Positions 1 through 64,000 of a DNA stretch of 64,000 nucleotides are shown here, piece by piece. Numbering within the stretch: the first letter of the stretch is position 1; each line of letters begins with the position of its first letter. The DNA is from Apium graveolens (Eukaryota; Streptophyta; Magnoliopsida; Apiales; Apiaceae): positions 25,295,562 to 25,359,561 of the forward strand of contig NC_133648.1 in the NCBI RefSeq assembly GCF_009905375.1, given 5' to 3'. The notes below the pieces were generated by a model. That model had not been told where the DNA came from, did no database searches, and worked only from the letters and a program-made list of their open reading frames with translations. The position numbers and the translations under genes were made by a program.

Positions 1-114
1 AGTTGCCTTTGTGGCTGAGGAGGAAAGTCCCAAAGTTGCTGCCTCAAAGAAAGGAAAGGGAAAAGCTCTCATCACAAAGTCTGATACTGAGTCATCAAGT
101 TCTGATAATGATGA
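1..114 (+). pseudogene. Sirevirus B gag, 5' fragment cut by A1
   Basis: Open in the frame starting at base 2. It encodes a Lys/Ser-rich stretch ending in an acidic Ser/Asp run, typical of the region just before the CCHC knuckles of copia gag. The reading stops at the A1 insertion at 115. If A1 and one copy of its 5-bp target duplication are ignored, the frame continues directly into 13,388 onward, which shows that the two pieces were one gene. The start of this gag and the 5' LTR of B lie left of the window. The fragment already carries two copies of the TCTGATA word typical of family B. Confidence 0.85.
110..114. repeat. Target-site duplication of A1, left copy
   Basis: GATGA immediately precedes the TGTTAG start of the A1 5' LTR. 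The same five bases follow the A1 3' LTR at 13,383-13,387. Five bases is the usual copia duplication length. Confidence 0.85.
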
Positions 115-184
115 TGTTAGGAATATGTGTATTAGTTTGATGATAAGTTAAACAAAACACTTAAGTAGAAATCTAGTGTTTGTA

Positions 185-575
185 GCCTCAACGGATAAGA
201 CCATTCTGGCTATCCATTGATGGAGTAGCTTTACTTAGAAATAAGTTTAGTATTGTAGCATATTTCAGTTTCTGTATTTAAGCTATAATTCTTAGATGAT
301 TGTGGGAAATTATAAGTCATGTTGACTACTAGTGGATATATAAATAGGAGGGCTAATTGTAAATATTTCATGCCTTGTAATTTTGTATAAGTGAAGTAGT
401 ATCAACTGATAAATTAAAGGCCTTCAACGGATGAGAAATAAAGCTTCAACGGATGTCTCTAAAGCTTCAACGGATAACATCCATCAATGGATGAGTGCAT
501 CAACGGATAAAGCCTCAACTGCTAATGCATCAATGGATAAAGCCATCAACGGATGAAAGCTTCAACGGATGCTCA
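185..575 (+). repeat. TCAACGGAT word array in A1 5' LTR
   Basis: One forward word and one degenerate reverse word lie near 190-220. About nine further forward copies run from about 424 to 570, spaced mostly 15-21 bases. Several copies read TCAATGGAT, the change expected from deamination of a methylated CpG. The core AACGG is the pentamer of plant MYB3R/MSA sites (established knowledge). Binding here is inference. Confidence 0.85.
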
Positions 576-824
576 GTTCAATAGCAGTTGACAGTGACAA
601 TTCATAAGCTGACAGAGGCACATGGGTTGACAGAGACAATTAGAATATGGTAGCCTCTTGGAGGAATCAAGAAAATGCAGCATTTCCATTCTGGTGCAAA
701 CAAGGAAGTATTCAAAGATTCACAGATTATCCTAGATTGCATTGGATAGAGAAATGAAGAAGAAACATGTGAAGAATCTTTTTAATTGTATTTGTACTTT
801 TGTCTTCACTTGTAAACTTGGTGA

Positions 825-832
825 TATATAAA
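825..832 (+). promoter_or_regulatory. LTR TATA box of A1
   Basis: TATATAAA lies about 360 bases before the LTR end, the usual U3/R position. The same box is present in the other three A LTRs, and a similar TATATAAA is in the B LTR. It is probably the transcription start region of the element. Confidence 0.6.
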
Positions 833-1190
833 CCAAGTTGCATCTAGTAATTAGATGGTGAATTTTCCAGAGCTGTTTAGAAAAACATAGAGAGAAAATC
901 ATCTAGTTTGTACTAGGACGTAGCTGTGATCAATTCTTTTGAATCACAGATTTTCTGAAATACACATCTTTGGTGGAACAACAAATCCACCAGAAAAGTT
1001 TTTAAAGCCTTTGTGTTCTTTACATTTGTGTTTTGAATATATATCTGTCTGCACCTACCCAAAGCAATTCACACACAACTGTTCATCAAAACACTTAGCC
1101 TTTGAAACTGCTCAAAACTTAAAAAAGTTTTGAGATTTACATTCAACCCCCTTCTGTAAATCTCATTGTTAGTTAGTTGGGAATAACAAT

Positions 1191-1202
1191 TGGTATTAGA
1201 GC
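1191..1202 (+). other. A1 primer binding site (tRNA-iMet)
   Basis: TGGTATTAGAGC lies two bases inside the 5' LTR. A2 has the canonical TGGTATCAGAGC, complementary to the 3' end of plant initiator tRNA-Met. The A1 copy therefore has one C->T change in the primer site. Confidence 0.85.
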
Positions 1203-1248
1203 AAGCTCTTAACTTACAAAGAGTTTAAAGATCTATTCTACTAACATA

Positions 1249-3662
1249 ATGAGTAAGAAGGATATTGGTGTAAAGATTCCAATCCTGTAAAGAGATAATT
1301 ATCATCACTGGAAAGTGAAGATGCATCTAAATCTTCTCTCTCAAGATGAAAGCTACATCAACTGCATAAAAATGGTCCTCATATCCCTCACAAGGTAGCC
1401 ACAGCTGCAACTGCCACAGTCGCTATTAGACAGTCTATTCCCAAGCCAAAAGCAGAATGGACTGATGAAGATATTGAAGAGGTTCACAAGGACAAGAAAG
1501 CCATGAACATTCTGTTTAATGGCCTAGATCAAGATATGTTTGATAATGGCATTAACAGCCAAACTGCTAAGGAAATTTGGGATACTGTGCAACTTATCTG
1601 TGAAGGTACTGAACAATTCAGAGAAAACAAAATGCAGCTTCTCATGCAACAGTATGAATACTTTCATTTTGAAGAAGGAGAATCACTGAATGATACCTTC
1701 AATAGATTTCAGAAACTGTTGAATATATTGAAGCTGTATGGCAGAGTGTACCAAGTCAAGGATTCCAACTTAAAATTTCTGAGGTCTCTAACAAAGGAAT
1801 GGAAGCTTATGACTGTTTTACTAAGGAATTCTCAAGATTATAAGGACTTCACACTTGAAAGATTATATGGAATTTTGAAGACCTATAAACTTGAGATGGA
1901 GCAAGATGAGCTGTTGGAAAAGGGAAAGAGAAAAGGTGGATCAGTTGCACTTGTAGCTGACAATGAGAAGACTGAAGCCAGGAATAAAGAAAAGACAATG
2001 CCAAGTCTCAAAATTGGCGCAAGCAAATCAGAATCAAGCAAAGGAAAGGAGCAAGTAGCTGAGGTTGAAGATAGTTCCAATCAAGATGACTCTGATGATG
2101 TTGATGAACATCTGGCTTTTCTGTCCAGGCGGTTTGCAAAGATGAAATTCAAGAAAAATGCTAGATTCACTAAGCCAAACAAGAACATGGTGGACAAATC
2201 TAAGTTCAAATGTTATAACTGTGGCATAAGTGGATACTTTGCAAATGAGTGTAGAAAGCCAACCTCTGATAAGAAGAAATTTGAGCAAGTTGATTACAAA
2301 AAGAAATATTTCGATTTTCTCAAACAAAAGGAAAGAGCCTTTTCTGACTCAGGATTACTGGGCAGCGGATGGAGCCAATGAAGATGATGATATGGAATAT
2401 GTCAACCTAGCCCTGATGGCTAATTTTGATGAAAATGAAACTAGTTCATCAAGCAACCAGGTAATTACTAATGACCTCTCTCAGCTTTCTAAGATTGAAT
2501 GCAATGAAGCTATAAATGATATATCCAATGAATTATATCATTTGCGTGTTTCCTTTAAATCACTAGCTAAAGAAAACACAAGAATTAAAGAAAATAATTT
2601 GTTTTTAAGTGATAGGAATGCTGTGTTAGAGGGTAAGGTAATTGAGCTTGAAAAGATTAAAATCAAATGCTTATCTGTTGAGAGTGAACTAGAAGAATCT
2701 GCTAAGAAAGTAGAAATTCTTTCTAAACAATTAGAACGTGAACAAGATGTAATCAAGGCCTGGAAAACATCTAGGGATGTTAGTGCTCAGATTGTCAAGG
2801 TTCAGGGAATTGAATCACTCTGTGAGAATGCCTGGAAGAAAAACAAAAAGGAAGTAGAATTAATTGATGGATTATCAACGGATGTGGAATCAACGGATGA
2901 TGAAAGTTATCTGTTGAAGGAAGAACAGGAGCATCCGTTGAAGGCTCATCAATTGAAACAGGAAAGTGATTCTAAAAAGAACAATTTGAAAAATCTCAAT
3001 TAGAAGTTTGGTTCAACTTCCAAAACTTTGTCAAAGAAGAAGGTAGTACATCCAAAGATGCCAGTAAGGTGAATATAGGACACATGACTTTAGATCAGTT
3101 GAAAAATAGGCTAAAGATGGTTGAGGATAAAAAAGAAACTAAAAGGAAATCTAACAGAAATGGGAAGGTAGGGATTAACAAACACAACAATTACACACCT
3201 GATAAGTATGCTCCTAGAAAAAGTTGTGTGCATTGTAAAAGTGTTAATCATCTATCTGCTAACTGCAAGTCTGTTAAGAATGCTCCCATGCCTTTAACTC
3301 CTTCCATGCCTAACATGTCTATGTCACCTCTACATGCTATGCCTGTTATGTCTCAACAGAATCCTCATGCACATTTTACAAACATGCCATATGTTAATAA
3401 TCCTTATTTTGCTGCATTCAGTATGCCTCAAATGCCATACAACATGCCTATGTGGAATAATGTATTTGCACAATCCATGCCTTATCAAATTCAACCAAAT
3501 GTGCTAAATGATTCTGTGACTAACCCTACACTTCAACCAACTACATTTGAAACCAAGGTTGACCCAAAGTTACCTAAGTCAAAAGATACAGGAGGTATGA
3601 AGTCTAGGAAAAAGACTAACAAGGTTGGACCCAAGGAAACTTGGGTACCAAAATCAACTTGA
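1249..3662 (+). pseudogene. A1 gag (broken)
   Basis: Nucleocapsid precursor of the Sirevirus. The ATG at 1249 starts a copia gag N-terminus. The UBN2-type capsid region lies near 1,450-1,900, followed by a charged linker and one CCHC knuckle (about 2,213-2,255) whose histidine is changed to tyrosine (CYNCGISGYFANEC). A heptad-like coiled coil spans about 2,560-2,800, and a second CxxC knuckle (CVHCKSVNHLSANC) lies near 3,225-3,266. A Met/Pro-rich tail ends at TGA 3660-3662. Compared with A2 there is an in-frame TAA near 1,286, a 1-base loss near 1,370, a 1-base gain near 2,340, TAG at 3001-3003 and a further 1-base loss near 3,025. The coding part at 2,875-2,945 contains three TCAACGGAT words in both orientations. 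Confidence 0.9.
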
Positions 3663-3682
3663 TTTGACTTTGTTGTGTGCAG
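3645..3682 (+). other. gag-pol junction with intron-like borders (A1)
   Basis: Gag ends in a TGA shortly after the motif ETWVPKST. Pol resumes after a pyrimidine/T-rich run ending in GTGTGCAG|GG, a good 3' splice-acceptor match. A GT at 3645 falls on a gag codon boundary and the G after CAG at 3683 falls on a pol codon boundary, so removing 38 bases would fuse the frames. A2 has the same borders with 37 bases, and B has 39. Such an intron would be far below the usual plant minimum, so the real donor may lie further upstream, or pol may be reached by recoding. Confidence 0.4.
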
Positions 3683-6600
3683 GGAAAAAGAATGAATCTA
3701 TGGTACTTGAACAGTGGTTGTTCAAGGCACATGACATGAGATTTCACCCTGCTCACAGAGTTCAAGGAGAGAGCTGGCCCTAGCATAACCTTTGGAGATG
3801 ACAACAAAGGGTTCACTATGGGATATGGCCTGATTTCAAAAGAAAATGTCATCATTGATGAAGTTGCATTAGTTGATGGTTTCAAACACAATCTATTGAG
3901 CACCAGTCAACTATGTGACAGAGGGAATACTGTTTCCTTCAATTCTGAAGCCTGTGTTGTCACAAGTAAGAAGGACAATAAAGTGGTTCTAACTGGAGTT
4001 AGAAAAGGGAATGTGTACTTGGCTGACTTCAACTCTACAGATGCAGAATCAATTACTTGTCTTTTCAGCAAAGCAAGTCCAGATGAAAGTTGGTTATGGC
4101 ACAAGAAGCTGTCCCATTTAAATTTCAAGATAATGAATGATCTAGTAAAAAAGGACTTAGTTAGAGGAATGCCTCTAGTGGAATTCTCAAGGGATGGACT
4201 GTGTGATGCTTGTCAGAAAGGAAAGCAAAAGAGAACATCATTTAGTAAGAAGCTTGAATCAGCAATTGAAGAACCATTACAACTGCTACACATGGATCTT
4301 TTTGGACCAGTTAATGTATTATCAATTTCAAGGAAAAATATTGCCTAGTGATTGTTGATGACTTCTCTAAGTTTTCATAGACCTACTTTCTTGGATTAAA
4401 GGATGAAGCTAGTAAAATCATTATCAATCACATCAAACAAGTCAACAATTATCCAGATTTCAATGTAAGGAATATCAGGAGTGACAATGGAACTGAGTTC
4501 AGAAATTCTATGATGAGGTTGTTCTGTGAAGAAAATGGGATCATGCATCAGTTCTCAGCTCCAAGGACTCCACAACAAAATGGTGTGGTGGAAAGGAAGA
4601 ACAGATCACTAATTGAAGCTGCAAGAACAATGCTTGAAGAGTCAAAACTCCCAACATATTTTTGGGCTGAGGCTGTTAACTGTGCATGTTACACTCAGAA
4701 TATTTCTCTAATCAATCAGGCAAAAGGCATGACTCTCTATCAATTGTTCAAGAGAAGAAAACCAACTTTAAACTTTCTTCATGTCTTTGGTTGAAAATGC
4801 TACATTCTAAGGAACAACCTAATCACAAAGGGAAGTTCGATGCAAAGGCTGATGAAGGAATATTTGTTGGTTATTCTGTTGGAAAATCATATAGGATCTA
4901 CAATCTAAGAACTAACATTGTTATAGAATCTGTGCAAGTTATGTTTGATGATAAAAAGATTGATGGAATAACAGACGAGGGACATCATGAAGGACTCAAA
5001 TTTGACAACATTAAGATATATTGTGATGATAGTGAAGATGAGAATGATGGAGAAGGCACCTCGAAAAGAATTCAAAATCTGCCTTTGGATAATGCACAAA
5101 ATGCTGCATCAGTTGAAAGTCATAATTCAGCATCTGTTGATAGAAATAATGCAGCATCCGTTGAAAGACAAAGTGCATCATCCGTTGAAGTACATAATGA
5201 AGCATCCATTGATCATAGTCTATCAACGGATAATCAATTCACTTCATCAGTTGATAGAACTCCCAGCTCCTTTCAAAGGATCAGTAACTCATGGGGAGTT
5301 TCAACCAATCAACACTCTATCTCACATCATGACAATACTGAGGCAACCTCATCTAGAGCTAATCTACCACCTCAAAGGAAATGGACCAAGAATCATCCTT
5401 TTGAATTGATCATTGGTGATGCAACATCTAAGGTGCAGACTAGAAGGGCTACTCAAGATGAATGTCTATACAGTAGTTTTCTATCACGAGAGGAACCTAA
5501 GAGAGTGGAAGAAGCTCTATTGGATCCATATTGGATTTTAGCAATGCAAGAGGAGCTAAACCAATTTGAGAGGAACAAGGTATGGAAGCTGGTACCCAAG
5601 CCAAAGAACAAGAGCTCTATTGACACAAAATGGGTATTCAGGAACAAGATGGATGAAAATGGCATTGTCATAAGGAATAAAGCCAGATTGGTTGCCAAGG
5701 GCTATTCTCAACAAGAGGTAATAGATTTTTGATGAGACATTTGCTCCAGTTGCAAGACTTGAAGCCATCAGAATCTTTCTAGCCTATGCAGCCCATGCCA
5801 ATTTCAAAGTCTATCAAATGGATGTCAAGAGTGCTTTTCTGAATGGAGAATTGGAGGAAGAAGTTTATGTAAGCCAACCTCCAGGATTTGAAGATCCAAA
5901 TTTTCCAGACTATGTGTATTATCTGTTGAAAGCACTCTATGGACTAAAGCAAGCACCTAGATCCTGGTATGAGACTTTGTCAAAATTTCTTCTAGATAAT
6001 TACTTCACAAGAGGTACTGTTGACAAAACTCTTTTCTTTAGAAATATTAATGGCTCTACAATACTTGTTCAAATCTATGTAGATGATATTATATTTGGTT
6101 CTACAGATGATAAGCTTTGTAAAAAGTTTGCTAACTTAATGCAAAGTAAATATGAAATGAGCATGATGGGAGAGCTAACTTATTTTCTTGGTTTACAAGT
6201 TAAACAAGTTAGTGGTGGAATTTTCACTAGTCAAACTAAATATATTTATGATCTTTTAAAGAAGTTTGACTTAATGGATTGTTCATCTGCAAAAACTCCT
6301 ATGACCACTGCCACCAAGCTTGAATTAAAAAAGGCTGAAAAGTCTGTGGACATTACAAGTTATAGAGGCATGGTTGGCTCACTTCTATATTTAACTGCTA
6401 GTAGACCTGATATAATGTTTTCTACATGTCTCTGTGCTAGATTTCAAGATGATCCTAAAGAATCTCACTTAGTGGCTATTAAAAGAATATTCAGATATCT
6501 CAAAGGGACACCAAATCTAGGAATATGGTACCCTAGAGAGTCTGGTTTTGATCTAATTGGCTACTCAGATGCAGATTATGCAGGTTGCAAAATAGACAGG

Positions 6601-7020
6601 AAAAGTACAACTGGCACCTGTCAATTTCTAGGGAATAAGCTTGTGTCATGGTTCAGCAAGAAGCAAAATTCTGTTTCTACATCAACAGCTGAAGCTGAGT
6701 ACATTGCTGCTGGTAGTTGCTGTGTACAGATACTATGGATGAGGAATCAACTATTTGACTACGGGCTAACTGTTGACAAAATTCCTATATTCTGTGACAA
6801 CACAAGTGCCATTGCCATTACTGAAAATCTAGTGCAGCACTCAAGAACCAAGCACATTGACATCAAGTACCACTTCATAAGGGAACATGTGATGAATGGT
6901 AAAATGGAACTTCATTTTGTTCCAAGTGAAAAGCAGATTGCAGACATATTTACCAAGCCACTTGATGAATCAACATTCACAAGATTAGTAAGTGAGCTAG
7001 GTATGCTTAATTATTCATAA
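3683..7020 (+). pseudogene. A1 pol: protease-integrase-RT-RNase H (broken)
   Basis: Copia-order polyprotein. The protease motif at 3710 reads NSG instead of DSG, so the catalytic Asp is lost. GAG-pre-integrase HHCC lies near 4,090-4,230. The integrase DDE residues are visible (HMDLFGP, RSDNGTEF, NGVVERKN). A Ser-rich linker at about 5,100-5,350 follows. RT runs from about 5,500 with YVDDIIFGS near 6,080, and RNase H carries [15 protein letters not shown] and CDNTSA. The last 400 codons (5,818-7,020) are intact. Breaks are TGA 3737, a 1-base loss near 4,335, Trp->TAG at 4378, Cys->TGA at 4792, a 1-base loss near 4,815 and a 1-base gain near 5,727. YFLGLQVKQ and MSMMGEL motifs place it in the SIRE/Maximus lineage. 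Confidence 0.93.
5105..5235 (+). repeat. Word array in the A1 integrase-RT linker
   Basis: About six copies of ATCCGTTGA or one-base variants (mostly reverse orientation, encoding Ser-Val-Glu) and one forward TATCAACGGAT at 5,220 lie within the coding linker between integrase and RT. The protein repeat differs from that in gag or ORF3, while the DNA word is the same. Confidence 0.8.
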
Positions 7021-7576
7021 ATTCATGTCCTTATTATAATTTGTTTTGAAGCCTGAAATGAATTTGTTGCAAGAACAAAGTTGGCTTTAAGTAAAGTTTA
7101 TTCTATCAATGGATATTCCCTATCCGTTGAAAGCCAAAATTGTTCTATCAACGGATGTTCACTATCCGTTGAAAGGCAAATACATTTCTGGTAATTTTAT
7201 CCTTCAACGGATAAAACTGTGTTAATCTTCAATGAATAACTATTTACCTCATCCTTTGAAGTGTCACATCAGTTGTTTTAAGTAAGTCACAACCGTTGAT
7301 TCTTTTACTTAACCGTTGATACATATATATATACATAGTCGTATGTATTTGTATTAAAGGCAGTTTTTGGAATTTATACATTTTTCTTTATTCTCAAACG
7401 GCTATAATTTACTTAAAAATATTGATTAATCATTCTCCTTACGTTTTAATTTGAGAAAGTATAAAAGCCCTTGAATTTTTATTCTCACTTTACGCTTTCT
7501 TGCAATTTTTCAAAAGCTTTTACTCTCTTTCTCTCCCAAAACTCTCAACTTTTCTCTGCAACCTCTACCCACTACA
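7021..7576 (+). promoter_or_regulatory. A1 pol-ORF3 spacer with hairpins and TATA box
   Basis: 556 bases without a gene. Two inverted word pairs, 7,106-7,130 and 7,148-7,172, each have 9-base arms and exactly 7 bases between them. Further single words lie to about 7,325. GTATAAAAG at 7,459-7,467 is followed by a C/T-rich leader (about 7,490-7,570) and the ORF3 ATG at 7577. The same elements are at the same spacing in A2. This looks like an internal promoter for ORF3; transcription is not shown by sequence alone. Confidence 0.6.
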
Positions 7577-10500
7577 ATGGCACCAGTAGTAAAGATAATG
7601 TCCCAGTCTGGATTTGTCTATGAGAAAAACAATTTCATAGCTTTGGTGGAAAAGAATGAAGCCCACTCAGATTATCACAAGATGATGGACTTCATCAAAA
7701 ACTGCAAACTAAGCTATGCAATGCTGGAAGCCCCAACTATTTACTGTGAGGTAATTGAGGAGATTTGGACAACTGCAGAGTTCAACCCCACTGATATGAC
7801 CATCTCTTTCACTCTCAAAGGTAAAGATTATTGTATTAATTGTGATGATATACAGTCCTGTTTCAAACTACCTGAGAACAATGCCATGACACCACACACT
7901 GATAATGATGTATCTAGCATGTTAGATTCCATAGGCTATTCTTTTGATTCTGCTAGTTTAGGGAGTATTAGAAGAAAAGGCCTTAGGAAAGAATGGAGTT
8001 TTCTTGGTGATGCCTTTATCAAGGTTTTCACTGGGAAAATTAGCAATTTTGATGCAATAACTTCATCTCTAGTTAATATGCTCTATATGCTAGTTTCTGA
8101 TAGGTATTTTAATTTTAGCAACTATGTCATGCTAGAATTGGGTACCAGGTTAGGTAACAAAGCTAATAGACCTCATAACATCTACTATGCTAGATTCTTT
8201 ATGTTATTGGCTAACCATGTTGCTGAAGTTTTGGTCATAACCAATGAGAGTAATAAACTCAAATGCTGGGCACAAGAGAAAAGGGTCCTTGCAGACCTTT
8301 TGAGAATTAACCTCAACAATCAGGTGCCATTGGTATATTTACCAATAATGAATGCATCTCAGGTAAGTGAGGTAAATACTTCTTCAACTCCTACTACTTC
8401 AAACCCCATTATTTATTTGCCTTCAAGTGTGGCCATGGAATCTGTGTCCTTGTCCCAACAGATTCCTACCAAAGCCACCAAACCTAAAGTTTCAAGACCA
8501 AAGTCAAAGAAAGCCACCTCTGTTGTTTCTCCAAAGACAACAGTTGTAACAACTACCATAAACCCTGAGGGGAGTGAACAGGGTATGAGTGGTGAGGGGA
8601 GGGGTGAACATCAAGAAACCCCCCAGGATAAGGTAGGAGAGGTGAGTCGTACCCCAGCTAGCCAAGCCACAGTTTCTCAAAAGACTGTAGTGGTTGAAAA
8701 GGATTCAAACTCATCCCTAGTTGCATCCTCCCAAAAGGGTGCAGCTATTGAAAATAGTCCCCAACCAGGGACACAGAACAAAAGAGGGAGGGAAACTGAA
8801 GCCACACACTCACCTGTAAAAGCCTTTTCAAGAAGAAAGAGGATCAAAACCTTAGTCTCCACACAGGGTGCACACACTGCACAGATACACCCACCTGTAT
8901 CTATGCCTTCTCAAATTCAGCTTGATGTGACTCCAACAAATGTGGAGTCACAATCCCATTCTCTCAAAATTGACACACATCAATCACCAAATTCTCCATC
9001 ACCATCTCTGGATGTGGACATGATATTCACATCAATTCCTGATTCTCCCTCTTTACAACTCAGGGAGGAGCCCCACTCAAATACTGGTGATCATCATCTT
9101 TTAGATGATTTGTTGGATCATAAGCCAATTCTTTCAGATTTGGTTGAAGAATCTATGTCACCAAAATTAAAATCAATCCACACATATTCAACAATCATGT
9201 TACTTTCAATTTCTACTTCTTTTCCTTCTTCAACAGATATTCCTCATTCGTTGACAAGTGGTTGTTCTTCGACGGATAAGCTTAACAGCAGTTATCCGTT
9301 GATATCATCAGTTCCTACTTTAACGGATCCTCCCTATCCGTTGATAGTCTCTACACAAATAGCTGAATCAATTCCAAGTGTAGAAGACATGGTTACTGTA
9401 CAATCACTTCTAGGTTTGAGGGAAGGGAGTGAAAGTTTGAGTGAGAGGCTGGGTTGCTCCCAGGCAAAAGGAGAGCTTGAGAGTCTAAATATGCATGCTA
9501 TTTCTTCCAGCATGGCAAAAGAAAGTGAGAGGAGTGCCATCTTAGTAGGTGAGGGTGAGGGTGTGAGGAGTGTGAGCCAGGGGGAGCCCCTGATGCAAGA
9601 AAAGAGAGAAATTGAGAGAAAAGCAGGTACATAAGGTATAAGGGTGGATCCAGCCATTGCTAATGAGTCAATGATTGTGGATGATGCTAAAAAGGAAAGA
9701 CAATTTTAGCAACATTACAAGGCTATAATTGATAACATTTCCTTGCATGCTGACACTTTTACTCATCCTGTGTCAGCCTATCAATTGTTGGCTACTCAGG
9801 GCAATGAGGCGGCAGAAAAGACTTTAAACCTAGTGCATACTTCAGAATCTCTACAAAGGGATAAAGCTGCTGTCAACTTGATGCCTTCTACAGCTGGTGA
9901 GCCATCTGTAGAATTTGGAGTAAATTCTAACGATGATGACTCTGTTTCATTTTGTGGAAGCATGAACTTAGGGGGAGATGAAGGCCCAAGTTCTATTCCA
10001 GATTTACCTGAATGGGCATTGACAAAGGAGTCAACACCAGGACAATTCAATGTCTCCTTAGTCAAACAAATCCTGTCAATCCAAAGAGCCATTCAAAACA
10101 CCTCCAATGCTGGTACCAAGGCTCTTCTTCAAGCCCACCTAGATTCTCTACATCTCATGAAGCTACAACAATTAAGGCAGAATCTGAGTGTGGATGAGCT
10201 CAAGAAGGGTATAGCTGACTTAAAGTCCTACAATTCTGAGAAGCTGGATTCAGTCATGCCCTATGGTACCATGCAAGACTTGTTACTGAGACTAAGAAGA
10301 GAATCAGATGCTGAAAAGAGGCTGGCCAAGTTGGAGGACAGAGTTCATATCATTGAAAACTCTATGGTCACCATTCTTCAAAATCAACAGTCTCAGACAA
10401 GTCTACTCATGCAATTGGCTAAAGCACAAGGCTTGACTCCTCTCCTTGATGATAAAAAAAGGGGGAGAATAAAGAAGGGGGAGGGGAGCCATCTACAAAC

Positions 10501-12120
10501 ATTCAAATATCCAAAGTGCTAGTTCCTTCCATCACTACTTATCCAACACTTCAAATCAAAGGAAAGCTTGATGGAATTGATCTAATCCAACTAGCAGCAG
10601 CTGAGATGAAGGTGAAAGAGAAAAGGAGACAAATTGATGAAAGGATACAACATGTGTTTGGCTCTACAACCTCAAAATCATTATCTGTGAAACATAGCAC
10701 AAAGGTTGAGCCAATCATTATGGAGCACAAGCCAGTAAGGAGGAATAAGGTTGGAGAAACTTTTTTCAGGAATTTGAAACCCATGGTACTCAAGCCATCC
10801 ACTAGATTCAAAAGGGACTCTACAAAGAACCCTCTAAACTTTATTCAATCAAAAGAAGTAGATTTTCCTCTTCCAAAACCTGACGAAGACAAAGTTTTGG
10901 GTGGTAGCATCATAAAGCACAAAGAGACCAATGATGTAGTGGAAATAATGAATATGAATATCATTTATAGAGAGGGAAAGAGCATCTGTGTGATGCAAGG
11001 ACATCCCAAATTCTCAAAAGCCAAGAGGGAAGAAACCATGAGGTTAAAGGAAGAAGCTAAAAAGCTGAAGGCTGACAAAAGAGCACAAGCAAAGCTTGAA
11101 AAATAGCTAAAGTCAAGTCAGGATGAAGAAAAGAAGAAGATTGAAGATAAAAGTGAAGAAGACAAGATTGAAAGCAGAAATATGGATATGGGGAATGTGG
11201 TTTAAGAGAGTGTGGAGGAAAGAAAGGAATGGCAGAAAGGGAACAGAAAGAAGGCCAATGCAAAAAGGAAGAGTGGAGATGACACTGAAGAAACCCAATC
11301 AAAATCTAAACCACTACCTTCCATTCTTGAACCTTTTATTGATGATCCTAGTATAAATCTCCATGGTGAACCAATCATCCCTAAGGAGGAACCTATTGAT
11401 TGGGACACCATCAACTTGCCTACCTTCCTAAATACCTCTCCACCACCAAAGAAACTGAAAAGAAAATCCAAATCTACACCTTCCCTAACCTCAAGTAAAT
11501 TCACTCAGAAATACAAACCTAAGCCTAAGCCACAAGCCTCAAAGGATGATTATGTTCACATTTGTGACATAAAAGAGTTTACAGATATTGAACTCTATCT
11601 GGATGAGCTGGAGGAAGTAAGGGGAATAAGTGCATATAAATAGCTCCCAGAAAGGCTAGTGTTCAAGTATAAAGGAAGTGAGGAAAGGACTTGGCCTCTT
11701 CAAAAAATTCTGAATGTAGGCTATTCTACCTTGGTTAGAGTCTACTCAGCTATCAAAAGGGATTCTGGATTTACCAGGACTGCCAAAACTGAGATTCTCA
11801 ACAAGATTGCCAGCATAAGGAAAACTTGGTGGGAGTCTAATTCCTTGCCTAGAACATTACTCATACCTGAGCATGGAATTACAATTCATAAATCACCTCA
11901 TTGGTTGATGGAGTTTAGAGATAATAAAGGAATCAGAAGATGTTTCAGACTTCAAGACCAGCTTAAAATTGCCAGTAATGAAACTCTCAAGGACATGCAA
12001 TCTAAGTTGGACATCAGTGAAGAAGATGAAGCTGAATTCTACAGACAACTCCAACTCAGAGTAGAGGAAAATGACATGAGGCTAGGAAAGAAAACAAGGG
12101 ATCAAAGGAAAAGAAAATAA
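7577..12120 (+). pseudogene. A1 ORF3, giant 3' ORF in the env-like position (broken)
   Basis: The ATG at 7577 starts a protein of about 1,500 codons. The first 240 residues form a globular domain (FIKNCKLSYAMLE, KEWSFLGDAFI, NFSNYVM, PHNIYYARF) that is also present in B and known from many asterid Sirevirus-like copies. A long Ser/Thr/Pro-rich region follows, then a coiled coil (about 10,180-10,440, KRLAKLEDRVHIIENSMV), a Lys/Glu-rich region and a conserved C-terminal domain (about 11,540-12,060). I see no signal peptide and no clear transmembrane helix, so envelope function is not supported. Stops: TAA 9632, TAG 9707, TAG 11104, TAA 11203, TAG 11641, plus one frameshift near 10,470. The function is unknown. 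Confidence 0.85.
9230..9350 (+). repeat. Alternating word array inside A1 ORF3
   Basis: Forward and reverse words alternate through coding sequence, giving Ser-Thr-Asp and Tyr-Pro-Leu type peptides. Two pairs keep 7 bases between 9-base arms, although some arms have decayed by one base. The A2 counterpart (39,771-39,885) is better preserved. Confidence 0.8.
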
Positions 12121-12307
12121 TCTGCTCAGCCTAAAGGAGCATCCTTGGAAATAATGAAATTCTTCAATTCTATCTCAGTACATACACTTTTGCAGCACTT
12201 TTGAATTTCTACTTGACTTCAGTTCATATATTTGTTAAGTGCTTTGTTATCATCAAGTTAAACCTGAATTTATGCCTACAATTCTAGTAGACATAAATAG
12301 GGGAGAT
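12121..12307 (+). other. A1 3' untranslated tail and polypurine tract
   Basis: A non-coding tail after ORF3 ends with a purine run AAATAGGGGAGAT at about 12,294-12,306, directly before the 3' LTR. This is the expected plus-strand primer of reverse transcription. Confidence 0.75.
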
Positions 12308-13382
12308 TGTTAGGAATATGTGTATTAGTTTGATGATAAGTTAAACAAAACACTTAAGTAGAAATCTAGTGTTTGTAGCCTCAACGGATAAGACCATTCT
12401 GGCTATCCGTTTATGGAGTAGCTTTACTTAGAAATAAATTTAGTATTGTAGCACATTTCAGTTTCTGTATTTAAGCTATAATTCTTAGATGATTGTGGGA
12501 AATTATAAGTCATGTTGACTACTAGTGGATATGCAAATAGGAGGGCTAATTGTAAATATTTCATGCCTTGTAATTTTGTATAAGTGAAGTAGTATCAACT
12601 GATAAATTAAAGGCCTTCAACGGATGAGAAATAAAGCTTCAACAGATGTCTCTAAAGCTTCAATGGATAACATCCATCAATGGATGAGTGCATCAACGGA
12701 TAAAGCCTCAACTGCTAATGCATCAACGGATAAAGCCATCAATGGATGAAAGCTTCAACGGATGCTCAGTTTAATAGCAGTTGACAGTGACAATTCATAA
12801 GCTGACAGAGGCACATGGGTTGACAGAGACAATTAGAATGTGGTAGCCTCTTGGAGGAATCAAGAAAATGCAGCATTTCCATTCTGGTGCAAACAAGAAA
12901 GTATTCAAAGATTCACAGATTATCCTAGATTGCATTGGATAGAGAAATGAAGAAGAAACATGTGAAGAATCTTTTTAATTGTATTTGTACTTTTATCTTC
13001 ACTTGTAAACTTGGTGATATATAAACCAAGTTGCATCTAGTAATTAGATGGTGAATTTTCCAGAGCTGTTTAGAAAAACATAGAGAGAAAATCATCTAGT
13101 TTGTACTAGGACGCAGCTGTGATCAATTCTTTTGAATCACAGATTTTCTGAAATACACATCTCTGGTGGAACAACAAATCCACCAGAAAAGTTTTTAAAG
13201 CCTTTGTGTTCTTTATATTTATGTTTTGAATATATATCTGTCTACACCTGCCTAAAGCAATTCACACACAACTGTTCATCAAAACACTTAGCCTTTGAAA
13301 CTGCTCAAAACTTGAAAAAGTTTTGAGATTTACATTCAACCCCCCTTCTGTAAATCTCATTGTTAGTTCCTTGGGAATAACT
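12308..13382 (+). repeat. A1 3' LTR
   Basis: It starts TGTTAGGAATATG like the 5' LTR and matches it to about 97% by eye. Its last two bases read CT instead of CA, a terminal change. The word array is at about 12,378-12,765 and the TATA box near 13,019. The target duplication GATGA follows. Confidence 0.93.
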
Positions 13383-13387
13383 GATGA
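13383..13387. repeat. Target-site duplication of A1, right copy
   Basis: GATGA, identical to 110-114. After it the B gag reading frame resumes. Confidence 0.85.
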
Positions 13388-14845
13388 TGACTCAGAAACT
13401 GAAAGTATACCTGAGATAGACCCTGATGAAGAGATGATGAAGCTGTGTGCTCTTATGGTGAAAGGAATCACAGAGATTGCATACAGGAAATTCAGGAGAG
13501 GAAAGAAGTTTTTGTGCAAGTTTTGATAAGAAAGGTTTCAGAAAATCTGAAGGCAAAGGAGGAAAGTCTGACAGAGGAGATTACTCAAATGTTAAATGCT
13601 ACAACTATGGTGGGAAATGCCACATATCTCCTGATTGCAGAAAAGGGAAGAGTGACAAAGGCAAGGCTCTTGTCACAAAGAAGAAAAGCTGGTCAGATGC
13701 TTCAGATTCTGAGGATGAGGAAAACTATGCCTTGATGGCAAATGCTGATATCAGTTATGATACTGCTGACTTAAAGGTACCTCAAACTACTTATGCCTTT
13801 CAAACTGATGATATTACTGAGTTGAGAAGATATCTTAAAACCATGTTCATTAGTTATAAAGATCAAACTTTAACATGTGAAAGATTAACTTCTGAAAATC
13901 TTGCTTATAAAAAGAGGAATGATTATTTAGAAAAAGAGTTAGTCATGTTCCATCAAACTCAAAAGATAGAGATGATGCCTTTTATGTTAGGGATGAAGTG
14001 CTAAAAATGAATGAATCTCTAAAAACTGAGTTAGAAAGGGAAAGAGAGATTATTAGGACTTGGACTAACTCTGGTAGAACAACTCAGGATATGCTTAGTA
14101 GTGGAAACTGGAAAGAGGGCTTAGGTTATGGAGATGATAAGAACGGTAAGGGAATTGTAGAAACTGAGCCTATAGTTGTTAAACAAAAACCAAAGGTAAA
14201 TCCTGTTAAGTTTGTAACTGCAAAGACTGATATTGAGAAATCAGAAGTTAAGGAGAAATTAACTTCTGACAAACCTAAACAGGATAAGCCAACTGAAGTT
14301 GACATAAGCTTAATGACGAAGAAGCAGCTTAAACATAAGCTGAAAGATGTTAAGAATGTAAACAAGGTAAAGCCACCTAGGAAAAATAGGAATGGAAAGG
14401 AAGGTGTGAACAAAAGTAATAATTATAAGCCTGTTCCTAATGCTCCTAGAAAAACATGTCATAACTGTGGAAACTCTAACCATCTGGCTTCTTTTTGCAG
14501 GAAGAATAAGAACATAAACTCCTTACCTTGAAAATTAGGAGTTAAGAGTCAGTCTGTTAGATATAAGCCACAAAATCCTTATTTTCATTGTGGTAGTTTA
14601 TGGCATTCCATTTATACTTGTAAGGATATCATAGTTTGTACTATGATTATTATCAAATAAAACCTTCTGTAAAGAAAGTTAGCATTATTCCTTCTAGTGT
14701 AAGTTCTGATGCAAAGTCTGATATTGCAAATTCTGATAAGAAAACTGTTAACATAAACTCTGATGCTAAATCCGCTGCAAATGTTAACAAACTTAAAAAG
14801 GCCAAAGGATCCAAGCAAGTCCGGGTCCTTAAAACTAATCATTAG
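13383..14845 (+). pseudogene. Sirevirus B gag, 3' part (broken)
   Basis: It continues the acidic region of 1-114. A first knuckle near 13,597-13,638 is damaged (CYNYGGKCHISPDC, second Cys lost). Coiled-coil segments run from about 13,800 to 14,060. A second knuckle CHNCGNSNHLASFC lies near 14,458, with a third Cys/His cluster near 14,590. Frameshifts lie near 13,500, near 14,000 and near 14,630, and TGA is at 14529. The C-terminal part (14,698-14,770) carries five TCTGAT words. The stop at 14843-14845 precedes the gag-pol junction. The knuckle order and coiled coil are homologous to A gag, but the sequence is far diverged. Confidence 0.85.
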
Positions 14846-14863
14846 TGGTCTTTGTGATTGCAG
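14825..14863 (+). other. gag-pol junction with intron-like borders (B)
   Basis: GT at 14825 occupies the position equivalent to the A junction. The segment contains two stops and ends in TTGTGATTGCAG|GG, again a 3' splice-acceptor-like end, after which pol starts. The length is 39 bases, in frame here even if not removed apart from the stops. Recurrence in a distant family supports function; the mechanism is open. Confidence 0.4.
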
Positions 14864-17800
14864 GGCAACAAGAAAAATATCCTAGTTTTGGATAGTGGAT
14901 GTTCAGGACATATGACAAGAAATAAAGCCCTGCTATCAGACTTTGTGGAGAAAGTTGGCCCAGGTGTTTCTTATGGAGATGGCAACATTGGAAAAACTCT
15001 GGGATATGGCAATATCAATCTTGGGAATGTCATCATTGAAAAAGTAGCTCTGGTCTCAGGACTTAAACACAATCTGCTGAGTGTTAGTCAAATCTGTGAC
15101 AGAGGTTATCATGTGGATTTCTTTGAAGAACACTGTGAAGTTGTAAGCAAATCTACAGGCAAAATTGTTCTGGAAGGGTACAGGCATGGTAACATTTATG
15201 AAGCCAAGCTTTTAACAAGTACCGAAGGTTCTGCAATCTGTCTGTTAAGTAGAGCATCAATTGAAGAAAGCTAGGATTGGCCCAAGAAACTCTCTCATTT
15301 AAATTTTAACAATATAAATGAACTAGTCAAGAAAGATCTTGTCAGAGGACTGCCAAAATCAGTATTTTCTCCTGATGGCCTTTGTGAATCATGTCAGAAG
15401 GCAAAACAAAGAAAATCTTCATTCAAGAGCAAGACCGAATCATCAATTCTTGAGCCTTATCACCTACTACATGTTGATCTATTTGGTCTAGTGAATGTCA
15501 TATCTATAGCAAAGAAGAAATATGTTATGGTCATAGTAGATGAGTTCACCAGATACACATAGGTGTATTTCTTGCACACAAAAAGTGAAACTGCATCTAT
15601 CTTGATTGATCATGTCAAGCAATTGGATAAATTGGTCAAAGATTCCGTGAAGATCATAAGAAGTGATAATGGCACTGAGTTCAAGAATTTGATCATGGAA
15701 GAGTTCTGCAAAGACCATGGAATAAAGCAGGAATTTTCTGCTCCTGGAACTCCACAACAAAATGGAGTTGTTGAAAGAAAGAATAGAACTCTTATTGAAG
15801 CTGCACGAACTATGCTTGATGAAGCAAAGTTGCCAACCTACTTTTAGGCTGAAGCTGTGCAGACTGCTTGTTTTACTCAGAATACAACACTTATCAACAA
15901 GCATGGAAAATACCATATGAGATGGTGAAGAAAAAGAAGCTAAATCTGAAGTATTTTCATGTATTTGGATGCAAGTATTTTGTTCTTAAGACTCATCCCG
16001 AACAGCTATCCAAATTTGATTTAAAAGTTGATGAAGGAATTTTTGTTGGATATCCACTTTCCACAAAAGCCTTCAGAGTCTACAATTTAAGAACAAAGGT
16101 TGTCATGGAATCGATCAATGTCTCTTTTGATGATAAGAAGATTACTGGACTTGAAGATTTCAATAATCATGAACAGCTGAGATTCGAAAATAAAGTTTTA
16201 AATTCTGATTCTGTAAATCCTGACAGTCTAAATCCTGATACTGCAAACTCTGATGGATTAAACTCTGATGTTATTGAAACTGTGGTGACTACGCCAAAGG
16301 AAAATGCACCTGTGCAGGGGGAGCATACTGAAGATCTAACCACATCTCAAGAAGCATCAGAACCTACAACAGGCTCTTCAAGTTCTGATGGGCCAAGTTC
16401 TGATAATTCTGGAAACTCATGTTCTGATATTTCTGGAAACTCAAATTCTGAAGGATCCAACTCAGAGAGCATAATTTCAGGGGGAGCATCAGAAAATGTT
16501 GATGGAGACAGCATGGATCATGGGGGAGCATCCAGTTCTAGAGATAACCTTCCATCTGCAAGGAAGTGGACTAAAGCACATACACCTGACTTAATTATTA
16601 GAAATCCTGATGCAGATGTCAGAACTAGAACAGCTACATCAAATGAATGTCTCTATCATTATTTTCTTTCTCAGACTGAACCAAAGAAAGTGGAAGAAGC
16701 TCTTCAAGATGCTGATTGGGTGCAAGCAATGCAAGAAGAGTTAAATGAATTTGAAAGAAATAAAATCTGGACCCTAGTGCCAAGACTAAAGAATATGTCT
16801 GTTGTTGGTACAAAATGGGTGTTCAGAAATAAAACTGACAGTGATGGAATAATTACAAGGAACAAAGCAAGGCTGGTTGCAAAAGGATACTCTCAACAGG
16901 AGGGAATTGATTATGATGAAATATTTGCACCTGTTGCTAGATTGGAAGCCATAAGGATATTTTTGGCTTATGCTGCTCACAAGAAGTTTAAAGTCTTTCA
17001 AATGGATGTGAAAAGTGTTTTTCTTAATGGAGAATTAGAAGAGGAAGTATATGTTGAACAACCTCCAGGCTTTGTAGATCCCAAATTTCCCAATCATGTC
17101 TACATGCTTGATAAAGCACTTTATGGCCTTAAGCAAGCTCCAAGAGCATGATATGAGACTTTAGCTCAGTTTCTTCTGGAAAGTGGATTTAACAGAGGGA
17201 CTATTGACAAAACACTGTTCTACCTCAACCATGGAAAGGACTTACTTTTGGTGCAAATATATATTGATGATATCATTTTTGGTTCTTCAAATGACAGACT
17301 TTGTAAGAAGTTTGCCAAGCTGATGCAGTCAAGATATCAAATGAGTATGATGGGAGAAGTTAACTATTTTCTGGGCTTTCAAGTCAAGCAGAATGAAGAA
17401 GGAACTTTTATTTGTCAATCTAAGTATATCAGAAATTTATTGAAGAAATTTGGAATGCAAGATTGTTCAAATACATCCACTCCTATGGCCACTGCAATAA
17501 AGTTGGATAAGGATACTGGTAAATCAGTAGATATTACTGATTACAGAGGCATGATTGGTTCACTACTCTATCTAACTGCAAGTAGACCTGATATCATGTA
17601 TGCTACCTGTCTTTGTGCAAGATTTCAAGCAGATCCAAGAGAACCTCACTTAACAGCTATGAAAAGAATTTTCAAGTACCTTAAGAGTACAGCTGATCTG
17701 GGATTGTGGTATCCTAGAGAATTAGACTTTAAGCTAATAGGTTACTCAGATGCAGATTTTGCAGGATGCAAAATTGACAGGAAAAGCACAAGTGGAAGCT

Positions 17801-18216
17801 GCCAATTTCTTGGAGGCAGATTGGTTTCTTGGTTTAGCAAGAAACAGAAGTCAATTTCCACATCAACTGCAGAAGCAGAATACATTGATGCAGGAAGCTG
17901 TTGTACACAGATTCTTTGGATAAAGAATCAGTTACTGGATTATGGGTTAGAATTTTATAAAATCCCTATCTACTGTGATAATCAAAGTGCTATTGCTATG
18001 ACAGGTAATCCAGTTCAACACTCAATGACAAAGCACATCATCATTAGGTGCCACTTCATAAGGGAACATGTGGATGAAGGTACAGTGGAATTGCATTTTG
18101 TTCCAACAGATCAACAACTAGCAGATATCTTCACCAAATCACTGTGTGAAGCTACTTTTACAAGATTAGTAAATGAACTTGGAATGGTTTCAGTTTCTTT
18201 CTCTAAATCTGCTTAG
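14864..18216 (+). pseudogene. Sirevirus B pol: protease-integrase-RT-RNase H (broken)
   Basis: The protease LDSGCSGHMT motif keeps its catalytic Asp. Integrase shows LHVDLFG, RSDNGTEF and NGVVERKNR. A Ser/Asp-rich linker at about 16,200-16,540 follows. RT shows YIDDIIFGS near 17,260, and RNase H shows SDADFAGC, STAEAEY and CDNQSA, ending at 18,216. Stops at 15272, 15560, 15845 and 17149 each replace a tryptophan conserved in the lineage (TGG->TAG or TGA). One frameshift lies near 15,855. Without these the polyprotein is full length. It has SIRE/Maximus-lineage motifs like A but is clearly a different family. Confidence 0.92.
16200..16480 (+). repeat. TTCTGAT word array in the B integrase-RT linker
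   Basis: About ten copies of (T/C)CTGAT or variants, mostly AATTCTGAT or AGTTCTGAT, encode a Ser-Asp-rich repeat. This is the same address at which family A carries ATCCGTTGA words. Confidence 0.75.
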
Positions 18217-19711
18217 TTTATGTTCTGATACATCAGACTTTATGATCAGTATTTACAGATATTACTATCTTTATGTATTCTGTGCTTAAATTGAAAATTG
18301 CTTAAGTGTTGATTGTTGTCTGATGTGAATTTCTAAACTCTGATAGTGATATGAATGTTTCTGTGACTATTCAATCCAATAAGGATAACTGTGTTAGATG
18401 CTGACCTAGTAGTTTTTAATATACTAAAGATCCCATGTTTGAAGTAATTGTTTATGTGGAAATCTTTTAACACAAGCAAATTCTGATATTGAGCTTAGTT
18501 AAGTTTACTTTGTGTATCTTATTACTAAGTCAAAAACTAGAATAATGCTTCTTATCTGTTAAGTTCTGATGTTAGTAAATCTGGTGGATGTACTAAGTGC
18601 TGATAAGCCTCACTTATCAAAAGAAAAAGAAAAGAAATAAATATCAGGTACTCCTTTGAGATCTAGAGTAAAAATGTGGAAGGGAAGACCCAAGTGCATT
18701 GCTGGTATTAAGTAATATGCATTAGAAAAGCAAAATAAAATTTTCTTGGTGACTTTTCACACTCTATGATTACTGGAGAAATACTCTGATAACAACATAA
18801 ATTCTGATAAGCAGTCGTGACTCACTTACACTGAGAAGCCAATGTAAAATGGAATTTCAAAAGATGCATAAATTGAGCACAAAACAGTTGAGGTGGCCTC
18901 ATGCATGAACTCATTCTAAAGTAGACTTCAGAATAATGATAGATTTTGAGCAAAGTTCTTAGTTATGCCTTATTTCTAAGATGTACCGAAGTGAATCAGA
19001 CTTTACTCTTTGTCTGATATTTAGCTTAATGCACATACTTACACTCCATATGAATAATGAAAATTACTGTTGTGATAAATGTTGTTTTAGATGAACAGTT
19101 TATGTGTCAGATTGCATAAATTCTGAGGACAAGTTCTGACGGAAGTTCTGATGAAACCGTATCAGTATTTGTGTGAAGAATTACAGGAATAAACATTCAC
19201 TTTTCGAGTTAAGGAGCCATATTCTGATGACTTTTTAAATCCTGATAATAATCAAGTTCTGATGCTGACGTGGCGGTATTTATTTACTTGGTATATTTTT
19301 GGTCATTACTTGAACGATAATATTTTTACAGAATATTGGTTAATGTGAGATAAAATGGTCATAATCAATATGGGTTAGTGGTTAACGTGTATGTCCTGAA
19401 AAACTGCATGTGCACGATAATTATTGCTTATTTTACGTGCCCATTAACTCTTTTTCTAACCGTTTACTGACTGTTCACATGGTGCCAGGTGTAAAGTGTA
19501 TCCCATGCTTCAAAAATACAACTGTTGAGTTGAGAGAGTATATATATGAGAGATAAAAGATTTACTAATCTTTTACTTACTTTTCTATTCAAAATCTCTT
19601 TTACTCTCTCTCTCTCTCTCTCTCTCTTTTATTTTCTGAAGTTGTTTTTCTCTCAGGACTTTTTACAAACACTTTGCAAACATTCTTTTACTCACTTAAT
19701 TTCTTATAGAA
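18217..19711 (+). promoter_or_regulatory. B pol-ORF3 spacer with word array, TATA box and CT-rich leader
   Basis: 1.5 kb without an ORF I can support. TTCTGAT or close variants recur from 18,220 to about 19,265. A TATA-like TATATATAT lies at 19,539-19,547. A long pyrimidine run with (CT)n at about 19,601-19,627 leads to the ORF3 ATG at 19712. The arrangement parallels 7,021-7,576 in A1, suggesting a separate ORF3 promoter. Confidence 0.55.
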
Positions 19712-22700
19712 ATGGCACCAAAAGACGTAATTTTTGATCGAGCTAAGTTTGTTCCTAATAACTTCTCCGCTATTCTTAGCAAGTCAGAAGCCCCATCAGA
19801 ACTTCATTTCATTTAGGACTTTCTTACTAGTTCTGATATTGGGTACGCTCTGAACGAACCGAATGAAGTCTCTGGTACTCAAGTGCTGGAGTTCTGGAGA
19901 AGCGGAGTATATGATGATGGTCGTGCTCAAAGGTCCCCATGTATAATTTTTTCATCAGGGGAGGATGAGCATGTCGTGACATTGGCTACGGTTCGACAAG
20001 CACTGTAGCTGCCTGAGAACTGTTTTTATTCTACTGTTAAAGAGCCAGTTCTTCAAAACATGATGGCCAGTCTGGGGTATGAGAGGACATTGGCAAAGCT
20101 GGGTCATTGAAGAGATCTTACATAAGGAGGGAATGGAATTTCTTCTTTGACTGCATAACCAAGGCTTTTACAAATAAATGTTCTAATTTCGATGCAATCC
20201 CCATATTCAGCCAACAAATCGGGTATGCTCTCAAAAATCAAACTGATTTTGTTTATGCAAGTGATGTCTTAGGTTTTATTGGGGATAGAATTACAGAAGA
20301 TAGAAATACTGTTTACTTTGCTAGATTCTGTCAGCTTATCTATAGTTTTTATTGTGATGATAAGCCTCAATCAGCTAGTGAATTAATTTCATCATTCAGA
20401 CTAGCTAAAAGAGCTTTTAATGACTTATTATCTACTAATAATAAGAAGGCGGTGTAACGACCCCTCCTAGTTCCTTTATCTGTCAAACAAGCCTTAATAA
20501 CCTACGATCCAGTTAAATACACTGAAATATATCCTGATGTCCAACCATCAGAACCTCATCCATCAGCACCTACCACCTCTACACAAACACCTCAAACTTC
20601 TCAACCTCAACCTTCAGATCCTACAGTGAAGCCTTCATCTTCCAAACCCAAGAGGACTAAGAACGTACCTCAGACTCAACAGAAGAGAAGGAGAATTATT
20701 CTGCGAGATGAATCAGATGCTGAGGAACAGGTTCCCATATCAGAACCTGTTGTTGTAAAAACTGAGAAGGTTACTTCTCAGAAAGATACTGTAACTGGGA
20801 GTTCTAGGCCCCTTAAAAGGCTTAGAAAGTTAAATTCTAATGATAAAGCTCCTACATTGTCTCCACCATTAAAGAAATTAAAGAAACAGAGAGCTCACAG
20901 GGACATTGTTGAGTCAGATTCAGAGGATATAGTGGAAGCAGCTAAGGAAGGGGATCAGGAATCTCTGATCTCAACAGAACCAATTGTTATTGAATCACTT
21001 CCTTCTGCACAACAAGAAACTGCTCAAGACAGAATTCCTACACCTCCTATGTCACCTATAGTTGATCCAGTACATACTGAAGAACCAGGTACAAGTGCTG
21101 AAATTGATATTCATAACTTGATTGTGCCTGAGGTTTTGTACTTGGAAGCTCCACCAATTCAACTCACTCCACCAACAACATCAATTTTGGATGTTGATCA
21201 GAACCTGGCTGCAGATCATAATTTAGAGGATGATGTTGAAGCCTCTATAGCCTCACATACTGCTATTTTATCAGAGGATGCTGATACTGCAGGATCTACA
21301 AGTTCTGATGCTGCCAATGAAGAAATTACTGGTAAAGCTGCTGCTAATTTAGATGTTGATGTAGCCGGTCCATCAGGACATGCACCTCAACAAACAGTTA
21401 ATAAAGCTGATTTAGTCAAGAAGTTTGTTACAGGGGACGCACCAGTACCTTGGAGTGAAACTCCTAGAGGAAAGGAGTGGACTAAGGAATGGAACACAGT
21501 TAGTTTTGTTCCTTCTGAAAAGATTCTTGTTGAGCATCTGGCAAAAGCTGATGAAATGCTGATAAATGATGATTTCAAGGCACAGCTGAGAGTTACTGCA
21601 TTGAGTACTAGGCACCTTCAAAGTCAACACTCGATAACTCATGCCAAGGTGAATAAAATTCAAGAAACTTTGATCCAGCAAGATATGAATGTGAAACTTG
21701 AAAAGAATAGATTTTTCAAGCCAGCCTTTGACAGAATTGCCTGCATTGAGAAAACTCAAGAGAGGAAACAAACTCAGATTGATGAAATTCTGAAGAATCA
21801 AGCTTCTCATCAAAATAAACTCAATGAGATCCAATCCTCAGTGGAATTGCTTGTCTCTCTTCTTTTACCTGCTGATGCCAAAAAGGGGGAGAAAGTGATT
21901 AAGTCCAAATGCAAATCTATTCAGACACTAAAGGGAAAGGATGATGAAAATGATGACCAAGGAAACTCTAACAAGGGTAGAGGTCAAGGTCAAGGCAAAG
22001 GATTTTCATTAAGTAAAGCTAGAATTATAAGTCAAGGAACAAGTTCTGATACTTGGAGAAGAATAAGTTCTGATACTGGTAAAATGATAAGTTCTGGTGA
22101 ACATCTGGAACTTGATGAAGAAATTTCAAAGAAGTTATTTCTTAAAGAAAATCCAGGAATGAACTTTGAGAGTCTAAAGGAAGAAGAAGCTAGACTCAAA
22201 GCAGAAGGTGTCAAGACAAAATCTAAAGCTTCTGTTGTTGAAAAGAAATTTCCAAAGCCTAAGGGTATTGTAATAAAGGAAAGAACAAATTCTGAGGCAA
22301 CCAAAGCCAAATCACAAGTGGAAATTGATCCAAGTTCCAAGGGCAAAGAAAAAGTTGATGAACCTGTAAAGTTACTCCTCTAACATAGCTCTAACATAGC
22401 AAGCAACCTCTAACATAGCTCAAGTTGGCTTGATATCAGAAGATAAGGAAAAGGAAACATCTGACATTGCTCATGTTAAACCTTCAAAGATACTCCTACC
22501 AGGATTCACCAAAGCTAAATAGGCTCAACCTTTGAAGACTGCAACAAATGGTTTTGAAGCAAGAGTTGTTACAGGAAAGGAAGCAAGAGATAAATCTGGA
22601 TTGGGTAGTTCTGATGAAAGAAGAGTACATAATACTACCAATGATCCAACTTGCTTAAGTGAACCAGGTGTTGGAGCAACTCCTGAAAGATTGAATCGAC

Positions 22701-23263
22701 TTGAATCTGTACAAATGGTTTACCATACCTTTTTGAAAGAACATATCTTGTTATATTTTATGACAGATGGAAGGGTATACCATATTAGGCATAATGCTAT
22801 ACCACTGAAGTATTTTGAGGAACTGGAACATGTTCTATTTCTACTTCAAGTGAAAGACAGATTAACAGATAATGTTGCAGGTTATTTAAAGTCTCAAATT
22901 CAAAGACAGAAGAAGCTTTATTCTGTAAAGTCTGACAGCACATATTGTCCCAAGTACAGAGATCACAAAGGTGATATTGTTGAAATGAAGCCTAACTCTG
23001 CTAAGATCATAACTACTTTTCTGGGTTATAAGGCTGTGGAATTCAATCTAGAGTCCGACAAGGCATATCTGATCAGACTAGATCGGGAGATAAGAAAAGC
23101 TAAGATAAATGATCTCAGAGTAGCTATTTTTCAAATTGGTGAAGATACAGCTGAATTGATAAATGCTAAAAGGAGGATGGTCAATGAACTTGAATATGCT
23201 GAGAGATGTTTGTTGAAGAACTATCTCAGAACAACTCCTGATATCAAAGAGATCAGAAATTGA
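19712..23263 (+). pseudogene. Sirevirus B ORF3 in the env-like position (broken)
   Basis: The ATG at 19712 begins with MAP, as in A ORF3. The first 240 codons align with the A N-terminal domain (DIGYALNEPNEV, RREWNFFFDCITKAF, NTVYFARF). A Ser/Pro/Lys-rich middle follows, with a coiled coil at about 21,600-21,880 (KTQERKQTQIDEILKNQ) ending in a DAKKGE motif shared with A. The C-terminal region (about 22,680-23,260) shows no similarity I can see to A. Breaks: TAG 19814, TAG 20006, a frameshift near 20,105, TAA 20455, TAA 22381, TAG near 22,519 and a frame change before 22,532. I see no transmembrane segment. The function is unknown. Confidence 0.8.
22375..22425 (+). repeat. Local CTCTAACATAGC triplication in B ORF3
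   Basis: Three near-identical 12-base units sit side by side and create in-frame TAA codons. It is a small slippage duplication near the frame break. Confidence 0.7.
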
Positions 23264-23466
23264 AGCCAAGTCAAAGATCTACAACTGCTTAAATTCTGAT
23301 GTGTATACAGACTGAAGCTGTTATCAGACCTTAAGATGGTAAAGCTAAACGAACTATAAGTTTTTGTTATCTAGTCAAATTCTCATGCATTTGTACTTAA
23401 TATTTTTGAAATCATCAAATATCTGTTAAACTTGTATATTATGCTAATTTACAAGTTGGGGGAGAT
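23264..23466 (+). other. B 3' untranslated tail and polypurine tract
   Basis: A non-coding tail with two TTCTGAT-like words ends in TTGGGGGAGAT (23,456-23,466), the polypurine tract right before the LTR. Confidence 0.75.
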
Positions 23467-24087
23467 TGTTAGATATATTTGATAATGTCATGTGTAATAT
23501 GATTTGTGTTTAGTTTTCAGATTTTACCTAACAGGACAAATCGGTACTTAACTGGAAATCAGCACTTATACTGAAGACAGAACTTAAGATATCAGAACTT
23601 AAGTTATCAGAACTTAAGTTATCAGAAGATATTTATCAGGAGATAATATCAGGACTTAAGATGACTTTCAGATAAGGCAGGCGACTGATTGAAAGGAAAG
23701 AAGATCGAGACTAAGACAGAAAGAAATATGCATGAAGAAAGAATTCTATGAAGAATAGAATACTTGGAAGAAAAGATAACTAGTTGATATATTTTAGGAA
23801 GCATAATTATATTCCATATCAATTAGAACATTATCTTGTAACTGTGTAGTATATAAACACAGGCATAGGGTTTACACTATAAGTGTTATCATTATCGAAG
23901 TTATTATTCTTTGTAACCCTAGCAGCTCTCGTGATAATTTTTCATCACTGAGAGAGAACAGTTCCATATTGTAACAGAGTTTATTGTGTTGAATAAAATC
24001 TATTTTCTGTTACTTGAGTTCTTATATTCGATTTGATTGTAGTAAACATTGTATTCAACCCCCTTCTACAATGTGTGTGACCTAAAA
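23467..24087 (+). repeat. Sirevirus B 3' LTR
   Basis: It starts TGTTAGATATATT after the polypurine tract and ends near 24,086 after a CAACCCCCTTCTACA stretch like those near the ends of A and C LTRs. The exact last base is uncertain by one or two because the partner LTR is off-window. TATATAAA lies at 23,850-23,857. Three ATCAGAA words at 23,591, 23,606 and 23,621 have a 15-base period. Confidence 0.85.
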
Positions 24088-27000
24088 GTATAAAAGAACT
24101 AGATCAAAATAGGTTAAATGTAGTGATTCCAGATAAGACATAGGTATTAAAATATAAAGAAGGTAAGCATCAGTTTAAAGTATAACATGGTATCATGGTT
24201 TAGGGGTAAGAATAGAGTTATCAAGCAATCATGAACAACTTTAAGGAATAACTGACTTTTATGTGTTAAGATAAGGTTATTCAGTACAACTTATATAGGG
24301 TTCAGCATCACAATTACTTTGGTATACTAGCATGGTATGAGTTTTGAGTTACATGCATAGCAATCTTCAAGTAAAGTTAAACTACTTGCAATAGATACTT
24401 GAGAGTTCATGGCACTTGCATATAATACGAAAGATAGATTTAAAAATACTTGGATCATGTATATATGTATATCAAAGTGAATTAGAATACTTGCATTATA
24501 TATAAAAGCTGGGTTAGCACACACTTGTAGTGTTAGAAAAAAGGTAGGGTGAAACACTTGCCTTGAGAAAGGCTTGACTTGACTGGCAGGTGGGAGCAAT
24601 TGGGAGCTTTACTCGAATTTAATGGCAAGTTTACCCTCGTCTCGAGAGCCTACACAAAAATAATAATAACCTCATTATAATATATTCTCACCAACTCAAC
24701 CTAATTATAAACCAAAATTAAGCACATTGGCACTTAGGCCTATATACACAAACATGCTTACAATTACCTTATAAGCATAATAGTTCACATAGCCACATAT
24801 GCTCATATAACACATTTAAGTACATAATAATATATCAACACATTATCTTGCATCACTAGGCTTGGATGATCTCACTCCACTTACTCAAGTCACTTAGTTA
24901 TGCTAAACTAGTCAAAACTCCTAATATTGACCTCATTACACGAAGTGCCTTTCCTAAACCATCAAGTTCCTATTAACCCTGACCTAGGCCCTACACTCTA
25001 CTGACCTTATACTATCTTACAACTATGATGGTCAACATAGGCCTCACTCATAAGTGCTCTAAAACTAAATGTTAAGTGAATGTGCTCATTATAGTGATTT
25101 CAGGATGACATCAATGGGTTCTTGAGTACAGTTGACACCCTTACACCTCAAGTTTACCTCCCAAACTTCTACACTAGACTTTTTCCCCAAAATATAAGTG
25201 AACAAACATTTTTAAACACAGGGGATATGTAACTTAAAATGTTCTGTTCCAGTACGTAATTTAAATTAACAGTTATTCATATATTACTGAACCATAAAGA
25301 TATGGTCAGGGGTATTTGCCTTGCAGAGCTTTACAACTATTATTAATTGACTTCGAGCTGACTCAGACGCTCAGGCTTTATCGTCTAACCACTAGATCAC
25401 CCTGGATTCGACTTCAACACTCAGTTCCTTTGATTGGAACCTTACTGAGCTTGTTGACTGACCATCAGACTATCTTTCGTCCAATGCCAACTCTCGGGTC
25501 TTCCGACTAGAACCTACAAAGTTGAAATACCCTAATTTAGACGTCTGAATATGCTTGACATATCCTTGCTAACAATCTACCCGTACGTTAACAAAACCCG
25601 ACTCGTAACATACGCATTATTGTAATATACATATCAATTAGGGTTCACGTTCTCGAAAGTCGGTTCAGTGTTCATTTTCAGAAGATACGTATACTCGTCA
25701 TTTTACAAAATTAAGGTTATTGGTTTTGGCAAAATATTTCACCACGACATACAATCAGGTTTCGTATAAATCATATGTATGCATTTATATATACTCGCTC
25801 GACGTTCCGATAATTACTGGATACACCCCCGTGTTTCCGTAATTTGATTTCCCGGAAATCGGGCAGCACTTCTTTTATTTTTCAGACTAGCCCGTCAAAG
25901 CAATTTGACGTCAAATCACAACAACAATCACCACAATTCAATTCCACAAATCCCAACCTCCGATTCAAACCAATTAATTATTATCCGTATTTTTATATTT
26001 TTATTTGTATTTTTATATTTGTATTCGTATTTTTATATTTTTATTCGTAGGACTCAGAAATATCATCACAGTCCACCAGCGACTCATCGAAGTTTACCGT
26101 CGATGGCGGTAAAATATATCGGTGCCCCACACGTGTCGGGTTTCCAAATAAATTTCATCGATTAAACATTAATTTCCCACACAATATTTATTTATTATTT
26201 CACAAAGAAAATTAATTAAACAATTTTATGCAGGGAATTAAAATAAAAACAATCCCCAACCAAAACAACAATAACAACATCGACACAGCCACGGGCCACC
26301 TAGCCGAAAAGAATCCAGCGGCGGCCGAAAAGAAATCATCAGACAGCAACAAGGCAAGGCAACACCCGCACCACTTCTATACGCACAAATATATACACTC
26401 ACACACACAACACACATAACACACATATGCGTATACACAGATATATACACAGCTTGAAGGAACAATTCACGAACTGAACAACAGGATACCGGAAAGCCAA
26501 GCCGCGGAAACCAACAGGGATGACCAATGGCGGTTCACCGAAAAACGGGATGGCAGCTAATTGGAAAAAGAGAGGGAAAATAGGGGGAAATCGAGAGAGT
26601 GAAGCTAGGAGATTTATGAGCAGCGCGAGAGAGGGGAGGAGAGATCATTTGCGAGAGAGAGAGAACAGACATGCGGTGGTGTTGAAAAGAACATGGAATA
26701 AAAGGAAAAAAGGGTACTGAATGGATAAAAACTATAATCCTTATCTGCTTGCTAACCCGATCTAACACCGAAATTAATGGTTTAACGAGTAATCTATGGG
26801 TAAAGATAACCTGAAATCTTACGAAAATAGTTTTGAAATTTCTAAAAAAAACCCGAAACTAATAAAATAAAATTTTCATAATTTTTAAAGCATTTTTAAA
26901 ACGCAACTTGTACCCGCATTTAATGATTAAAAGAAACATCGCGCGAGTGAATTTAATCCCAAAAATTTCCAAAATAATTTTAAAAATTCTATGAATATTA

Positions 27001-27414
27001 TAAACTTTATAAACTTTGAGTTTCATAAATTTTTGAAATATTTCTGATTTTAATGTAGAATTTACATTAAAATACAATCAGAAAATCATTCAGGGCTAAA
27101 TAATTAATGAAATATTGACTCCTAAATTTTATTAAATCCTAAAAATAATTATTGAAATTATAAAATCACAAAAATAATTTTAGGGATAACCCATATATTT
27201 ATGAAAGATAAAACTGCACTAAAATCACTTTTAAAAGTGGAACAAAATGATACAACCCAATAATTAACTACATAATTCAATCCTATACACCAGTAATCAC
27301 ATATAAATAATAACAAAGTAATAACCTGCTGACAGAACCCATACACATATTTTATTCATTTAACTATTTAACAATTACACATTTAAATAGTACAAAAATA
27401 TACGAGTCGTTATA
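24088..27414 (-). repeat. Chromovirus H/G-type LTR, left part cut by B
   Basis: 24,088-25,180 matches the G LTR interior (48,831-49,920). From 25,181 the sequence departs from G and continues with a different 2.2-kb LTR end, finishing TACGAGTCGTTATA. On the minus strand this resembles the TGTAACGACTCG start of Del/Tekay LTRs with terminal mutation. A polypurine tract follows. The LTR is thus a mosaic: one half shared with G, one half specific to H. Short ORFs in here have no support. Confidence 0.75.
25985..26048. repeat. AT-rich minisatellite in H LTR
   Basis: About three imperfect units of about 18-20 bases of the type GTATTTTTATATTTTTATTC. A second copy with a different unit arrangement is at about 44,469-44,533. 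Confidence 0.7.
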
Positions 27415-29284
27415 TCCTTCCCCCTTAAAGAGATTCTGTCCTCAGAATTTGATTTAACTAAACAAGTGAGGACATTTGTCAAGCATATCTGACTCTGACT
27501 CCCAAGTGGACTCTTCCACTTGAGAATTTCTCCAAAACATATTCACTATAGGAATAAACTTATTCCCGAGGTCTCGTTTTCACGATCTAGGAGCTAGATT
27601 AGTTCATACACAATGTCTTGATTTAAATCGAAATATATTTCTTTGACACAAAGACATAAAACACAATATGAGTGTGCTGCAGCTGTGGTAACAGCGCTAG
27701 CTCATAGGCGACATAACCTGTTTCTCTCAATACCTCAAATGATCCAATATTCATAGGGTTTAGCTCACTTTTATGCCCAAATCTCATCATCCCTTTTCAA
27801 GGCGAAACCTTCAGCAGTACTAATGCTTCAACTTTTATCTCTATAGCCTTCAGATATGAATCTGCATTCATTCTTTGTACACTATGAGTTGATTTTAACC
27901 TTTTTTTTCGACTCAATACTTCATATTCATAATGTAGAGACTAGCCCAAGGCCTAACAATTCCCTTATCTTTTCAATTAGCTTAGACTGGAAATGAACTT
28001 CATACAATAGTTCCTTATCACTTTCGGGTACTCAAACTTCAACTTTAACTCTTTCCAATTCTTTTACTAACTCCTTAGTGATCTTAATCACATATCTTTT
28101 ACTACACTGGCTTTGTTTGAGTGATCGTTAATAGGATAACCATAATCTTTTGATAATCTCAACCAAAATTCATACCTTGAAATCTTAACATACAGTTGCT
28201 CCAATTTCAACCTTCGTAGGGAAATCCTTGGGCGTTCTACATGGATTCTCTAAATTTTAAATAGATGAGGATGTTATCAATAAATACAATTACACTTAAA
28301 CAAGTACTCCTTATACACTCTGTTCAATAAACCTTTAAACGCGATTGGTGCATTTGTTAATCCCAATAATATTATCAGAACTCATAATGTCCATACCTCA
28401 CTCTAAACACAGTCTTTAGTATGACCTCAGGCTTATCTTTAGCTGACGGTAGCCTGATCTTAGGTCATCCTTCAAAAATCAACACGTTCCTTTAATTGAG
28501 TCATATAAATAATCAATTTTATGCAAGGGTCACTTATTTCTATTTGTCAACTTTTCAAGCTTCTGATAATCAGTACATAACTCCTTACATCCATCATTTT
28601 CATCTTTTCTATAACCTACTTTAGCGCATAACATGGAATATACCTTGTCTAATAATTCCCTCATTCCACAGTCCTAATGTTTCCTTACTAACTACTTGAT
28701 TCCTACTGGCCATATGATATGGGGCTTTTGACACCATCCCGAATCTGTACAGTAACCAACGAGAGATTCCATCTCACGCTTCGAGGTAATCCTAGTAAGT
28801 CATCCGGTAAAACCTTTGGGACTTCACCTGCTCTCTGGATTCTTTCAAACTTAGGTGCTTCCTTCTTGATATCCACGGCATGCGCTAGTTGTGCCTTACA
28901 TTCTTGTTTATGTCCTCGAATACTCATCCTAGTATTAGCTTTTGATACTATTACTATTTGCTTCTTCTGGTAATCAATCATTGCCCAATGACAAGCACCC
29001 AATCCGCTCCCAGGATTATATAAATCTCTTTTAACTCGAAAGGTAATAGGTCAGTCGTAAAAAATTTCTAATATTTCTATAGGATATTTAGGACATGACT
29101 GATTTACTGGAAATTCACTTCGATCAACCATTTCTATAATTAAAGGTTCATTTAAATATTCCAAAATTAGCTCCATTCTATCCACATATAATTATCTTAG
29201 ACACTCCATTGCCACATAATACTCTAACAGGCATAAAATTAAGATATGAGGTACCTGGTTCCGTATTAGGGTTTGGAGCAGTTG
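27415..29284 (-). pseudogene. Degraded H internal region, copy 1 (chromovirus pol remnant)
   Basis: Read on the minus strand from 29,284 down: an aspartic-protease relic (about 29,200-29,260, DSG region degraded), a protease-RT connector with PDDLLGLP, RT pieces ending at a FIDN box (about 28,252-28,300, expected FIDD), then a jump to the RNase H-integrase linker (about 27,960-28,110). The integrase C-terminus (about 27,650-27,860, matching VLLKVSP and RFGHKSEL) and a chromodomain end (about 27,454-27,545, WRNSQVEESTWE) follow. RT C-terminus, RNase H and the integrase core are missing, and many stops are present. Gag and PBS are absent on this side because sequence AGTTG joins it directly to an LTR at 29,285. 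Polypurine tract at 27,415-27,428. Confidence 0.75.
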
Positions 29285-30688
29285 TGACACACCCCATATT
29301 TAACAAAAGAAACTATACGAATAATCACAATAGTTATAAAAAGGAATTAAATACATCCGAAACCAAGATCTTTACAGTTTAGGGTTTGGAACAGCCTAAC
29401 ACTATTAACTATTACAACCTGATTTCAATATCGAGTCCTCACACAAAATGATCACTATACTACCTGAGCTCAAACATACGAATCGGCATCACAAGTCTTA
29501 CGGGAGGTCTGCTTGAATCTAACCATATCCGCTAGCTGAAATATCAGGGTAAAAGCAAGTAGAGAGCCAAATGCTCAATAAGTGTTATATAATACATAAA
29601 CAAGAATGAAAGAATAACAATGGAAGTGAAAGATTCAACAATATAGTAACAACAGATAAACATTCAGGGTGATGGCATCATTTATTTGTAAAAAAATAAT
29701 TAAAAACCATTTCTTTATCAAAAACCATTTTATGACGCTACGGATTACAGCGGGTGATCAACAGCGAAGTAATCTCGAACCTAGCTGGGTTCTAGAACAT
29801 TAATGGGATCCCTAGGCAACTTTTAAGCCTGTAAATTAAGAGCGGAAGGGCTTGCGTCTCAGCCCAGATCCACTATTTAAAGAAAACATTCGTCCCCCTT
29901 TGGGAATGAAAATCCACTTTTTAACTTTTCATTTTAATAACTGATGCCAAGTGACGGTTAAATTCTTAAATAGTAAACATCTTTATCAAGGGTTCTAGAT
30001 CAACTTCGAGGCACATGGAATAGGTTCAATAAATTTTAAGGCCGTGATCAACTAGACTGATATCTTATCAAATGGGATTGCAAAATTTCTATTCAAAGGG
30101 ATATGATCACTAAACATAAGGGTATTAACCAAATAATCAGGGTTACATTGAGTTCATGACATTAACTCAGGGTGCAAGAACTAAAGTTGTTAGTTGTAAC
30201 TACATAGGGTTGGGCTTTAGATAGATCAACAATTTTGATGTTTAAAGAGATTACAATAATAAACAGGATTTCTATGGATTTGGTAATGAAGTTTAACAAG
30301 GTTATTGAATAGTATAAAAGAACTAGGTCAAAATAGGTTCAATGTAGTGATTCCAGATAAGACATAAGTATTAAAATATAAAGAAGGTAAGCATCAGTTC
30401 AAAGTATAACAGGGTATCATGGTTTAGGGGTAAGAATAGAGTTATCAAGCAATCATGAACAACTTTAAGGAATAACTGACTTTTATGTGTTAAGATAAGG
30501 TTATTGAGTATAAGTTATATAGGGTTCAGCATCACAATTTCTTTGGTATACTAGCATGGTATGAGTTTTGAGTTACTTGCATAGCAATCTTCAAGTAAAG
30601 TTAAACTACTTGCAATAGATACTTGAGGGTTCATGGCACTTGCATATAATACGAAAGATAGATTTGAAAATACTTGGATCATGTATAT
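29285..30688 (-). repeat. Recombinant chromovirus LTR, first part
   Basis: It starts TGACACACCCC after AGTTG, exactly like the G LTR at 47,805, and follows the G LTR until A2 interrupts it at 30,689. It resumes at 43,945. Confidence 0.85.
30684..30688. repeat. Target-site duplication of A2, left copy
   Basis: TATAT directly before the A2 LTR; repeated at 43,940-43,944. Confidence 0.8.
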
Positions 30689-31789
30689 TTTTAGGAATAT
30701 GTGTATTAGTTTGATGATAAGTTAAACAAAACACTTAAGTAGAAATCTAGTGTTTGTAGCCTCAACGGATAAGACCATCTTGGCTATCCTTGAAGGAGTA
30801 GCTTTACTTAGCAATAAGTCTAGTATTTTAGCACATTTCATTCTCTGGATTCAAGTTGTAATTCTTAGATGTTATAGGAAATTATCAGTCATGTTGACTA
30901 CTAGTGGATATGAAAATAGGAGGGCTAATTGTAAATATTTCATGCCTTGTAATTTTGTATAAGTGAAGAAGTATCAACTGATATTGAAGACCTTCAACGT
31001 ATAAGAAACAAAGCTTCAACGGATGTCTCTAAAGCTTCAACGGATAATATCCATCAACGGATAAGTGCTTCAACGGATAAAGACTTTAACTGTTAATGCA
31101 TCAACGGATAAAGCTTCAATGGATAAAGCCTCAACGGATAAGGCATCAACGGATGAAAGCTTCAACGGATGCTTAGTTCAATAGCAGTTGATAGTGACAA
31201 TTCATAAGCTGACAGAGGCACATGGGTTGACAGAGACAAACTGGAATGTGGCAGCCTCTAAGAGGAATCAAGAAAATGCAGCATTTCCATTCTGGTGCAA
31301 ACAAGGGAGTATTCAAAGATTAACAACTAAACCTAAATTGCATTGGATAGAGAAATGAAGAAAAAACATGTGAAGAGCCTTTTAATTGTATTTTACAGTT
31401 TTGTCTTCACTTGTAAACTTGGTGATATATAAACCAAGTAGCAGCTAGGAATTAGATGTGATTTTTCAAGAGCTGTTTAGAAAAATCCAGAGAGAAAATC
31501 ATCTAGTTTGTACTAGGAAGCAGTTGTGATTTAATTCTTTGAATCACAGATTTTCTGAAATAACACATCTCTGGTGGAACAACAAATCCACCAGAAATTT
31601 TTTTAAGTTCTTTGTGTTCTTTACATTTGTGTTTGAATATATATTTGTCTGCATTAGCTTCAAGCAATTCACACACATTTGCTCACTAAAACACTTAGCC
31701 CTAGAAACTGCTCAGAACTTGAAAAAGTTTTGAGATTTACATTCAACCCCCCTTCTGTAAATCTCATTGTTAGTCCACTGGGAATAACA
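30689..31789 (+). repeat. A2 5' LTR
   Basis: It begins TTTTAGGAATATG (second base G->T relative to TGTTAGG) and ends GGGAATAACA. The word array at 30,990-31,172 holds about eight exact TCAACGGAT copies at 15-21 base steps, with another at 30,762. A TATA box GATATATAAACC lies near 31,425. It matches 42,838-43,939. Confidence 0.93.
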
Positions 31790-31791
31790 AT

Positions 31792-31803
31792 TGGTATCAG
31801 AGC
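31792..31803 (+). other. A2 primer binding site (tRNA-iMet)
   Basis: TGGTATCAGAGC, the canonical sequence complementary to the 3' end of plant initiator tRNA-Met, two bases inside the LTR. Confidence 0.9.
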
Positions 31804-31849
31804 AAGCTCTTAACATACAAAGAGTTTAAAGATCTATTCTGCTAACATC

Positions 31850-34275
31850 ATGAGTGCACAGAAGAATCCTCCTGCTAGGAAGGATATTGGAATAAAGATT
31901 CCAGTCCTGGAAAAAGATAACTATCATCACTGGAAAGTGAAGATGCATTTACATCTTCTTTCTCAAGATGAAAGCTACATCAACTGTATTGAAAATGATC
32001 CTCATATCCCTCATAAAGTGGTCACAGCTGCTACTGCAACAGTTGTTGTTGGACAGTCCATTCCCAAGCCAAAAGCAGAATGGACTATTGAAGACATAGA
32101 AGAAATCCGCAAGGACAAGAAAGCCATGAACATTTTGTTTAATGGCTTAGATCAAGATATGTTTGACAATGTCATCAATAGTCAAACTACAAAGGAAGTT
32201 TGGGATACTGTACAAATCATTTGTGAAGGTACTGAGCAGGTTAGAGAGAACAAGATGCAGCTTCTTATTCAACAGTATGAATATTTTCACTTTGAAGAAG
32301 GAGAATCATTAAATGATACCTTCAACAGATTTCAGAAACTGTTAAATGGATTGAAGCTGTATGGTAGAGTGTACCAAGTCAAGGATTCCAACTTAAAATT
32401 TCTGAGGTCTCTACCAAAGGAATGGAAGCCTATGACTGTCTCTCTAAGAAATTCTCAAGACTATAAGAACTTCACACTTGAAAGATTATTTGGAATTTTG
32501 AAGACTTATGAACTTGAAATGGAGCAGGATGAGCTGCTGGAAAAGGGAAAGAGAAAAGGAGGAACAGTTGCACTTGTAGCTGACAGTGAGAAAATTGAAG
32601 CCATGAATGAGGAGAAAACAATGCCAAGTCTCAAAATTGGCACAAGCAAATCAGAATCAAGCAAGGGTAAAGAGCAAGTAGCTGAGGATGAAGACAATTC
32701 CAGTCAGGATGACTCTGATGATGTTGATGAACATCTGGCTTTTCTGTCTAGGAGGTTTACAAAGATGAAGTTTAGGAAAAATACAAAATTCACTAAGCCA
32801 AACAAGAACATGGTGGACAAATCCAAGTTCAAATGTTATAACTGTGGCATTAGTGGACACTTTGCAAGTGAGTGTAGGAAGCCAACCTCTGATAAGAAGA
32901 AATTTGAGCAAGTTGATTACAAAAAGAAGTATTTTGATTTGCTCAAACAAAAGGAAAGAGCTTTTCTCACTCAAGATGATTGGGCAGCAGATGGAGTCAA
33001 TGAAGATGATGATATGGAATATGTCAACCTAGCCCTGATGGCTAATTCTGATGAAAATGAAACTAGTTCATCAAGCAACCAGGTAATTACTACTGATCTC
33101 TCCCAGCTTTCTAAAAATGAATGCAATGAAGCCATAAATGATATGTCCAATGAATTATATCATTTACGAGTTTCCCTTAAATCACTAGCCAAAGAAAACA
33201 CTAGGAACAAAGAGAATAATGTGTTTTTAAGTGATAGGAATGCTGTGTTAGAGGATCAGGTAATTGAGCTTGAAAAGATTAAACTTAAATGCTTGACTGT
33301 TGAGAGTGAACTAGAAGAAGCTGTTAAGAAAGTAGAAATTCTTTCTAAACAGTTAGAGAGTGAGCAAGAGGTAATCAAGGTCTGGAAAACATCTAGGGAT
33401 GTTAGTGTTCAGATTGCCAAGGTTCAGGGATTGAATCATTCTGTGAGGATGCCTGGAAGAAAAACAAAAAGGAGTTAAAATTAATTGATGGATTGTCAAC
33501 GGATGTGGAATCAACAGATGATGAAAGTTATCCGTTGAAGGAAGAAAAAGAGCATCCGTTGAAGGCTCATCAATTAAAACAGGCAAGTAATTTTAAAAAT
33601 AAAAATCTCAATAAGAAGGATGGTTCAACTTTCAAGAACTTTGTCAAAGAAGGAGTTAGCACATCCAAAGATGCCAGTAAGGTGAATATAGGACACATGA
33701 CTTTAGATCAGCTGAAAAATAGGCTTAAGTTGGTTGAGGATAAAAAGGAAACTAAAAGAAAATCTAAAAGAAATGGGAAGGTAGGGATTAATAAACATAA
33801 CAATTACACACCTGATAGGTATGCTCCTAGAAAAAGCTGTGTGTATTGTAAAAGTGTTAATCATCTATCTGATAACTGCAAATCTGTTAAGAATGCTCCC
33901 ATGCCTTCAAATCCCTCCATGCCTAACATGTCTATGTCACCTCTGCATGCCATGCCTGTTATGTCTCATCAGAATCCCCATGCACATCTTGCAAACATGC
34001 CATATATTAATAATCCTTATTTTACTGCATTCAGTATGCCTCAAATGCCATACAATATGCCTATGTGGAATAATATGTTTGCACAATCTATGCCTTATCA
34101 AATTCAATCAAATGTGCTAAATGATTCTGTGACTAACCCTACACTTCAACCAACTACATCTGAGACTAAGGTTGACCCAAAGCTACCTAAGTCAAAATAT
34201 GCAGGAGGAATGAAGTCTAGGAAAATGATTAACAAGGCTGGACCCAAGGAAACTTGGGTACCAAAATCAACTTGA
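31850..34275 (+). pseudogene. A2 gag (one frameshift)
   Basis: The ATG at 31850 opens 542 codons to 33,478. A 1-base loss near 33,430 shifts the frame, which then continues from about 33,435 to TGA 34273-34275, about 808 codons in all. Features: copia gag N-terminus (IPVLEKDNYHHWKVKM, about residues 17-32), UBN2-type capsid (about 90-240), an intact CCHC knuckle CYNCGISGHFASEC (about 328-341), a coiled coil (about 440-520), a second knuckle CVYCKSVNHLSDNC near 33,839-33,880 and a Met/Pro-rich tail. Words TCAACGGAT/ATCCGTTGA occur at 33,497-33,562, within the C-terminal coding part. This is the best preserved gag in the window and serves as reference for A1. Confidence 0.92.
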
Positions 34276-34294
34276 TTGATTTTGTTGTGTGCAG
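34258..34294 (+). other. gag-pol junction with intron-like borders (A2)
   Basis: 37 bases from GT at a gag codon boundary (after Trp) to GTGTGCAG|GG at a pol codon boundary. A1 differs by one base in length, yet both border phases are kept, which is expected for a spliced or recoded join and not for a simple readthrough. Confidence 0.4.
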
Positions 34295-37200
34295 GGAAAA
34301 AGAAGGAATCTATGGTACTTGGACAGTGGCTGTTCAAGACACATGACAGGAAATTTCACCCTGCTCACAGAGTTTAAGGAGAGAGCTGGCCCTAGCATAA
34401 CCTTTCGAGATGACAGCAAAGGATTCACTATGGGATATGGCTTGATTTCAAAAGAAAATGTCATCATTGATGAAGTTGCATTGGTTGATGGTCTCAAACA
34501 CAACTTATTGAGCATCAGTCAACTATGTGACAGAGGGAATACTGTTTCCTTCAATTCTGAAGCCTGTATTGTCACAAGTAAGAAGGACAATAAAGTGGTT
34601 CTAACTGGAGTTAGAAAAGGGAATGTGTATTTAGCTGACTTCAACTCTACAGATGCAGAATCTATCACTTGTCTTTTCAGCAAAGCAAGTCCAGTTGAAA
34701 GTTGGATATGGCACAAGAAGCTATCCCACTTGAATTTCAAGACAATGAATGATCTAGTCAAAAAGGACTTAGTTAGAGGAATGCCTCTAGTAGAATTCAC
34801 AAGGGATGGACTGTGTGATACTTGTCAGAAAGGAAAGAAAAAGAAAGTATCATTCAGTAAGAAGCTTGAATCTGCAATTGATGAACCATTACAACTGCTA
34901 CACATGGATATTTTTGGACCAGTCAATGTATTGTCAATTTCAAGGAAAAGATAATGCCTAGTGATTGTAGATGATTTCTCAAAGTTTTCATGGGTTTATT
35001 TTCTTGGATCAAAGGATGAAGCTAGTGAAATCATTATCAATCATATCAAGCAAGTCAACAATCATCCTGATTTCAAAGTAAGGAATATTAGGAGTGACAA
35101 TGGAACTGAGTTCAAGAATTCAACCATGAAGTTGTTCTGTGAAGAAAATGGGATCATGCATGAGTTCTCAGCTCCAAGGACCCCACAACAAAATGGTATG
35201 GTGGAAAGGAAGAATAGATCACTAATTGAAGCTGCAAGGACAATGTTTGAAGAGTCAAAACTCCCAACTTACTTTTGGGCTGAGGCTGTTAACTGTGCAT
35301 GTTACACTCAGAATATTTCTCTAAACAATCAGGCAAAAGGCATGACTCCCTATCAATTATTCAAGAGAAGAAAACCAACTTTAAACTTTCTACATGTCTT
35401 TGGTTGCAAATGTTACATATTAAGGAATCAATCTGATCACAAAGGGAAGTTTGATGCAAAGGCTGATGAAGGAATATTTGTTGGTTATTCTGCTGGAAAA
35501 TCATATAGGGTCTACAATCTAAGAACCAACATTGTCATGGAATCTGTGCATGTTGTGTTTGATGATAAAAAGATTGATGGACTAATAGATGAGGGACATC
35601 ATGAAGGACTCAAATTTGACAATATTGAGATATATTGTGATGATAGTGAAGATGAGAATGATGAAGAAGGCATCTCAAGAAGAATTCAAAATATGCCTTT
35701 GGATAATGCACAGAATGCTACATCCGTTGAAAGTCATAATTCAGCTTCCGTTGAAAGAAGCAATGCATCATCCGTTGAAAGACAGAGTGCATCATCTGTT
35801 GAAGTTCATAATGAAGCATCCGTTGATCGCAATCTGTCAACGGATAATCAATTCACTTCATTAGTTGATAGAGCTCCCAATTCCTTTCAAAGGATCAGCA
35901 ACTCAGGGGGAGTTTCAACCAATCAACATTCTATCACACATCATGACAATACTGAGGCAACCTCATCTAGAGCTAATCTACCACCTCAAAGGAAATGGAC
36001 CAAGAATCACCCTTTTGAACTGATCATTGGTGATGCTACATCTAAAGTGCAAACTAGAAGGGCTACTCAAGATGAATGTCTGTATAGTAGCTTTCTATCA
36101 TAGGAGGAACCTAAGAGAGTAGAAGAAGCTCTATTGGATCCAGATTGGATTTTAGCAATGCAAGAGAAGCTAAACCAATTTGAGAGGAACAAAGTATGGA
36201 AGCTGGTACCCAAGCCAAAGAACAAGAGTTCTATTGACACAAAATGGGTATTCAGGAACAAGATGGATGAAAATGGCATTGTCATAAGGAATAAAGCCAG
36301 ATTGGTTGCTAAAGGCTATTCTCAACAAGAGGGAATAGATTTTGATGAAACATTTGCTCCAGTTGCCAGACTTGAAGCCATCAGAATCTTTCTAGCCTAT
36401 GCAGTCCATGCCAATTTCAAAGTCTATCAAATGGATGTCAAGAGTGCATTTCTAAATGGGGAATTGGAGGAAGAAGTTTATGTAAGTCAACCTCCAGGAT
36501 TTGAAGATCCAAACTTTCCAGACTATGTATATTATCTGTTGAAAGCACTCTATGGACTAAAGCAAGCACCTAGAGCCTGGTACGAGACTTTGTCAAAATT
36601 TCTTCTAGATAATCACTTCACAAGAGGTACTGTTGACAAAACTTTTTTCTTTAGAAATGTTAATGGCTCTACAATACTTGTTCAAATTTATATAGATGAT
36701 ATTATATTTGGATCTACAGATGGGAGAGCTAACTTATTTTCTTGGTTTACAAGTTAAACAAGTTAGTGGTGGAATTTTCATTAGTCAAACTAAATAAATT
36801 TATGATCTTTTAAAGAAGTTTGACTTAATGGACTGTTCATCTGCAAAAACTCCCATGGCCACTGCCACCAAGCTTGAATTAAACAAGGCTGAAAAGTCTG
36901 TGGACATTTCAAGTTATAGAGGCATGGTTGGCTCACTTTTATATTTAACTGCTAGTAGACCTGGTATAATGTTTTCTACATGTCTCTGTGCTAGATTTCA
37001 AGCTGACCCTAAAAAATCTCACTTAGTGGCTATTAAAAGAATTTTCAGATATCTCAAAGGGACTCCAAATCTAGGAATTTGGTACCCTAGAGAGTCTGGT
37101 TTTGATCTAATTGGCTACTCAGATGCAGATTATGCAGGCTGCAAAATAGACAGGAAAAGCACAACTGGCACCTGTCAATTTCTAGGGAACAAGCTTGTGT

Positions 37201-37574
37201 CATGGTTCAGCAAGAAGCAAAATTCTGTTTCTACATCAACAGCTGAAGCTGAGTACATTGCTGCTGGTAGTTGCTGTGCACAGATACTATGGATGAGGAA
37301 TCAACTATTTGACTATGGACTAACTGTTGACAAAATTCCTATATTCTGTGACAACACAAGTGCCATTGCCATTACTGAAAATCCAGTGCAGCACTCAAGA
37401 ACCAAGCACATTGACATCAAGTACCACTTCATTAGGGAGCATGTGATGAAAGGTACAGTGGAACTTCATTTTGTTCCAAGTGAAAAGCAGATTGCAGACA
37501 TATTTACCAAGCCACTTGATGAATCAACATTCACAAGATTAGTAAGTGAGCTAGGTATGCTTAATTATTCATAA
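34295..37574 (+). pseudogene. A2 pol: protease-integrase-RT-RNase H (nearly full length)
   Basis: Protease keeps LDSGCSRHMT. The integrase zinc-binding HHCC region (about 34,710-34,830) and core (HMDIFGP, RSDNGTEF, NGMVERKN) are present. [11 protein letters not shown] is near 36,695. RNase H ([21 protein letters not shown]) ends at TAA 37572-37574. Damage: TAA at 34952 (Tyr codon), TAG at 36101, a 59-base deletion at 36,722/36,723 just after the RT catalytic motif, which removes about 20 residues and shifts the frame, and a TAA near 36,796. A large part, 34,961-36,103, is open. Layout and lineage are the same as A1. Confidence 0.93.
35721..35850 (+). repeat. Word array in the A2 integrase-RT linker
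   Basis: Four exact ATCCGTTGA words, two one-base variants and one forward TCAACGGAT lie in coding sequence. They encode a Ser-Val-Glu repeat, with ASVDR and LSTDN at the end. Confidence 0.85.
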
Positions 37575-38117
37575 ATTTATGTCCTCTTTATAATCTGCCC
37601 TGAAGCCTGAAATGAATTTGCTGCAAGAACAAAGTTGGCTTTAAGTAAAAATTATTCTATCAATGGATATTCCCTATCCGTTGAAAGCCAAAATTGTTTT
37701 ATCAACGGATGTTCATTATCCGTTGAAAGACAAATACATTTCTGGTAATTTTATCCCTCAACGGTTAAAATAGTGTTGATCATCAACGGATAACTATTTA
37801 CCTTATCCGTTGAAGTGTCACATCAGTTACTTTAAGTGAGTCACAACCGTTGATTCTTTTACTCAACCGTTGATACAGATATACATTGTTGTATATATTT
37901 GTATTAAAGGCAGTTTTCAGAATTTCTACAGTTTTCTTTATTCTTAAACGGCTGTAATTTATTTAAAAGTATCATTTAATCATTTTATTTACGTTTTAAT
38001 TCAAGAAAGTATAAAAGCCCATTGAATTTTTATTTTCACTTTACGCTTTCTTGCAATTTTTATTCTCCTTCTCTCCCAAAACTCTCAAGTTTTTCTCTGC
38101 AACCTCTACTCACAACA
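37575..38117 (+). promoter_or_regulatory. A2 pol-ORF3 spacer with hairpins and TATA box
   Basis: Inverted word pairs lie at about 37,660-37,684 and at 37,702-37,726, the second with perfect arms and a 7-base loop. Further words run to about 37,870. TATAAAAG at 38,010-38,017 and a C/T-rich leader precede the ORF3 ATG at 38118. Spacer and order match A1. Confidence 0.6.
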
Positions 38118-41100
38118 ATGGCACCAGTAGTCAAAATTATGTCTCAGTCTGGATTTGTTTATGAAAAGAACAATTTCGTAGCCTTGGTTGAAAAGAATGA
38201 AGCCCATACTGACTATCACATGATGATGGACTTCATCAAAAACTGCAAACTAAGCTATGCAATGCTGGAAGTCCCAACTATTTACTGTGAGGTAATTGAG
38301 GAGATTTGGACAACTGTAGAGTTCAACTCCACAGATATGACTATTGCCTTCTCTCTCAAAGGTAAGGATTATTGCATTAACTGTGATGATATACAGTCTT
38401 GCTTTAAGTTGCCTGAGAATAATGCCATGACACCATACACTAATAAAGATGTATCTGCTATGTCTGATTCCATAGGCTATGCTTTTGATTCTGCTAGCTT
38501 AGGTAGTATTAGAAGGAAGGGCCTTAGGAAAGAATGGAGTTTTCTTGGAGATGCCTTTATCGAGGTTTTCTCTAGGAAGATTAGCAATTTTGATGCCATA
38601 ACTTCATCTCTTGTTAATATGCTCTATATGCTAGTTTCTGATAGGTACTTTAATTTTAGCAACTATGTCATGCTAGAATTAGGTTCCAGGTTAGGTAACA
38701 AAGCTAATAGACCACATAACATCTACTATGCTAGATTCTTTATGTTATTGGCTAACCATGTTGCTGAAGGACTGGTTATATCTAATGAGAGCAATAAACT
38801 CAAATGCTGGGCATAAGAGAAAAGGGTCCTTGCAGACCTTTTGAGAATCAACCTCAACAACCAGGTGCCATTGGTATATTTGCCAATCATGAATGCACCA
38901 CAGGTAAGTGAGGTAAACACTTCAATAACTCCTACTGTTTCCAACCCCACTATTTCTTTGCCTTCCAGTGTGGCAATGGAATCTGTGTCTCTGTCCAAAT
39001 AGGTTCCTACCAAAGCCACAAAAACTAAAATTTCAAAACAAAAGTCAAAGAAAACCACCTCTGTTGTTTCTCAAAAGACAACAGTTGTAACAACTACCAT
39101 AAACCCTGAAGGGAGTGAACAGGGTGTGAGTGGTGAGGGGAGGGGTGAACATGAAGAAACCCCCCAGGATAAGGTGGGAGAGGTGAGTGGTACCCCAGCC
39201 AGCCAAGCCACAGTCTCTCAAAAGACTGTGGTGATTCAAAAGGAGTCAAACACATCCCTAGTTGCATCCTCCCAAAAGGATGCAGCTATTGAAAATAGTC
39301 CCCAACCAGGGACACAGAACAAAAGAGGGAGGGACACTGGAGCCACACATTCACCAATCAAAGCCTTTTCAAGGAAGAAGAAGGCCAAGATCCTAGTTTC
39401 CACACAGGGGGCACACACAACATAGATACATCCACCTGTATCTTTGCCTTCTCAAATTCAGCTTGATGTGACTCCATCAAATGTGGAGTCACAGCTCCAT
39501 TCTCTCATAATAGAAACACATCAATAATCAAACTCTCCATCACCCTCTCTGGATGTGGATATGATATTCACATCAATTCCTGATTCTCCCTCCTTAAAAC
39601 TCAGGGAGGAGCCCCACTCAAAACCTGATGATCATCATCTTTTAGATGATTTGTTGGATCATCAGCCAATTCTTTCAGATATAGTTGAAGAATCTGTGTC
39701 ACCTCACTTAAAATCAATTCACACAGATTCAACAATTATGTCACTTTCAATATCTACATCTTTTCCTTCTTCAACGGATATCTCTCATCCGTTGACAAGT
39801 AGTTGTTCTTCGACGGATAAGCTTAACAGCAGTTATCCGTTGATATCATCAGTTTCCACTTCAACGGATACTCCCTATCCGTTGATGGTCTCTACTCAAA
39901 TAACAGAAACAATTCCAACTATAGAGGACATGGTTACTGTACAATCACTTTTAGGTTTGAGGGAAGGGAGTGATAATTTGAGTGAGAGGCTGGGTTGCTC
40001 CCAGGCAAAAGGAGAGGTTGAGAGTCATCATATGCATGCTATTTCTTCCAGCATGGCAAAAGTGAGTGAGGGGAATGCCACCTTAGAAGGTGAGGGTGAG
40101 GGTGTGAGGGTGTGTGTGAGCCAGGGGGAGCCCTGATGCAAGAAAATAGAGAAAATGAGAGAAAGGTGGGTACAGAAGCTATAAGGGTGGATCCAGCCAT
40201 TGCTAGTGAGTCAATGATAGTGGATGATGCAGAAAAGGAAAGATAATTTCAGCAACATTACAAAGCTGTAATTGATAACATTTCCTTGGATGCTGACACT
40301 TTTACTCACCCTATTCCAGCCTATCAATTGTTCGATGCTCAGGGTAATGTGGAGGCAGAACAGACTTTGAACATTGTACACACTTCAGAATCTTTTCTCA
40401 GAGACAAAGTTGCTGTTAACAGGCTGCCTTCTCAAGCTGGTGAGCCATCTGAGGAATTTGAAGTAAATTCTAATGATGATGACTCTAATTCTTTGGATGA
40501 GAGCATGAACTTAGGGGGAGTAGCAGGCCCAAGTTCTGTTCCAGATCTACCTGATTGGGCATGGGCAAAGGCATCTTACCAGGAGAATTTGATATGACTT
40601 TGGTCAGGCAAGTAATGACTATTCAGAAGGCCCTTCAGGAGACTACAGATGCTGGTACCAAGGAAATTCTTCAAACTCATCTGGACTCTCTGCATCTCTT
40701 GCAGTTGCAGCATTTCAAACAGAATCTAAGTGTGGATGAACTCAAGCAGGACATTTCTGATCTGAAATCCTACAATGCTGAGAAGTTGGATTCAGTCATA
40801 CCTTATGGTACTATGCAAGATTTGTTGGGGAGATTGAGGAAAGAATCTGATGCTGACAAGAGGCTGGCCAGATTGGAAAACAGAGTTCAGATCATTGAAG
40901 ACTCTATGGTCACAATTCTTCAGAATCAACAAACTCAGACAAATCTACTAATGCAGCTGGCAAAAGCACAAGGCTTGACCCATACCCTTGATGATAATAA
41001 AAAGGGGGAGAATAAAAGGGAAGGGGAAGGAGAGCCATCAACAACAGTTCAAATATCTCAAGTGCTAGTTCCTGCCATCACCACTTCTCCAACTATTCAA

Positions 41101-42615
41101 ATCAAAGGAAAGCTTGATGGAATTGATCTAATCCAGATAGTAGCAGCTGAATTGCAAGTCAAAGAGCAAAGGAGGAAAATTGATGAAAAGGTACAACAAA
41201 TTTTTGGTTCTACAGCTTCTAAATCACAATCTGTGAAGCATAGCACAAAGGTGGAATCAATTATTATGGAGCTCAAGCCAGTGAGGAGGAATAAGGTTGG
41301 AGAGACTTCTGCCAAGAATATGAAACCTATGGTTCTCAAGCCCAACAACAGATCCAATAAGGACTCTACAAAGAATCCTCTAAGCCTTGCTCAGATGAAA
41401 GAAGTGGATTTTCCTCTTCCAAAGCCTGATGAAGACAAGGTTTTGGGTGGAAGTATCATAAAGCACAAAGAGACCATGGATGTGGTTGAAAGGATGAACA
41501 TGGCTATTATCTTTAGAGAGGGAAAGAGCATTTGTGTGATGCAAGGACATCCCAAATTCTCAATAGCCAAGAGGGAAGAAGCCAGAAGGTTGAAGGAAGA
41601 AGCCAAAAAGCTAAAGGCTGACAAAAGAGCACAAGCAAAACTTGAAAAACAGCTAAAGTCAAGTCAAGCTGAAGAAAAGAAAGAAATTGAAGACAAGAGT
41701 GAAGATGTAGGTATGGGGGATATGTTTAGTGATGATGTGGGAGAAAGAAGTAAGGAAAGAGAGGAATGGCAGAAAGGGAACAGAAAGAAGGCCAATGCAA
41801 AAAGAAAGATGGTAGATGAGACTGAAGAAACCCAATCAAAATCCAAACCACTACCTTCTATTCCTGAACCCATTGTGCCTAACCCTTTCATAAATATCCA
41901 TGGTAAAACAATCACTCCTAAGGAGGAACCAATTGATTGGGACACCATCAAATTGCCCACCTTCTTAACCACTTCTCCACCCTCAAAGAGACAGAAAAGA
42001 AAAATCAAATCAACACCTCCTCCAACCTCAATCAAATTCACTCAGAAGCCTAAGCCTAAGCCACAAGCCTCTAAGGATGATTATGTTCACATTTGTGACA
42101 TAAAGGAATTTTCAGACATTGAACTCTATCTGGATGAGCTGGAGGAAGTAAGGGGAATAGATGCCTACAGACAGCTACCAGAAAGACTAGTGTTCAAATA
42201 CAAAGGAAGTGGGGAAAGAACTTGGCCTCTCTACAGGATTCTGAATGAAGGCTACTCTACCTTGGTTAGAGTCTACTCAGCCATAAAAAGGGATTCTGGC
42301 TTTACCAGGACTGTTAAGACTGAGATTCTCAACAAGATTGCCAACATAAGGAAGACTTGGTGGGAGCCCAATGCCTTGCCTAGAACATTACTCATTCAAG
42401 AAAGAGGAATTACAGTTCACAAATCACCTCATTGGTTGATGGAGTTCAGAGACAACAAAGGAGTCAGAAGATTTTTCAGACTTGAAGATCAGCTCAAGAT
42501 TGCCAGTAATGAAACTCTCAAGGATATGCAATCTAAGTTGAACATCAATGAAGAAGATGAAGCTGAGTTCTACAGACAACTTCAACTTCAAATTAGGAGA
42601 ATGACAGGAGGCTAG
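38118..42615 (+). pseudogene. A2 ORF3, giant 3' ORF in the env-like position (broken)
   Basis: Same protein as A1 ORF3, about 1,500 codons. The N-terminal domain is intact to TAA 38814. Further stops are TAG 39000, TAG 39423 and one near 39,527. A 1-base loss near 40,133, a stop near 40,246 and a frame change near 40,585 follow. From 40,555 to 42,615 it is open for 686 codons, covering the coiled coil (about 40,850-40,980), a Lys/Glu-rich region and the C-terminal domain (about 42,080-42,600, KSPHWLMEFRDNKG). No signal peptide or membrane span is seen. The long uninterrupted C-terminal half suggests the protein was under constraint until recently. The function is unknown. Confidence 0.85.
39771..39885 (+). 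repeat. Three inverted word pairs inside A2 ORF3
   Basis: Forward words at 39,771, 39,810 (TCGACGGAT) and 39,861 each pair with a reverse word at 39,787, 39,835 and 39,877. The first and third pair have exactly 7 bases between perfect 9-base arms; the middle pair has 16. All lie in coding sequence. Confidence 0.9.
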
Positions 42616-42837
42616 GAAAGAAAACAAGGGATCAAAGGAAAAGAAATTAATCTGCTCAGGCTAAAGGAGCACCTTGGAAATAATGTAATTCTTCAATTCC
42701 ATCTCAACATACACATTTTTGCAGCACTTTTGAATTTCTGCTTTATTACAGTTAATATATTTATCAAGTGTTTTGTTATCATCAAGCTAAACCCAAATTT
42801 ATGCCTACAGTTCTAGTAGACATAAATAGGGAGAGAT
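42616..42837 (+). other. A2 3' untranslated tail and polypurine tract
   Basis: A non-coding tail ending AAATAGGGAGAGAT just before the LTR, colinear with 12,121-12,307 of A1. Confidence 0.75.
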
Positions 42838-43939
42838 TGTTAGGAATATGTGTATTAGTTTGATGATAAGTTAAACAAAACACTTAAGTAGAAATCTAGT
42901 GTTTGTAGCCTCAACGGATAAGACCATCTTGGCTATCCGTTGAAGGAGTAGCTTTAATTAGTAATAAGTCTAGTATTGTAGCACATTTCATTCTCTGGAT
43001 TCAAGTTGTAATTCTTAGATGTTGTAGGAAATTATCAGTCATGTTGACTACTAGTGGATATGCAAATAGGAGGGCTAATTATAAATATATCATGCCTTGT
43101 AATTTTGTATAAGTGAAGAAGTATCAACTGATATTGAAGACCTTCAACGGATAAGAAACAAAGCTTCAACGAATGTCTCTAAAGCTTCAACGGATAATAT
43201 CCATCAACGGATAAGTGCTTCAATGGATAAAGACTTCAACTGCTAATGCATCAACGGATAAAGCTTCAACGGATAAAGCCTCAACGGATAAGGCATCAAC
43301 GGATGAAAGCTTCAACAGATGCTTAGTTCAATAGCACTTGATAGTGACAATTCATAAGCTGACAGAGGCACATGGGTTGACAGAGACAAACTGGAATGTG
43401 GCAGCCTCTAGGAGGAATCAAGAAAATGCAGCATTTCCATTCTGGTGCAAACAAGGGAGTATTCAAAGATTAACAGCTAAACCTAAATTGCATTGGATAG
43501 AGAAATGAAGAAGAAACATGTGAAGAGCCTTTTAATTGTATTTTACAGTTTTGTCTTCACTTGTAAACTTGGTGATATATAAACCAAGTAGCAGCTAGTA
43601 ATTAGATGTGATTTTTCAAGAGCTGTTTAGAAAAATCCAGAGAGAAAATCATCTAGTTTGTACTAGGAAGCAGCTGTGATTTAATTCTTTGAATCACAGA
43701 TTTTCTGAAATAACACATCTGTGGTGGAACAACAAATCCACCAGAAAAGTTTTTAAGTTCTCTGTGTTCTTTACATTTGTGTTTGAATATATATCTGTAT
43801 GCATTAGCTTCAAGCAATTCACACACATTTGCTCACTAAAACACTTAGCCTTAGAAACTGCTCAAAACTTGAAAAAGTTTTGAGATTTACATTCAACCCC
43901 CCTTCTGTAAATCTCATTGTTAGTCCACTGGGAATAACA
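42838..43939 (+). repeat. A2 3' LTR
   Basis: TGTTAGGAATATG to GGGAATAACA. The inverted word pair near 42,912-42,945 (15-base spacing) is intact here but has lost a base in the 5' LTR. The word array is at about 43,140-43,325. Confidence 0.93.
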
Positions 43940-43944
43940 TATAT
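43940..43944. repeat. Target-site duplication of A2, right copy
   Basis: TATAT, identical to 30,684-30,688. The chromovirus LTR resumes after it. Confidence 0.8.
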
Positions 43945-45974
<2,030 letters not shown>

Positions 45975-47804
45975 TCCTTACCCCGTAAAGAGATTATGTC
46001 CTCAGAATCTGATTTAACTAAACATGTGAGGATAATTGTCAAGCATATCTGACTCTGATTATTCACTATAGGAATAAACTTATTCCCGATGTCTTAATTT
46101 CACGATCTAGGAGCTAGATTAGTTCATATACAATGTCTTGATTTAAATCGGGAATATATTTCTTTGACACAAAGACATAAAACACAATATGAGTGTGCTG
46201 CAGCTGTGATAACAGCGCTAGCTCATAGGCGACTTAACCTGTTTCTTTCAATACCTCAAATGATCCAATATTCCTAGGGCTTAGCTCACTTTTATGCCCA
46301 AATCTCATCATCCCTTTTCAAGGCGAAACCTTCAGCAGTACTAATGCTTCAACTTTTATCTCTATAGCCTTCAGATACGAATCTGCATTCGCTCTTTGTA
46401 TACTATGAGTTGATTTTAACTTTTTTTTCGACTCAATACTTCATATTCATAATCTAGTGACTAGCCCAAGGCCTAACAATTCCCTTATCTTTTCAATTAG
46501 CTTAGACTAAAAATGAACTTCATACAATAGTTCCTTATCACTTTCGGGTACTCAAACTTCAACTTCAACTCTTTCTAATTCTTTTACTAACTCCTTAGTG
46601 ATCTTAATCACATATCTTTTACTACACTGGATTTGTTTGAGTGATCGTTAATAGGATAACCATAATCTTTGGGTAATCTCAACCAAAATTTATACCTTGA
46701 AATCTTAACATACAATTGCTCCCTTTTAAACCTTCGTAGGGAAATCCTTGGACGTTCTATATGGATTCTCTAAATATTAAATAGTTGAGGATGTTATCAA
46801 TAAATACAATTACACTTAAACAAGTACTCCTTATACACTCTGTTCAGTAAACCTTTAAACGCGATTGGTGCATTTGTTAATCCCAATAATATTATCAGAA
46901 CTCATAATGTCCATACCTCACTCTAAACACAGTCTTTAGTATGACCCCAAGCTTATCTTTAGCTGACGGTAGCCTGATCTTAGGTCATCCTTCAAAAATC
47001 AACACGTTCCTTTAATTGAATCATATAAATAATCAATTTTATGCAATGGTCACTTATTTCTATTTGTCAACTTTTCAATCTTCTGATAATCAGTACATAA
47101 CTGCAAACATCCATCATTTTCTTCTTTTCTATAACGTATTTTAGCGCACAACACGGAATATACCTTGCCTAATAATTCCCTCATCCCACAGTCCTGATGT
47201 TTCCTTACTAACTACTTGATTCCTACTGGCCATATGATACGGGGCTTTTGACACCATACCGAATCTGTACAGTAACCAACGAGAGATTCCATCTCACGCT
47301 TCGAGTTAATCCTAGTAAGTCATCCGGTAAAACCTTTCGGACTTCACTTGCTTTCTGGATTCCTTCAAACTTAGGTGCTTCCTTCTTGATATCCACGACA
47401 TGCGCTAGTTGTGCCTTACATTCTTACTTATGTCCTCGGATACTCATCCTAGTATTAGCTTCCGATACTATTACTATTTGCTTCTTATGGTAATCAATCA
47501 TTGCCCTATAACAAGCACCCAATCCGCTACCAGGATTATATAAATCTCTTTTAACTCGAAAGGTAATAGGTCAGACGTAAAAAAATTCTAAGATTTTTAT
47601 AAGGTATTTAGGACAGTTCTGATTTACAGGAAATTTACTTCGATCAACCATTTCTATAATTAAAGGTTCATTTAAATATTTCAACATTAGCTCTATTCTA
47701 TCCATATATAATTATCTTAGACACTCCATTGCCACATAATACTTTAACAGGCATGAAATTAAGAAAGGAGGTACCTGGTTCCGTATTAGGGTTTGGAGCA
47801 GTTG
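45975..47804 (-). pseudogene. Degraded H internal region, copy 2
   Basis: Colinear with 27,415-29,284 (roughly 93-95% identical by eye), sharing the same internal deletions, so the two are duplicates and not independent degradations. It additionally lacks about 40 bases of the chromodomain region (join near 46,058; the missing part is 27,499-27,540 in copy 1). The right end, AGTTG at 47,800-47,804, is the left target duplication of G. The protease relic nearest that end continues, across G, into gag at 61,502 onward. Confidence 0.8.
47800..47804. repeat. Target-site duplication of G, left copy
   Basis: AGTTG; repeated at 61,497-61,501 after the right LTR. The same five bases precede the recombinant LTR at 29,285. 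Confidence 0.85.
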
Positions 47805-50800
47805 TGACACACCCCATATTTAACAAAATAAACTATACGAATAATCACAATAGTTATCAAAAGGAAATAAATACATCTGAAACCAAGAACTTTACAGTTT
47901 AGGGTTTGGAACAGCCCAACACTATTAACTATTACAACCTGATTTCAATATTGAGTCCTCACACAAAACGATCACTATACTACCTGAGCTCGAACATACG
48001 AATCGGCATCACAAGTCTTACAGGAGGTCTGCTTGAATCTAACCATATCTACTAGCTAAAATATCCGGGTGAAAGCAAGTAGTGAGCCAAATGCTCAATA
48101 AGTGTTATATAATACATAAACAAGAATGAAAGAATAACAATGGAAGTGAATGATTCAACAATATAGTAACAAGAGATAAACTTTCTGGGTGATGGCATCA
48201 TTTATTTGTAACAAAATAATTATAAACCATTTCTTTATCAAAAACCATTTTATGACGCTACGGATTACAGCCGGTGATCAACCACAAAGTAATCTCGAAT
48301 CTCGCTGGGGTCTAGAACATTAATGGGATCCCTAGGCAACTTTTAAGCCTGTAAATTAAGAGCGGAAAGGACTTGCGTCTCAGCCCAGATCCACTATTTA
48401 AAGAAAACATTTGTCCCCCTTTGGGACTGAAAATCCACTTTTTAACTTTTCATTTTATTAATTGATGCCAAGTGACGGTTAAATTCTTAAATAGTGAACA
48501 TCTTTATCAAGGGTTCTAGATCAACTTCGAGGCACATGGAATAGGTTCAAAAAATTTTAAGGTCGTGATCAACTAGACTGATATCTTATCAAATGGGATT
48601 GCAAAGTTTCTATTCAAAGGGATCTGATCACTAAACATAAGGGTATTAACCAAATAATCTCGGTTACATTGAGTTCATGACATTAACTCAGGGTGCAAGA
48701 ACTAAAGTTGTTAGTTGTAACTACATAGGGTTGGGCTTTAGATAGATCAACAATTTTGATGTTTAAAGAGATTACAATAATAAACATGATTTTTAAGGAT
48801 TTGGTAATGAAGTTTAACAGGGTTATTGAATAGTATAAAAGAACTAGGTCAAAATAGGTTCAATGTAGTGATTCCAGATAAGACATAGGTATTAAAATAT
48901 AAAGAAGGTAATCATCAGTTCAAAGTATTACAGGATATCATGGTTTAGGGGTAAGAATAGAGTTATCAAGCAATCATGAACAACTTTAAGGAATAACTGA
49001 CTTTTATGTGTTAAGATAAGGTTATTGAGTATAACTTATACAGGGTTCAGCATCACAATTACTTTGGTATACTAGCATTGTATGAGTTTTGAGTTACTTA
49101 CATAACAATCTTCAAGTAACTACTTGCAATAGATACTTAAGGGTTCATGGCACTTGCATATAATACGAAAGATAGATTTGAAAACACTTGGATCATGTAT
49201 ATATGTATATCAAAGTGAATTAGAATACTTGCATCATATATAAAAGCTGGGTTAGCACACACTTGTAGTGTAAACAAAAAAAAGTAGGTTGAAACACTTG
49301 CCTTGAGAAAGGCTTGACTTGACTGGCAAGTGGGAGCAATTGGGAGCTTTACTCGACTTTAATGGCAAGTTTACCCTCGTCTCGAGAGCCTACACAAAAA
49401 TAACAATAACCTCATTATAATATATTCTCACCAACTCAACCTAATTATAAACCAAAATTAAGCACATTGGCACTTAGGCCTATATACACAAACATGCTTA
49501 CAGTTACCTTATAAGCATAATAGTTCACATAGCCACATATGCTCACATAACACATTTAAGTACATAATAATATATCAACACATTATCTTGCATCACTAGG
49601 CTTGGATGACCTCACTCCACTTACTCAAGTCACTTAGTTATGCTAAACTAGTCAAAACTCCTAATATTGACCTCATTACTCGAAGTGCCTTTCCTAAACC
49701 ACCAAGTTTCTATTGACCCTGACCTAGGCCCTACACTCTACTGACCTTATACTATCTAACAACTATGATGGTCAACCTAGGCCTCACTCATAAGTGCTAT
49801 AAAACTAAATGTTAAGTGAATGTTCTCATTATAGTGATTTCAGGATGACATCAATGGGTTCTTGAGTACAGTTGACACCCTTACACCTCAAGTTTACCAC
49901 CCAAACTTCTACACTAGACTCTTCTGATCATAACGTAACTCCCAAACTTGGTGTGACTCAAAGGACTAGCTTGGGCCTCCCTAGGCCTAAGCTTAAAGTC
50001 CATGGTTCCCCTGTTTTCTAGACAGAAAAGTGTCATGTCTTGCACTAACTTGTGACACATGATTATAACTCAATTCCTATGAACTATGGCTGGAAAAACA
50101 CCTCCGACACTCCCTCTAACTAGGGCCAACCAATTCCTAGTGAGGGCCTACCCATGACATGGTCAAAACTCCTAATTTCTAAGTTACAGTCAAATTGTCC
50201 CCTACTGGACAGATTTAGACTCGTGCACCTAACCAAACAACCTATAAACTTCTAACTAGCATCTAAAATCTGAAATATACTCCTAGCACTAGCTTCTGGT
50301 GGCTTGGGCCTCAAAATTCATTACAATGACAAGGTCATATCTCACCCTAAACCCCATGTTACCAAACTGAAAATCTGCAGAATTTAGTTACTACCTTCCA
50401 CCATGATTTTCATTGACCAACTAAACCAACCATCAACCACAACCAATCCTAATTATAGACCAAGATTACTACTGGCCTAAAACTCCTAAACACACTCTCA
50501 ATCAGTGGAGATCATCCTTACCTAGGTAGCATTATAACCATGAAATACCAAAACACAACCCTTAGTAATTCATATCAAACTTTCGAATATAACCTTGATA
50601 ATTACTCAAAACTTCGAAATATAAATGCATAAAACCTCATTAGTTCATCAAATATATCCATTATACTCATCATATCAAATCAAATAATGAAATAATAACT
50701 CATCACAAGCATTATAACTCGAATAAACCAAAGTTAGCACATAAATGTGTAGTTTCGAATATATAAAATCATGACAACCTTTATAGTAGCAAAATCCAGC

Positions 50801-51897
50801 GATAAAACTAACATGCATTAATGAAACCTTACTATTCAAGTTCATAAGTTAACACGCAATGACTCATATAAAATGTTTCTCCTAGATTTCAAGTATCAAG
50901 CATTTAACTAGTAAAATACAACCAAGTCACCATTAAGAACCATTCATTCGGCTCCCTTATGGTCATGGCCGATTGAAATGGAAGGGAAATGACCATATAA
51001 ACAAGAGTTTCACTCTCATGACTTGGCATTCACCATTCCTTGTAGTTACCTCAATAATACAATCTTAGATCCATAAGAGTCAAGATTATACTTTGAGTTC
51101 TAGTTAAAACTATGACATGCAAGTAGAAACATTAATCGACTTATGAAAACAACTATATGTAGGTGTTTGTCTTGAGGTGGGGAGTGTATTTACTTAGTAA
51201 AACAATGGAATTGATGGAGGAAAAGTGGGGGTACGGTGGTGGTGCTAGGGCAGCGGAGAGAGAGAGAGATTGGGAGGCTGGAAGAGAGAGAAAACTTGGA
51301 GTGATGTGTTGGTGGTAGGAAGAGTGTGGAAGTAAGTCAAAAATTGGATTTTGTTTATGCTATTTTAGTTAGTGGATGATGAAATGACAAGCTTATCCTT
51401 CTATTATTAACTTGGAAAATTTGCATGCAAGGCTAGTTGGGTCATTTGCTTATTAAAAATGAGCTAGTGGGGTTGGAATTTCCAAATTTTCTCTTATCTT
51501 GTGTTGGGAGTAAAATGCATGCATGGGTAACTAAGTAAATTGCAAATTAAAAAAAATTAACTAATCTATATAAAACAATTTCTATAAATATAAATACACT
51601 TCCATAAATCACAAAATATATATCCTAAAATAGCTTATGATTTTAGAAATTTAATGATATATAATTTAAAAATTTTTGTTAAAAGATTTTTAAAAATCAT
51701 TTTTTCATATAGAATGAAATACTTTTGATAAATTATAAGATTTTCCTTTCAATTTTTTTTTATATAAACTAATACATTAAACACTTAATTTATAGGCACT
51801 CAACATATAGATCACCCACACTTGTAATTCCACATAATTTAAATCCCCATTATAAACACACAATTATAGATAAGATTTAGAAATACCGGTCGTAACA
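47805..51897 (-). repeat. G 3' LTR (left on + strand)
   Basis: On the + strand it runs TGACACACCCC to GGTCGTAACA. It matches 57,367-61,496. The first 2,116 bases are shared with the H-type LTRs in the window and the remainder is G-specific. A short GA repeat lies near 51,254-51,268. No ORF here is supported. Confidence 0.92.
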
Positions 51898-51914
51898 TCC
51901 TCTCCCCCTTAAAG
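51898..51914 (-). other. G polypurine tract
   Basis: On the minus strand CCTTTAAGGGGGAGAGGA lies immediately before the 3' LTR, after the end of pol. Confidence 0.8.
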
Positions 51915-51931
51915 GATTCTGTCCTCAGAAT

Positions 51932-54900
51932 CTAGGAGAATAAGTGAGGATACCGGCTACGCATATCTGACTCTAGTTCCCACGTTGATTCTTCAACCTT
52001 GGGATTTCTCCAAAGTACTCTTACCAACTTGACCAACTTGTTTCTAAGACTCTTTACTTGCTAGTCAAGTATTTTGACAGGTTGCTCCATAAATGACAGG
52101 TCTGCCTGAATCTCTATAGGTTCATACTCTATCACATGGTTGACATCAGGATTATACTTCTTAAGCAATGACACATGAAACACATTATGCACATGCTGAT
52201 ACTGAGGCGACAAAGCTAATTCATAGGCCGCCTTCCCTACTTGACTCAGAATTTCAAAAGGACCAATATATCTAGGTGCTAACTTCCCTTTCTTGCCAAA
52301 TCTAGACAATCCTTTCCACGGTGATACCTTCAGCAATACGGCTTCACCTACTTGGAATCTGATATCCTTACGTGCCGGGTCCGCATACTTTCTTTGCGTA
52401 TCTTGAGCAACAAGTAATCTCTTCTGAATCAATTTGACTGTCTCATGCATTTATTACACCAGTTCCAGGCCTAGAATCTTTCCTTCTCCCACTTCATCCC
52501 AGCAGGTTGGTGATCTGCACTTTCGTCCGTATAAAGCTTCATATGGTGGCATGCCAAAACTGGAGTGATAGCTGTTGTTATAGGAGAATTCTACCAATGG
52601 CAAGTGGTCGTCCCAACTTCCCGCAAAATCAGTCACACAACTACGCAACATATCTTCAATTGTTTAAATTATCCTTTCGCTTTGACCATCAGTCTGCGGA
52701 TGATACGCCGTACTCATGTTTAACTTTGTGCCAAGAATTTCTTGAAATTACTTCCAGAATCTCGAGTTAAATCGTGGATCTCTATCCGAAACTATCAATA
52801 CAGGCACACTATGTCGTAATACAATTTCACGCACATACAGATGGACCAATTTGTCCAATGAAGACTTCTCATTAATTGGAAGAAAATATGCCGACTTCGT
52901 AAGGCGATCAACTATAACACATATAGCGTCATTTCCGGATTTCATTCATGGTAATCCTACTATAAAGTCCATAGCAATGTTTTCCCACTTTCATTCTGGA
53001 ATCTTTAAGGGCTGAATTAATCCGCTTGGTGTTTGATGGCAATGTTTTCCCATTTCACTTTCTGACAAGTATAACACTTCGCAACCCATTCTGTGACTTC
53101 TCGCTTCATATTTGGCCACCAAAAGTTCTACTTTAAGTCCTGGTATATCTTGGTGCTTCCCGGATGGATTGAAAATCTAGAATTGTGAGCTTCTTGCAAT
53201 ATCTCATTCTTCAATTCAATCACGTGAGGAATCCAAATTCTTGAGGAAAACCTTAGTATACCTTGCTCATCCCTTTGAGTTCAAATCTCTTCTCCGGTCA
53301 GATGATTATTCTCCTGTTTCATCACTTCTTTCGGACATTTCTTTATCTTTTCCAACAATGTTGGCTAAAAAGTCATAGTATGACAAATCTCTTCAACTTT
53401 TCCGTAAACACAAAGTTCTAATTCAAATATCTTAATTTCTTCAGATAATTCCTTTGGTATTGCTACCATATTCAACCTCTCTTTCCTACTCAAAGCATCA
53501 GCTGCCACGTTCGCCTTTCCCGGATGATAATTTATCGAGTAATCATAGTCCTTAATCAACTCCACCATCTCCTTTGCCTCATGTTGAGCTCCTTCTGAGT
53601 GAAAATATACTTTAAACTCTTGTGATCCGTGTAGATCTCACACCTTTTTTCATAAAGGTAATGTCTCCAAATCTTAAGTGAAAATACTATAGCTGCTAAT
53701 TCCAAGTCATGTGTAGGATACTTTAATTCATGTGGTTTTTAGCTATCTTGATGCATATGCAATTACTTTGTTGTGTTGCATTAGCAAACAACCCAGACTT
53801 TTATGTGAAGCATCACTGAAAATCACAAAGTCTCCTTGATTGTCTGGTAATACTAACACCGGAGTTATATCCAACCTCTATTTCAATTCTTGAAAACTAT
53901 CATCATATTCTGCATACCATTCAAATTTCTGATTCTTCCTAGTCAACTTAGTCAATGGCGTGGCGATTTTTGAGAAATCTTTAACAAATCTTCTATAATA
54001 TCCCGCCAATCCTAGAAAACTTCGCACTTCCGTAGGTGTCTTTGGTCTCTCCCAACTCATAATTGCCTCAATCTTTTCCGAATCCACTTTAACTCCTTCA
54101 CTTCCAATAACATGTCCCAAAAATTGAACTTCCTTTAACCAGAACTCACATTTAGAAAACTTGGCATACAACTTCTCTTGTCGGAGTATCTCCAATATTA
54201 TCCATAGATGCTGCATATGTTCTTCTTCTGACTTTGAATATATAAGAATATCATAAATGAATACCACTACAAACTTGTCAAACTACTTTTTAAATACCCG
54301 ATTCATCAGATCCATAAATACTGCAGGGGCATTAGTCAACCCAAAAGGCATCACTAAGAATTCATAATGTCCGTATCTTGTCCTAAATGCTGTCTTCGGG
54401 ATATCGTCTGCTTTGATTTTCAATTGATGGTATCCTAATCTTAAATCAATCTTGGAAGAGCACTTAGCTCCTTTCAATTGATCAAATAAATCGTCTATCC
54501 TTGGTAGCGGGTAACGGTTCTTAATCGTCATCTTATTCAACTCCCGATAGTCTATACATAATCTCATCCTTCCATCTTTCTTCTTTACAAATAGAACAGG
54601 TGTTCCCCATGGCGACGTACTTGGCCGTATCACTCCTTTGTCCAACAATTCTTGTAGCTGGCTCGCCAACTCTTTCATTTCTGCTGGTGCCATCCTATAA
54701 GGTGCCTTTAAAATAGGTTCCGTGCCTGGAGCAAGGTTGACCTCAAACTCAATTTGTCGATATGGAGGTAAACCTGGTAGTTCCTCTAGAAACACATCTG
54801 GAAATTCGTTAACTACGGGAATATAGTCTATGCTAGGGTTCTCTCTTTCTAAATCTACGACATAGGCTAGGAACGATTCACAACCTTTCCTAAGCAATTT

Positions 54901-55308
54901 CTTAGCCTAGACGATTGTAAGAAACGGTCGCTCTTGCCTCTGGCCCTTAAATACCGCCTTCTCTCCATTCTCCGTCTTTAAATACACTTTCTTATATTTA
55001 CAATTTATCTGAGCGTTATTCTCTCATAACCAATCCATGCCTAAGAATATATCAAACTCCCCTAACTTGAAAAGTATCAAGTCTGCTAAAAATTTATATC
55101 CCGAAATATCAATCTCACACTTAGGACAGAATTGACTCACAGGAATCTTCTCTTGATTCGCAATTACCACATTTATTACCTCGTTCAAAGTCATTTTAAC
55201 ACATTGAAGTTTATCAACAAAAGTTTCTGATATAAAAGATCTCGTAGCTCCAGAATCAATTAATACCTTAGCTTCAAAATTATTCATTAAAAGTTTACCT
55301 GCTATCAC
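51932..55308 (-). pseudogene. G pol: protease-RT-RNase H-integrase-chromodomain (broken)
   Basis: In minus-strand order: protease with LIDSGATRSFI (about 55,240); a connector; RT from about 54,770 ([36 protein letters not shown]) whose catalytic box reads FIYD instead of FIDD near 54,260; RNase H (about 53,370-53,850, NYHPGKANVAADALSRK). Integrase follows with a HHCC finger (about 53,070-53,190), a core with VDRLTKSAYFLP and SDRDPRF (52,748-52,945) and a GPY/F-like C-terminus (52,061-52,450, RYIGPFEILSQVGKAAYEL). A chromodomain with VLWRNPKVEESTWE ends at TAG 51,932. Stops lie near 54,281 and 53,877 and at about 52,061; frameshifts are several. The integrase end plus chromodomain place it among chromoviruses of the Del/Tekay type. 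Confidence 0.92.
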
Positions 55309-56543
55309 CTAAGAATTCTGAACAGCGTCCTTCATCTTTAAATCAAATTTCCTTGCTCTTGCTTGTGGAGTTGTTGTAGATGGTGGAGGTAATGCCAATA
55401 CTTCAGCTGGCATGCTTGCACTAGTACTTGCCATATTCATCAAAGTCTTTACTGGTCCAGTTGACTTGCATTCCCTAGCTATATGTCCAGTCTTTCCACA
55501 CTTATAGCGTATAACTCCCGGCTTCGGTACCTTACACTCATTAGCCAAGTGTCCCTTCTGGTTGCATCTATAGCATGTCATGTTCAGCTTATTACACAAT
55601 CCTGAGTGTCTTTTTCCACAATGCTTGCACTCTGATCTCTAAAATCTATTTTCTCCAACTTGTCCTTGGCTTGACTCTTAGGATCTTGTCTCTCATTCAA
55701 ATTTCTCTTCTTCTGAAAATTTCCACCTTTGTGGAATCCAATCCTTTTCACACTCCTTTCTTGTGAGCTTCCAGCTTCAGACTTCTCTCCATGAAATGGA
55801 ACCTTTCTCTTCTTGTTATCCTTTTCTTTCCTTGACTGCATCTTATTACTCTCAATCAAAGCAGCTTTCTGTACTACTCCAGCATAAGTATCAAGCTCAA
55901 ACATAGCCACTCTATCTCTGATCCAAGGCTCTAATCCTTGTTGGAATCTCTTTGTTTTCTCCTCCTCAGTGTTCACATACTTCATCACAAACCTTGATAG
56001 CTCTGTAAACTTCTTCTCATACTCCAATACAGACATACTTCCTTGGTTCAATTCAATAAATTTAAACTCCATCTGATTCTGCATGTACTTAGGGTAATAC
56101 TTTTCCAGAAATAACCTCTTAAACCTTTCCCAAGAAACCGGCTGATTTTCCTCCATAGCTTTCACTGAATCCCACCAATCGATGACTTCACCTTTCAGAA
56201 ATTAAGTAGCATATGGCGTCTTGTGATCTTCTCCTAGCTGAACCAATTCAAAAGCTCTTTCCATTTCCTTAATCCATGTATTAGCTATTACTGGATCAGT
56301 GGTGTCATAAAATGCAGGTGGATTCAAATTTTGAAAAGCTTTGAAAGTGATAACTTGTCGAGGTGGTACTGGTGGATCAGGTGGTTGGTGTGGTTCATGG
56401 TTATCTTGGTTTTCAAATTGTTGTTGAAGAGTTCTTTGTTGTTGAGCTATAGCATTTGTTTGCTATTGTAAGGTTTTCAGCAACCGAAGAATATTAGGAT
56501 CTGTGGTAGAAGTTGTTTCTGGGTTCTTCCTTTTAGGTGGCAT
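55309..56543 (-). pseudogene. G gag (broken)
   Basis: ATG at 56,543 (MPPKRKNPETT). The capsid domain runs from about 56,340 to 55,880 (WIKEMERAFEL, WWDSVKAME, RFKRLFLEKYYP). A basic linker follows, then zinc knuckles CYRCNQKGHLANEC and RYKCGKTGHIAREC near 55,590-55,480; the second has lost its first Cys. Stops lie within the first 50 codons and again near 56,200. A frameshift lies near 55,590, and a TAG at 55,309 separates gag from protease, which continues in the same frame. The domain order is that of a plant Ty3/gypsy gag. Confidence 0.9.
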
Positions 56544-56856
56544 GATTTTGAAATAAAGGTTATATCAAAACAGGTATGAACAATACAAATAATTCAAGGT
56601 TAGAGTGTCACAAGTCATTAAATTCACATATACGATTGGGTTTCAAATTAAACAATAAGGGTGATGCATATAAAGGCGTAAGAACAATTGAAAACAAATA
56701 GAATGATAGTACATAATTATCAAAATTAAGGTCAAGGTACATCAAGATCAAAATAGAGTCTGAATCTAGGGATAAAATGCTTAATTAAAGGAAAACAACA
56801 ATGAATTCTACAAAGTCCAACAACACAAGAACATGAAAAGTAGATAATGGAAAGAA

Positions 56857-57210
56857 CTAAGGCTCAACTCTATCAGAACGGGGTTTGGTAGTCTCCTCCT
56901 CACGAAGCTTCTTCATAATACACTGGAGCTCGTCCGCAATCATCTGGATAGTATACTGGCCGGTACGGTCTCGGTGCGGTGGCATCTCATCAAGCTTAGT
57001 GTTAACGTACTGAACCAAAGTCTCAAGCCTCGCAGTCATCTACTCCTTAGGCTTTCCTCCAAAACTTTGGCTGTCCGGATACACATTCTTCAATCGCTCT
57101 AACAGTCGATCGTACTTGCCCTGAAGCCTATCAAACTCACGCCTCAACTCGGCATACACGGAAAAAGCAATTGTGTCAGACGGTTCAGAGGATGATGAGG
57201 AATGCGCCAT
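56857..57210 (-). CDS. Small ORF upstream of G gag (one internal stop)
   Basis: ATG at 57,210, about 150 bases inside the PBS, runs to 56,857 with a single TAG after about 57 codons, about 118 codons in all. The part after the stop (57,039-56,857) is an open 60-codon ORF. The composition is Ser-rich at the start, then strongly charged with heptad-like Leu/Arg spacing (ELRREFDRLQGKYDRLLERL), suggesting a coiled coil. Plant chromoviruses normally have gag as the first ORF, so this is either a leader ORF or part of an extended gag in another frame. I recognise no family. Confidence 0.45.
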
Positions 57211-57339
57211 TTACTGCCAAACATTGCATAAATAGTAGAGGATTATTAATGATGGATTCGATTAACCTATACTCACACTCTCACATAATATTCCATAACA
57301 TATGTATATATCCATAACCTATTTGGGCTGTCCAGGGAC

Positions 57340-57361
57340 TCTAAACCGTGGCTCTGACACC
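57340..57361 (-). other. G primer binding site (tRNA-Met type)
   Basis: On the minus strand TGGTGTCAGAGCC lies a few bases after the 5' LTR end, close to the plant TGGTATCAGAGC consensus with one change. Confidence 0.75.
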
Positions 57362-57366
57362 AAACC

Positions 57367-60300
57367 AGTCACACCCCATATTTAACAAAAGAAACTATAC
57401 GAATAATCACAATAGTTATCAAAAGGAAATAAATACATCTGAAACCAAGATCTTACAGTTTAGGGTTTGGAACAGCCCAACACTATTAACTATTACAACC
57501 TGATTTCAATATCGAGTCCTCACACAAAACGATCAATATACTATCTGAGCTCAAACATATGAATCAGCATCACAAGTCTTACGGGCGGTCTACTTGAATC
57601 TAACCATATCTGTTAGCTGAAATATCAGGGTGAAAGCAAGTAGTGAGCAAAATGCTCAACAAGTGCTATATAATACATAAACAAGAATGAAAGAATAACA
57701 ATGGAAGTGAATGATTCAATAAAATAGTAACAAGAGATAAAATTTCAGGGTGATGGCATCATTTATTTGTAACTAAATAAATAAAAACCATTTCTTTATC
57801 AAAATCCATTTTATGACGCTACGGATTACAGTAGGTGATCAACTGCGAAGTAATCCCGAACCTCGCTGGGTTCTAGAACATTAATGGGATCCCTAGGCAA
57901 CTTTTAAGCCTATAAATTAAGAGCAGAAAGGACTTGCATCTCAGTCCAGATCGATTATATAAAGAAAATATTCGTCCCCCTTGGGACTGAAAATCCACTT
58001 TTTAACTTTTCTTTTATTAACTGATGCCAAGTGATGGTTAAATTCTTAAATAGTGAACATCTTTATCAAGGGTTCTAGATCAACTTCGAGGCACATGGAA
58101 TAGGTTCAATAAATTTTATGGTCGTGATCAACTAGACTGATATCTTATCAAATGGGATTGCAAAGTTTCTATTCACAAGGGATCTGATCACTAAATATAA
58201 GGGTATTAACCAAATAATCAGGGTTACATTGAGTTCATGACATTAACTCAGGGTGCAGGAACTAAAGTTGTTAGTTGTAACTACGTAGGGTTGGGCTTTA
58301 GATAGATCAACAATTTTGATGTTTAAAGAGATTACAATAATAAACAGGATTTTTAAGGATTTGGTAATGAAGTTTAACAAAGTTATTGAATAGTATAAAA
58401 GAACTAGGTCAAAATAGGTTCAATGTAGTGATTCCAGATAAGACATAGGTATTAAAATATAAAGAAGGTAAGCATCAGTTCAAAGTATAACAGGGTATCA
58501 TGGTTTAGGGGTAAGAATAGAGTTATCAAGCAATCATGAACAACTTTAAGGAATAATTGACTTTAATGTGTTAAGATAAGGTTATTGAGTATAACTTATA
58601 CGGGGTCCAGCATCACAATTACTTTGGTATACTAGCATGGTATGAGTTTTGAGTTACTTGCATAACAATCTTCAAGTAAAGTTAAACTACTTGCAATAGA
58701 TACTTGAAGGTTCATGGCACTTGCATATAATATGAAAGATAGATTTGAAAACACTTGGATTATGTATATATGTATATCAAAGTAAATTAGAATACTTGCA
58801 TCATATATAAAAGCTGGGTTAGCACACACTTGTAGTGTAAACAAAAAAAGGTAGGTTGAAACACTTGCCTTGAGAAAGGCTTGACTTGACTGACAGGTGG
58901 GAGCAACTGGGAGCTTTACTCGACTTTAATGGCAAGTTTACCCTCGTATCGAGAGCCTACACAAAAATAATAATAACCTCATTATAATATATTCTCACCA
59001 ACTCAACCTAATTATAAACCAAAATTATGCGCATTTGAACTTAGGCCTATATACACAAACATGCTTACAATTACCTTATAAGCTTAATAGTTCACATAGC
59101 CACATATGCTCACATAAAACATTTAAATACATAATAATATATCAACACATTATCTTGGATCACTAGGCTTGGATGATCTCAATCCACTTACTCAAGTCAC
59201 TTCACTTAGTTATGCTAAACTAGTCAAAACTCCTAATATTGACCTCATTACTCGAAGTGCCTTTCCTAAACCATCAAGTTCCTATTGACCCTGACCTAGG
59301 CCCTACACTCTACTGACCTCATAATATCTTACAATTATGATGGTCAACCTAGGCCTCACTCATAAGTGTTCTAAAACTAAATGTTAAGTGAATGTGCTCA
59401 TTATAGTGATTTCAGGATGACATCAATGGGTTCTTGAGTACAGTTGACACCCTTACACCTCAAGTTTACCTCCCAAACTTCTACACTAGACTTTTCTGAT
59501 CATAAGGTAACTCCCAAACTTGGTGTGACTCAAAGGACTAGCTTGGGCCTCCCTAGGCCTAAGCTTAAAGTCCATGGTTCCCCTATTTTCTAGACAGAAA
59601 AGTGTCCTGTCTTGCACTAACTTCTGACACATGATTATAACTCAATTCCTATGAACTATGGCTGGAAAAACACCTCTAACACTCTCTCTAACTAGGGTCA
59701 ACCAAGGCCTAGTGAGGGCCTACCCATGACATGGTCAAACCTCCTCATTTCTAAGTTGCAGGCAAACTGTCCCCTGCTGGACAGATTTAGCATTTTCACT
59801 CGCGCACCTAACCAAACAACCTACAAACTTCTAACTAGCATCTAAAATCTGAAATATACTCCTAGTACTAGCTTCTGGTGGCTTGGGCCTCAAAATGCAT
59901 TAAAATGACAAGGTCATATCTCACCCTAAACCTCATGTTACCAAACTGAAAATCTACAGAATTTAGTTACTCCCTTCCACCATGATTATTATTGATCAAC
60001 TAAACCAACCATCAATCACAACCAATCCTAATCATAGACCAAGGTTACTACTGACCTAATACTCCTAAAGACACTCTCAATAAGTGGAGATCATCCTTAC
60101 CTAGGTGCATTATAACCATGAAATACCAAAACACAACCTTTAGTAATTCATATCAAACTTTCAAATATAACCTTGATAATAACTCAAAAATTCGAAATAT
60201 AAATGCATAAAACCTCATTAGTTCATCAAATATATCCATTATACTCATCATATCAAATCAAATAACGAAATACTAACTCATCACAAGCATTATAACTCGA

Positions 60301-61496
60301 ATAAACCAAAGTTAGCACATAAATGTGTAGTTTCGAATATATAAAATCATGACAACCTTTATAGTAGCAAAATCCAGCGATAAAACTAACATGCATTAAT
60401 GAAACCTTACTATTCAAGTTCATAAGTTAACATGCAATAACTCATACAAAATGTTTCTTCTAGATTTCAAGTATCAAGCATTTAACAAGTAAAATACAAC
60501 CAAGTCACCATTAAGAACCATTCATTCGGCTCCCTTATGGTCATGTCAAATGAAATGGAAGGGAAATGACCATATAAATAAGAGTTTCACTCTCATGACT
60601 TGACATTTCACCATTACTTGTAGTTCTCTCAATAATACAACCATAGATCCATAAGAATCAAGATTATAATTTGAAATCTAGTTAAAACTATGACATGCAA
60701 GTAGAAACATTAATCGACTTATGAAAACAACTATATGTAGGTGTTTGTCTTGAGGTGGGGAGTGTATTTACTTAGTAAAACAATGGAATTGATGGAGGAA
60801 AAGTGGGGGTATGGTGGTGGTGCTAGGGTAGCCGAGAGAGAGAGAGAGAGAGATAGGGAGGGTGGAAGAGAGAGAAAACGTGGAGTGATGTGTTGGTGGT
60901 AGGAAGAGTGTGGAAGTAAGTCAAAAATTGGATTTTGTTTATACAATTTTAGTTAGTAGATGATGAAATGACAAGCTTATCCTTCTATTATTAACTTGGA
61001 AAATTTGCATGCAAGGCTAGTTGGGTCATTTGCTTATTAAAAATGAGTTAGTGGGGTTGGAATTTCCAAATTTGCCCTTCTCTTGTGTTGGGAGTAAAAT
61101 GCATGCATGGGTAACTAAGTAAATTATAAATTATAAAAATTTACTAATCTATATAAAACAATTTCTATAAATGTAAATACAATTCCATAAATCATAAAAT
61201 ATATATCCTAAAATAGCTTATGATTTTAGAAATTTAATGATATATAATTTGAAAATTTTTGTTAAAAGATTTTTAAAAATCGATTTTTCATATAGAATGA
61301 AATACTTTTGATTATCATTTAAAAATACTAAATAATAAGATTTTCCTTTCAAATTTTTTTATATAAACTAATACATTAAACACTAAATTTATAGGCACTC
61401 AACATATAGATCACCCACATTTGTAATTCCATATAATTTAAATCCCCATTATAAACACACAATTATAGATAAGATTTAGAAATACCGGTCGTAACA
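57367..61496 (-). repeat. G 5' LTR (right on + strand)
   Basis: It matches 47,805-51,897 along its length. Its + strand start reads AGTCACACCCC where the partner has TGACACACCCC, so the terminal triplet has changed. It ends GGTCGTAACA at 61,496, followed by AGTTG. A GA run lies near 60,834-60,852 and is longer than in the partner. Confidence 0.92.
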
Positions 61497-61501
61497 AGTT
61501 G
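61497..61501. repeat. Target-site duplication of G, right copy
   Basis: AGTTG, identical to 47,800-47,804. Confidence 0.85.
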
Positions 61502-61867
61502 ACATTTTAATCATATTATAAGTCTTAGCCTTGGGTGTACTGGATGTCAGACCTTTTGATGCACTACGTCCCATGCTTTCTCGGGAAGCACTTCTACAGT
61601 TTGGCAATATGTCCTACCTTGCCACATTTATAACATGTAACTCCTGGATTTTCCACTTTACAGTCCGACGCATAGTGTCCTTTATGTCCACACCTGAAAC
61701 ATTCAGTATTTGCTTTACACACTCCACCGTGCCTTTTACCACATTGCTTACACTCTGATATAGGCGACTTGACCGACTTGATTTGGCTAGAGCTGACTGA
61801 GGTGTTATTAAACATGTTTAAAGAAAGAAAAAACTTTGTTCTCTAAATTCTTTACTCTTATTCCTTC
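61502..61867 (-). pseudogene. H gag zinc-knuckle region, remnant
   Basis: Minus-strand ORF 61,815-61,594 has CKQCGKRHGGVC, CFRCGHKGHYASDC and CYKCGKVGHIA, three successive knuckles with the last Cys lost to a frame change. A Pro/Lys stretch with KAKTYNMIKM follows, which leads in chromoviruses to the protease. That protease relic is at the other side of G (47,799 downward), so G split H between gag and protease. The remainder of gag is cut off by element C at about 61,868. Confidence 0.85.
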
Positions 61868-63120
61868 TGTTGTGCAAGACATGCCTGTATCATAACAAGA
61901 CTAAGTCATATTGACAACCCCAAGATTATTTGTATTGTAACCTTAATCTGTAATTTATACTTGTAACACTTAATGTCTGTAAAATGTAAATGGAGCAAAC
62001 TGGAGCATTTTTCCCTAAACAGTGTCAAGCCTAAGAATTCTATCTGGAAGAAGATCAAGAAGGTCATGCCTCTGAATAATTATGAAGAAGCTTGGAGTTG
62101 AATAATTCTGTTTGGTGAAAAACATTATAAGTCAAGATCTCTACAAGTCACAAAATTAATGTTATAGAGAAGTCATTCGAGAACTCAGAAAGACCTATCG
62201 AGAACTCAGAAAGACCTATCAAGAACTCAGGAACTATCTATCGAGAACTCAGGAAATGGTATTGGAGATATCGATAAGTCAGATACCCATTCGAGAACTC
62301 AGAGATATCGAGAAGTATACATTCATTAGAGAACTCTGAGTTATCAATAAGCCAAAGTCCATTAGAGAACTCTGAGTTATCGATAAACCAAAATTCACTA
62401 GAGAACTTAGAGTTGTCGATAAGTCAAGTCAACAATGAAGTTTCAGAGATATCGACAAGCCAACATGTCTATCGAGATGTCGAGTTCTCTACAACTTAAT
62501 TGGAGATCTCGAAGTGAAGAAATTTCTCTAAGTACAGAATTGCAGAACAGTTCAATATCCAAGGTTGCAAATCAACAAACAATTCACACAGCTGGATTGA
62601 CAAGTCTACAAAAAGCAGCTTGAGAGATGTGCAAGATCAATGGTAAAGATTAACTGGCAAAGGAAGATTAAAGTGAACACGGGATGCTAAAGATATGCTA
62701 AGCCATAAATGGAAGATTTGTTTTTCTATAAATAGAAATGACAAGTGACAGTTTAGAAAAGCTAATAGCATGTTTATTACACACTGTATAAACCAACAGT
62801 TAACTGAGTTATAAAGTTAACACTGGTCCTGAGTCAGTTGTATGAATTCAGATAGAAAATCTTGTATTCTCTCTCAAGAAAGAAGCTAAGTTCTAAACCA
62901 AGAACTTAGAGATTTTGTAGCAAAACACTGCTTGATTTTTAATATAAAATTAAGTGAGTTTTGAAGATCTTTGTTTTACATATTTGCATTGTTATTTATG
63001 TTTAACATCTATTTTACCAAATCATTGATAACAACCAACTGCTGAAGCCAAAGTCGATCAAAAAGTAAACATTTAAGCCAAAACACATTCACCCCCCCTG
63101 TGTTATATTCATACCTAACA
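61868..63120 (+). repeat. Sirevirus C 5' LTR
   Basis: It ends ATACCTAACA at 63,120 next to the PBS. The start is placed at TGTTGTGC (61,868) because it gives a TGTT..AACA pair and about 1.25 kb; this is not certain without the partner LTR. TATAAATA lies at 62,727-62,734. The near-end run ACCCCCCCTGTG resembles A and B LTR ends. Confidence 0.7.
62165..62520 (+). repeat. TCGAGAACTC word array in C LTR
   Basis: About a dozen copies of TCGAGAACTC or variants (TTAGAGAACTC, ATCGATAAG, GAGTTATCGA). The first four lie at about 62,177, 62,198, 62,219 and 62,241, a 21-22 base step. Both orientations are present toward the right end. It occupies the LTR address held by TCAACGGAT in A. Confidence 0.85.
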
Positions 63121-63122
63121 AG

Positions 63123-63134
63123 TGGCATCAGAGC
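63123..63134 (+). other. C primer binding site (tRNA-iMet)
   Basis: TGGCATCAGAGC two bases after the LTR end, one change from the consensus TGGTATCAGAGC. Confidence 0.85.
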
Positions 63135-63169
63135 AAAATCTGAAAGTAAACAGATTAGATCTTGGAAAA

Positions 63170-64000
63170 ATGAATACACAGAAAATCAGTAGTATCAAGA
63201 TTCCTCCCTTTGATAAGGCCAACTACACTTTATGGAAAAATAAAATGTTGTTGTTTATAGGAATGGCCAATAACCTTTACATTCAGATCCTCAAAAATGG
63301 GCCCTTCACTCCTATGGTTAGAGTTGATGAAACCACATATGGTGACATGGTTATTCCAGCTCATTTTGCTCCCAAGGATTCCTCTGAGTATACTGATATT
63401 GAAAGAGAGAAAGTTTCCCTAGACAGTGCTTTGCAACTGATACTAATTGAGTCACTTGACAATGTAATGTATAATAACATTGTCAATTGTGACACTGCTA
63501 AACAGATCTGGGAAAAGATTGAGATACTCTGTGAAGGAACTGAGGAGGTTAGGTCAAATCAAAGAAGGATATTGATTTCTCAGTATGAGGGTTTTATGGC
63601 TAAACCAAAGGAGGGTATTACTGATCTGTTTGAAAGGTTTAATAAGCTGATAAATGACTTGCAGCTTCATGATAAATTTTATGATGTTGAAGAAGTGAAT
63701 TTGAAGTTCTTGCTTACTCTCCCTGATCATTTGGAACAAAAGATCTGTGCAATCAGAGAAGGAAGGGATTTGAGTAGAATCACACTGAAAGTGCTCTATG
63801 GGGTTCTGAAAAGTTATGAACTTGAAATGATTCAAAAGAAATCATTAAGGGCTGGTCAAGGATATGTAATGGATGGCTCAAGTGCACTGATTGTGAATGA
63901 TGGCCAGACCTCTAATGATGAGCAAAGATCCCAAACTCCAGAAATTTTTACAAGTGAGAAAAGAGTCAATGACACTAAAGAGCAAGTCATACTGGAATTG
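63170..64000 (+). CDS. Sirevirus C gag, 5' part, open to window end
   Basis: The ATG at 63170 opens 277 codons without a stop, ending at the window edge. It starts MNTQKISSIKIPPFDKANY, the copia gag N-terminus (compare residues 12-25 of A2 gag). A UBN2-type capsid region follows, with TAKQIWEKIEILCEGTEEV and FNKLINDLQLHDKFY, and a charged segment begins near 63,840. Knuckles would lie further right. Unlike A1, A2 and B gag there is no break in the visible part, so C may be the youngest or least damaged copia copy here. Confidence 0.88.
   Translation, partial: MNTQKISSIKIPPFDKANYTLWKNKMLLFIGMANNLYIQILKNGPFTPMVRVDETTYGDMVIPAHFAPKDSSEYTDIEREKVSLDSALQLILIESLDNVMYNNIVNCDTAKQIWEKIEILCEGTEEVRSNQRRILISQYEGFMAKPKEGITDLFERFNKLINDLQLHDKFYDVEEVNLKFLLTLPDHLEQKICAIREGRDLSRITLKVLYGVLKSYELEMIQKKSLRAGQGYVMDGSSALIVNDGQTSNDEQRSQTPEIFTSEKRVNDTKEQVILEL

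What the first reader, a model, noticed from the sequence alone, without database searches (positions are those of the whole stretch)
115..43939. One 9-base word, TCAACGGAT, sown through coding and non-coding parts of Sirevirus A
Seen directly: the word or its complement recurs at five separate addresses in both A1 and A2. These are LTRs (about 424-570; 30,990-31,172; 43,140-43,325), gag C-terminus (2,875-2,945; 33,497-33,562), integrase-RT linker (5,105-5,235; 35,721-35,850), pol-ORF3 spacer (7,106-7,325; 37,660-37,870) and ORF3 (9,230-9,350; 39,771-39,885). It appears in both orientations and encodes unrelated peptides (STD, SVE, YPL), so the repeated unit is the nucleic acid, not the protein. 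Precedent exists for repeated protein-binding boxes in plant copia LTRs (Tto1, Tnt1). Placement of the same word inside three coding regions is not something I know to be described.
Basis: partly seen in the sequence, partly recalled or inferred. Interest (0 to 1): 0.88.

Follow-up and report, generated by a model that had tools for sequence, protein, structure and literature searches.

The report
Repeated DNA word inside retrotransposon genes
Two copies of a mobile element in a celery-family plant carry one nine-letter DNA word dozens of times, in their control regions and inside three protein-coding stretches where the DNA letters themselves look protected, suggesting docking sites for a DNA-reading protein written across the element's genes.

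Summary
TCAACGGAT occurs 59 times exactly (0.12 expected), all in two Sirevirus copies, A1 and A2, at the five addresses named. It is the A-family version of a known feature, the Sirevirus "repeated motif" (RM) of Bousios et al. [quoted passage not shown] Not described there: clusters inside gag, the integrase-RT linker and mid-ORF3. There the count beats codon-preserving shuffles; in sampled genomic copies non-CpG word positions are 3-6 times less variable than flanks, third codon positions included. The palindromic form occurs at 22,187 places in the host genome against 0 for the reversed control. A second Sirevirus, B, in which A1 is nested, uses another word, AAGTTCTGAT, in the same kinds of place; its words are not more conserved than flanks in my sample. 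A conserved TATA box lies between the spacer words and ORF3. Best reading: binding sites for a sequence-specific DNA-binding protein, serving the LTR promoter and an internal ORF3 promoter, with extra sites kept in coding DNA.

The parts
115..13382 (+). Sirevirus copy A1 (LTRs 115-1188 and 12308-13382), nested in element B; target-site duplication GATGA 110-114 / 13383-13387
   Evidence: self-BLAST; junctions read
30689..43939 (+). Sirevirus copy A2 (LTRs 30689-31789 and 42838-43939), nested in an LTR-like block of repeat family C; target-site duplication TATAT 30684-30688 / 43940-43944 (scripts used 30687 as its start)
13383..24070 (+). Sirevirus B, right-hand part (the left-hand part is 1-114 and beyond the window); 3' LTR about 23467-24070, its end judged by resemblance only; own word AAGTTCTGAT
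188..570 (+). A1 5' LTR word cluster: 7 exact words, all + strand, mostly a direct array 402-570 (steps 16-22 bp, one of 30), upstream of the conserved LTR TATA box at 825
12381..12763 (+). A1 3' LTR word cluster (5 exact)
30762..31170 (+). A2 5' LTR word cluster (9 exact)
42911..43320 (+). A2 3' LTR word cluster (9 exact, one of them on the - strand)
2875..2941 (.). A1 gag C-terminal coding cluster (two + then two - words, one with one mismatch); peptides STD and HPL/YLL
33496..33562 (.). A2 gag C-terminal coding cluster
5108..5254 (.). A1 integrase-RT linker coding cluster, 24-bp array; peptides SVE/SVD and STD
35722..35845 (.). A2 integrase-RT linker coding cluster
7106..7319 (.). A1 pol-ORF3 spacer cluster with two 9-7-9 palindromes (one with a one-mismatch arm)
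37660..37873 (.). A2 pol-ORF3 spacer cluster
7460..7466 (+). Candidate internal promoter TATA box (within GTATAAAAGCCC), 117 bp upstream of the ORF3 ATG at 7577; A2 equivalent at 38010, 108 bp before its ATG at 38118; the only internal TATAWA aligned and conserved between A1 and A2
9230..9344 (.). A1 ORF3 coding cluster: three +/- pairs, two of 9-7-9 geometry (only two words exact in A1)
39771..39885 (.). A2 ORF3 coding cluster (5 exact words); peptides STD, HPL, YPL
16200..16428 (.). B integrase-RT linker cluster of its own word, same address as in A
18220..19263 (+). B pol-ORF3 spacer cluster of its own word (8 sites, all + strand), upstream of a TATA-like site at 19539 and the ORF3 ATG at 19712
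19795..23261 (.). B words inside ORF3 frames (11 sites, up to one mismatch)
23558..23657 (-). B LTR sites of its own word (2 exact, 2 with one mismatch; 15-bp period at the core), upstream of a TATA box at 23850

Best explanation
The word is a family-specific DNA-binding site. Direct arrays in the LTR and palindromes in the pol-ORF3 spacer lie upstream of conserved TATA boxes and act as upstream activating arrays for the genomic promoter and for an internal promoter that makes ORF3 mRNA. The same protein is given further sites in the tolerant parts of coding DNA (gag C-terminus, integrase-RT linker, mid-ORF3), roughly every 2 kb over the first 9 kb, where they act at a distance as enhancers or keep the body of the element open. 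Selection holds these letters as DNA as well as codons. Related families have changed the word but not the kinds of place, which points to a reader that changes with the family. Shown: the words, their excess over codon shuffles, their extra conservation in A, the second word in B, the TATA boxes.
For: 59 words vs 0.12 expected. Codon-preserving shuffles. A1 vs A2, loci with up to one mismatch: non-CpG word positions differ at 9 of 336 sites vs 134 of 1516 flank sites; p 9e-6 against a neutral simulation with the same ascertainment; coding clusters alone 4/126 vs 59/583, Fisher p 0.006 (counts, test). Sampled copies: diversity at non-CpG word positions vs flank 0.031 vs 0.104 (linker), 0.045 vs 0.133 (spacer), 0.024 vs 0.150 (ORF3); third codon positions 0.032 vs 0.124 and 0.029 vs 0.190. 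Motif logos have sharp edges and, outside the selected core, a purine directly after it (28/31 in A, 31/36 in B). Words occur in both orientations, direct and inverted, as DNA sites do. TATA boxes downstream of the LTR and spacer clusters. B has its own word, 35 sites vs 2.6 expected, none of A's word, dense in linker, spacer and LTR and nearly absent from the enzyme cores, as in A. 22,187 palindrome places genome-wide vs 0 in the control.
Against: No binding, expression or chromatin data. B's words are no more conserved than flanks in 28 of 29 fetched copies (0.059 vs 0.059; 0.044 vs 0.050), though those copies are so alike that most differences may postdate insertion. The CpG positions of A's words are not conserved in the linker: 0.179 against 0.104 in flanks (spacer 0.102 vs 0.133, ORF3 0.069 vs 0.150). 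The gag cluster could be tested only on A1 vs A2. Coding clusters have no conserved TATA box of their own, so their role is the weakest step. CpG retention in words vs elsewhere is better from A1 to A2 (20/24 vs 11/29, p 0.0009) but not from A2 to A1 (21/32 vs 10/19, p 0.27). The internal A clusters can also fold as RNA hairpins.
Confidence: 0.6

Rival explanations
1. The reader is a host MYB-type factor (a more specific form of the best explanation). The A word contains AACGG, the core of the MSA element bound by three-repeat MYB3R proteins (and the general MYB core YAACKG, recalled), so the element would be transcribed with the host cell cycle or under stress.
For: Word contains AACGG; PMC8964727 (passages seen) shows four AACGG cores, in both orientations, in a MYB3R target promoter. 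TCAACTGAT, the third commonest one-mismatch form (7), still fits YAACKG. MYB regulation of plant copia LTRs has precedent (Tto1, recalled; search listing only).
Against: The conserved unit is longer and ends in GATR, which AACGG does not need. B's word has no MYB core yet sits in the same kinds of place.
Confidence: 0.25
2. The element encodes its own reader (another specific form of the best explanation), probably part of ORF3, which binds its family's word and counters silencing or activates transcription, as VANC proteins of VANDAL transposons do.
For: Families A and B have different words with zero or near-zero cross-occurrence, and both words end in GATR, as expected if related readers diverge, though this may be chance. 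VANC precedent: family-specific 8-9-base motifs in tandem repeats (PMC5735166, passages).
Against: No Pfam family reaches its cut-off in the ORF3 pieces scanned, and no DUF1985 or DUF287 match at E up to 5 among 17 ORF3 sequences, the window's and 16 relatives. AlphaFold models are poor (pLDDT 47 and 65) and the better one has no PDB match at E 0.001. VANC sites are mainly non-coding.
Confidence: 0.25
3. The words act in RNA: paired inverted words form hairpins in the genomic transcript that bind Gag, aid packaging or dimerisation, or feed the small-RNA machinery.
For: Internal clusters fold far better than shuffles: z -6.5 spacer, -5.1 gag, -4.0 linker, -4.0 ORF3 in A1; -7.5 spacer and -6.4 ORF3 in A2.
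Against: The A1 LTR array stretch tested is all one orientation and folds no better than shuffles (z +0.9). B's internal words are mostly in the same orientation. What is conserved is one fixed sequence, also where it has no nearby partner; inverted DNA sites give hairpins for free.
Confidence: 0.15
4. No function at the nucleic-acid level: slippage in disordered linkers and peptide-level repeats, plus recent shared ancestry.
For: The coding clusters lie outside the enzyme cores, in stretches that look low in complexity; the linker array differs by whole 24-bp units between copies; B's words are not more conserved than flanks.
Against: Three codon phases and two orientations give unrelated peptides; codon shuffles fail; third positions are conserved in A; flanks beyond the word are near random, so words are not segmental duplicates.
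Confidence: 0.06

Closest known systems
Sirevirus repeated motif (RM), Bousios et al. 2010, BMC Genomics 11:89 (PMC2829016; abstract, passages and sections 9, 10, 19, 20 read)
   Same: High-copy motif of one element family; CGG-CCG palindromes; in the upper half of the LTR upstream of a TATA box and in the linker upstream of ENV; rich in CpG; a few boxes at the start of ENV in Osr10 and HOPIE; one element (Tnd-1) has a motif without CGG.
   Different: Here further clusters lie in gag, the integrase-RT linker and mid-ORF3; LTR units are direct half-sites rather than full palindromes; coding words are conserved at third codon positions; family B's word has no CGG. The paper could not conclusively identify an internal ENV promoter; here a conserved TATA box is found.
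VANC/VANDAL anti-silencing system of Arabidopsis (PMC5735166, PMC10398659; passages seen)
   Same: Short (8-9 base) words, tandem arrays, different words in related transposon families.
Repeated activator boxes in Tnt1/Tto1 LTRs (recalled; not read)
   Same: Repeated protein-binding boxes in a plant copia LTR.
   Different: LTR only; not Sireviruses; no coding clusters known to me.

Membership tests
Sirevirus RM (Bousios 2010) | Host element is a Sirevirus (PBS TATCAGAGC beside the LTR, C-rich integrase signal near the LTR end, copia gag with CCHC, long ORF after pol) | tested here: met
   PBS in A2 exact, in A1 one change; CAACCCCCTTC about 35 bp from the A1 LTR end; Pfam Retrotran_gag_2 above cut-off in A1 and A2, zf-CCHC above cut-off in A2. 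Multiple PPTs and a phylogeny not tested.
Sirevirus RM (Bousios 2010) | At least 8 copies per element, in LTR upper half upstream of TATA and upstream of ENV | tested here: met
   24 exact in A1, 35 in A2; LTR array 402-570, TATA 825; spacer cluster before ORF3
Sirevirus RM (Bousios 2010) | Palindrome with CGG-CCG core | tested here: inconclusive
   Met in spacer and ORF3 of A (9-7-9 palindromes); A's LTR units are direct half-sites; B's word has neither palindrome nor CGG, which the paper allows only for Tnd-1 as to CGG
Sirevirus RM (Bousios 2010) | Confined to non-coding DNA (title and Table 3 of the paper, apart from 5 extra boxes at the start of ENV) | tested here: not met
   Clusters inside open frames of gag, the integrase-RT linker and mid-ORF3
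Sirevirus RM (Bousios 2010) | Boxes form CpG islands | not tested
   Words hold 24 of 53 CpGs in A1 and 35 of 54 in A2, but no formal CpG-island call was made
VANC/VANDAL system | Family-specific short words in tandem arrays | tested here: met
   A and B words nearly exclusive of each other; arrays
VANC/VANDAL system | Words mainly in non-coding DNA | tested here: not met
   Coding clusters; counts by region
VANC/VANDAL system | Element encodes a DUF1985/DUF287 reader | tested here: not met
   No such Pfam match in A or B ORF3 pieces or in 17 ORF3 sequences at E up to 5; very divergent homology not excluded
VANC/VANDAL system | Reader binds the word and removes DNA methylation | not testable with these tools
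   needs binding and methylation assays
MYB3R/MSA target | AACGG core, in either orientation | tested here: met
   A word contains AACGG; B's word does not
MYB3R/MSA target | Bound by MYB3R, G2/M expression | not testable with these tools
   needs ChIP or cell-cycle expression data

The most novel reading that the evidence does not exclude
An LTR retrotransposon lineage in which each family writes its own short DNA password through promoters and coding genes alike, read by its own diverging DNA-binding protein (VANC-like), so that the whole 13-kb element, not only its LTR, recruits its activator or anti-silencer; families are insulated from each other by changing the password.
Probability: 0.2. 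Interest if true: 0.9.

Novelty: new variant of a known kind. Interest (0 to 1): 0.62.

Why it matters
It turns the old, unexplained Sirevirus RM boxes from a feature of LTRs and the pre-ENV linker into an element-wide code that, in one family, looks selected at the DNA level inside genes, and it shows two related families with different codes in the same host genome. That makes two open questions directly testable: how Sireviruses express ORF3 (a concrete internal promoter is named), and whether a retrotransposon can carry a self-specific activation or anti-silencing system. It also warns that synonymous sites in transposon genes need not be neutral.

Tried and rejected
Rejected: chance; peptide repeats; segmental copying of larger units (flanks near random). 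Tried without result: IMG/VR for relatives by the RT protein (none); three IMG/VR contigs with the palindrome have no other similarity to the window by blastn at E 0.001 and are probably chance. AlphaFold of the ORF3 N- and C-terminal parts too weak to use. From Heracleum ORF3 proteins (STK..LSL where A has STD..HPL) I predicted a changed word there; the one Heracleum linker found reads SVG, not the predicted FVE, so that inference is dropped. Protein-level look at linkers: of 40 relatives 21 had a parsable linker; 15 of these hold 2 or more word-type peptides, 2.2 on average vs 0.28 in shuffled linkers; 5 hold none, a Daucus protein among them. This cannot show the DNA. Planned but not answered: genome counts of B's word and of CCAACGGAT palindromes, and a search for further families.

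Literature: nothing on RMs inside coding DNA, beyond the start of ENV, was seen in the listings (PMC open licences only) or in the passages of PMC2829016, PMC3414828 and PMC9073684. The 2016 Genome Research paper on maize Sirevirus palindromes is recalled, not read.
Full report
Setting. The window lies in a 3.33-Gb plant assembly, contig C2. Its ORF3 proteins match Apium graveolens best, then Heracleum and unnamed records, so the host is of the celery family, probably celery itself (inference). A1 (115-13382) and A2 (30689-43939) are Sirevirus copies with LTR pairs 97.7% and 97.3% identical; aligned to each other they differ at 9.6% of sites. A1 sits in B, a second Sirevirus whose pol DNA is 66-73% identical to A's; A2 sits in an LTR-like block of a repeat family, C, that has no BLAST similarity to A or B. 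Target-site duplications are GATGA and TATAT.

The word. TCAACGGAT occurs 59 times exactly, 24 in A1 and 35 in A2 and nowhere else in the window; 0.12 are expected. Arrangement: direct steps, mostly 15-22 bp, in the LTR; 25-bp palindromes of 9-7-9 geometry in spacer and ORF3; a 24-bp, 8-codon array in the integrase-RT linker; ++-- in gag. Logos of 31 A1-internal and 36 B sites (up to one mismatch) fall to near background outside the word, except for a purine directly after it in both families, a pyrimidine directly before it in B and a weaker pyrimidine preference two and three bases before it in A.

Is it DNA or protein that is kept? In six open frames the synonymous shuffles that reach the observed count are 0, 0, 2, 0, 0 and 0 of 2000; with codons sampled from usage outside words 0, 0, 3, 0, 0 and 0; with codon order permuted, none. 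Outside the words ACG is 3 of 116 Thr codons and CCG 0 of 96 Pro codons in these frames, yet STD and HPL/YPL words use them.

Conservation, A1 against A2. Word loci with at most one mismatch in either copy (48 loci): 9 differences in 336 non-CpG positions; flanks 134 in 1516. A neutral simulation with the same selection of loci expects 8.5%; p 9e-6. With exact words only, 6 in 266, p 0.0015; with up to two mismatches, 15 in 371, p 0.0003. Coding clusters alone: 4 in 126 vs 59 in 583 (counts; Fisher p 0.006). The two LTRs of one element are not independent, so the first p-values are somewhat too small.

Conservation, sampled copies. I held 46 A loci besides A1 and A2: 17 chosen by exact palindromes on one contig and 29 chosen by an RT segment without words, 98-99% identical to A1's and so of its subfamily. 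Usable: linker 42 of 46, spacer 45 of 46, ORF3 17 of 46 (the palindrome-chosen ones; the others do not reach that far). Word loci were those exact in at least a quarter of the sequences, which favours conserved ones. Diversity in non-CpG word columns vs flank: 0.031 vs 0.104 (2 of 5000 random block sets as low), 0.045 vs 0.133 (0 of 5000), 0.024 vs 0.150 (0 of 5000). The words' CpG columns do not follow in the linker: 0.179, above its flank; spacer 0.102, ORF3 0.069. The ORF3 word pair that was not a selection target gives 0.025 vs 0.146 in flanks and 0.081 between the words (38 of 5000 random pairs as low). Non-CpG third codon positions: linker 0.032 vs 0.124 (p 0.003), ORF3 0.029 vs 0.190 (p 0.0015).

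CpG. A1 has 53 CpGs where base composition predicts 456; 24 of the 53 are in exact words, which cover 1.6% of the element. A2: 54 vs 470, 35 in words; in A2's two LTRs 18 of 20 CpGs are in words. CG-to-TG and CG-to-CA changes are the commonest word defects (11 each), as expected of methylated cytosine decay. CpG retention in words is better than elsewhere from A1 to A2 (p 0.0009) but not from A2 to A1 (p 0.27), so I do not claim protection from methylation.

Second family, second word. B has AAGTTCTGAT: 35 sites with at most one mismatch in 13382-24083, against 2.6 on average in 30 shuffles; A's word has none there; B's word has none in A1 and 3 one-mismatch sites in A2. Density per kb (up to one mismatch) in B: linker 12.9, spacer 5.4, ORF3 3.1, LTR 6.6, end of ORF3 to LTR 9.8, enzyme cores 0.0 and 0.6. 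In A1: linker 20.8, spacer 14.4, LTR 10.3, ORF3 1.5, enzyme cores 0.8 and 0.6. So both families put their own word outside the enzyme cores, coding or not; the gag positions do not match closely between the families. Both words end in GATR, which may be chance. Against the idea of selection in B: in 28 of 29 fetched copies words persist (3-7 per linker, 6-11 per spacer) but vary as much as flanks.

Promoters. TATAWA sites conserved between A1 and A2 are found only in the LTRs (825 and 1038, and their 3' LTR counterparts) and at 7460, 117 bp before the ORF3 start codon (108 bp in A2). Of 46 A loci, 36 show such a box upstream of the ORF3 start codon, 29 of them at 115-117 bp; in 10 none was found by the pattern used. 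B has a TATA-like run 173 bp before its ORF3 ATG. Bousios et al. suspected an internal ENV promoter but could not conclusively identify one. In A1 the last LTR word lies about 255 bp, and the last spacer word about 140 bp, upstream of the TATA box.

What reads it. AACGG is the MSA core bound by MYB3R (PMC8964727, passages), but B's word lacks it. ORF3 pieces reach no Pfam cut-off and gave no usable fold. RNA hairpins are predicted at the internal A clusters tested but not in the LTR array, and B's internal words are mostly in one orientation, so RNA does not explain the whole pattern.

Verdict. The LTR and spacer clusters are a new member of the Sirevirus RM class. Clusters of the same word inside three coding regions, conserved at third codon positions in the two that could be tested so, and a second family with another word in the same kinds of place, are a new variant.

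Noticed in passing
7440-7577; 37990-38118: Conserved TATA box and CT-rich leader before ORF3: a concrete candidate for the long-suspected internal promoter of the Sirevirus env-like gene.
   Followed up: partly
5096-5212; L010, L011, L014-L017, L019, L021: The integrase-RT linker of A copies differs by one or two whole 24-bp (8-codon) units between copies, while words remain.
   Followed up: partly
24084-30686 and 43940-61496: Several related repeats (family C, type not determined) share LTR-like blocks in chain order; one block is split by A2.
   Followed up: no
62177-62427: Two adjoining tandem arrays (21- and 36-bp units) that both contain GAGAACTC-like stretches, not similar to the A or B words.
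   Followed up: no
45138-45241: A perfect (GA)52 microsatellite.
   Followed up: no
337-345: A second TATA-like site in the A1 LTR, upstream of the word array, not conserved in A2.
   Followed up: partly
P0032, P0033, P0039: Some relatives read SVG in place of SVE/SVD in the linker, which could mean a further word variant (CCAACGGAT); the genome count did not complete.
   Followed up: partly
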